Below are positions 1 through 64,000 of a stretch of 64,000 bases of DNA, in pieces. The DNA is from Capitulum mitella (taxonomy: Eukaryota > Arthropoda > Thecostraca > Pollicipedomorpha > Pollicipedidae): NCBI GenBank assembly GCA_030062745.1, contig CP099846.1, positions 4,650,001 to 4,714,000 of the forward strand, given 5' to 3'. The translations under genes and the position numbers were made by a program. The number at the start of each line of letters is the position of its first letter. Within the stretch, counting starts at the first letter, position 1. The notes below the pieces were generated by a model, which saw only the letters and a program-made list of their open reading frames with translations, was not told the origin of the DNA and ran no database searches.

Positions 1-2570
1 AGTTGATAAAAATTGCCTGCCCCAGGGGCGCAAACAGGATTTTCTTAGGGGGTGGGGACGGAGCTCAGAGTGAACCGAAATCATACGAAAACCCCTGCCG
101 CGAGGACAATGTGCAATAGTTTTCGCAAAAAATGAGAGCCTAAAGGGGAGGGGCTGGACCCCTGGGCCCCCTTGGCTGCGCCTATGCCTGTCGTTGTTCG
201 TATGCTGATGCAGACGTCCATGTAAAAGTATGACCACCATGTAGCTTTTACGCCTGAGAAGTATCGCATTCATTTATTCAGACAGATCCATCGCCTGAAG
301 CTAGTATTTTAAAAACAAACTGGCTTCATTTCTCGTTTATCTACAAACGCATTTAATTTTCACCTCCAGAACCATTTTCCCGTTGTATTTTCTTATCTGT
401 CGTTGCGTGTATTTCTGATCCACAGTGGAAAACAAACTGACGAAGATTAACTGTCTGCACCCCAACGAAACATATCAATCGTTTGCTCCACCACTGTTTT
501 TGATGCCATTCCCCAATCAGTTGTTTTTCGTCTCGCCGAAAGCCAGAGATCGTTTCTCGAACTGCCGGAGATCGTTTCTCCAACGGACGGAAGTTACTTC
601 TCTGACGGCGAGAGACCGTCACTCCCAAAGACGGAGGTCGTCTCTCCTACAATCGAACACTGACTCTTCGACAGTCAGAAATCACCTCCCCGACAGCCGG
701 CGATCGTCGCGACCAAGGCCGACCGATGCGACAAAACACGGAGCAGGCGGCGCGTTTAAAAACCTACCGCACGCGGAGTACGTACATTGCACACGGAGAC
801 TGCGGCGGACGGCGTGCAGGACCACGTGGGTGAACTCGGTGCCGCAGACGTGCGGATGCCTTCACGCGGCAAGGGGTACAGTTAACTGCACCCAGCCAGT
901 GATACATGGTATCCTACCTGCTGGTGTATAAAGCCCTACTAACCAGATCATAAAATAATTTTACAATAATTATTTAAATACCTTGCAGCAATCTTTTTAG
1001 AAATGTTTCATGCATTTGGCTTGCAACATGCTAAAAAATTCCCCGCATTTTTATGAGATCAAATGTGAAGAGACCTATCTAGCGGGCCAATGTCAAGCCA
1101 TCTGGCTGAAGACGACCGCCGTTCCAAACCTCCGCCGGCTCCGCGGCCGAGACGAACGGGGGGCGTTTAAAGGTCACGCTGGACCCAGATGGGGCGCCAG
1201 TCGGATCCAGCTGCCGCCGACGAGGCCGCCCGCTCCTCGAGGGGGAGGGGCCGGCACTAAACGGTCCGCCAGCTGCAGGAGACCGGCCGCAGGGACATCC
1301 GATCTCCCGGCCGCCCCATTCCTCGGCGAGCTCACCATGTGCCGCGTTTCCGTCGCGTCGACGCCGATGCGGGCGGGCGACGCCGCCGGAACCGACGACT
1401 CTGAGGCGAGAGCCACGTGCTCCGGCTCGAGTTTGTGCCGCCGCCGCCAGCGCGTGCTGCGCCCGCGGTCCGGCACGTGTCGGAGGTCAGACCGCCTGGG
1501 GCGCCGGCGGCTCGGGCGGCTCCGGAACCGAGCAAACAAACAGGCGGACGGCGCCGTCACGCCGGAAGTTTTTCTCTCACCGGCGCCGGCCGCGTGGCTG
1601 GGGTCGGAGCCGACTCCGCGGAGAATGACCTGGAACCGAGTTCGGAAGGGAGGGGTGCGTGGTGCTGGTCTGAGGCGTTACTGCGACGACATTTGACGGG
1701 CTCAAGCTCAGGATGTTGGGGAGGAATACGTAACACCATTCGCCATCACTCTACATTCTTGATATCAAATGTGTAGACATTTTGCGCTTTCCGCTCTTTC
1801 CCGCGCATATCACTCCTCCGAGACGAACGTCTGAATCGCTAAGATCTGACGGTCTTCGTTCCCGATCGCCGGCCGCTTCTGAGGGCGACAGGAGGGACGC
1901 ACCCGTCTGGAGAGCAGACCGCAGCGGCGGCCGGCGGCGGTCCGATATGCAGAGCTGGCGGCCGGGCCGGGAGGCGCAGGGTGGGGCGGACCGCAGCCCG
2001 TTAGCGCCGCGGCGGTAATTGCCCGCCGCCTGCGGCCGCCCGCTGCCGCCTCTGCTCGGAGCTCGTCCCCGCCCTCTGGCGTCAGCACCAGAGGCGCCGC
2101 GCATCAGTCGTCATCTGCCGAGACGGCAGCGTTTGGCCCGGGACGGCAGCGTTTTAGCCCGCGGTCACAGGCAGAGGGTACGGAATGTCGCGTCTGAATG
2201 TCGCTCAGTTCTGCCCCGGCTCCGGCGAACTAGACCAACTCGACGAATCCTACCGCTCTTTTCGTAAGGAACGTCGTGAACGTATTTTGCAGTTTGTCGA
2301 TGGCTGACTAGAGGTAGCGTGCTGGCTTGGTATTCTAAGCAGACAGTTTTGTTTTACGGTATGGCTCTCTGGTCCCGTAATCGGATAGGCCGTAAGCAGA
2401 CAACGTACGACGACTTACTGTGACGCAAGACGCGCACAGACCGGACGTTAAGGACATGCAGACATTCCCGTCGATGTTCCTCAGTAGCGCTGGTGGTAAT
2501 GTATTTAAAAAATGCGTAGTCGTGATGTATGCCATAGTTGATTATGCGACAGTTTGTTTATATTGTCCTT
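1..2570. other. Gene-free, GC- and CpG-rich sequence
   Basis: No conserved protein or splice structure is recognised here. Roughly 540-720 holds a degenerate tandem repeat of about 25-35 bp whose units share a GAGATCGTTTCTCC-like core. Two GC-rich islands (about 1,100-1,700 and 1,800-2,260) produce overlapping open frames on both strands, as expected when stop codons are rare. The frames are rich in Arg, Ala and Pro, disagree with one another and contain no known domain. A short AT motif (TAATTG near 2,015) sits inside the second island. Confidence 0.6.
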
Positions 2571-2574
2571 ATGT

Positions 2575-2576
<2 letters not shown>

Positions 2577-2630
<54 letters not shown>
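2577..2630. repeat. (TA)n microsatellite
   Basis: About 27 uninterrupted TA units. Two similar tracts occur at 16,093 and 28,372. This is a simple repeat prone to length change, with no coding function; the plus-strand frame through it (Tyr-Ile repeats) is an artefact. Confidence 0.97.
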
Positions 2631-2636
<6 letters not shown>

Positions 2637-2639
2637 GTA

Positions 2640-5600
2640 TGTATATTATATAAATAGCCCAAATATAATTTATACCTTATATATATAATACTTTATGCAT
2701 CTGTCATTTAGCTCATGCATTGCACCAACAAATTTATGTATAAATTTCGTATCAAAGGCCTAACTGAGACTCGCAACACAACGGCGCCACCCCCTGGTAC
2801 GTCCATGTTATGAATTCAGGGGGGTCAGATCTGCCAGCAGAACCTGACTCTAAGCGAACAATCTCTGCCTCAGAGCCTACGACCAGACGTCTGTCGGCAG
2901 AGTCTGGCTGAAACAGGGCCAGCTCTGCCGGCAGGTCTGCGACCGAGGTCGCCTCATTGATCTTGTTCTTCGGCTTTATAACTCCTGGTTGCCGAGCGCC
3001 GTTGGACAATTAGGGCAGAGTTCGCCGCGTAATGAACAGATCCCGGCTCCACGATGTCTCGCCCGCTGCCCAAGGAACCATTTATATTCCAGTTAGATCA
3101 CATTCTTTTGGTTCCTACAGGGCATAATTGAATCAATCCATCATGTCGGTAGTGTCGTTAATCAGACAGAGGCTGCGGTTAACAATTGTGTGGCCTACAT
3201 CTTTTTCAAGCTGCTTAAACACGGCGCGGCCGCCTGGCCGTTATCACGGTCTGGCACGGTGACGCCCCCTGCAGGGCCGGCTCTGCCGCCGCCGGCAGAC
3301 TCGACAGCAGAATCTGCCGCAGAAACCCGTCCAGCTCGGAGTGTGCTGTCCCGGACCCGCGTCCAGCGCGGCTCAGACGAACCCAATCAGAGGATGAGAG
3401 GGAAAGCGAGCTGGCCGTCGCGTCCGACCGCGGCTGCGGTACAGATGTTGGCGTCGGGCACCTGCATCGGCCACCCGGGGCGACTTTCACCGCTTCTCGT
3501 CCGTCTCTCCAATCTCGGAATCGATTAGGTCGATCTGCACCGACTGTCGAGAAGCACAAACCGAGGCATTTGTGACACGGTGTCACTTCCCTTCAGATTG
3601 GTTCTTCTCGAAAGGAACCTAACCGTCCAGGTCAAGACTTTCCGAACCTCCTTATGAACATAATTTTTGCATTCAAACCCCCTAACTTCTTCAATGAAAG
3701 TAAGGTTTATCTTGGTTTTTATATAATAGCTATGGCTGAAATTACTCGTCGCTTGCTCGGAGCTGGCTGGAGGTTACGGAGGGTCAAACATTATCGCCGA
3801 GAAAAATGCTTTCGTGACCGTTTAGTACCCTGGTAACCTTGCACAGATCGGGTATGAACAGCCTCCGTTCATATAAATATAGCTCAGCGGCAACACGCGA
3901 CGCAGCTGTTTTTGTGCGAGAATGAGATGAACCTAGCTTACGACCGTCCAGGAGAGAGTCTCTCCCGCCTGTCAAGGGAACGTAATAACCCCGCTCTATT
4001 CACGCAATCTATATCCAGGAGAGGATTAAGCCTAACATACGGGCTTTGCCTATATCTTAAGCTTCAGTGTGACGAGTCCCGCAGAATTGGCGACATTTAA
4101 TTCTCGTCTCCACCACTTCAGTGCAAGTGGAAATCCATTCATCGGACGGGATGCACGAGTCCTTTTATTGGCTTCCACATTGGCAAGCGTTGCAAGGTTT
4201 TCCAATGACATCCTCCGTATTTTTCCAGGGCAGACAGTCACCCAGTGTGGCGAGCGGCCTCAGCCATCGCAATGCTAAATGATGATGACATTTGAATACA
4301 TATACACTGGATCCAATAACGAAACAAATAAGGTAAACACGGCATCCGTCGTTACCTTGAAACTGCAAAGCGCTTTCCATGCCTATGCGAGTTAAGTCTC
4401 TCTTTCGTATAACGTTTCGTCCAGGAAAAGTCGCGTAACAAGATGGAGAATTCTCTGCACGGATATTGCCGGCCGCACGCCAATTATGTCTGAGATCGTT
4501 TTCCTTGAACTCAGTCAGGATAGAGACACTGGTACTCCTGGGGCATATCTCAACGAGGACATTCAGTTCCGAGCTTCATTGAAAGGAGAAGCGTCATTGT
4601 TAGGGGAAAGAAGGCCCGCCATCCACAGAGGTCTGTCGGTGTGACTAGAACAGGAGCCGTCAGGGACACAGGGGTGTCGATATGTAACGGTGACAGCAGC
4701 AGGTAAATATAAGACGAGAGCAAGTAACGTCACACTCGACCCATGCGTAAAGAGCTATGGGCGTAACGGTAATGGGAATAAAAATTTCAAAATGGAAGAG
4801 TTAATCGGCTCAAGCCTCGGATACTCTTCAATCTGCCTGTGCAGTAACACTGCCCATTCAGAGACTAAAACGAGGACAAAGACAAAGGTTAGCCTTCAAA
4901 GAAACAACGCATGCGTATGAAGAAAGACGCGTTTCACAAAATCCCAAAATTCCAACTCAGTCTTCAAATTTGCGAAATATCTCAGTCTTTTTTAAGCTGA
5001 TGCAAATGTATGTTACTCAGTTTGACACGCTTCGGTCATGATTAGTCCTACCCATGTGAGGACTAATCATGTAACGTCCGAATCTATTTCTCTTACAATA
5101 TTTTTATATGCGTATGCCCCGAAATGTTTCTGCGGTTAGGTTCTGTGTTCCGTACACCATTTGATTTTGCATATGCTCGGTATTGGGACCAGACCTGACA
5201 TGATTTACATTTTATGAGCCGCAAGAACGCCGAACAAATGACCCAGCATCCCTGAAATTTCCAAATAACAGGGAGCCTGCACCTAGTTTAATTATTTCCC
5301 CGTCACAAATTACGTCTGAATATCGCCGGGCCCTAATGCGCGAGCATTAACCTAGATGGCTGTCCGCGGCAGGGTCTCAATTACTGCAGATAATGGTCCC
5401 ATGTGGAACGCATCCGGCGCCTGTTCGATTAACACCGCCAACTAAGACTTCATTTTTCAAAATTATCTCACTTTCTAGGCGAGGCAGCTTGCACGTCCGA
5501 CACCCGTCCGACAAACAAACTGGCACACACACCGGTGCCCGTTTCCCCTGTCCAGACACAGCTATTGTAGCGTCAGGCGAAAGCTGGGAGTCGTTAGAAA

Positions 5601-8300
5601 GACCACCCTTCCGCCACGTCGTCAGCTTGGGAAAATTTAGTCACGCGTTTTCTCGTTTTCTGTTTACACTGCGTACTTTTGAATGTCCCTGTGTTCAGTT
5701 AATAATTACGGATACTGCGTGACAGACTGGGTGTTTGTTATCCAACGTTTTCAAAACATTCAAGATGATTTACATATGCAACGTTAAATATTCAATGAGC
5801 ATTGTTTAACACCTGCTGCTAGGTAGGTCGTCTAGGAGGGAGTCCATGATTATTTTCAATGTCTACCAAATGCCTCAGCATTCACTACACTGGTGGTATA
5901 ATGAGTGGCTGTGAGCACAAGAAATGGCCACTAAGGTTAACTCCGACACGCCGAAACAGTTTGAAAGAACTCTTGTTCCAGGGATTTGGGGATTTAGTGT
6001 TGTAAAGGACTGAGCACACCTTCAGCGGTCATCTTTTTAACGACTTTACCAGGGTCCTTTGCGCCCCCGACAGTCATTGATTAACTGCCTTCGAACGGAC
6101 ACGAACGGCCTCACCTGCGTCTCCGTCGCCGGTGGGTTCAAGCTGACTGTTTCACCGTCCCGGAGAAACATTCGTTTTCGTTATCTGACGCAGAATCGCC
6201 CTGAATCGTCCCGCCTGGCATGTTTGTAGTCGGCTGACACTGCTCGCGGAGTGCGGTCTCCCGCGGCGAGCGCACAGGTGGCCAATCGCGTGCCCGAGCG
6301 GAGAGATTGGGTAGGTAGATTATTGTCTGTCGCACAAGCTATTCATTAGCTTAGAATGCTTTACAGCTATCTATCAATTGCCGGTGCGCCTAATTGGGTT
6401 GAAACGTTTTGTTGGTAGGTATTGCAGAATGTTGGCAGTTACACTGAACATCAGAGGGTGTCGCTGCGTAGTCACCAAATCCTGCCACTGCCAGTCCAAT
6501 ATGCCTCTTCAAGAAAAAAATTGAGCGGCTGTGGCTTGATTCTTTGAAGAAGCTGCCTGTCAATGGAATGTCTCAGCTATTGGAGTGATTGAAGCTCTCA
6601 GAGTTTGCAGTATAATTCGAATATGCCCATGGCACGTCGAACCGTTACGCCTTACGCACGCACCTCTTCCGTTACGCCCAAATTGCACACTTAACACCCT
6701 GTAGACGGCTGCTTTATCGACCATTAGCGTCGGCTCCCGAGCAGTAGGATCGTCCCCGGCGGGCTCGGCAGGCCCGTCCTGCTGCCGCTGAGCCAGCTGC
6801 CAATCGTCGGGCGCCGCCGCCGCGCTGCTGTCGACCGTTTACGGCCCGTTACCGGCCTCTCTGCTGCGAGTCTGCGCGGCAGAACAGGTCCCGCTGTCGG
6901 ACTGGGGTCGTTCTGCGCCGCTCGATGTCTTCACGCGCTCAGGGGACCACCACGGGAACTCTTGGAGTCCGCTTCACAGGAGAGATTGTCACCTGCAAGC
7001 TGACCGTGCAGCTCGGAAGCTTCCGGCGGACCGTCGCGCGGCCGCTCGAAAAAGCCGCAGCCGTGCTGCAAAGACCTTTAAATTTGGCCTACGCCTGCCA
7101 ACGCGTGACGGTCTGCCCATTGCCGATATTTAGCTCCGCCCCTCGGCCGCCAGTCCGGCGGAGCGTCGCTGGCCGGCGCCTCTCCGATCCGCGCCGAAAG
7201 TCGGCCGCCCGGGACTCTCGGGCGGGCCGCAGACGAGCCGAGCAGCGCTAATGAAGACGCACGCACGCGCCGGAGAAAGTCATCTGCGGCAAATGAACGC
7301 GGCGCGGCCGAGCCGGGCCCGCCGCCTCATGCATAGCCAACGAGCGCCGAGCCCGGCTCCGGACAGGCTCCGGCAGGGAGGAGGATCCAGGGACATGGTC
7401 ACTCCGTCGGCAGACCTGCCGAGTCTGCCTGGACAGACCTCTCGCGGGAGGAGGAGGCAGACGGCAGTGTGATCACACCGTCTCATGGCTCCACCTACAG
7501 GCTCGGACATCTGTTTGTGGACTGAATATTCCACATAAAGTAGACTAGTCCCCACGGAAGACATGAATCTGGTTATGGGGGCGATTGAGTTGGCATCTTT
7601 TCGGGATGCTTTCGTTTCCCGCTGCCGACTGACGCATATCACATATAGTTTAAGTTATCACGGAACTGTACGGAATGAGCACTGCATTGTTAAAACCCCC
7701 AAGACAGGCACGCTTGCGCACCCGCAGTCCATTTAACATAGTTCATCCCCCGGTTACTGGACCGCTCTGCATGCCAGCAACACGAGACTGTCAGCTACAA
7801 GTCACATGCAATGCTGTCGAAATGGCGGCTATAAAAACGTTTTCCCAATTTCGCCAATTTCCTAGTGAGTGAGTCTTGTCAACATGCTGTTCAGCGACAC
7901 CGAAGGAAAGAAGCTGCCTGCTTCCGCCCGCATTAGAAACATATCCACCCCCCACCCACATCTCCACAGACGGGCATCACCTTTCGCTCGCTGTTGACGG
8001 TCGGTCAGGGGAAGAGGCCGCCGTCCTTGGTGTGTCGCCACACCGCACGCCTGGACCGGTGCTCCGGTGTTCTGGTGCTCTGGTGTTCTGGTGCTCTGGC
8101 GCGCTGGACAGGCCGTCGGAGCGGTCCGACCGCCGCCCTCCGCCGGCGCAATTAGCGACGAATGCGGCAAAAAGCGGCCCCGTCTGCCCTCGGCCGGCCG
8201 GCCGGTCCGGCGGACCCGCTCCGGGCCGGAGCAATGGCGATCACCTCGACCTCAGCGGGCCGGCGCAGCGCCTGCCTGCTGACGAGACCACGTGACCTGC
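2640..8300. other. Gene-free sequence with scattered GC-rich islands
   Basis: No recognisable gene. GC-rich islands lie at about 3,220-3,540, 6,720-7,480 and 8,000-8,320. Short CTGCC/GGCAG motifs recur near 2,830-2,950, 3,270-3,330 and 7,400-7,470, without regular spacing. Short AT cores are embedded in GC-rich surroundings at 7,078 (TTTAAATT), 7,245 (TAATGA) and 8,148 (CAATTAG), which resembles enhancer composition but proves nothing. A TATA-like TATAAAA occurs near 7,830 with no gene attached. Confidence 0.55.
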
Positions 8301-8324
8301 CGGCCGAGCGGGAGCCGAGGCACA

Positions 8325-8560
8325 CAGTGGACTGTAAGTCAGGGGACTGTGAGCCGAGGCAGGGGATTGGACTGTGAGCCGAGGCACATAGTGGACTGAG
8401 GCCGCGTCGCTTGACTGTGAGTCGAGTCAGGTAGTTGAACTGGCTGAACTGTGAGCCGAGGCGCGCCATGGACTGCTAGCCGAGGGACTGGAAGTCGATC
8501 TCACAGCCCACATACACTGGACTGTCAGCTGAGGCCGCAATGGACTTCGAGCCGAGGGAC
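8325..8560. repeat. Degenerate minisatellite, GACTGTGAGCCGAGGC units
   Basis: Recurring copies of a GGACTGTGAGCCGAGGCAC-like unit at irregular spacing (for example near 8,346, 8,371, 8,445 and 8,475). It grades directly into the heptamer array that follows. Open frames across it are repeat artefacts. Confidence 0.7.
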
Positions 8561-8574
8561 ACGGTAGATTGCGT

Positions 8575-8945
8575 GCCGTGCCCCGCATCCCGTGTCCCGT
8601 GACCTTTGTCCTGTGTCCTGTATACCATGTCCTCTGTCCTAACTCCCGTGTCCCGTGTCCCATGTCCCTCGTACCGTGTCCTGTGTCCCGTGAGCCGCGC
8701 CCAGTGCCCTCTGCACTGTGTCTTGGATGCCGCCCGTGTCCCGTATCTGGGGCGTCGTGTTCCGTGCCTAATGTCCTGTGCTCCGGGCCCCATGCCCCGT
8801 GTTCGATGTCCTGTGTCCTGTGCTCCTAGCCCCATGTCCCGTGTCCCGCGTCCTTTGTCCTGTGCCCCGGGTCTCATGTCCCGTGTTCCATGTCCGTGTC
8901 CTGTGTTCCGGGTCCCATGTCCCCAGTTCCGTGTCCTGAGTCTAG
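8575..8945. repeat. Heptanucleotide minisatellite, about (CCCGTGT)n
   Basis: About 370 bp built from degenerate 7-bp units of the form YCCNTGT (CCCGTGT, CCTGTGT, CCCATGT). Because the unit is 7 bp, all frames stay fairly open on both strands and give Cys/Pro/Val or Gly/Thr/Arg-rich pseudo-proteins. I do not consider any of them genes. Confidence 0.88.
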
Positions 8946-11900
8946 GGCGACGAGGAGGATCTAGCTGTCCCGGACTTACAGAAGGAGCAAATGCGTTAAG
9001 GTGTGTTCCTCACATAACGGCGACGTCACCTTTGAGGTGGTTTGCATTACAGTTCTCGCAGGCGTGCTTCAAGACGCTTTAAGACACCGAGACCGTTGAC
9101 GACATCGCTGTCCTGTCATCTTATTGCGGCATGCCCGGTGGCGGTTTAATTCAGGATGGTTTATTCATGGCCCCTCGCCTGAATGTATGAGAGAGCGTAG
9201 ATCCGTTAATGCTCCAAGTGATAGCACAGCTCTCCCACTGCTGCATCATGTCCATTCGCAGTGAGAATTGACTGATCGGCGTGACCAGTCATAATCGATT
9301 GGGGAATTGGAGCATAATGTAATGAGAATCAACGAGATGCCTTTGCCCTGACCATTCATCGCATTCCGGGAGAAATTTCCGAGGGTACATCTTCATTCGC
9401 TGAACTCTTTCATTATCTGAAGATTCAGGTGTTCGGTGTCAGTAGGCATGTGACGACGATGACCAATGGTTTAAGCCGTTGTTGTTTTTCCAATGCTTTG
9501 CATATTTCAGCGCAGATGCAGAGTGTGCCGAGGGTATTGCGCGTACCGCCGTCCGTCAAAGATGGAGTGGTGTAATCCGTACCGTGTGAAATATCTCTCC
9601 ATTCGCCGGCTCTCCATTCCTCGGAGTCACTTGCCGCCAGTGATATGTAACCCACACTCTGCATAAGCATTCAAATCGCGAGCTTATCGTAATCGAACAA
9701 TCGCCTCTCACCCGAACAGGTATTCCTCATTTACATAAATCATATCGTCGTCTCCGGCGACCCCAGTGTTCCGCAACAGCTGAGACTGCGTCCGCTGGAC
9801 GGCGAAGACCGTGCTCCGATTCTGCGCATCGGCTCACCTGTTCAGGGCTATTACAGTCCCATCTGCGGCCATTACCGGCGCGGCACCTGCGCCACATCCG
9901 CCGGCGTGCGGGGCGCCGCGGCGGAACGCGCCACTCGGCCAGGTGTCCGCGGGTGTGCAGGAGCCTGGTTCTCGCCTGACGCCCCCTCCCCCTGTATGCC
10001 GGGGTTATCCGCAGTGCGTAAGATCACCCAGTTTTTTAGGTCTGGGCAGCCCTGCCCCTGCAGGCAGGCACCGAGTTACTACATCAAAGTATTTTGTAAT
10101 TCATTGCCAGAATGATAAGTTCTGGTGTGACGGGAGAAACGCTGCCCAGCGACACTGTGTGTCAGACATTCAGGACCACCTGAACGACAGCGTACCCAGC
10201 ACAGCAACGTACACCTGTCAAAGCGAACGTTCCACCTCATCAAACGATCCAGCCAGGCGCTGCGAGCCAAAACGTGATGTCGCGATCAACTTCGGCAAAG
10301 CCTCGTCATGTTTGCAAACCTTCACCAGCACTTCAAATCCAGAAGGAGCAAATGAAGTCGATCACCGCTGCTGCTCCACGGTCTCGCTTTGATAGGAAGA
10401 CCTCCTGCCACCTGCCCGCTGGACGCCTGCCTGCCCTCTGTTCGGACGGACAGCCTGCCCTCTGCTCGCCGAGTGCGCGGCTGTCGGTCGAGTTTCCCCT
10501 GCGGCGGGTGGCCGTGCAGTAAGCCCTCCCCCAGCGTCGGCCGGCGGGCGGCGCCGCTGCCGCCCTCGTGACGGATCGGGCCACTCCGGTGACGGATGAC
10601 GCTTGCTCCGATGACGGCTGGCTGACGCGCTGTCGCCGGCTCGGGGTGAACGACTCGGCGTCACCCGAGAGCCGGGAGCCACCGCTGCGGGCCCGCGATG
10701 TGTGCGCCTCTGCCACGTGCTCACCGGGCAACGCCGGGCCATTACTGAACTGCGACTTTAACAGCTGCATAACAATTTATGCTTGGCGTCTATGAGGCTC
10801 ATAAATGGTGAAAAACTTCACAAGGTTGGGCCTAATGCTACCGCTTGATTCACGCTGAAGGCTTTCCCAGGCTCTTATCGTACTCATGAAATACACATCC
10901 TGCAACTCTCTCGAAACACTTAATCACGTTCCGCCGCAGACGTCCGATTTTCTCCAGGACGGTGCTCGGCTCGGGCCGCGTGTCGGTCGGCCATGAGGAG
11001 GTGACTCGGCGCTCCAGCCGCTCTCGTTTCCTGCCGGGGAGTCTGCGCTCCGGCGGCGACAGCCGTCCTGCCGGCTCGGGTCAGAGCCGGGGCGGCGCCG
11101 CCCCCGCCGCGCCCCGGCCGCCGCCGGAAGCTGCCGCCGTAAAAGGGAAACGGCCGGAAGCCGCGGGAGAGCTGCGGCGCCGGCCGCTCCCGCGGCTCGT
11201 CTCCGGGCGGACGCCGGCCGCGGGCGGTTTCGCCGTCGCGCTGCGTGTGACAGCCGGCGGCTGGTTATAGCGCAGGCCGCCGTGTCGGTCTCGTTAGGCG
11301 GGCCCGTCCCGGCCATCAGGGGCGGACGAAGTGCGGTGGTGTTCGCGACTGTCGCGGTGATGAAGAACGATCGCCGACCGACGGCCTCGCGGCGTTTGCG
11401 ATCATTGATCTGGGATATGATGGATATTTCAGGGACAGGCACGTCTCCCTTGACAGCTGGATTTAGACTGTTATTACCGTGCCTGAAGACAAAGAACAAA
11501 AAGCATTCGTGATGTGCAGAATTACAGCTTCTGCTACAATCAATGCGAAACTCACGAGAAAATTATTCTCTTCTTAGGCGGAGCAGCCCCATCACAAGTT
11601 GGGACTGGACATTGGCGTCTTTTAAAACGGCTCTACTGGTGCAATTCCATGGACCCTGGATCAAAGTACGTGTCACGGGCAGCACCTATAACTTTATGAA
11701 GTTAACCAATCTCCCAATAAAGCGTGACTGATCCACGATTTCACAAGGGATCCGCAATGCTATGGGACCTTCCTATTGGCCACATTTTGGTCACTTCTTA
11801 GCCGACTTTTGCGATTAGCATTCGGTCGAGCCATGCGATATGAAATAGCTCGTTTTGGCCAGCATATGTCGACAGACTTGATACTAATCGTTAGTTTACA

Positions 11901-12640
11901 TTAGTCCTTGGGAAGGTGAGAGGCCATCCAGATGCTCATTTTAGCACTGCGAACTTAACTTTTTCACCCTTCGAAATTTCATTAACACAGGAATACTTGC
12001 AACAACTACTGTCGCATTTTATCCTGATTTGCAATTTCTGGCCTATTGTTTTCTTTTCGTAGCAGGGAGTGCCACGACTTGCTGATTTTATTTTTTTTAT
12101 TAAAGAGGTATTAACGTATTGTTTTTAGCAATGCGTTGTTCGAGGGCAGGAACACTCCTGGTCATCTGTTCACGGGTGACAGCACATAAAAAATCACCTG
12201 CGACGTAGCAACTTGTTTTACGTTTCGTCAAGTCGCGTGAACACGCCACCAGCGACTTTTGAAAGACCTGCCTCGAAATGGTACTTGACACCGTTTTGAC
12301 TTTAAGAGCAACACAGCTCTTTTGCCACCGATTGGCAGTTAACCATGACCTCCGAAGATTCTCGGAAAAACTCCGGGAACGGGCAGCCAATTTCAGGGAT
12401 GTCTCGCTGTAACGTGACCAATGAGAGTCCAACATCGTTCCGGGCCGCGGCCGCCTGGCTCTGTCCGGGATCTGGGCCGTGGTAAGCGGGCTCCGGAGCT
12501 ATTGTTGGGCCGTCCGACAGCGTGGCGCGGCGACGCGGACGGCACGGCAGCGCACTAACAGCCGGCACCTGCCGGTTTGCTCCAGTTCGCCGGCACGTCA
12601 GCCGCCATCGGCTAATTGGCCGGGCTGGGCGGCCGGCGCC
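8946..12640. other. Gene-free sequence, GC-rich islands
   Basis: No conserved gene. GC-rich islands at about 9,780-10,740, 10,930-11,300 and 12,440-12,640 carry open frames on several strands at once with no domain. About 11,700-12,300 is AT-richer. A TAATTG core sits inside a GC-rich island at 12,610. Confidence 0.55.
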
Positions 12641-12644
12641 AGCC

Positions 12645-12965
12645 AAGCCAGCTCCGGGGCTGCCAGCTCAAAACAAGTCGGCTCCGGACAGGCCAGCCCC
12701 GCGCCCGCCAGCTCCAGACAAGTCAGCTCCCAGTCTGGCAGCTCAGGACGTGCCAGCTCCGGGCCTGCCAGCCCCAAACAGCCAGCCCGCTCCTGCCGGC
12801 TCGAGACGTGTCAGCTACAGAGAGGCCGGATCTGGACCAGCCAGCCCCAAACAGCCGCCCGCTCCTGCCGCCTCGAGACGTGCCAGCTACAGACAGGCCG
12901 GATCTGGACCCGCCAGTTCCAGGCAGGCCAGCTCCCGGCCTGGCAGTTCGGTCCCAGGCCTTCCG
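12645..12965. repeat. GC-rich minisatellite with a 72-bp higher-order period
   Basis: Short GCCAGCTCCGG-type units of about 20 bp recur, followed by two longer copies offset by 72 bp (a CTCGAGACGTG core near 12,800 and again near 12,872). Plus-strand frames through it are Ser/Gln/Pro-rich and reflect the repeat. No gene is inferred. Confidence 0.75.
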
Positions 12966-13019
12966 ACCCATTGACCAGGGGAGTCGCAAATCGATGTTTA
13001 GCCGCGGCCCCTGGGCCGT

Positions 13020-13690
13020 CATGAACCCACCGGCGTTCTGTCTTTCAGTTAAACTGACGGCCCCCAGCCTGCTTTGAATCTAGGCATCCTGATTATCTGC
13101 GTATTGGTACATTCACCTCAGTGTTTGGTTCACATTTTCCTTTGAAAGGCCTTCACGAATAACACCTGCGCCGGGTCTCTTGGCACATTCCACGGGTTGT
13201 AAACTCTCGTGCGAGAGTCTGTTTTCAGATGTTTGGTGATGCAGGCTGCATGTGACCCGCTCCAACTGCTGACGTCATCCGCCACCGGGACCTCTCCCTG
13301 GTAACATGATCATTGTCTTGACTAAATCCGCCGTGGGCCTTGACACACAACATATGGTGAATCGGATCGTGATTAAAAGCCAGCCTGACTTGACATGGAC
13401 CGCCTTCCGAACTGCACGGCCCATGAGAAATTGCCGGAAATCCAGCCAGGTTTGCGGACGTGCACGCCAGGTAACTGCAAATCACCTACAGAATACCCGG
13501 CCTATCGTGACGATGGCAATAACAATGACAATAGCGCGACATCGCGACAATGGCAGTGACAGACAACGACAGTGATATTGTGCCAAAAAACTCACACGAT
13601 TTATAACATTTTCTGCTGACCGGGAACAACGACTATGTGCAATATCTGAGCTGACACCGAAACAAGGGCAGGCATGCACTATGCAAGCGA
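13020..13690. other. Gene-free spacer
   Basis: Unique-looking sequence without a recognisable gene, with a short run of GACAATGGC/GACAATAGC-like motifs near 13,510-13,575. Nothing else could be supported. Confidence 0.5.
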
Positions 13691-13694
13691 ATGG

Positions 13695-13915
13695 GGTCAT
13701 GCGTACAGGTGGGTCGACAGTACCGACGTAGAGCCATGTACGCAGACGGTTTGAATGTACAGACACAACCATGTGTGGAGGTGGATCGACTTTACCGGAA
13801 CAGGGTCATGTGCACAGGTCAGATGTGCAGGTGGGTCGACTGATACAGGATCAGGTGAACAGATGGGTGAACTGACACAGGGTCAAACGTGCAACTGGGT
13901 GGACTGACACAGGAC
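13695..13915 (+). repeat. 32-bp minisatellite, left block
   Basis: Five to six degenerate copies of a unit whose core is GACACAGGGTCAGGTGTGCA followed by GGTGGGT and a GACT step. The period is about 32 bp. The same unit, in the same orientation, forms a second block at 17,237-17,425, so the two blocks are direct repeats about 3.5 kb apart. Confidence 0.85.
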
Positions 13916-14489
13916 AGGCGTGGATCCAGGGGGGCCGATGGGGGCGATTGTTCCTCCCCCTGGGGCCTGAGAAGGGGTCTCTCCCGTGCCGTTCTGGAAG
14001 GGCCCCTCTCAGACTCAAAGAGAGCCCCGAAGAGGCCCCGTATGAACTTCACAGGGTCTGTAAGAATGTGACAAGCTCTTGATGCAGACAGGGGAGCCTC
14101 TGGGAGGGTTAGATGACCCCTGAGACACATAGAAAGGCCCAGGGGCGCGGCCAGGGGGTCCTAGGGACCACTGGCGCAGCCAGAGGGGACCATGGGCCCG
14201 GACCGCCTCCTTAGACCCACATTTTTTGTGAAAACCATTGCATATCGTCTTCCCAGCAGGCAGTTTTCGTATGATTTCAGTTTACACTGGGCTCTGGGCC
14301 CCCTCCTTAAGAAAACCCTGGCTGTGCCCCTGCTAGGGGCCGCAGGACAGGACAGACCAGGGCCCCCGAAATGTCTGAAGGTGGCCTACCGCCACCAAGA
14401 TTATAGAAAATTGCTCTTACAAAAACCGCAGTCATCGCCAGAATGCTTTAAGAACGATAGACAAGAGAAGACAAAAGATGAAATATATA

Positions 14490-15800
14490 GATTCAGGCAT
14501 ATAGAGGGGTCTCTGTCGGCCTGTAGGGGGCGTCCTGCCGGCCTGTACGGGCTCCCTGGCAGCCAATGGAGCCCGGGCCCCTGCTGGCCTGTAGGGTCCC
14601 TGCCAGCCTGTAGGGCCTCCTGTTGGTTTGAAGGGCCCCCTGTTAGCCTGCAGGGGACCCTAGGGAGCTGCCGGCCCGCAGGGGCCCCTGCCGGCCAGTA
14701 GGGGGCCCCTTACCGACCTTTTGGGCCTCCTAACGATCTTCAGGGACCTCCTGCCGGTCTATAACGCCCCCTGCCGGTCCGCGGGGCTCCTGCCAGCCTT
14801 CAGAGGGCCCCTGCTGTCCAGGTAGTCCACATGGAGTGGGAAAGGGGCCGCCGCTGCGCGAGGACCCCCGGAAATTTCGCTGCGTTCTGGAAGGGTCGCT
14901 GAGGCCTCCAAAGGACCCCTGAGACCACAACAGGGCCCCAACGGCAGATTGTCCCTGAGTCCGCCAGAAGGGTCATAGGGCCCGTGAGACGACCAAGATG
15001 AGGACTGGGTCCCTTGGACGGCATAGGAGCTCGAGGAATGCCACAGGGGTCCGGGGGCTTTGGACGGCCAGAGCCCCCGACTGTGTTACGCGGGCTCCTG
15101 GCATAGAAAAGGTCCGTCGGAGACTGCTAGTGAGGCCCCGACTGCCAGATATACCCCATGTAATAGAGGGAGATACATCCTGATACAACCTGATACAGCC
15201 ATGGAGACTACTGGAGACGTTCAGAGGGCCCATGACACTGCATAGGGGCCCTGAAATCGCCGAAAGGTTCTTCGTAACTGCCAGAGGGCTCATGAGACGG
15301 CAAAAATGTCCCTAGAGACGACAAGAGGGACACCTAGGACAACAGGGGGTTCTCTGAGCCTGCTAGAGAGGGGCCTTTGAGGCCGCTTACTGGCAGTTCC
15401 TAACAGGGGCCCCAGAGACGACCAGAGACGTCCCTGAAACTAATGAGCCTTCAGACGTCCAGACAGCTCCTGAAACGGCCAAAGGACGTAAAGCATTACC
15501 AGAGGCGCCTCTGTCACGGCAGAGAGAGATATATAGAGGGTCCTTGTTACTACCTGAGGAGCTTCCTAGACGGTGAAAATTCCCCAGGGACGACAGAGGG
15601 GAACAAGAGATGGTTGAAGTGTCCCTGAAACTACCAGATGGGTCCATGACACTGCCTGAAGTGTCCCTGAAACTGCCAAAGGAGCACCTGAGACGTCCTG
15701 AGGGACACTGTAAAAGGAACCCTAGACCACTGGAGGGCCCTGATACGGCAGACGATCCGAGACTATCAAAAAGCTGGCAAAAAAGTCTCCAGAAGCCATG
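14490..15800. repeat. Long minisatellite array with 20-21 bp units
   Basis: About 1.3 kb of degenerate 20-21 bp units. The left part (about 14,500-14,810) approximates CTGTAGGGGCCCCTGCCGGC. The right part (about 14,950-15,800) approximates AGGGGCCCCTGAGACNGCCA. A CpG-poor block with the same period and a related consensus lies at 28,540-28,920. There are no unique spacers, so it is not a CRISPR-like array. Open frames on both strands are artefacts. Confidence 0.85.
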
Positions 15801-16091
15801 AGGGGGCAGAGGGGCTCATGGACCAGATACTGACACGACATTTGAAATACAGAAATGGACGCGGCCGTCTCAAATCACGCCGTTATTGTCATATTTCAGC
15901 CACTTTATAGGGGAACAAAACGCAAAATTTTCTGAAATGCGGTAACTGGCTTGAATTTTGTCGGTTACTTTATGTGGTAAAACATCCAAAATCGCATCAG
16001 ATATTTCAGCCTGGATCCGAACAGATCAACGTTTTTCCCAGGGGTGTGATTTCCAATCGCTTTGTGGGTGACGGGGCACCCGCAAAGCAAC

Positions 16092-16141
<50 letters not shown>

Positions 16142-17236
16142 GCTGAATGCATTTTCTTATAAGCAGTAACAATAATAACTTCCAAATTTCCGTTGGCCAA
16201 AATAAAGCGAGCTAAACCCGGTAAGAAACCCACATTTGGGGGGAGTTAAGGTTGTGGGGCTTTCGGATCGGTTCCCAATCATTTACAGAAATCATTACTC
16301 CTGAGAGGACATTTTTGTGAATCGAAGCGTAGGTACCATTTATTCTTGCCAATTCGCTCTCGTTAAATTATATTTTACTGGGGTAAGTACTCTGGCTGAC
16401 AGCCCAAGTTTTATCTGTTTACCCCGTTTCTTCCCACCACTGAAGTCATCGATAAAAAATGTTGCCCATCGTTAGCCTCAGCGATGTCGAATCTGAGAGT
16501 ACCTGACGAACGTCGAAATTATGAAGGCGGCCATATATTCAGACAGGTACCTCTGTATTCACACAAATTTCCTCCGCAGGTATGCCTTCCGTGAGTAAGT
16601 CAAAATACCTTGGTGTTGTTTGTCAAAACAATTGTCGCTGCCGTTAATAACTGTGTCTGATACAGCAAGGCAGTGCTGGGTAAGCATCGGATGCGTCCAA
16701 GGTTCACATGTGTATATGTTCTCTTCTTGCTGATTGGTTCCTTTCTCTAGTACTATGTTATTGTATTTCGCGTGCCGATAGCACTGTCGATAAAAACATT
16801 AACTAAAATGCGTGAAATATTGGTTTAAGATGATCAAAATGCACTTTTCATTCACGTGATAATTTATAACCAATCTTAAATATTCCCCGGAGTGTGTTTT
16901 TGGGGTAACAGAAAAACGGATATATTCCCTTAGGAACGTCGCCGCCATACAGTCATCCATGATTTACGTAACACATCCTTCTGCAGTTTACCTCTCCTAA
17001 TATCTTTTCAAATGCATTTCTCTGAACTTAAGGCAAAAACGCAGGCCACAACCCACTTCCCTTCCCGATACGCATTGCATACATGTTCCCATATTCCTTT
17101 TGGGCATCCACAGTCATTTTCCAAAAACCACATTCATGTTTTTTTCATATCCGAGGAGCAAGGAAAAATGGGGGGCCCGGCGGGGCGGGGTGTCCCGCGC
17201 TGGCCATGCCCCCCTTTGGCGAAATCCTGGGTTCTC
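15800..17236. other. Gene-free spacer between minisatellites
   Basis: AT-richer sequence with no recognisable gene. It contains the (TA)n tract at 16,093-16,139. No splice-bounded conserved reading frame was found. Confidence 0.55.
16093..16139. repeat. (TA)n microsatellite
   Basis: About 23 TA units, followed by unique sequence. Simple repeat with no inferred function. Confidence 0.97.
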
Positions 17237-17425
17237 CCCTGACACAGGGTCGGGTGTGCAGGTAGGTGGACTGACACAGGGTCAGGTGTGCAAGTAGGTG
17301 GATTGACACAGGGTCAAGTGTGCAGATGGGTGGACTGACACAGGGTCAGGTGTGCAGGTGGGTCGACTGACACAGAGTCAGATGCACAGGCGTGTCGCTT
17401 GACACAGGGTCAGGTGCACAGGGGG
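17237..17425 (+). repeat. 32-bp minisatellite, right block
   Basis: Five to six copies of the GACACAGGGTCAGGTGTGCA-cored 32-bp unit, cleaner than the left block at 13,695-13,915 and in the same orientation. Together the blocks bracket the 20-21 bp array. Confidence 0.88.
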
Positions 17426-17429
17426 GTCC

Positions 17430-19745
17430 CTGTCAGTTTCGGTGCCCAGGCCGGCCACCCTTCCCCGGCGCGACACTGACACAAAAAACGGTCACCGTCT
17501 CCGCTCACCTGCTCTTTGGTAGTTAGACCGTGGGAGAGCTCGGTCACCGGAACGGTGTGGGGCCGGGGCTGTGGCAGTTCTGTGCACCGTAACCTCCGCC
17601 GCAGCTCTGTCCACGACCTCTCCATGGAGACTCTACCCCTGCCACCTACCAATCTTTGGTTTTGAGTCCAGGCTGGAGATCCTGGTGCGGGTCTCGACTT
17701 TCCACTTTTCAGAGATTTTAGCATTAGGCCTGCGGCGATGACTGGAAAGAAACGGGCTGACCTATTCCATCCTGTCCCACATTCCTCCAAAAAAAAAAAA
17801 AACATTCGGAAATCGCCAGCCTTGATTTATGACGATCGTTTCCAACCATGCAAGCGATCATGGGTGTCATCTCAGCAGCGGCTGCGGGGACATGTCCTCC
17901 GCAGTTTTCCAGAAGTGATGATACATTACCACTAATTTGTAGTGTCAGATGGCTATTTGCCATTGGCAACACAGTATCTTTAAGTCTGGAATTTGACTAA
18001 ACGGATTTCGACCGCAGTTTGTCATGCAACGCCCGAAAAAAAAGCTATTTTTACCCCCACCCTGCCCATTCTTGGCGGATTGCAGCCAGCCTGAACCCTC
18101 CCAAAAAAATTCTGAACCATGGCTACATCCATGCAAGCGATCAGGTGCCGACTACAGGTCGGCGTAGCGTCACGGGGCAGAGGACAGTGCCTGTTTGTGG
18201 TTGAGCCCCTCGTTTCTTCGATCTTTAATACAGAGGCATTATTCGGGACAACCTTTTGCCGCACTCGGCGCTGGGCAATGACTTCCTGTAATTCACGATG
18301 TGAATTTTTAATGCCTCTGCCAACGGAAAATATTTACGTGAAACCCAGTATCAACGTACACCGTTTAGTACGTTTAGTACGTTCCATATTGGTTTTATTC
18401 CAACCGCAGGTAAGGAAGGTTTATTCCAACCGCAGGTTTATTCCAACGTGGCGTGCAGGTAGAACGACTACACGCCACGTTTTGATTTCGCACGTCCAGT
18501 TGCGTAATGTGACTGCGACTGCAGCCTCACGTGGCTTCGTTATTGTAGCGTTTCAGCTGGCCATCTGGCAACACAACTGGCCGCCCGTCTGGGGTCGTAC
18601 ATCATTTCCAGTCCGCCCTCCTCCTCTGGCGGATCGCTCGGGCCAGCCGACATGTGCCCACCATACGGCTACCCCGGGGGGCGGCCGACGGGGAAGGGGG
18701 CACGCAGTGGGGGGTCGGCGCCGGCACGCGCTGTGGGCATGTGGGCGGGGGACGGGAGGGGGCTGATGGTATGGCCGGGACGCCGTGAAGAGCGTGGGGA
18801 CCCGGAAATCAGGCGCTCTGAGTGTGCGGGATGGGGGCCCTTCGGTCTAGTGTTGCTCGTTGAATGAGATAGAGCATGGCGCTTCCCCGACCTTGTGCGT
18901 CACAGGGAGGTCTTAGCAGGAAAACGTTCTGTCAAGCGTCAGTGCATCGTAGTATTAGCTCCAGCCTGTCAATACGGCAGCGCAGTGTTCACGGTGTTAT
19001 ACCAGAAAACGTGCGCCGCAAACGGCGCAGTTATCAAATGAACCACCCGTCGTCAAGGCGTTGTTTCCTATTTTATAACCGTTCTCGCAGTAGTGAAGCG
19101 ATTATCAGATCACTGCGTACTCTATTTCTCGTCTTTGGGTACAAAAAAGTCATTGGACTTTCGAGAAGCGTGTGCAATAAACTCAAATGCGCTGTCCACA
19201 ATAAAGTAGGCGAAGATTCTCCATTCCACTCATCTAGGCTTGTCCGACGCCAGTTTCGGTTCAAGTTCTTCATTTCGCTGGCTGTCAGTGAAACAGACAC
19301 CGCGAGGGCAGGAGAGTTCTATCCTTACCCTCCGCTCTGTTGGTTTCCCGTCTCGTGCCGCCCCGAAGGGTGATCATTAGTCCCTCCGCTAATAATATAC
19401 GAGTGGTACCACCTGCCGCCGTTCCGCCGTCTCCTCTCCCCTAACAACACTCGACAGAGCCTTCTGTCGCAGCCATTCCCCGTTCTCTCCAGCAGAACGT
19501 TTCTCATACGAACGCTACCAAACTCCACACCGACACACGGAACTTGGGCGCGGGTTACTGATATCGCCAACGTCTGGGCGGAGCTATGTTGACGTTTGGC
19601 AAAGCACGCAGTTCACCGCCAGCTGCCACCCTCACCGCCGTCCCAGGCCGGGTCGGGGGTTCCGTCCGTTTCCCGCCTTCGGACTCGGGGGGGGGGGGGG
19701 CACCAGCTGCCGTCACGGTCACCCCCCAGCCCGGCCAGTTCCAGT
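17430..19745. other. Gene-free sequence with small repeats
   Basis: No conserved gene is recognised. The 215-codon plus-strand frame at 18,119-18,766 matches no family I know and crosses the repeats noted here. A TTATTCCAACCGCAGG motif is duplicated near 18,406-18,437. Next to it is a perfect 10-bp stem (18,446-18,455 with 18,471-18,480) around a 15-nt loop. A run of about 14 G lies near 19,688. Confidence 0.55.
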
Positions 19746-19747
19746 CC

Positions 19748-19910
19748 CCCGGCTCTGACGGACAGAGGGTGACCGCGGGTCGTCGGTGAGCGGCTCAGCG
19801 GGATGATGCGGGCCACGTGTCGGCCGTCCCCGGCTCTGATGGACGGAGGGTGACCGCCGGTCGTCGGTGAGCGGCTCAGCGGGGATGACGCGGGCCACGT
19901 GTCGGCCGTC
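19748..19910 (+). repeat. 81-bp tandem duplication
   Basis: Two near-identical copies offset by 81 bp, each running from GGCTCTGAYGGAC through GTCGTCGGTGAGCGGCTCAG to GGGCCACGTGTCGGCCGTC. Few mismatches, so probably recent. Each copy contains a CACGTG E-box. Confidence 0.85.
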
Positions 19911-21185
19911 TCAGAGCCGTTCAAAACACGGCAGCCACTGCAGGGGCTCCTCAGTTGGCCGGCGGCAGAGAGAGGTGGAGGCGGGCCCTCTGTTTGTGCG
20001 ACATCTGAAACTGGTCACACGACCCGCGCTGAGAGGAATAACACGAACTAGCACATCGTGATCATAAATACGTGCCACGTATGTGCGGAAATGTGGGAGA
20101 TGGATCAGACTTCTTCACCACTACCCATCTGGACCGAACTCGAAACGGTCGGAGACTGCGCCTCGCCTAACGGACATGTCCCCGGCACCGCGGCGATTCT
20201 CCCGGCGTTGACCCCTGCCCTGGTGCTGACCGGCTCGGTGTCACGGTTGGCTGGGCGGGCAGGTGTCCCCCCCTCCGAGCCGGGTCAGACGCAGCAGAAC
20301 CGGCGCAGGCTCCGGGCCGAAATCCGCCGGACGTTAGGCGCGGCTCGCAGTCGTTATTCATGCACTGCGCACCGCGCCATCACGTCCATACACGGCTGTT
20401 TTTCTTTTGTTTGTGACGTGCATCCTGGTCACTCCAACTCTTATCTGACATGAAACCATGTCCTTTCCAACGGAAGAAGTATTTGGGCTTTCGAATGCGG
20501 CTTTGTTGCTGAATATACAATTGAATATTAGATTTTTGCGACAGTGGGTACAAAAAATACTTGTATATTTATGTAAAACCAATTCCAATACAGCATTTTC
20601 AAATTTGCGCTGGTCTTTTTTTTAGTAAATCTTTATCCATCACAGTCTTGCACGCAGTGATGAGTAAAATTTACATTGAAACGTGTTTGCGAAGCAGCAG
20701 GGATGAAAAAGACGAGAACAGAATGACTATCGTTACCACCATATACGTAATGACGGTCGTAGCCCGGACAAGTTCCACCGCAAGAACATTTCACTCGATC
20801 ACTCTCATGCAAAACGGCGGCGTTTCTAAATACAATATTAGCTTACTCTGTTAAACAGACAGACCCAATAGAAATTAACGTTCAATGCACAAGGATTTAC
20901 GCAAAAATACATAAACTAATCGTTACCGGTTCTGTGATTGCCTGTTACTGCCTCGAACCTCCAAATATCAAAACAGAATGACGTCCGTCTCCGCACAGTC
21001 GACCTCCTCGGGTGCCACCCCCTGGGCGCCACGCCTCGAACACCAGCTCCGCACAGGCCCCACAAAACACCGCCGATCGGCGTATATATGAACCATGTAT
21101 TGACGACTGGGGCCGGGGCGGAAGAACGCCCTGCGCGCCGCGCGCCGAGCCCGCACCCCGTCCCCAGTCGGGCCGCCAGGCGGCG
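19911..21185. other. Region downstream of USP14 (3' flank)
   Basis: No gene is recognised between the 81-bp duplication and the USP14 stop codon. The part next to 21,186 probably holds the USP14 3' UTR on the minus strand, but no clear AATAAA on that strand was found to fix its end. Confidence 0.5.
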
Positions 21186-24100
21186 CTAGTGCTGCATGTC
21201 CTCGGCGGGGGCGGAGGCGGAGGCGGAGGCGGGGGCGGTGACGGGCTCGGCGGGCGGCGCCGCGGCCGGCCGCAGCGCGTCCTCGGGCAGCTGACGCGGC
21301 CCGTACAGCAGCACGTAGGCGCAGTGCCAGTCGCCGCCGCCGGACAGCTTCAGGATGTCCTCCTCGGCGACAGGCGTCACCACGTCGTCGTCGAACTTGA
21401 CCCAGCCGGTGGCCAGCCGCACCCAGCCGACGTAGTGGCCCGAGCTGCTGCTGCGCCCCTGGTGCGTCAGCACCGCCTGCAGCTCGTAGAAGCCGCTGTT
21501 GTTGGAGCCGGGGTCTGTCGGACGGGGTGCGGTGAGACAGGGGGCGCCGCGGGGGGGGGGGGACCACGCGCCAAACAGCGTCACGGTGCCTCACCCCGAC
21601 CATCATCAAGCGTAGTCACTTCTTACACATTCATGTAAGCGGGCCCGACGGATATGCCAGATACACACGCCGCACAACTTATACAGACATCAGATCTGTC
21701 TTTACACAGAACACAGTGCATGTTGCACTCAACAACCAGTGATGAAACGCACGACTGCGTCAACATACAAACGTCGAAAACGAAACTGAGAATAAAATCT
21801 CACCGTCCTCAAAACTGAAAGGCAAGTATTTGGTGTCTTCCTTTTTTGGTTCATTTTTCGCCTGGCCTGGTTTCGTTTGGACCCTTGCTGTTTCCGCCTT
21901 CAAATCCTCCCACTCCTTGAACTTGGACCGCATCGGGACTAGCCTTTGCTGCAGCTCTTTTGAGCACAGATCGTACGTGTCCAGCATCATCGGAAACTTC
22001 ACATCTTTGAGGATCTTCGCGTTGACGCCTTCCTTCTCCTGTCCAGCATCCAGAGAGGAAAGCAGTCATATCAGATCTAGGATGCAGAGTCTTAAACATT
22101 AAACTTTACCACCTGAATGTTTCACGATCTGCGGTGCGTGTATTCTAGTACGACGTAAATTAGCCACAACAAGAACTCGACGCAAACCGGTTTTAAGCAT
22201 ACAACCGTATTCAAGATGAGACGACCTTTCAGGCTCCAATAAAAGGATTACACTGCAGCCGTTTGGCTGAAAATCGAATCCAGATACTTCTGTTTTTAGC
22301 GACAGCTTTCCAAGTAAGCCGTTTTTAACACATAATGGCACGCCGCACAAAACCGAACACGCTTTAAAGGCCGCAAGGTACAACCACTAACGACCTGCGG
22401 TCTCAGGCCGCACGCGGACGCGCCAAATGCCACCGCGCCGTCCTCGTCGCGTCGCACCTTATAGAAGAAGCGGACCAGCTGGACGGTGAGGTACGCCGGC
22501 AGCCGGCTGATGCGGTTCGTCTTGGTGTAGGCGGCGTCCCGGTCCAGGGTGGCCGACCGCTTCGTCAGCTGCTCCTGTAACCGCTGCAGCCGCGGCGCCG
22601 CACGGGTCGGCCGTCAGCGGGAGGCTGGCGGCGGCGGGGGGGGGACGGCGGCAGTCACCGCGGGACCTCCCCGCCCGTCCCCCGGGTCAAGGAAGCTCCC
22701 ATGCAGAACAGTTCGCGAGCCGATAATGAAGCGCAATGCACACAGGAAATCTGCGGCAAGGCTGTCCGCAAATACACACCAGCTCTCCCGGTCCCGCATG
22801 GCGTTTAACACCCCGAAGTACAAGACCGAGACGAATCACGCGCTGTGCTGGCATCCAAGGCGGACGATCCTCCTGTAGCAGTTTTCCGTGAATCGAGTGG
22901 CATCAGACCGATTTCATAAAAGATCATCACTGTAACTGTCGGATATCCGAACTACGATAAACAAGACGAGGGCATTTCAGGTCAGTGCCCACGTGTTTCT
23001 GCCACCTAGGAAAAACAGAGGAAAGCGCGGCGGGGAAGGGGAAGGGAGAGGCCTCTCGAGAAAGGACAGCAGGGCGGCCGTCTCCTCACCAGCTTCAGGC
23101 CTGTGTGCAGGTATTTGACGTCCTGAGAGATGAAGCAGCTCAGCTGGAGGAATTTCTCCGTGGACGTCGTGACCGGCTCGTCCTCCGACTCCACGCACTT
23201 GAGCTCCGACGTGAACACGCCCACGAAGTACTGGTCGATCAGCGAGCTGTACCTGCAGTAACGGCCGGACACGTCCCAAGTGGAGCACAGGTCAGACAAC
23301 GCCGACATCGACAGAACACCGGACACGCCGCGGACGGAACACAGATGGAGACAGGCGGAGCACGGGGAACGCCAAAGGACAGGGAACACAGCCAGGGACT
23401 GGGGAGCTTTCTTTTCACTTAACTGAGCCAAAATTCCGATTCAGCACCAGTGTATCGTAATAGCAGTCCAACAAATGTAATGGACACAGTGGAAAATGCA
23501 GACCACAAAAACGACAGACTTGTGTCCATGGCAGTTACACAAAATACCAATAAAATGCAGCAAACACAAACAGAGCCGGCATGCTTTAAGCCCAAGAATG
23601 ATTCGAAACCACCCGCTTGCTCCGCCCGTCCCAATCGGAACTCACTTGGAGGGCTGGGGCTGTCCGTCGGAAGAGACGTCCTGTTTGGCCGCCAGCTTCT
23701 GCTGCAGCATGATCATCAGCTCCGTCCAGCACTCGTTGGCATCCTGAGACAGGTTCGGCCCGTAACCAGCAATGAAGGTTCCCATTTTCGACAGCCGCGT
23801 CGCCTCCGCATGGAAACGACACCGCTGCTGAATAAATCAGCCGTGTTCCCTTACCTTGGCTAACGACATACATGCCCAGACCGAAACCAGTTCCGCCACC
23901 CCAAACCCAGCCCCAACCGTGTGCAGCTGCTGGAACAGATCACTTTGTCCGCACTATTACCATCAGCTGGACGAAGCCGCTCAGTTCTCCCACCGTGCGC
24001 CGATGCCCGAATATACCAATGTATACCTGCTATATCCACCAGCCGAACGAAGCTGCCCTGTCCTCCCCCTGAACCCACCTGCTGGACGAAGCCGCCGTGT

Positions 24101-25762
24101 TCTCCCACTATCTTTTTTTCTTCTCTCCCTCCCCCCCCTCGAAAACCCCCCCTTCTTTTCTTTTTCTCCCCCCTCCTGGGGGAGGCGATTTTTTTCCCCC
24201 CTTTCCCCCCCCTGGGGGGAAACCCCCCCCTCTCTCCCCCTAACCCCCCCCGCTGGCGAAGCCGACATGTTCGCCCACTATACCCACCTGCTGGACGAAG
24301 CCGCCCTGTTCGCCCCGTTCGGCGAAGCGCGGAAAGGCCGTGTGAAGGACGTTCAGCATGATGATGGGCGGCACTGAGGCCACGTTCTCCATGCTGGAGT
24401 AGAGGTCCCGCAGCGCAGAGGTCACCGCCTGGCTGTAGCCGCCCTCCGTGCCTGAGGGCAGGCGGCCGGTCAGAGGTCAAACGGCCTCCCCGGAGTCTGC
24501 GGGGAGCAGCCTGGCCGTACCAACCCTACGTGCCTAAGGGCAGATGGCTAGCCAGAACCAGCGAATGGGATGACGTTTCTGTCACAAGCGATGCTCGCAG
24601 CATGCTGTCTGTGCCTGTGGCGTGCCTGTGGACCAATCCATTCAGCCTTAAGCCACTGAACAAACCATCCTAATGCGTATGCCCACGAGTACAACTAAAA
24701 ACAGCATCCCTCCCAAAACCCGCACTAGGGCCGATCCACACCTCAACACAGCGCCAAGGCGGCCAGTTCCGCCTGGTGCCGCGACAGTGTTCCCGAGCGC
24801 CGCCGAGCCGGCCGCTCACCGTAGCTGCTCTTGAACTGGCGCAGCGCCTCGGTGAGCTCCGGCACCGACTTGAGGCACTGAACGGTGGCGTTCATGTAGC
24901 AGGTGTTGCCCAGGTTGGTGAGGCCGGCCGGCATCTCCAGCGCCGTGGCCAGCTCGCTCTCGGTCATGTCCTCGACGAACTTGGTCCGCTCGGCCGGCAC
25001 CTGCGCTATGTCCTCCTCCTTGCTGCCCATCATCAGCAGGGTGGTGCCCTGCCAGCGGCGGCCGTCAGAGGGGCGCGGCAAGGCGGGAGGCTGGGCTCCG
25101 AGGCCCAGTTTGCGCAGCCTCAAGCAAAATGGTTTCCTTAAATGTTTCGCAAAATGCTTTGCAAAAAATAACTTGCCCTCACCTCAGTCAGAAAGGCAAA
25201 AGTGCTCTTTTTTAGATTGCTGTGTTTCATAAGACGATGACATGACTGTGATTATGGGCCTTTCATCAAAATGCAGCATATGCCCTAATGGTATGGTGTG
25301 TTTTTGAAGAGTCAGGCCAAAAACATGCACACGATGGACTGTTTGTTTTGGCATGTGCGGCATCCAAAGGACTTACATCTTTCAGTTTGACATTGTCCCA
25401 GGAGTCCGACTTCAGCGTCATCCCCTTGAGCATGATCTTCTGACGGTCTGGCTGCACGCCCGTCAGTGCAAACAGCTGAGCCCGAAATAGCATCGGCTCC
25501 TCATCCGTGTTCAGCTCCACATCTTTGAACAGCTCCTTGCCCCATTTCACCTTCACTGTGACAAAAATGTAGTTTGCCTGACTGACAGCAGTCACTGCAT
25601 CCATTGCATTTAGAAAAATCTTGAATACACTCCTACTTCACACTGATACAATCATATGTCATGAAGTGATCAGTAAAATGGCATCCCTACAGCTACAATA
25701 AGAACATGAAAAGTAATAGCAGCATGCTGTGGTTTCCTGCACTCACCAGAATAGCTTGGCAT
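21186..25762 (-). CDS. USP14: Ubiquitin carboxyl-terminal hydrolase 14 (proteasome-associated deubiquitinase)
   Basis: USP14 docks on the 26S proteasome and trims ubiquitin from substrates. Nine coding exons were joined by hand: 25747-25762, 25377-25555, 24820-25048, 24288-24451, 23646-23743, 23090-23252, 22458-22583, 21804-22038 and 21186-21514. All have GT/AG borders and the phases close, giving 512 aa (the human protein is about 494). Residues 1 to about 75 are the ubiquitin-like proteasome-binding domain. The catalytic Cys115 lies in GLTNLGNTCYMNA. The His box is GRSSSSGHYVGWV (His430) and is followed by KFDDD and SGGGDWHCAYVLLYGPR. The start in a 16-nt coding exon (MPSYS, donor GGTGAGT) is preferred over the ATG at 25,604 because the latter lies upstream of an acceptor and the MPSYS start matches the family N-terminus. 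An acceptor at 25,801 implies an upstream non-coding exon. The C-terminus is Ala/Ser/Pro-rich and probably disordered. All catalytic residues are present. Confidence 0.95.
23951..24316 (-). repeat. Degenerate copies of the USP14 exon 4 / intron 4 boundary
   Basis: Five degenerate copies of a 30-40 bp unit containing the exon 4 end and its 5' splice site. The shared plus-strand GAAGCCG core is at 24297 (the real exon), 24258, 24088, 24059 (GAAGCTG) and 23973. The copy at 24,078-24,094 repeats the real exon-donor boundary exactly over about 20 nt, so intron 4 carries a second, sequence-identical donor. Confidence 0.75.
24108..24250 (-). repeat. Polypurine/polypyrimidine tract, G-rich in the USP14 transcript
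   Basis: The plus strand is almost entirely C and T, with runs of 6-9 C. The USP14 pre-mRNA therefore has many closely spaced G runs between the true exon 4 donor and its duplicate. The composition suits G-quadruplex or triplex formation; structure is inferred, not shown. Confidence 0.8.
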
Positions 25763-25800
25763 GTTTTCTAAATGTCTTCAGCACACTCCACAATCAGTCT

Positions 25801-27169
25801 CTGAAGGTACAAAGGAAGAGTTCAGGCACATTCACCACATGACAAAAATTATGCCAGAGATTTGTGGCAATCACCTTTTAGAGCAATAAAACACAGGCAA
25901 TAAAGAGCAAAAAATTTCCATACATAATAGTCATATAACAAAGGAACTGTTTGAAACACCATTCTGCCAGACTGCAAAGCATGGAGTGTGCACGCCCAAG
26001 ATGCGCCTCCATTATTGAGAATGCACACCTGGTGTGCCGCTGGGCAAGTTTAGCGCATGCTGGGCACACACTCAATTAGAGCATTACATGCCTGGGAATA
26101 ACTGGCCCTTTTTAATCCAGTCATTCTATTACAGTTCCATCTAGTTCCAGTTCTGCTTCTTAGGCTTTATTTTTGTGGCATAAAAGATTGCTTGTGACTG
26201 ATCAGATTTCTGTGGCCTGCCAAAAAAAGAAGAAATATTGATCACACCCCAAAATTCAATTTTCAAAAGCACACAATGTGATTCTGCAGCCATCTCAAGC
26301 CTACAGGAATCTAAAATGTGTTCATAAAAACTAACAAACACCTCAGAACAGGTACACAGATGCACCATTTCCAATGACTTGCCATCTTCTAATGACTTCC
26401 TCCAAAACAAATCTTACTATTTATGCTAAATTTTTTAATACCAAATCCACCACAGGGAAAAAACTGTCAGTTTAAAAGTTCATTTTTTCATGCCAAAGGA
26501 CATCTTAAGATCACTTAATCAACATCAGAACCAGTAAATGTGCAAGTCAACATAGTTTTCCACAAAAAACTTTGAAACTGGTAATAATTTGGAAACTACT
26601 GAATGCACTAATTCTGACTGGCATTGCTTTTCTTCACAGTTTGTTTGGTACCATGCATTGCTTTCCCTCCTTCAGTGAATTTATTTTTATTTTTCTGACA
26701 GTTTTTTGAGACAGCACATGCTGCGCATACCAGAACATCTTCATGCATGCCAAAACCATTCATTGCATGCCTGGGAATAGCCATGTACATGCCCCAGCTG
26801 GTATAAATTGTCTGGTGCATGCCAACGGGATCTCGTAAAAGCCTGCAATGATTACCAGTCTGACCATTCTGGAGGTAAAATTAATTCCCATAACAAATGG
26901 GCAAAGCAAAATGCACCAAATGCACAAGCAAATGACAATCTGAGATGTGGGACAAGGACCTGACATCTTACACATTACTTTCCATGCTACCACACATAAA
27001 CCAGGCAGCAAAGAGCTGCTGTGTCTGTGGGCAAAACCTAGAGTAGAAAGGTAATCATTTAGAAGTGCACTCTTCCTTTTTTAATTAAGTTTAAAAACCT
27101 ATAACTAATATTACTAACAGATGCTTTGATCTTAATGCTTCATTTTCCCACTAATTAATAGCTTGTATG
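25801..27169. other. CpG-depleted segment, probable 5' UTR intron of USP14
   Basis: AT-rich sequence with very few CpG. A polypyrimidine tract and AG acceptor on the minus strand (exon starts at 25,800) imply that USP14 transcription begins further upstream, so this segment would be intronic. No coding sequence was found. Confidence 0.55.
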
Positions 27170-28095
27170 AAGAATATGCCCTTCCGACTGGTAAATATAA
27201 ACTGTCTACCTATCCCGAAAGAAATGGCCATAACATGGCAGAACAATCACCTGATATTACAACGCACTAAAGAACTTTTGGCACAGCAATCTATGCCTAC
27301 ACGACACTTCCAACACTTCTGGAGGATGACGTGTTCCACGACCCACAATCGATTTTTATAGCGAGGTCACCATGTCGCCCAACGTTTCTCACCAACACAT
27401 CTCCGAATAACCGAAACAAACGCGCCGGGTGATGACTGGCGATTTGGTTATTCGTCCACGATTTAGGGGAGCATTCTTTTCAGAGTAAGCTGTAGTTAGA
27501 GTTGTCAGTGCTGGCACAGCTGACTAATATGGACCTGAAAGCAAGATGTTTGTCACTAAGCTTTTCGCTCACTGAATATCTATAAGAGTTAGCATTAATC
27601 GTAAAATCATTCAAAAAACAAAAAAACAGAATTTGGGTCTAATAAGATTTTTCTTAGTATATTGAAAAAGTAGCACTTTTAATATCCAGGAGATTCTGTG
27701 CCGAGCACAGCTGGCTATTTTAGAAGTTTCCTTTCATATAAGACAGTTTCGGCGCGTGGGTTGCACTGAATGCGCAATCAGATTGCGAGGTAGGGAGTGG
27801 CAATGCCCCGGCGTTTGCGGACATCCGTTGCGACTTCCGATTGTATGTTGATAGATTATTAGCATTAACAACCGATACCGGCAACATTTGGAAACGACCA
27901 ACAAAAAAGTAAGGCGTCGTCGAACATATTTTGGTATGGCAAGTGTGGGAGGAGACAACGCGGTCATTGTGCTAAATGTTGAAAGTGGTGGTTGCAGAAA
28001 GTGATAGAAATGACGTGTCCACTTGAGCTTTCAGTTTCTTCACTTCGGCTTAAGTTCTTCAACGTTCAGGTTTCATGAACAATTACAATACAACT
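27170..28095. promoter_or_regulatory. CpG-rich segment, candidate shared promoter of USP14 and ARPC4
   Basis: A sharp CpG-rich block of about 0.9 kb between CpG-poor flanks, midway between two divergent genes. A plausible minus-strand donor follows position 27,393 (TTG then GTGAGA) and could close a non-coding USP14 exon 1. No equivalent plus-strand donor could be chosen with confidence. Promoter function is inferred from position and composition. Confidence 0.5.
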
Positions 28096-28368
28096 TGTTT
28101 GTGTTGGAACTAAGCAACCATGGAAGTGGAACCATAAAGGGCCTTGGAACACTGTCCACACTGAATGCTAAAATGTAACATTGGGCTGGTGGCATTAACT
28201 GTAAGGAAGGGAGGGAATGACTTGCAAACTGCAACCCCTGAAGTGTTAGCTACTGCACTATTGCCACTTTTTTTTAGCTTGTATCATTTTCTTCAGTTTG
28301 TGCAAATGATGTATAGGTTGATATGTATGTTGCAGTTCCTTTTCATTTGCATGCCACATGTGAATGCA

Positions 28369-28371
<3 letters not shown>

Positions 28372-28414
<43 letters not shown>
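28372..28414. repeat. (AT)n microsatellite
   Basis: About 21 AT units within the presumed first intron of ARPC4. Simple repeat. Confidence 0.97.
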
Positions 28415-28415
<1 letters not shown>

Positions 28416-28539
28416 CTTTGTTGCTAGTAGAAAGATATCAAACAACATTAAAAAGTAAAGTTTGATACATAATTACTTTTATTATTACAGAATTCAGAAT
28501 TACACACAAATTGTGGTCACTGTTCACCTGTGCTCCCTT

Positions 28540-28920
28540 TGGGGAAAGGTAAATGGGGGTTCTGGCCCCCATTTTTTCCTTTCAGGACCCCTTTGGCCCT
28601 TTGGAGAGTTTACAGGATCCTCTGATATGGCTCCTTAGACCATAGCAGTCCCTTTTTGTTGGTATAGGAGGCCCATAGGAGATCCTTTAATGTTATAGGA
28701 GGCTCTCTTGCTACAGGAGATTCTTGAAGCTATAGGATGCCCCCTTGGTATTGCAGGAGGTCCCCTTGATGCTATAGGAGGCCTCTTGAAGCTATAGGAG
28801 ATCCCTGCAATGGTATGCTATGATTAGGTCTCTAGGCCATGGGAGGTGACCTCAGCAGTTTTTGACAGTCTCTGTTTGGTTTAGGAGACTCCCTTGTGGT
28901 GAGGAGGTCCCCTTCCATGG
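28540..28920. repeat. 20-21 bp minisatellite, CpG-poor relative of the 14.5-15.8 kb array
   Basis: Units such as GCTATAGGAGGCCTCTTGA recur every 20-21 bp. Period and consensus resemble the CTGTAGGGGCCCCTGCCGGC array at 14,490-15,800, allowing for CpG loss. It lies upstream of the ARPC4 start-codon exon. Confidence 0.75.
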
Positions 28921-29027
28921 ATCCCCATGGTTGATTCCTGGCTACATTCCTTTATGGTGATATTAAACTTATGTTATTGTTTTGCCAGTTGTTTTGCATG
29001 CAGGGCAGAGCTGGAACTTAACATTGT

Positions 29028-29046
29028 GTAAGTACATCAGACTTAC
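29028..29046. repeat. Small hairpin repeat, copy 1
   Basis: GTAAGT and ACTTAC arms around ACATCAG. A near-identical unit lies at 30,773-30,795. Both flank early ARPC4 exons within introns. Confidence 0.6.
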
Positions 29047-29157
29047 TGTGATACTGTGACTGTGATAAACTTGATGAAAGCCCCATTGAATTTCAAACTT
29101 TTTCAGGAAAGGGATCTGCACCAGCACCTTTGAACATACTGCAAGACACATTGTACA

Positions 29158-32100
29158 ATGGTAAGTAAGTCTTACATTTTCATGTACTTCTTAGCATATG
29201 TTTGACAAAGCTCTCCAAAACTGATTCTGATATGTCCATCCCTTGTAAAGTCTAATGAGTTGACATATTGTATTTTCTTGATTACTAAATGTTAATTATT
29301 ATCAGCTGTTATAGTTGGGTGAGTCATGTTTGCCTTGAGAAATCTGGCTGATTTTACAGACTACAGGCTCAGTTTCCTGTCCACTAAGTTGAAAGGGTCA
29401 AGGTAGGGCATGATGTAGCACTCCATACCCTACCCCTGCACCACCCACCAAGCAAGCACCTCCCCAGTCTCTTGTACTCCTTTGCTGATACACTCTTATT
29501 AATGAGTCCTGCCAGGACTGCTTGCTGCGTCCCCTGCCTCACATTCGGCTGGCGGCCAGCAGCCGGCAGTCATTCTCATACCCAGCGGCTGCACTGTGCA
29601 ATCGACTGCCAGAGGGGGCGACGCGGCTCCCTCCTGCCATATGCAGGAGGGTCGGGAGAGCTTGTATGGCCAGCAAATGATGTGTGTTTTTGCATGGCTG
29701 TTCCACCCTGAGGTTTACCTCCTATTGACAGTGACACTGAAAAGCCACAGCTTGTGTGCAGTGTTGCCAATGCACACTTTTATTTCATGATGAAAATTAT
29801 GGCAGTTGTAAGCCATAATAGGTGATGTTGACAACTTTTTGAGGGAGATGACATTTTTTGTTGCCAGCCTTATAATTGCAGTACAGTATCAGGGCCTGTA
29901 AATTTTCTTTGTTGGCTCCCTAGTTCCTGGCTGTTGATAGTTCTTGACGTTCCAACCAGGGCATATGTAGACATACCAGAATGCTCTCTTAGCAGAAATC
30001 TGGGGTGCTCTATGGGTCAGAACCCATCTCCAAGAATGGACCATTAGTTGAATGATAGAGACACAAATACACTGGTCAGAGACACAAATACACTGGTCTT
30101 AACATGTACCATGGTTGTTGTCACTTTCATCACATTCCCTTTGCTTAGGAGTAAATGTATTCTAGAAGACCTCATCCAAATTTTGGTCTGGATGTTGGTG
30201 ATGTCAAAAATAAAGTATCGTGATTGTGAGGAGCCTCATATGGTGAATCAAGCCATGTGCCTCGAACCTCTTTTTGGAAAGCTTTATGGTGTAAAGGAGG
30301 TTGATGAATTTATCAGTGACCGGGCACCCCTGAAAATCTCTTGCTCACCGCTGACAAGTTTGGCGGTCTGTTTCTGGTTTTGCTAGAGCAGGTTTCTCTC
30401 TTTTTTATTCCCAGTCCAACCTAAACGAACTACCCTTCCTCTGCGTCGGATCTGTCCTTTGAGTTGGATTGCTCCGTGGACAGTTGTTGCCAGCTTGTCA
30501 GCGTGCGGCTTGCCTCGACGCCGAACGTTAACGCCCCGCGTTCTGCCGTAGGCGGCCACCCTGAAGCCGTACCTGACCGCCGTGCGACACACTCTGACCG
30601 CCGCCATGTGCCTGGAGGACTTCTCGTCGCAGGTCGTGGAGAGGCACAATAAGCCGGAGGTGGAAGTCAGGTTCGTAGCTCTGTCGCCGTGTCGCCCGCC
30701 GTCAGGTGGAGACAGCGACATATGGCACGTTTAAATAGCTAAAGTTAACCATTGATGGATGGACAATACTTTGTGTAAGTACATCGGACTTACACTACAT
30801 ACAATAGGACGTGTTCTCCCTTGCGTGCATCGGAACCTTGGATCTGCCGCCAAAAAAATGCACTCTGTAAACATAACACCTGACGCAGACAGCTGCTGAT
30901 TGTCAGATTGGGGCAGGAATTTTAGGCGGCTTCCTGGCGCGGTCGTGTTGGATGTGACGTCGGTGGTCTGTGCGCGCGGCAGGACCAGCAAGGAGCTGCT
31001 GTTGACCCCCGTCATCATCAGCCGTAACGAGAAGGAACGCGTGCTCATCGAGTCGTCCATCAACTCGATCCGCGTCAGCATCGCCATCAAGCAGGCCGAC
31101 GAGATCGAGAAGATCCTCTGCCACAAGTTCATGCGCTTCATGATGATGCGCGCCGAGAACTTCGTCATCTTGCGGCGCAAACCGGTCCAGGTGTGTATGT
31201 TTAGATTGTGTCCGACTGCAGGCCTTATATAGCGACGGTTAGCAGCGCAGCAGAACCTGCGAGTTGCGGCCTGGGCTACCGCACTGTTCCGATAGGTTTT
31301 GTGTGCCTTTGTTAGTATGTTGTAGGTGACGGTATCCGTTTTCGTACTCTAAGTATCATTTATCACTTGCTATGAATAATAATATAATATTATAGTGAAA
31401 AATTGCTCGTTTACCTTAAAAGTTTTTTTGTTCGGTGATATTGCGTTACCAGTGAAGGATATATATGGACATGCGGAAATGTTAAAGAGTATTCCATGGA
31501 ATGGCTGAGTCGCAGCCTTTCGTTGGGAAGCCCAAATGGTGTAAACGGTACAACCAGGTTTCCATATTCAAACTCTAGGGATGATATTGATGTATGGTCA
31601 CGGACAATGGACGAGACGTTTTCGGTGACCTAAGTTCCTTGAAATGGTGTCAGGTTAATATATTTTACATCATTTGTCTCACATTGTGGTTAAGTGTGAC
31701 ACCTAAATTGTCACCTGTGGACTTAAAGAGAGCGCCTTTTTAGGTCGCTTCATGATCGAAAAATCCATCAAGTGTGCAGCGAGCGAGGAATTATTCATAT
31801 CATCTTGATTCATGTCGAATTCGAATCGAACTCATATCATGTGATATAAATCGAGCACGTGACCGAGTGTGGTGTGAGCTGCACGTTACTCATGGTTTGT
31901 GCTTTCCATAGTGGCGCGCCGCTCTCTGGCCTGTACATTACGTTCTGCTATCGGCCAGCACCTCTGTCACGTCCCCCACCACTGCCACGACGTGATGCAC
32001 GCCTCTGCTCGCAGGGGTACGACATCAGCTTCCTGATCACCAACCAGCACACGGAGGCCATGTACAAGCACAAGCTGGTGGACTTCGTCATCACGTTCAT

Positions 32101-32591
32101 GGAGGAAATCGACAAGGAGATTAGCGAGATGAAGCTTGCTGTAAACGCGCGCGCCAGGATATGCGCCGAAGAGTTCCTGAAGCGGGTGAGTCGCACCGAC
32201 CCGGACTCAGGCTCACAGCCGACCACAGACCAGGAGAGATGCAAGCGTCAGGCCGTTAGCAGTGCCATTCGTGCGACAACAAGTTTGTTAAGCGACATTA
32301 AATTGAAAGTATTAAGTAAGGTAAAGCAGTACTTATGTCTGGCGGTTTGAAGTGAAGTATGAAGTTGATTGCAATGCTGCTGCGTTTTCTATATTCCGAT
32401 GCATTTATCTGTTTAAAAGTAAACTATTTCCGGAAGCGTGCTGTATTCAGTTACGGAACAGACACATTTAAGACCGTAGTTCGTGTTGGTTATGTTTTTT
32501 TGACGAAAACAGACGACAGCTTGAACAGTGTTTTGGGCGTGATGGCATAATATATGATCCGTCACCGCACGATGTTTGGTTTCAGTTCTAG
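29158..32591 (+). CDS. ARPC4: Actin-related protein 2/3 complex subunit 4 (p20-Arc)
   Basis: Core subunit of the Arp2/3 complex, which nucleates branched actin filaments; ARPC4 and ARPC2 form its structural backbone. Coding exons are 29158-29160 (ATG only), 30552-30670, 30983-31190, 32015-32185 and 32586-32591 (TTC TAG only). The joined protein is 168 aa, the usual family length, which supports both tiny terminal pieces. Recognisable blocks are [51 protein letters not shown] and YKHKLVDFV, ending EEFLKRF. The ATG closes a 54-nt exon (29107-29160) bounded by a TTTTTCAG acceptor and a GTAAGTAAGT donor, so the rest of that exon is 5' UTR and another non-coding exon lies upstream. Exons 2-5 are certain; the position of the ATG is the best candidate among several. 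Confidence 0.94.
29500..29685 (+). pseudogene. Possible non-LTR retrotransposon reverse transcriptase 3' remnant
   Basis: A plus-strand translation across this stretch contains [16 protein letters not shown], then ALCNRLPEG, then a PPAICRR-like tail. It resembles the C-terminal end common in CR1/jockey-type reverse transcriptases (arginine-rich block, then a WNSLP-like motif). It is short, broken, and CpG-rich within a CpG-poor intron. It may be a recent fragment; the family assignment is tentative. Confidence 0.35.
30773..30795. repeat. Small hairpin repeat, copy 2
   Basis: A perfect 8-bp stem, GTGTAAGT with ACTTACAC, around a 7-nt loop, about 100 nt downstream of ARPC4 exon 30552-30670. 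The core matches the copy at 29,028. Confidence 0.7.
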
Positions 32592-33756
32592 CCGTTTGGC
32601 CGGCCATGCCTGAAGTACCGAACTGCCAAACAGCAAGCTCGGCTTAGCTTCCCAACGTCGACTTCTCCGCAGCGGCCGGCACTGGTTCGGCCTTCTCGCC
32701 CACCGTCGACGGCGATTGGCCGACCCGTGACTCCACCGACGCCGATTGGCTAGTCGAGCGTGCTGCTTGGCCGCGATTGGCTGGCCGGGTCTGACGGCAG
32801 GATCGTGATTGGTGAACCGGCGACGGACCCGGGTTCGATGGCCCCTGATTGACGGCCATGTCGGGTCTTGCCAGCCGGGATTGGTTCGTTTAGCCCGTTC
32901 GCTTATGATGCAGTCGAGATGAGTGCAACAGGACCACAGCCAAGAAGACAGAATACCTTCGGGGCGTACTTGTCATGGTTCGGGAGATAAGTGGCTCGCC
33001 CTTCGCGCAAAATTTGCCTCTCGTCTGCTGCCATCGAGTTCGTGTTGGCTGTTCGATGATTGCAGAGGTCCCGTGACTGTTTTGTAGGGGCGCACTAAGG
33101 GATCAAGGTGGACAGTGACCGCTGCGAACTCGAGTGATTCTTTTATACGACGCTTGCTTCTGTGAAGGTGCAGAGTCCGGTCAGCCATTGCAGGCACGCG
33201 CCGCCTAACCGGTCAACATTGTTATTCGTGCCTTTTGCTTGCTGTTCAATGCGGCCTCCATCCATTTCCCTCGATTCTTTGTATCCTTTGCGTTGAGATG
33301 CCTGGAGTGTCTCATTTGATCAACCTCATTGATTGTATGCCTATTTTTTCTGTTCGTGGTATATAACTGTTACGACGATGAGCCCGCATGTATGGCAGAC
33401 ATGCTGAACGACACTGATACGCGACTGCAGAACCCTAATAGGCCAGTTTGATTGCCTTCTGGGACTAAAATGCTGCATTCTCTGACACTGTCATGTTTCG
33501 GAAGCTGTAGCTTTCGGGGTTTACAGTACCAGTCCCGTAATTGTGGTGTTTTCATGTTCTCCTATCGACATACGTATGCTTCGGAAAAGTCCGTTCTGGC
33601 CCCATACGGAATGATTCTTACAGACACGCGACATCATCTGAATGCGAGCATAGGGATTTGACAAGTATTACCATTCTCTTCATCAAGTCAATGCACAGGA
33701 CATAACAGGAACGGAAGTGCCCGGGCTCCGCGGCGGCGGTCGGCGTTCGGCCAGCG
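32592..33756. other. Convergent intergenic region between ARPC4 and UBOX5
   Basis: The 3' ends of ARPC4 (plus) and UBOX5 (minus) face each other here. No gene and no clear AATAAA for either was found. It contains the CCAAT-box cluster described separately. Confidence 0.6.
32711..32885. promoter_or_regulatory. Cluster of inverted CCAAT boxes
   Basis: Five ATTGG motifs on the plus strand start at 32715, 32745, 32776, 32808 and 32880; a mutated GATTGA lies near 32847. The first four are spaced 30, 31 and 32 bp, close to three helical turns, the spacing typical of NF-Y sites in multi-CCAAT promoters. No gene start is seen nearby, so a degenerate 30-bp tandem repeat is the alternative. Confidence 0.5.
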
Positions 33757-35058
33757 CTAGCTGTGCAGGCGGACGGCGTCGCACTTGTTGAACGCCTGCC
33801 GACAGGTGGCGCACTCGGCCGCCTTGGGCAGGCGCAGCAGACAGGCGCGGCAGACAGCGTGGCCGCAGGGCAGCGAGTAGAGCGGCGGCCCGGCGCTGCC
33901 GCAGCGGCACGAGGCGGCCGCCGCCGCCGCCGCCGCCGGCCGCGGCTGAAACGACGCCAGGCCGTGCAGGACGGCCCGCAGCGCCGAGTCGAGGTCGCCG
34001 CCAGTGGCCGCCGCCGCCGCGCCGCCGGACGCCGCCGGCGTCGGCACCGAGCGCGGCTCGTAGACGGCCGGCCGGCGCGGCGGCGGCAGCGGTGACGCGG
34101 GCCGCTTGCGGGCGCGGCCCACGGTGCGGCCGAGCGCGGCGAGCTCGGCCGCGCGGCCGGCGTGCTCGAACAGGAAGTGGTCGATACGCGCCTTGAGCGC
34201 CGCGTCCGGCACGGGCAGCGAGCCGGGGCCGAACGGCACGCCCGAGAACGGGTCGCCGGGCGGCCGTCCCCAGGCGGCCTCGGCCCGCTCGTGGCGATCC
34301 AGCGTCGCCTGGTCCACCGTGTGGCCAGATGGCAGCACCATCGGCAGCAGCATCACCTCGCACGTGATCGGGTCCAGGAACTCGTCCGGCGGCTGCGGGC
34401 CGGCCGTCTCCAGCCGGGCCCGCGCCTCCTCGCGCGGCGGCCGGGCCGGCGCCGGCGGCGGGCCGGGCCGGACCGGCGCCGACCGCCGGACGACCGCCCG
34501 CTCGGCGGCGCTCCTCTCCTGCAAGACGGCCCGCAGCGCCGGGTGCTCCGGCTCGGCCGGCGCCGCCCACACGCGCAGGCTGCTCAGGCAGAGCGCGCTG
34601 GGGCCGCAGGCGCGCGTCAGCGTGAGCCGCAGCCGGCGGACGCGGCACAGCGCCGTCCGGTCGCGGCAGCTGAGCGGCAGCCGGTGCGCGCCGGCCGGCG
34701 GCCGCGGCCGCGGCTCCGACCCGGCCACGAACGCCACCAGCTCGGGCGGCGTCTGGCCGCGCCGCTCCCAGAGCGAGCCGGCCGGCTGCCAGACGTCCGC
34801 GTCCCCGGTGGCCACCAGCAGCTGGCAGCCGGTGGTCAGCTGGCGGCCGAGCCGCAGGCCGAGCCACACCTGGCGGAGCGACACGGGCGCGCAGAACTGC
34901 AGCGTCACGCTGACCGGGGGCCGCACGAACCCAGCCGCCAGGAAGCCGCGGCCGGCCGGCTCCAGCAGGTTCGCCGGCTCGAAGCCGTCGCTGCAGGCTG
35001 AGCTGGCCGTCACCGACTGGCACAGGCCCGCCGAGCAAAAGTCCAGCGGCGAGCCCAT
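33757..35058 (-). CDS. UBOX5: RING finger protein 37 / U-box domain-containing protein 5 (E3 ubiquitin ligase)
   Basis: UBOX5/RNF37 is a nuclear E3 ligase carrying both a U-box and a C-terminal RING-like domain. This single open exon encodes 433 aa, against about 541 in human. The N-terminal domain (about 1-200) begins with the DGFEPANLL and FVRPPVSVTLQF blocks typical of the family. The U-box (about 224-300) runs from PPDEFLDPITCEVM through LPSGHTVDQATLDRH and DPFSGVPF to LKARIDHFLFEHAG. The RING (about 381-424) shows C-x-C, LPCGHAVCRACL and CATC; the last residues are AVRLHS. Linkers are Ala/Arg/Pro-rich in very GC-rich DNA. The ATG at 35,058 is preceded by possible acceptors (CCCAG directly before it, or GACAG about 20 nt upstream), so the gene probably has a non-coding first exon near 37.85 kb, though an unseen coding exon cannot be excluded. 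Confidence 0.9.
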   Translation of the reverse strand: MGSPLDFCSAGLCQSVTASSACSDGFEPANLLEPAGRGFLAAGFVRPPVSVTLQFCAPVSLRQVWLGLRLGRQLTTGCQLLVATGDADVWQPAGSLWERRGQTPPELVAFVAGSEPRPRPPAGAHRLPLSCRDRTALCRVRRLRLTLTRACGPSALCLSSLRVWAAPAEPEHPALRAVLQERSAAERAVVRRSAPVRPGPPPAPARPPREEARARLETAGPQPPDEFLDPITCEVMLLPMVLPSGHTVDQATLDRHERAEAAWGRPPGDPFSGVPFGPGSLPVPDAALKARIDHFLFEHAGRAAELAALGRTVGRARKRPASPLPPPRRPAVYEPRSVPTPAASGGAAAAATGGDLDSALRAVLHGLASFQPRPAAAAAAAASCRCGSAGPPLYSLPCGHAVCRACLLRLPKAAECATCRQAFNKCDAVRLHS

Positions 35059-36478
35059 CTGGGCCGGGACACCACCCTGTCGGGAGAAACTGGATGAGAT
35101 GTGGCATGCCCAACTGTCTCAAAAACTACGTCCAACCATGAAGTTTGATGGCCAGACGTCACAACGTGAAAAAAATGGCATTCAGTATTTTAAAGTGCCT
35201 TGATTCAGACTCAATATTCACTGGGTTTGTTTTCCTCATGACTCAAAACATCTATCAGTTACTACACCATAGTGATCATGATCATGTCACAAATCACATT
35301 CAGAATATCATCCAAAATACTGTTCACATACCAATGTACAGCTAGGTTTCCATACCGCTTTTTGTGGAAACATTCTTGATCTTAAAAAAGTTCACACAAC
35401 TTGCACAGTAAAAGGGCAATAACAAACCATTTCATTATAGCAGATGTCATACAGGTCTGACTAATTCTCACAAACCAATTATGCCTGTTTCAAGAGGTCA
35501 TGGAAAAACTCCTTTGAGAGGTCTTGCATGACTTCTGTAACATCAATAACACATGACCAGACCTCGAATATAAACTAACTTGAACAGTGTCTGCATCAAA
35601 AGGTACACCAAACAAGGTCATACTGCTCCATTCCTGCATCATGCACAGACTGGAACTTATCAGATTGATCTGACACTTTCCAGGATTTACTATCAATCCT
35701 ACCATTTACCCAGTTTGAGCTGGAATTGGGCACAAACCATTTTTACTCAAGTGATGTTTTCCTCTATAACAGGGTTGTGAGAGATTGCTTGCATGACACA
35801 TTTTCAGTGATATTCAAGACAAACTTGGACTGAAGAATACTGCTGTCACTTGAACATATTTAAGATACATCAAGAGAATAAGACAACAAAAGAGAAAAGC
35901 ACATACAATACAATGGTAGACTTAATAAGGTGACAAGATATTCAGAGGAGCCCTCCTGAATTGGACGTGGGGTTGATCATTTCTAAAATGAGGTGCAAAC
36001 TGTGCCTTAAGTGGAATTTGTGTCTTAAGCACTACTTGCATTCCTGGACCACAAGTCACTTTACACCAAGTACAGGGTAAAAAACAATACACCTGTTCCT
36101 GAAACACTACCAAAAAATGTTTTTCTTCTCATGCCTGGGATATTTGTGAAGCCATGATTAACCTCCCCCCATATGTATCACTGCAAGAATGGTCATACTG
36201 GAAATGAAGGCTGCCTGTCCCCTAGATGCCTTGTGGGTTCACCATCTCATTATGAGTTACATCTTTGTTGCAGGGGCACTACACAGGTCTGAATGCTGCT
36301 ATAGTGATGCTACACATTTCTATGCATGCAGCCAAAACAGAGAAAATGAGGCAATATACAGGACAAAAATGTAACGAAGATGGAAAGGAGAAATTTGCAT
36401 TTGGTTTTCCTTCTGTGTAATTGTTGTAGGATGCTTTTCCCATAATAGAGTACAAACTTCCTCATCTGAACATCAGGC

Positions 36479-37819
36479 TTAACCATATTCCTGGAGGGCT
36501 AGACAGTATAACTGATTCTCTGCATGGGGGTGGATTCAGCCTCCACCCTGAAATCCTGAGAACTACACATCTGATTTCATTGCAACAGGTGGCAATGGAT
36601 TTGCCATGATGTAAACTACATTTTTATAAAAAGAAGTTTTCAAAATTTTGAAAGGATTGGATATTGGGGAAAAAGCAAAAATGGCAATGTTTTTGGACTT
36701 ATTATAGCTCTGCTGTTTATGGACTTATTTCAATAAAATTAGCATGAATCAAGAGATTATAAATGGGACTTTTATTGCTGGCCCACATATTCAACATTTT
36801 GGGAAAATTTATCAGTGTTCTGAGGCTTCCAAAAATGGAAGGATTGGTTTTCCAAATAATGAATTAGTAAAAAAGTTAAAAACACTCATCTTTCACTAAA
36901 CACATTATGCTGTGCAAACACAAATCATATCACATTGTTTGTATAATAGTCAGCATGGGTAGAGCCAGGGACATGAAAAGGGGGAACTGTAATGGCATAT
37001 TTCACTGTGATGGCATATTTCATGTGATGGCTTACATATTTCATCAGGCCAACTTGCAAACTTTGATGTGATGGCACATTTCACTGTGATGACATATTTC
37101 ATGTGATGGCACACATATTTCATCAGGTCATCTTGCAAACTTTGACCTTACAGCACCTTCAATGACCTTAGAGTCACAAAGAATGATCTTGAGTGTATTT
37201 GGTATTATTTGAAAATGTTTCCAATCATCTGAATACATGTTATTTCTAAAATCCCATTTTATGGCTGTGGTGACACAGGGCATGCATACTGGAATTTTAG
37301 GTCATAGCCCCATGAACCCACCTGATATCAATCTGCACCTTGGTATACAAGTAGCAGGCACCCTTCTATGTCATATATATTCTGGGTTTGACATTTGAAA
37401 AAATAGCACCAAAACTATTACTATATGAGCAAATTTTGACTTCTGACCTTTGCTTGCCCTTGTAAAGTAACTTCAGATTAAAAAAATTAAGTTTGTGTGC
37501 TTCTCCAACTATTTACCTATACACCCATACAACAATTTAAGTTCTTTTTAGAAACTACTTTTGGCTGCCATTTTCCTTTTACCTTCAACAGGGCCAAAAA
37601 TGGCCAAAGGTGCCTCGCAAAAACATTGCCTGGTTCTGCCAATGAGCAAAATAAAATTACAACATTCTGTCAAAGTAATCAGAAAGAACAGTTATGATTC
37701 TTGATTCCTGATACTCAAGCAACATCATCAAGTTTCATGAAGCTACATCAAAAACCCTGGCACTGGCAAGCAAAAAACCTGGGGAACAGATTCAGCTCCC
37801 TGCCGGGGAATAGGGTTAA
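36479..37819. mobile_element. TTAA-flanked piggyBac-like short element, copy A
   Basis: TTAA lies at 36479-36482 and 37816-37819. Inward from each TTAA the ends are inverted relatives: left CCATATTCCTGGAGGG, right (reverse complement) CCCTATTCCCCGGCAGGG. TTAA target sites and C-rich ends are hallmarks of the piggyBac superfamily. There is no transposase frame, so it is non-autonomous. It contains a 79-bp tandem duplication at about 36,992-37,150. The left end is CpG-decayed. Confidence 0.6.
36992..37150 (+). repeat. 79-bp tandem duplication
   Basis: Two copies offset by 79 bp, each reading ATTTCACTGTGATG, then CATATTTCATGTGATGG, then CTTGCAAACTTTGA. Internal to the TTAA-flanked element. Confidence 0.85.
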
Positions 37820-37848
37820 ATTCGTCCTTGGGACTGACCAATGTTACC

Positions 37849-38587
37849 TGACTGGTGGCACTCCACAGCCGCCGCAATCAATGATAGCACCTGCCGTCCT
37901 GCTACAACCCGGGGCTAGAACCAATCTTCTGTGCAGGGTCGCTCAAAAGGCTGTCAAAATAAAAACCAATTACGAATACCCTTGTTTATTTCTTAGTGGG
38001 TCATGACACACGGCCTCTTGGGCTCCGGTGTCTCAAGCAAGTAACCTCGTTCCAAGTCTTTTTCGTCAAGCGTCACTCCGTCGCCTGGTTATCCATTGTT
38101 TGTTTATTTGTTTGTGAATTAGGACACACAGCCTCTTGGGCTCCAGTGTCCAAAGTCTTCGGTCAAGTCTTCAATCTCGTCGGGCGACAGTCAGTTGTCG
38201 AGAAAATGTGTGAAGAGAAATCCGCAGGAAATGTCTGGCATGCGCCATTTACGTTACATCGCAATTTGCTTTTGGTCGTGTTCAACAACAGATTTGACTA
38301 CCTTTCTTGGTATCAAACGGCGTTCAGCAACAAGGGCGTGTGGAACGGCGAGCTACACGTAAAAAACGACATTATTGTTGAGAACCGTTTGGTTTTATGA
38401 CGTCACGGAGTTAGTTAGTGTAGTCACACCGCGAACAGCGCTAAGTTGTTTGATGTTTACATTTCTGAACGTCAAAATATCAAAAAGCGCTTGCTGTGGT
38501 ATACATTTCCAGTGTTACGACCAGTTAATACGGCCGGAACAACTACAGGACTGTCCAGGTAACAGTTTCTCGGCTCGCCGCTCTGTG
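37849..38587. promoter_or_regulatory. CpG-rich segment, candidate shared promoter of UBOX5 and CDC26
   Basis: A CpG-dense block of about 0.75 kb between two CpG-depleted segments. It ends at a minus-strand donor candidate (after 37,848) on one side and a strong plus-strand donor (after 38,587, GTG then GTAAGT) on the other. That fits divergent non-coding first exons for UBOX5 and CDC26. Inference from composition and splice motifs. Confidence 0.5.
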
Positions 38588-40950
38588 GTAAGTCGTGAAG
38601 ATGTTTTGTTTTTCACTGGAATGATTCATGAGTGTTGAAAAATTTAGTATATGGGGTCCGCAGTTGGCCCATCAGCCATCCTTTATTACGAGAGAGGCCG
38701 AAGGCTGAATCATGCTTCAACCAATAGAAAACAATCAAACTGAGTGGCTCACCTCAGCTCAGCTTGATTATATTTCTCTTCTTTGGAAGATTGGCATTCT
38801 CTGGGCACAAAATCATTAAATTTTTGTAAAAAGATAAATAAGTTTTTTTTAGTTTTACATTACATTTACAGGGTGTCAGCTTGCATATTCTCCATTTGCA
38901 TAATTATGCCACAAACAGTGCTTTCACACTGTCATACCTGTTTATCCATGAGTCTTTGAACTGCTCAGCAGTGGCAGTGAATTTCTATTGGGGGTGTGCA
39001 TGGTGTCAAAAATTGTGATTTTTGGATGAAAAATGATGAAATGGATTGGTATATTGCCTTTTTACAGAAAAATGTATAAGGGGAAAGAATTGATGCAAGC
39101 AGCAAGAAGCAGACCATGCATCCCTGAAGGCCTGATAGTTAAGACAACATAACATTGACTGGAACGGTCCTGTTAATGTTCTCCCCCTAGTCATTGCCTT
39201 AAATATGTCCCAAATGAATGAACACAGTGCCTTGAAAACTTGTATTTAATTTCCTTGCATCAGTTGTGCACATGCTAACAAAAATTTGGAAACAAGGTCA
39301 TCTTGGGCCACATATTAATGACATCATAAAGGCAACCTGGTTTAGTGATTCTTTGTTCAGTATTACTTTGCTGGGTCATCACCAGTGCTTGTACACTGCA
39401 TGGTGGCTGTGGTTTGCATTGTGTATCAGCATGACTGCATAATTTACCATGGAGCATGTGTGACCTCATGCTGGGTCATCCTAGGTCAAATATGTCCATT
39501 GCTTTTTCCAAGTCCAGTGAAGATGTATTTTAGAAAATTATATTTTGCATTGTCCAGGTCCAGTGAAGATACATTTTAGGAAATGAGCTGAGTTATCTGA
39601 TTTCTGGACACAGCCAGATACGCCATCAATTTTTGTTGTGACAAATTCCACATGCTACTTATATGGTAGATTCCTGCCACAGTGCAACATTTTCATTTTG
39701 TAGTTTAACCTTTAGCAGTTTTATGTCAAGCCTAGCCAAGAAAATGGTGGTGATCATCAGATGCTTCTAATGACTTTTGGTGGGGTATTGGCCTCTGCAA
39801 AACTGTGCAGCATTCTGCAAAAATGTGCAAGCTGGGCCAGATTGGCTTGTAAGGCCACCAATAAATATCATATGCAGGCCACAAGTATCCTTCTGATACT
39901 TCAAGTCTGAAACTGCAGAATATTACAGTGTTGCACATGCATGGCAGTCAGAGCCATTTCTAAACTTAACTTGTTTGCAGAGCTTTCTGAAAATGGATTT
40001 CTAAAAGTTTTGTGTAAATTGGCCAAGGAATATGTATTGCTTGGCATGTAAACCAGATCACTAATGCATGAATGTCGCCTCTATGCTATGTTCAGCTCCC
40101 CAAAAAACTATCCATTTCTGACCATGCTCTGAGAATTCTCCCAGATTCTCTTTCAAGCTGGTAAATGTTCTGGGGTAATTTTCAACAGTTGACTGGCCAA
40201 ATGCAATCAGTATGAGGCTGAGCTTCTTGAGGCATATTACTATGCAAACTTGAGTCTCTGTGTGTTCTTCATTGTGACTAGGCAGCTCTGCAGAAAAGAA
40301 TCATTATTGGGTGTTTGATCTGACCTGTGGCATCACTGGTGGCCAAAAAGTAAAAAATGCATTTACCACACCCCTCCCCACCATCAATGGAAAGTAATGA
40401 AATGTTCCTGAAAGTCATGGCTGGGTTAAATCATCAGTGTGGCCTGGTGCTCAAGCAGCCAGACAGCAGAGTCCTGCCTGAAGAAGGCACTGAGTTTAAA
40501 TCCCACAACAAGCATCTGTTCAACATTCAGCTTTGGCCCACATCCAGAGGGGTCAGCTGGTCATGGAGCGGCCGTGACGATAAAGATCTTCCAGTGCCAT
40601 TTGGTTTGGCACATGGACCAAAATTACTCCATATTTGGGAATGCTTAGGTGGCAGGGTCATGGTCCAGCAACAAGCTTGGCTTAGCATGGACTCTGGTCC
40701 CAAAGCCTCCCATTTTAGCATGTTCAGGCTGAATTTATGGAAAGAGAAAATGGAAAATGGAAACAGTTGTGATGCATGGTATCAGAATCAGACAGCCTCT
40801 TTGTATGCTTTGTATGTTTGAGGTATGCTCTCTAGCTTTTCACCTAGGTGTATTGGATACCAGGTAAACTCTGTAACTATAAGTGATGTGACATAGAATT
40901 ACCCGGAAGGAAGACCAAATAGCAGGTCATCTGAAATGGGATGAAGTGTA
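38588..40950. other. CpG-depleted segment, probable first intron of CDC26
   Basis: About 2.3 kb nearly free of CpG, downstream of the candidate donor at 38,588. The 154-codon plus-strand frame at 40,357-40,821 matches no family I know and is not counted as a gene. Confidence 0.5.
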
Positions 40951-42173
40951 TTAACCCGCGCACGACCGTCGGTCCGTCTCGAACATGGGCGACTGGGGAG
41001 GGGAGCAGTTGACTGCCCCCTCTAACTCACGAACGGTTGGTCGCACGATAAAAATAAGCATACCGTTGGAAAACTTGTGACGAGTAGAGCTCGAAACTGG
41101 CCTCATTTTTAGTTTTAGATAACATGTAAGCCAATTTACGCCCTATATATGTTTTCTCATAGCCGACTGCATGAGACCGAGAAATGGCCTGAATCTCAAG
41201 GGCTGTGACTAATAACGCTTAGGTAAAGGCACCAGCGCACAAGTAAAGGTCCGCGGATGCCGATACACTTCTAATTTCCCGGGACCTGTTCAATGTATAC
41301 GCCGAAACGTTGAGTTAAAGACACCGCAATTCTCCCGCCAGCTGTCAGTGTGCGCCGCTGCCGTATGCGGTACCAAATTGATGGGAACTAATTTTGGCGT
41401 TCCTTCACTTTCGCGAAAAAAGACGATCTGTGTCAATTTTATTGATCTTTGTGGTTCTTGTGATGGTTTCTCATGCTTAAACTTTGGAAAAATTCATTAG
41501 TTACCAATCTACGAAGTTGGCGGAGCCTTATTCGCGAGAGCCTGTTTATTTCCAAAATATGCTACTTTTTCAAACTTTTTGAGGTGCATAGTGTTACTTA
41601 CGTCTGTGCAAGCTAGTTCTGCCATTTTCTACTCATTTTGAGTAATTCATCGTCGATTTTGACGGTGGTACATTTTGGCCCACTACAGTTATTCGTGACC
41701 TGACCTCAGGTCATTGGCTGGAAGTCACTGATACTTTGCCCAATGACGGCAACTAGATGTCTGCTTCATCCACACTAAAAATGCTATGGAATATTCCGTC
41801 AGTTTCCGAAAAAAACGGCGATATGTCTTAAAAATGGGCTTGACCTTAGGTCAATGACCCGGAAAATTCCGAAAAATCTGAGATAGCAGATTTGTTGCAT
41901 CTATCACGATGACTAATCCCTGGAAGTATTATTGAGATATCTTGTTTTGCAAAAAAGTTAGAGGGCGCTGAACTTTTTTAGACATAGGTCTGTTTGACCT
42001 GACCTAGGTCAGGCACCTGACGTGACCTGAGGTCAAAATTTTGACACAAGATGTAAAATTGATGGAGCAAAAGGTACTCAAAGTTTCGTGTCTCTGTGTT
42101 TGTTCGTTCTCTCGCAATCCCAGAAAAACCTAAGGGGGGGCAGTCAACTGCCCCCCAGTGGGGGACGGGTTAA
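40951..42173. mobile_element. TTAA-flanked piggyBac-like short element, copy B
   Basis: TTAA lies at 40951-40954 and 42170-42173. Ends start CCCG in inverted orientation, and a 16-bp block, GCAGTTGACTGCCCCC, is present near both ends in opposite orientation. The left end has about 36 bp extra. Length between TTAAs is 1,215 bp. No transposase. CpG-rich, unlike the neighbouring intron, so probably a young insertion. It contains many AGGTCA/TGACCT hexamers, densest at about 41,695-41,720 and 41,995-42,040. Confidence 0.72.
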
Positions 42174-42371
42174 GGGTAAAACACCCTCATTGTTACGTGT
42201 TGTGTTCCCTCCTTTGCCTTCACTGCAACAATACTTGGATGCCTTCAGCAGCACTTGTACGCGAACCTGACTTTACCTTGAGCCATTACAGGCGAACAAG
42301 TCAAGACAGGAGATACACTGCCCTCCCGTGTTGATTTGTTGCGCAGGTCAAATGAGACTCGTCCTCCGACG

Positions 42372-42578
42372 ATGATCCGTCGTCCGCCCACTCGGATCGA
42401 ACTGCGCCTGGAGGACCTGCAGGAATACGAGAACATGAAGCGCGACATGGATTCAGCCAGGGCCTCTGCTCAGAACCAGGACAGCATGCAGCAGACGCCG
42501 GTCGCCAAAACCAAGCAGCAGCTGGCTGAGGAGAGGCTGGGCCTGGGAGGGGCACACAAGGCCAGCGCACCTAAGTAA
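42372..42578 (+). CDS. CDC26: Anaphase-promoting complex subunit CDC26 (APC12)
   Basis: CDC26 is a very small APC/C subunit whose extended N-terminus threads through the TPR superhelix of CDC16/APC6 and stabilises it. The 68-aa protein begins MIRRPPTRIELRLEDLQEYE, the conserved CDC26 N-terminus that contacts APC6. The rest is Gln/Ala/Lys-rich and poorly conserved, as usual; the human protein is 85 aa. Translation starts at 42,372, because a GTTGCGCAG acceptor ends at 42,346, which leaves the upstream in-frame ATG at 42,336 inside the intron. ATTAAA at 42,732 may serve for polyadenylation. TMEM216 begins 406 bp after the stop on the same strand. Confidence 0.88.
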   Translation: MIRRPPTRIELRLEDLQEYENMKRDMDSARASAQNQDSMQQTPVAKTKQQLAEERLGLGGAHKASAPK

Positions 42579-42731
42579 TAAGGTGTGTTGTAATTTGGCC
42601 TGCGCCCCCACCTCCGTCGTGTACGATGCTGTTGCTGCCTTGCGTGGTGTAAAAAACGCTATTCTACTTAGGTCGCAGATGCGCCATTTTGGGAGACTCG
42701 GAAACAGAGCTAGATGGGAAATTTAGTTGTT

Positions 42732-42737
42732 ATTAAA
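42732..42737 (+). promoter_or_regulatory. Candidate poly(A) signal of CDC26
   Basis: ATTAAA about 150 bp after the CDC26 stop and about 250 bp before the TMEM216 start. It is the most common variant signal, and position is the only other support. Confidence 0.4.
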
Positions 42738-42984
42738 GTGGTGCGCATTAGACACATGTTTTGTGGCACCGCCGTACTGGTTCCTTTTCTTATTCGCCAT
42801 TGTCTGTGAAGCCATGGGCATCCAGCTGTGACAGTACGGCTACCACGAGGCTACAACGGCTGTTACTCGATACTGGCCGGGTCTGACAGCTGTCTGTTTC
42901 CGGTCCTGCTCAGGCTGCTCTGGCGGCCGGCGCGCGACCGCAGGTCTTCCGCCGCGCCCTCCCCGACTCGCCGCGCCGTCAGCC

Positions 42985-43383
42985 ATGAAGTCGTCGCTGG
43001 CGTTCGAGCTGCTGGCGTACCTGCACGGCTGGTATACGGCCGGCTACGTGCTGCTGACGCTGGTGCTGCTGCTCTGGAAGCGCTCCGTGCTGCCGTATCC
43101 GGCCGTGAACCTGGCCTCGGAGGTGGCGCTGGCGCTGCTGCTGGCCGCAGCCGAGGCCGCCCGGCTCCTGTTGTCGCGCCGCGGCAACCTGACGCAGCGG
43201 GCGCTGCCGCTGGCGCTGGCCGTGGCGCTGACGGCGCCGGCCGTGCTCGCCGTCTGCTACTTCCTGCTCTGGCAGACGTACGTGCTGCGGCTGGAGGTGG
43301 TGCTCTGCGCCACTCAGCTGGCGTTCATGGCGGCCGAGACGGTGTGCGCCGTCACCTGTATCGTGGCCTTCGCCCGGGAGTAG
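42985..43383 (+). CDS. TMEM216: Transmembrane protein 216 (ciliary transition-zone protein)
   Basis: TMEM216 is a tetraspan membrane protein of the ciliary transition-zone (MKS) complex, mutated in Joubert and Meckel syndromes in humans. The 132-aa product has four hydrophobic segments (about residues 15-31, 42-62, 72-94 and 100-128). Family motifs are LHGWY near the start, KRSVLPYPAVNL, GNLTQRALPL and LLWQTYVLRLEVVL. A related paralogue such as TMEM80 has the same fold, but the LPYP, GNL-QR and QTYVLRLEV blocks favour TMEM216. There is a single coding exon. The ATG at 42,985 gives the expected N-terminus. AATAAA at 43,962 follows a 3' UTR of about 580 nt. The coding sequence is very GC-rich. 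Confidence 0.88.
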   Translation: MKSSLAFELLAYLHGWYTAGYVLLTLVLLLWKRSVLPYPAVNLASEVALALLLAAAEAARLLLSRRGNLTQRALPLALAVALTAPAVLAVCYFLLWQTYVLRLEVVLCATQLAFMAAETVCAVTCIVAFARE

Positions 43384-43961
43384 CAGTCACGCTGCCGCCG
43401 ACGCTGCGCCTGAGGATGTTGGACATTGCAGTGATGTGTTGTGCGAACAGAGCGTCAGGACGTTGAACTCCGCGTTGGTCGGACAGGACGAGCAAGAACT
43501 TCGAGGCGACTCGCAACGACGCGCGGCGTATCGAGACAGGTGGTGGCGAGACGGTGCTCGGAGTGCCAGAGAGCGGAGCGGCCGCTGCTCAGCGATGACG
43601 CAGTGGTGGCGGAGGAGGCGGAAGGCCTAGCCGACTTACAATCGCCGTACAGCGTCAGGCGACTCTCCTGTTCTGTGGGTAGGGCGTAACGGCGTGCAGC
43701 GCAGAGCACGACATTCGCCGACCTGACCACGGCACGGCGGCGTCCGCCGGCGTCTCGCACGGGCTGCGCTTATCGATGGCTAGCTTGCCATCGACCAGGC
43801 CTGGTGAACTGAGATGTGCTATTTCGTCTGCATGGAACGACTCTCACCACGTCACTGCATCCACTGCACCGCTCAGCTGTCACGTGCCGACTTCGTCTTT
43901 TTCAAGAATGTTTGCCTTCATTCATATTGTGCGTTGTCACGTTCTGCTGGTTTAACACTAA

Positions 43962-43967
43962 AATAAA
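43962..43967 (+). promoter_or_regulatory. Poly(A) signal of TMEM216
   Basis: Canonical AATAAA about 580 nt after the stop codon, followed by ordinary unique sequence. Confidence 0.6.
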
Positions 43968-44299
43968 GTAGAAAACGTCAAAAATCGTAACTGAAGTACA
44001 ATGGATTTTCACAGTAGGGTAGCATTCACGTCTTTACCAACCAAACTTCATCGGAAATATTGTGTGGTCCCGTCGCCAGATGCCCGCAGTATCTGCATCC
44101 GGTACCTGGGACTGCAGGACTGGCCTGACTGGTCCGGTACGGTACTGGTCTCACAGGGCGATTATGAGGAAAATGTTTTATTGGAGTATGCTTTTACCAA
44201 GATGCCGTGCATGATTGTCTGCATCGCAGGTCATCAGAGTTCTAATATGGTTCATGGACATTCTTCGATTCAGTAACAGCGGTAATGCCGGGTTTCCGT

Positions 44300-45075
44300 T
44301 AGAGCTGAGGATTTGCAGGGATATTGGAATTTGAATTCGGGGGTGGGCGGATTCGGATTCACGTTGGGATTGGAGATTCGAATAGATTCGAATACATTCG
44401 AATTTTTGCATCAAAATCTCGAAATTTTTGCGTCGTAAAGTTCTCACTATGAAACTGATTTAATTGGTTTCTGGCCGACTGTTCTCAACGCATCTGCCAA
44501 TGGCGCATTCCGGTTCAGCCAGAAAATGGAGAGGCATTTGTACCAGTTTGTGAAGGTGTCGGAGTTCTGGTTTTGAGTGGGGCATGGGGAAAGTATATGA
44601 CAAGGTGGACATGATATTGCGACCTTTCTCCCAAATGCTTCTTTGTGTGCGAAAAAGGTATGTGGCCTTTCGACCTGCCAACCAAAAGGTGACGGTTTGA
44701 CTCGCTACAAAAGCTGTCTTACTTTCGCTTCCACAGCAAACCAGCGAAACATGGTGGTGGCAGAGTAAAACCAGTCACCAGAGCAGTTGGCTTCCGGCAA
44801 TGAATAACACAATATAATAAAGCGCAGGACTGGTGATTTGGTCCGACGAAGGACAGACATAGCTACATTTGGAGAAAATTTGAACCTCGCACATATCTGA
44901 ATACATTATTTGCATGTTTAAGTGATGGCTTCCAGGATTCAACAGGTTTTTCGGTTTCGAATTTCTATTTTCAAGGTTCGAATCCTCGTTTTCAGGATTC
45001 AAAGACTCGCAAGGTTCGAATTTGTTCGAATCTGTTCGAATCCTGCGAATCCGAATCCTCAGCCGTAGTTCCCGT
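44300..45075. mobile_element. Candidate small inverted-repeat element with ATTCGAAT-rich ends
   Basis: GCTGAGGATT near 44,304 and its reverse complement AATCCTCAGC near 45,054 enclose about 770 bp. The inner flanks on both sides are packed with GATTCGAAT-like motifs. No convincing target-site duplication and no transposase were found, so the ends are uncertain. It abuts the hAT insertion on its right. Confidence 0.4.
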
Positions 45076-45823
45076 GTTAGCACGTTGTTATACATATTTG
45101 TGCATAGGTGGGCACTGGTCCGTTACTCCGTTACTCCGTTACTAACGAAGTTACTTTTTTGAGTAACGGAGTAACGGACCCGTTACTTTTATTCTACTGT
45201 AACGGAGTGAGTAACGGAAGTTGCTTTTGTGGTCCGTTACTCCGTTACTTTTTGGTCCGTTACTCCGTTACTCCGTTACTTTTTAAACTCCTTATAGACA
45301 CCGCCCGGCTTTATTTGCATCGGAACACGCCATTGGCTACTTGAATAGCCAACTCCCAATAGCGTGCGGCGATACAAGCGCGGCTGGGCGCGCACGCAGC
45401 TGACAATCGCGGAGTAGACTTGTTGACAATATTCGTCAGCTGATAACCGTTGACGGCAAGCTGGCGGCAATGGTTCAGTATAAAGGCCAGCTGACTTTGG
45501 TTTCTTTTGGGACAAAAGTATTGAATTATGCGTAAGTTTGATATGACTTAAAATTATAAATTAACCAGTCGTCATTTTTCAGGCTAAAAGATATCAAAGT
45601 TATTGTCATTTATACTGGAACAGCCAGCTGACGGCAGTTTTCAATGTTGGCTCAAGTTAGTCACGGATTGCTTACCACCGCCACACGGTTCCCCGCCAAG
45701 ATCACTCAAGGCTGTTGAGCACATGATTACTGCCGCCATGGCCTTGGATCTGTGATGTCCATGGGGTGATGTAGTGGTGACTGATTCTTGACTGGCCTGG
45801 AATTTTAACTACCTGACACTAAA

Positions 45824-46097
45824 ATGTCCCATCAAGGCGTCTTTACGCCGCCACTGGAGGTCGAAAACCTTGACTCCGAGTCCGACGGTGTCTCAGCTTC
45901 GGAGGCAGAGGACGAGCCCGGTCTGGGTCACCCATGGCCACATCTAGAAAAGTGCATTGAGTTTAAGGAGGAGGGGAAAAACGTCATTTTTACGTATGTC
46001 CTGTGCCGACCGAAAGAGGTTATAATCAAGGGTCACAAGAGTAGCCTTTCATTCCTAAAGGCACATCAAGAGGAAGCATTATTTACGGTATTTCCAG
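45824..46097 (+). pseudogene. N-terminal exon of hAT transposase with decayed BED-type zinc finger
   Basis: The 5' coding exon runs from ATG to a CCAG/GTGAGA donor. It encodes an acidic start, then WPHLEKCIEF and VIFTYVLCRPKE, then SSLSFLKAHQE. Spacing resembles a BED zinc finger of hAT transposases. The first Cys of the usual C-x2-C is Tyr, and the last His is not evident, so metal binding is doubtful. No catalytic exons follow; a nested element starts 82 bp downstream. Confidence 0.5.
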
Positions 46098-46179
46098 GTG
46101 AGAACAGAATGTGCACAATAAGCTGTCAGCAGTGAAGCATAATTATGAAGCTTGTCGACTATTACTTGGACTATTTGCC

Positions 46180-47538
46180 TTAACCATATTCTCTGCAGGC
46201 AGTGAGATTCACATTAGCCTGGGGGGGGGGCATATCTGCGGTAATCTACCTTTCGGCCGACGCTTACGCGTAATTTTTGGAGACGCGGAAGTGGCAACAC
46301 AAGTTGTGTGAACAATTTAGCCCATTCAGGTATTTTTCTAAGCACTGGCCCGCACTGGATGTGTAAACTGACTTGGTTAGGTAACTCTTGAATTTTGATT
46401 CAGTTGACACATGTTTGCCTTCAGCCGATACGAGCTAACTAAACCGAAAAACAGGCAAATTGAACCTAACAAAAAATTAGTTTTACATGCCCATCTAGGG
46501 CAATCCCTGCAACCATACAGTAGGTTTTAGGTTAGGTTAGGTTAAATCATTTTTAACTTGGAGGACAGGCTACATTGTCCATGCGATTCGAGTTACCACT
46601 CCTGCGTTCCCGAAAAAAATATCAACTGGCCGAAACACCTTTCGGCTGACACATTATTTTTTGTAGACGCAGAAGTGAGGACCCAAACTCAAACATGATA
46701 TGAGCCGTTGCCACTTTTGCACCTTCCAAAAATATACATTGGCCGAAAGGTGAAAATTACCAATTCTGCCCCCTCCCCTCCCCGCCCTTCCAGAGATCTC
46801 GAGATGCATTCGTCCAATGTTGATGGGATGAATGCCATTTAATATGTTTCAACGAGATCTCCAATGCCGGACCCCAAAAATTCAAAAATTGCGAAAATAG
46901 GGCGTGGGGCAAACAAACTCCAAAATTTGGGGATTTTTGAAAGGTCACTGCGGCCGTGTTTACCAACCAATTTTCATGGGAATAACACGGTTCAGCTTGG
47001 AATGTCCAAGTGTTCCAGGGAGGGCAAGAAGGGTGATTTTTGAAATAAGAAATTTCATTTGTTTTTGTTTGTTTTGGCTGATATAAACATCAGATGTACA
47101 ACTAGCAAGCCAGTTTAAGTTTATATGTAGCGCAGAGGTGGATCCAGGTAAACAAAATTGGGAGGGCACCATAAGCACAATAGTGTGCTCCCCCATTTTT
47201 TCAGTACCTGGGTGTGCGTTCGCCTGAAAATGTGCGTGCATACGCATTGTTTAGGATGTGTATGACTATATAAATGAGTCAGTGATCTCTATTTCTACTC
47301 AGAATGTCGCGATAGTGAACCGCACAACTTTGCAGCTTCACGCACAGCACATTACCGCCGAAAACGGGGGCTTGGAACCGCCTCTGCGGGGCCGATTTTT
47401 TTTAAATGTTGACAAAACACGTGTGTATCAATTCCATGAAATGCCAGAAAATCTTGTGGCGCTGCGGCAAACAGTGTGGGAGCGACAAGCAAAAAGATAC
47501 GGGTAGCAAAATCTGCCCCCCGCAGGGAATAGGGTTAA
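46180..47538. mobile_element. TTAA-flanked piggyBac-like short element, copy C, nested in the hAT
   Basis: TTAA lies at 46180-46183 and 47535-47538. Ends are inverted relatives: CCATATTCTCTGCAGG on the left and, as reverse complement, CCCTATTCCCTGCGGGG on the right, matching copy A. An internal motif around CCTTTCGGCYGAC is duplicated near 46,248 and 46,630. No transposase. Being inside the hAT, it inserted later. Confidence 0.6.
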
Positions 47539-48743
47539 ATGAAGTGTTTTCAACCCGTCTCCGGCCGGGCTCAGAATGCCCTTTGCACGGCCGGAGGGGG
47601 AGCGCGGATTTCCGCACCTCCCAGGATCTCGGCTCTCATATATCGCACGGAAAAAAAGGAAAACACCGGCGGAAAGGTTCTGCGAAACCGAGACGGAAAC
47701 ATTCAAGAGTTTTGACCTCAGGTCAATTTTTAGGCCACCAGACGCCATGAAAGGTCAAAACACGTCCTTGGAATTAGGTAAATAGACACAATACCTTGTC
47801 CCTGAAAAGCTGAACTTAAGCGACATATACTGAACCGTAAGACAATAGCGAGTTCATTCATTGATATCAATTTTGGCCTTTCACAGGGGTCAGGTCAGGT
47901 CACGTCATCGTTCCAAAATGTTCCACTTGTGAACGGCTAACATCCTCCGTTGCATCTTACTTATGACCATGTTTTTATGGTTAATTTGTCTTTTCAAGGG
48001 TGCTGAAGAGGTATTAAAGCACCTCTTTTAGTCTTTTATTTCACAGTAATAAAATCCATATGTCATGTTTTTTTTAGTCCTTCGTCGTTTGGTATTAAAA
48101 AAAACGTCAGGGGTATCAGGAATCTTACCTCCACGCACGCGCTCGTACACAGACTAATACACACACATAATTTCAAAACAAAACAAGAAGTTCGCGAGAC
48201 CGAAACGAGCTCTGAACGGAGACCACTATGTTCAGGGCGGATACTTCGAGAGGCATTGTTGATCAAACCCAGTCGATAGATGTCCGCTGTTTGTCGCATT
48301 TTGCATGCGTCCGCTCCAGCCCCCGTTGTTCCCGCTCCGTCGGCGCCGCGGGCAATGAACAGGAATTCCTTGGTTTGAACATTGTGGCTAACACAGTGGT
48401 AGAATACCCGCCGCGGCTGTTGTCCCGGCGCCGCCGACTCTACAACGGCTGGTGAGGGCAGTGGGCAGCTAGCGGAGTGTTTTGGGTAAGCGCTTTTTGT
48501 TTCTTCCCTTTGTATATGGAATGCGTTTTACAACCACAAAGCAGCATAAAAGACTTAAAACCCGCGTTCGCTTGGTTTTCACTGCATTTAAAAAAGTAAC
48601 GGAATAACTGAGTAACGGTAACTTCCGTTACTTTTTAAGGCAGAGTAACGGAGTAACGAGTAACGGACTGGCTTTTTTGAGTAACGGAGTAACGAGTAAC
48701 GAAGTTACATTTTTTAGTAACGATGCCCACCTATGTATTTGTG

Positions 48744-49892
48744 CAACCAACTGACCAACAGACTGGTGGCCTGCAGGGAGGGGAGGCAGCCTCAGTGCCA
48801 TCACTGGCTACCAAGCTGATGGCCCTGCCCCGGACCACGGACCAGGCGGTCCTACCGCAGACCAGGCGGTCCTGCCCCGGACCACAAGGTGGCCCGACCG
48901 TGAAATTCGTACCAGGCGCGATGGTCCCGCAGAAGGTTGTGCGCCCGTAGGACGTCTGTGGCCAAACAGTCTGACGGAGCTCAAAACAAATACGGCCTGG
49001 AAAACTTAGGGCAGCGCAATTCCGTGGCCGATCGGCCGCATGAGGTGTAGCGCGGCACCTTATCGCCGTTAGTCACCAAGGCAAGTTTCTGGACCCTGTT
49101 CTGCGCTGCCGGCGATGCAGGCCAGGTAAAGCCCAAGTTCTCATCGACACGCTACGTATAAAGGGTAACCATGCGTTCGTTCTCTGCAGTCAACTCGGTC
49201 AGCATATTCCGTATGGGAATATTCCTTACTAGTCTAGCGAACAAGTACGTGGGCGTGTGTGAAGCGCTTTCTTGCCACTATTTTTGTGCAGTACCAGATA
49301 GAGAAACTCTAGGTTTTAGCTTTTTGCTTAAACCACACCCTATGTTGATGTCCTCAACTCTGCAGTACAGGAGTGCACGACACGGGGCGGGGGCGGGGCT
49401 CGTCCCCTCCCATCTAGACTGAAGCCTTACGGCCTCCCCGGCGGGCACCCTTCCGGCGTGCCAACTCAGACGTGCCTCGTTCGAAGGCGGGCGAATGCTT
49501 GAAAATACCGGTGGTTTCGAATCACTTCTGCGTAGAAGCAAAAAAAAGAAACAGCTCAAACTGTGATGGCAGTAGATTCTGTACTATTTCCCACAATCCA
49601 CAAATATTCTAACGAAGCCTGATCACAGTGCTGTCACATGCAGTGACCTAACTGGACCGAAGAGGATATAAAAACATTGCAGAGGGAAATCACCTTAAAA
49701 TCGTCCACCGTTTCCCGAAACATAGCTCAGGCACACCCTGTAACAGAACAAACGACTCCAGCAGCTTGTCCGTAACAGATGCTAACACAGCAGTGACGGG
49801 GAAGACAGTCTCCCGCGTCCTGGGCGACTAGACAGACGCTGGGAGCGCGGCACGCCGACGACCTGTCCCAGTCCCGGCCGCCACCAGCCGTC
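48744..49892. other. Spacer between the hAT element and the GOT1 3' end
   Basis: No gene recognised. A short GACCAGGCGGTCCT repeat lies at 48,840-48,875. The right part probably includes the GOT1 3' UTR; no clear minus-strand AATAAA was seen. Confidence 0.5.
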
Positions 49893-59761
<9,869 letters not shown>

Positions 59762-59769
59762 GTTTTAAC

Positions 59770-60715
59770 TTCAATCCGTCCTGGGGCAAGCACCCAATAA
59801 AATTCTGAGGAAACTCGCGTTGCAAGCGAGGGCACAGTTAAATAAGTAAGAGTTTTACGAGGCACCACAACTTAACAGTGTCAGTTCAATTTTAACGAGA
59901 CCTCCCGAACCCAGAACCAAGTGCCTTCCTCAGTATTTGACTTTCGTAAAGGTCAAGAGTGAACGAGGCGAACGGGGTATCCAAGGCTGAGAATTTACTC
60001 CGTTCCGAAAACACGAAGGTTGGTGCATTTTATAAGTTTGGTACTTTTCATCAATGACGTTTTTGCAAATGTTTTTCAAGGAGGAACAAAGAAATGAGTG
60101 AAGAATGGCATTCCATCTGAACGAAAATGAGAAGGTAATAAATACAGATTCATCTGGTTGCAAAGATTGCCTGTATTGCGACATGAGAACTGACGGTCCT
60201 ATAATGTATTTCCGAAGTTGACGTGGTACTTTTGACCGTTTCAGCTAGCAATTTTAGCAACTTTAGTTTTTGCTAGCGATCTAAAATATTAAAATCTGTT
60301 TGCTGCGAACAGAAGTGCAATACGAAATCAACTTGAAATTCATTATCAGTTACATTATATGTCAGCACCTTTCTCTTCGGGGGCCGCTGTTCTTGGACAC
60401 CTTCCAAGTTACGGTGGATTCTTGCTTGTCGCGTCGTAAATGTATCAGGTCGACGAAAGCTTGTTGTTGTCCGTTATTGTTCGTTTTCTTTTTTCATGGC
60501 ACGAAGTGCTGTTAGTTTCACAATGGTCAGGTTATTGTTCGCATTACATAAATCTTAAAAAGTTTTAGTAGGATTATGATTAGTTGAAAATTGCTGTTTG
60601 TGGCCCTGGGATAAGTGAGACGTGCTCTGACGTGTGTTTGGGCTGCGATACGTTTACCTATTCCAGACAAGGAAGTAGGTAACAGTTTTCGTCATGCCGT
60701 CGCGTAAAAAATAGG
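59770..60715. promoter_or_regulatory. CpG-containing segment upstream of GOT1, candidate divergent promoter
   Basis: This segment lies just upstream of the GOT1 start and is richer in CpG than the sequence beyond 60,720. By analogy with the two other triads it may serve GOT1 and a plus-strand gene. ATGCCGTCGC at 60,694-60,703 followed by GTAAAA could be a first coding exon (Met-Pro-Ser), but it is unsupported by any recognised downstream exon. Confidence 0.35.
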
Positions 60716-63700
60716 TATGTGTGGGTTTTATTGTTTGGTCTTTGTTGTCCATTGCATATTGCATAGCTGGATTTTGCTCAGAGACCCATAGTTATCGCCT
60801 GAGGAGTGTTTTTGGTGCTGTTTCACTGGTGTATACTGAGATGGAACACATTTCCATCGAAAGTTTCCTTTGGTTCATGGAACAGTCCATGGTCACAAAC
60901 AGTCTGTTGTAAGGGAACTTACTGGCTCAGCAACAAAACCAGTCCCTATATAGGCCAGGACATTGTAAGTACAGAATATTCTTGGTCAGTCAGCTGTGAA
61001 GTCATTCACTGCTTGTTGGTTGGTGATTGGGGCTTAGGGGCATTTGGTTGGCTTTGTAATCTAGTTGGTGTGATATTGAGACATGAAGTAAAACATGTGT
61101 TTTGTATTTGGTATAGTTGCAGGTTTTTATGGTTGCAGTAGCTATTTTGCAATAGGTTTAATAAGTAGTGTGTATATAGAATATATGTAATCAATTTGTT
61201 AGAGGCGTAGCCAAATTAGGTGAATTATTTTAGAAATGTTTCCCTCCCTCATTTGATGTGGCTTGAACGAACAGCCACAAGGTGCAGATGCTTGGTTGTA
61301 TTGGCAGCACAGGTATTCTGCTTCAAGGCCACAGTTGCAGCATGAATACAACTGTGCTATACTATCATATTCAGGTGATGCTTCATTAATGTACTTGTTG
61401 TGGAGGTTGTGATTATTAGGTTTTTGAAGTAACATGCCATTGCAAGTAAGCTATATTTTTTGCATTATTGCATTTTTTGCATCTTTTGGCATTACAGTAT
61501 TCAGTATGCATTAGGTTAAAGTTGCATCCAAATTTATCCTCAAAATTTGTGACAGTCATAGGTAGAAGGTAACACAAGGTAAGGTAAGGTAAGGTAAGGT
61601 AACACATGCCCTATTAAAAACTGTGTGGCCTTATGCTTGCATGCATGAGGTGCATGCAGCCTGCAGGCTTTTGACCTCACCTCCCTGGGACAAAAATTAC
61701 CTAGCAGGTGATGTCAGACAGTCCAATTTTGTCATGTTGTATGCTACAGAACCTGTACTGTCAGACAGGCTGCAATTTTGGGACTGCCTTTGGGATGTGC
61801 TAGGAAAATTACAGTGCAGAAACTTGGGGACAAATGGGAAGTTTTCAAGAACTGATAGGGACATGTCCCTGCCTGGCTGACTGGTGGTTGCAGCCATACC
61901 AATATGTATTGGTTTTTACCTCCATTTGAAAATACTTTGGGCCTGAAAAAGGGGTTTTGCCTGGTCTTTTCAAACCTTTGTCATTACCTGGTGTATGCCT
62001 GCACAGCACAATGGAATGACAGGTCACAGCTTGTAAGTTTTGGGACATCACTGATATTTCAGCTGGTGACCCCTGTGCTAGTTTTGCGGCTATGCTGCAG
62101 GTCTTCTAGTAATAAGATTTCATTGGCCTTGCTGAATTCAGTTCTGATTATATGGTTTTCAAAGTGTGGCAATATATGTTCATGTGGTATAGACAGATTT
62201 ACACATCATTGTGATGAAGATTGTGAATTCAGTGAAAGTCTTAAGGCAAGGCTGTCATGGCTTTGTTTGCTACTTTCATGCAGTGACCACTTGTTTTTCT
62301 GGTCTGTTCATGTGAGGTGGTCCATGATTTCCATTCTGTACTTATTTTGTGGGTAGTCTGTTCATTGAGGCAACTACTGTGGTGAGTACTTTGTTCATTG
62401 TTATTGTTCATGTTGTTTGATACCTTTAATTTGGTACCTTTAATTTGATACTTTTGGGGACCAACAGCATTGTATTACTGTATGCATGCTGTGGTTGGAT
62501 CTAAGGGAATATTGATTTAACTACAGGCAGAGGTTATCAGGTCCTGTCAAAGAACACCATTATCTTGAGGAAATCATTGGCAGGAGATTGTATTTGATGG
62601 GGGGACAAACAAAATTTTGAGGCCTCCTGGTCATGAGAGGCTACCTTTCCTATGAAGGACTCCTCATCTCTATAAAGTCCATGTTGCCCAAAAACTTTCA
62701 TCATGAGGCCATCTAATGGGAGTGGTATTTTGGCTGACTGGACTTGGTCGGCTGACAATTCCTAGTCATGCATTTTCATGCATTAACCTGGCTCACAAAA
62801 TAGACCATGCACTGAGGGAATCAGCCAAAAAGAAAGACTAGCACAGAGCTTCAGTAAAAGATGGTTCATCTACTGGTTCCGGTCAAGACCCGCCACAGTT
62901 GTGACTGAGACGCATATACATTTTGTGACCCTGTTGAGTTAGAACAAGGTTGAACTAGGTCAAAGGTTTGAAGCCCTTAAGTCAGGGATTTCGGTGTCTG
63001 TGGTAGATTTGTCACCTTGCCATTGATTAGACACAAAACATCATAACATCCCATAACATCGATGATGTGAAATCCTTTCTGCCTCCTAACACCTGTGTGC
63101 CCTAAGACCTTTTTCATGAGTCATTTAAACACCAGGCAATGAGCACGGCTGCCATGTTAGCCTGATATGTGGTGAGAACTTTTGTTCATGATAAGAAGGG
63201 TACCTGTTTTGATGACAAAGGGCCATGGTAGCACAAACTGTGTAGAAAGAAGATAAGGGTTGTACTTATGGGTTAGGAGATACTTTGTGATGCATGTTGT
63301 GTTCATAAAGGCAACAAGCCATATGTGTATTCTGAAAGTTCAGATGAGATCATCGTGGGTCCAACTGGACTAGGCAACCCTTGTCAAGTAGATTCTTACC
63401 ATATATTGATGCAAAATCGAACAGCCTTATCAGCGATTCAGAATCGGATTAGGATCGATTCTGATTCGCTGACTCATTTCGCGAATCAGAATCAGAATTG
63501 GTTCTCTGACAACTGTGGATCAGAATCAGAATCAGAACTACCTTTTGGCTCAAGAATCAGCATTGCATCGATTTGCAGAGTTTGTGGGAAATGATTCCTG
63601 ATTCAGTTCCCAAATTCTGAGTCATTTAAATGCATGCTTTCTTTACCTTATAAATGAGACAATTTACTACTATAAATTGCAAAATTAAACATTAATTCTA

Positions 63701-63814
63701 CCAGGATTGAAAACAAAATGAAACGGAAACAGGAAATGAAAATTCCGATTATGATACAATGGAAAAAAATGTTATTTTTGTACTGTTATCATAAAAATGT
63801 GTACATTTTGCACC
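60716..63814. other. CpG-depleted segment without recognised coding sequence
   Basis: About 2.6 kb CpG-poor up to about 63,330, comparable with the first introns of USP14, ARPC4, UBOX5, CDC26 and GOT1. Frames such as 61,904-62,356 match no known family. A short (AAGGT)n run lies at 61,572-61,602. Confidence 0.45.
63395..63610. repeat. GAATCAGAATCAG-rich repeat
   Basis: Dense GAATCAGA and CTGATTC motifs in both orientations, similar in style to the ATTCGAAT-rich flanks of the element at 44.3-45.1 kb. CpG-richer than its surroundings. Possibly a transposon end. Confidence 0.4.
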
Positions 63815-64000
63815 TTAACCTGCCACTTCCTGGAGGATGTCCAATAAGGTACTCCCTCGGTTTTTCGTGAATAACTTCTGAACCATTAAAGCCAGCCCAC
63901 CAAACTTTCAGTACATCTCTGTCAATCAACAGTACATATTCTGATATCAAAACCATATGCTAGGTCAGATCATGGAGCTACGACGCCATAAGTGAACCCT
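63815..64000. mobile_element. Possible left end of a TTAA-flanked element, cut by the window edge
   Basis: TTAA at 63815-63818 is followed by CCTGCCACTTCCTGGAGG, close to the left end of copy A (CCATATTCCTGGAGGG). Further in comes a GTGAATAACTTCTGAACCAT stretch placed like the ACTCACGAACGGTTGG stretch of copy B. The other end is outside the window. Confidence 0.35.

Follow-up and report, generated by a model that had tools for sequence, protein, structure and literature searches.

Why should the beginnings of genes lose nearly all their CpG dinucleotides when the short spacers between those genes keep them? The question arises in a 64-kb window (the whole stretch of barnacle DNA analysed here), where long CpG-poor stretches, termed arms, lead from three cores into genes oriented away from them. 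The sample consists of five named divergent genes and one plus-strand unit. tblastn matches to human proteins named USP14, ARPC4 (which we take to be similar to the fly protein), CDC26 and GOT1, and Pfam matches of its exon to DUF5918 and the U-box, with a weak RING match, named UBOX5.

CpG-poor arms and CpG-normal cores

Segmentation with a two-state HMM (CpG versus TpG/CpA) yields six long CpG-poor segments, namely the USP14, ARPC4, UBOX5, CDC26 and plus-strand unit arms of Table 1 and 54475-57666 within the distal GOT1 arm. Short low-CpG segments are numerous elsewhere, the longest outside the gene-start zones measuring 266 bp. Of nine CpG-poor or CpG-rich stretches listed in an earlier note on this DNA, eight are confirmed by the HMM and by counts against expectation and shuffles. 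The ninth, a third core placed at 57.7-60.7 kb, must be redrawn: the actual common core is 59,717-60,718, and the span 57.7-59.7 kb belongs to exon 1 and intron 1 of GOT1. The cores, ~0.8-1.0 kb in size, do lie between divergent genes as that note held (USP14/ARPC4, UBOX5/CDC26 and GOT1/plus-strand unit); they are CpG-normal rather than CpG-rich.

Table 1. Positions of the arms, cores and inserted elements in the window, with CpG counts
Feature	Position	Strand	Remarks
USP14 arm: introns 1 and 2 with the candidate start-codon exon between them, plus 43 bp at the start of exon 3	25512..27260	-	9 CpG vs 65 expected
USP14/ARPC4 core, putative bidirectional promoter	27263..28063		40 CpG vs 37 expected; G+T skew sign flips across core
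ARPC4 arm	28067..30314	+	13 CpG vs 101 expected; interruption 29526-29653
UBOX5 (RNF37) arm	35165..37801	-	6 CpG vs 93 expected
UBOX5/CDC26 core, putative bidirectional promoter	37804..38699		49 CpG vs 48 expected
CDC26 arm (intron 1)	38706..40932	+	7 CpG vs 92 expected; one 3-CpG interruption
TTAA-flanked inserted element, CDC26 intron 1, CpG-normal	40951..42175		60 CpG vs 61 expected (0.98); ends TTAACCCG...CGGGTTAA
GOT1 arm, distal part: intron 1, exon 2, start of intron 2	53668..57666	-	54475-57666: 7 CpG vs 121 expected
Diverged relative of the 40951-42175 element, inside GOT1 arm	54392..55805		alignable end to end; CpG-poor save first 80 bp
Small CpG island in GOT1 intron 1	57677..57972		20 CpG vs 15 expected
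GOT1 arm, proximal part: CpG-poor intron 1 and part of exon 1	58005..59713	-	two interruptions
GOT1 coding exon 1	59653..59761	-	tblastn E 3e-05; donor GTAAGA
GOT1/plus-strand unit core, putative bidirectional promoter	59717..60718		48 CpG vs 42 expected
Plus-strand unit arm	60720..63410	+	13 CpG vs 111 expected

Over the 14,744 bp of the six arms, 55 CpG are present where 582 are expected, and each count falls far under the minimum of 500 mononucleotide shuffles (in the UBOX5 arm, 6 CpG with 93 expected and 72 in the lowest shuffle). The CpG difference claimed earlier survives GC correction, with CpG odds of 0.09 in the arms and 1.00 in GC-matched 500-bp windows outside (n=29), and GpC is not depleted (odds 1.12 versus 1.08 in the GC-matched outside windows). 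An excess of TpG and CpA is also present, at 2,663 observed versus 1,778 expected, or 1,974 with outside odds, the TpG/CpA odds being 1.51 in the arms and 1.11 in the GC-matched outside windows. Coding-strand G+T skew is positive in all seven arm stretches; its largest upward switch in the window, at 59671, lies beside the GOT1/plus-strand unit core, and the UBOX5/CDC26 core shows a weak one (88th percentile), equal-sized peaks occurring outside the cores.

Since methylated C deaminates to T, CpG is lost as TpG or CpA, and CpG loss with TpG/CpA gain is the signature of germline 5mC deamination. The arms are very probably the footprint of germline CpG methylation that was limited to the 5' zone of transcribed genes and covered introns as well. 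Methylation maintained for long over the first 1.7 to ~6 kb would have depleted these zones, and the common cores of the three divergent pairs would have kept their CpG by staying unmethylated.

Two further patterns were considered and rejected. A dip at 14.0-15.7 kb (o/e 0.41-0.61) is GC-rich, repeat-like and low in GpC as well, and is not counted as an arm. The excess of TpG over CpA on the coding strand, seen in seven of seven arm stretches, follows the general G+T skew, and composition-corrected odds are opposite in five of the six arms. No arm accompanies TMEM216, another gene of the window that is either independent or co-transcribed.

Course and borders of the arms

The claim that the arms cover first introns stands, except that they are not strictly confined to intron 1, the USP14 and ARPC4 arms also holding a candidate start-codon exon and intron 2. 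The USP14 candidate (MPSYS/V, 25762-25747, start codon 25762, donor GTGAGT) is the better of two from a scan that assumed phase 1, and exon 3 was placed by tblastn. The ARPC4 candidate occupies 29107-29160 (ATG/GTAAGT, ATG at 29158), a GC-rich fragment (29526-29653) carries 10 of the 13 CpG of this arm, and the next exon is 30552-30671 (tblastn). Beyond their arms lie the UBOX5 coding exon, starting at ~35076 with its ATG at 35058 (splice site read from the sequence), and the CDC26 coding exon, from 42347 with its ATG at 42372 (tblastn; splice site likewise read). The CDC26 arm end adjoins the TTAA-flanked element at 40,951-42,175 and may not be the natural end.

Among the five named divergent genes, USP14, ARPC4, UBOX5 and CDC26 have their start codons outside the core, and non-coding first exons are therefore implied, as had been predicted; for GOT1, with its start codon in exon 1, the prediction is not required. 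The plus-strand unit foreseen earlier is supported by the sequence, which points to a transcription unit beginning after ~60.4 kb, with a donor-like AATAG/GTATGT at 60714 and a coding-strand G+T skew of +0.13; a six-frame scan of 60-64 kb returned no Pfam family at an E limit of 0.1.

The GOT1 arm extends over ~6 kb, well past the 1.5-2.5 kb within which the earlier note had confined the depletion. Its proximal part has an o/e of 0.20 (58005-58686) and 0.07 (59369-59653), with 59,357-59,713 CpG-poor, and is interrupted by the CpG-holding 58689-58937 (o/e 0.91) and by an inserted inverted-repeat element at 58,947-59,360 (147-nt inverted repeat and CCTAA repeats; stretch o/e 0.75). The arms of this inverted repeat differ at 7 of 145 compared positions, one of them a CpG-to-TpG change; the CCTAA arrays of the window are TTAGG-type and, like the resemblance of ARPC4 to the fly protein, fit an arthropod source. 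The small island at 57677-57972, across which the G+T skew does not change sign, is possibly an alternative promoter or an insertion. CpG-holding breaks in the distal part occupy 53934-53986 and 54392-54469, exon 2 spans 54032-53844 (tblastn), and intron 2 has 16 CpG versus 19.5 expected.

Judged by this footprint, CpG depletion in the window runs longest through 5' introns. Exons at or in the zone are partly depleted (o/e 0.34 in GOT1 exon 2, the sole exon >100 bp lying wholly inside it, 0.65 in USP14 exon 3 and 0.79 in GOT1 exon 1), less strongly than the arm introns; coding constraint hides methylation in exons and would by itself also yield such partial depletion.

Four of the six arms have a strong donor-like site on the correct strand no more than 120 bp from their start, a result matched by 60 of 10,000 random placements; the starts of the ARPC4 and UBOX5 arms have none within that distance (482 and 353 bp). 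In all four judgeable arms, the end lies close to where the first sizeable coding exon starts, from 238 bp short of that point to 364 bp past it, by a rule that was picked post hoc and passes over the two small exons with the USP14 and ARPC4 start codons. Within the methylation reading, and not excluding it, the zone might instead be set by distance or time from the transcription start, the exon match being due to chance. The post hoc rule leaves room for this, and so do the lengths of the USP14, ARPC4, UBOX5 and CDC26 arms (1.7-2.7 kb) and the case of Nasonia, in which methylation is below UTR level beyond 2 kb (PMC3794928). The four-of-four agreement of arm ends with exon starts speaks against it, as does the GOT1 zone, which reaches exon 2 at ~6 kb, but the 57.7-kb island could be a second start at which the count restarts. 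We regard a distance-set zone as a real possibility, short of an even chance.

Under 5' methylation, the zone would start at or directly after the first exon, span the first long intron (in USP14 and ARPC4 a short second intron too) and stop near the first sizeable coding exon, leaving the gene beyond germline-transcribed and unmethylated. A methyltransferase could be recruited to early-elongation chromatin; H3K79me2 in mammals is an elongation mark that spans the first intron. Only tentatively, and with rather low confidence, do we suggest that germline methylation in this lineage tracks a chromatin state that sets in at the first donor site, extends as far as the first sizeable internal exon and then ends despite ongoing transcription, following neither exons nor the whole gene body.

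Sequence beyond the arms and rival origins of the loss

As the earlier note had stated, CpG returns downstream. Eleven intron stretches of USP14, ARPC4 and GOT1 (4,728 bp) hold 320 CpG versus 313 expected, a sum that excludes USP14 intron 3, GOT1 intron 2 and GOT1 51150-52100; with these added, the count is 390 versus ~406. The end of the zone is blurred, with an o/e of 0.64 in USP14 intron 3 (12 CpG versus 18.9 expected) and 0.63 in GOT1 52100-52800, far past the GOT1 zone. At 51.15-52.1 kb, a GOT1 intron contains what we take to be a mariner-like transposase, with 42 CpG versus 55 expected (o/e 0.77). Coding-strand G+T skew in the eleven stretches is 0.14, as in transcribed DNA, which suggests that germline transcription runs along the length of these genes.

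Germline methylation might nevertheless cover whole gene bodies, if selection or GC-biased gene conversion keeps or restores CpG downstream. Biased conversion would account for the frequent GC-richness of downstream sequence (up to 0.81) beside GC-poor arms (0.40), and the mild depletions of USP14 intron 3 and GOT1 52100-52800 would fit. However, downstream introns as a group stand at CpG expectation, the GC-poor ARPC4 intron stretch 31191-32011 (GC 0.44) has an o/e of 1.10, and the GC-matched outside windows show no deficit, making this account very unlikely.

Sequence outside genes is spared, with a CpG o/e of 1.07 in 1-13.8 kb and 1.00 in 43.4-49.8 kb. Six-frame scans of 1-4.8 kb (E limit 0.1) and of 4.8-9.6, 9.6-14.4, 14.4-19.2 and 43.4-48.2 kb (E limit 0.01) returned no Pfam family.

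The TTAA-flanked element outside the arms is likewise spared; its in-arm relative is not. The pair aligns locally with a score of 443; 20 shuffles reached no more than 311, and seven other arm stretches no more than 296. Only 4 of the 53 CpG in the CDC26-intron copy face CpG in the GOT1-arm copy, versus 18 of 52 for GpC; the alignment is poor, 24 of the 53 sites lying in gaps and only 6 reading TG or CA in the arm copy. Stricter blastn gave one 26-bp arm/outside match showing a CpG change. The copy in CDC26 intron 1 has normal CpG and its relative in the GOT1 arm little, which suggests that the loss happened at the arm itself.

This bears on the idea that the arms are an AT-rich or repeat-derived class, CpG-poor by composition or origin rather than by methylation. 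GC content is indeed lower in the arms than in the remaining window (0.54, all 87 outside windows), but the depletion persists after composition correction, spares GpC and is accompanied by TpG/CpA gain, each of the three cores has arm borders on either side, and outside the arms the arm-resident element has a relative with normal CpG; such an origin is scarcely credible. Whole-window GC is 0.50. An assembly or consensus artefact has a negligible chance, given six separate stretches, intact flanking genes and consistent strand skew.

Arthropod parallels and meaning

Methylation of conserved, steadily expressed genes is described as common in arthropods and 5'-weighted in several species (PMC7343188, PMC3794928, PMC6097596), with within-gene variation that includes Blattella, methylated largely from exon four onwards (PMC7343188). 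In Nasonia vitripennis, methylation likewise marks the 5' part of steadily expressed genes and intergenic DNA and nearly all TEs are unmethylated, but coding exons carry the mark (11.9% of exonic CpG versus 0.7% of intronic), whereas here the footprint fills first-intron kilobases (PMC3794928). Daphnia resembles the present case in a gene methylation peak at exons 2-4, rising after the first exon and declining after the first few, and differs in that its introns are near zero whereas introns bear the footprint here (PMC6097596). Judged by footprint only, the 5' introns in this window would not be essentially unmethylated, unlike the introns of Nasonia and Daphnia.

Parhyale and Armadillidium show little exon-intron difference, sharing the lack of exon preference, and two other systems in that survey share the 5' confinement; the available part of the survey reports neither the two features together nor a sharply bounded CpG desert (PMC7343188, in part). 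The Nicrophorus genome paper describes its own second-exon peak as no robust trend (PMC4700941). A marbled crayfish study also places methylation on gene bodies including introns, but there exons, introns and 3'-UTRs are affected (PMC6172769), and the copepod Eurytemora carolleeae shows CpG depletion across coding sequence as a whole (PMC11706791), in contrast to the 5' zone only here. A literature search for barnacle DNA methylation found no barnacle paper. The present case looks like an intron-spanning variant of the 5'-biased gene methylation known, mainly on exons, in some arthropods.

If germline transcription continues through the arm-bearing genes beyond the first kilobases to which CpG loss is limited, transcription and methylation would be separated on the same genes. 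The recruitment of invertebrate gene-body methylation would thereby become testable in any assembled genome by sequence alone, and CpG deserts around a CpG-normal core may aid the prediction of promoters, non-coding first exons and gene direction in similar unannotated genomes.

CpG loss in the arms and CpG content of the cores

The arms, six CpG-poor stretches at the starts of USP14, ARPC4, UBOX5, CDC26, GOT1 and a plus-strand unit at 60.7 kb, together (14,744 bp) contain 55 CpG against 582 expected, and the count in every arm lies far under all 500 of its own shuffles. CpG observed/expected (o/e) was taken per 500-bp window, and segments were drawn with a two-state HMM of CpG versus TpG/CpA. 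The long segments reproduce, within a few hundred bases and with the third core excepted, the CpG-poor stretches listed in the earlier note; short low segments are numerous elsewhere, reach at most 266 bp and never approach arm length. The loss is specific to CpG, because CpG odds fall (0.09 in the arms versus 1.00 in 29 GC-matched windows outside) and TpG/CpA odds rise (1.51 versus 1.11), with GpC odds alike (1.12 versus 1.08); the deficit thus withstands matching for GC content. TpG+CpA number 2,663 against 1,778 expected, or 1,974 using the outside odds, an excess that matches or exceeds the CpG deficit of 527.

The cores, which separate the divergent pairs USP14/ARPC4, UBOX5/CDC26 and GOT1/plus-strand unit, hold CpG at observed/expected counts of 40/37, 49/48 and 48/42. 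Their CpG level is therefore normal rather than rich. The third core, previously drawn at 57.7-60.7 kb, consists mostly of GOT1 exon 1 and intron 1; given the position of the first GOT1 coding exon, the part common to both genes is 59.72-60.72 kb. GOT1 intron 1 also contains an isolated 296-bp CpG island (57677-57972), a possible alternative promoter in which visual inspection shows two CCAAT-type boxes. A GC-rich, repeat-like stretch at 14000-15700 has a CpG o/e of 0.41-0.61, with GpC lowered too.

Gene starts and zone borders

Genes other than UBOX5, which is supported by Pfam, were placed by tblastn with human protein queries. The USP14 start exon is the better of two candidates from a scan that presupposed splice phase, and ARPC4 has five ATG|GT sites, just one of them with the full GTAAGT; both candidate start-codon exons lie within arms. 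Since start codons fall inside or past the arms, USP14, ARPC4, UBOX5 and CDC26 (four of the five divergent genes with a name) apparently require the non-coding first exon nearer the core that had been predicted. GOT1 has no such need, given its coding exon.

Divergent genes, start positions and arm ends. Arm ends are measured against the first sizeable coding exon, a rule set post hoc that omits the two small start-codon exons.
Gene	Strand	Start codon or first coding exon	Arm end	Basis
USP14	minus	candidate start-codon exon 25,762-25,747 (MPSYS|V, donor GTGAGT)	43 bp into exon 3; further low stretch 25,150-25,388	tblastn
ARPC4	plus	candidate start codon 29,158 (ATG|GTAAGT)	238 bp short of exon at 30,552	tblastn
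UBOX5	minus	ATG 35,058, exon past arm	about 89 bp short of exon at 35,076	read from sequence; Pfam: DUF5918 E 3e-21, U-box 6e-16, RING match under its cut-off
CDC26	plus	ATG 42,372, exon past arm		read from sequence; tblastn
GOT1	minus	first coding exon 59,761-59,653	364 bp beyond exon 2 start	tblastn

Strong donor-like sites on the correct strand lie at most 120 bp from the arm start in four of six arms (USP14, 9 bp; CDC26, 118 bp; GOT1, 60 bp; plus-strand unit, 5 bp), a count achieved by 60 of 10,000 random placements; among these sites, homology backs only the GOT1 donor. The nearest such sites for ARPC4 and UBOX5 are 482 and 353 bp away, both beyond 120 bp. Arm lengths range from 1.7 to about 6 kb. 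The CDC26 arm stops where a TTAA-flanked element begins and thus falls outside the exon comparison, with a CpG o/e of 0.60 in the 173 bp past the element. The sixth arm, of the plus-strand unit, fragments toward the window end. Where this arm ends, a short CpG-rich stretch (63412-63487; 7 CpG, o/e 2.0) carries GAATC/GATTC-type motifs.

The UBOX5 coding exon (33700-35076, ~1.4 kb) reaches 81% GC in 500-bp windows, with a CpG o/e of 1.07-1.24 (33501-35000), and adjoins an arm of 38% GC that contains two tandem 79-bp copies (36988-37145, 91% alike). A TMEM216-like gene (plus strand, as is CDC26; tblastn; 42985-43383) forms a single unbroken exon ~400 bp past the CDC26 stop, has no CpG-poor arm of its own and may share the CDC26 transcript.

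Inserted elements

The TTAA-flanked element (40,951-42,175, CDC26 intron 1) holds 60 CpG against 61 expected. A diverged relative within the GOT1 arm (54,392-55,805) aligns with it end to end, scoring 443 against a best of 311 for 20 shuffles and 296 for seven other arm stretches. The relative matches the element's CpG sites with CpG at 4 of 53 and its GpC sites with GpC at 18 of 52; six of the 53 are TG or CA, 24 are gaps and the remainder other changes. Nine CpG occur in the relative within the alignment, and its first 80 bp account for six. The comparison shows the arm copy to be CpG-scarce relative to its sister copy, whichever of the two lies nearer the ancestor, rather than a particular path of change. 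CpG-holding interruptions of the arms may be insertions too. GOT1 intron 1 contains CCTAA arrays at 58230-58351 and 59092-59199, which we take to be the arthropod telomere-type TTAGG. Inverted repeats of 147 nt (58947-59093 and 59214-59360, 95% alike; whole unit 58,947-59,360) flank the second array, which places a telomere-type array inside a mobile-element-like unit. At 29,526-29,653, the translation in one frame resembles a retrotransposon protein tail.

Strand asymmetry and probable germline methylation

G+T strand asymmetry of this kind is read as a trace of germline transcription. Coding-strand G+T skew is positive in all seven arm stretches (0.04 to 0.19), with 0.13 in the plus-strand unit. 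The window's two largest upward skew switches (27,421 and 59,671) fall in or beside two cores; the UBOX5/CDC26 core has a weaker switch (0.108 at 37,980), and five sites outside the cores hold peaks of like or greater size (0.105 to 0.128). In downstream introns (11 stretches, 4,728 bp), a skew of 0.14 persists with 320 CpG against 313 expected, a sum omitting USP14 intron 3 (12 versus 18.9), GOT1 intron 2 (16 versus 19.5) and the transposase-holding GOT1 51,150-52,100 (42 versus 55); with these three included, 390 CpG compare with about 406 expected. Because skew is kept and CpG stays near expectation, germline transcription appears to continue past the zone, the 5' part of the gene with CpG loss, while that loss ends or nearly ends.

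The CpG-specific loss, with its borders, its direction and near-normal CpG downstream, is best read as a footprint of germline CpG methylation across the early transcription unit, where deamination would then have removed methylated CpG. We infer the methylation, its timing and its recruitment. A mark spanning the whole gene body is a less likely recruiter than a 5'-restricted one, since downstream introns lack the CpG loss that a body-wide mark would predict. By analogy, such a 5'-restricted mark may exist: methylated, expressed genes of the Colorado potato beetle are described with an H3K36me3 peak at the TSS plus a 3' rise, although by the same account this mark and DNA methylation mirror one another in the beetle and methylation is highest in exons (PMC12576374). 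The earlier interpretation of a 5'-biased germline methylation zone seems largely right for this one window, its underlying observation borne out with corrections, the third core among them.

Lewis et al. 2020 give exon-enriched methylation as the arthropod ancestral state. In P. citri and N. vespilloides they report methylation as largely limited to exons one to three, in Blattella as lying mostly in exon four and beyond, and in two crustaceans as differing little between exons and introns (PMC7343188). Methylation is described as nearly restricted to the first kilobase of coding exons in Nasonia (PMC3794928) and as peaking at exons 2-4, with introns near zero, in Daphnia (PMC6097596). Among the literature titles listed, none names a CpG desert covering the first intron in arthropods. 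The window agrees with 5'-biased gene methylation but departs from the exon-only feature, and its pattern would, for this single window, be a variant of known 5'-biased gene methylation.
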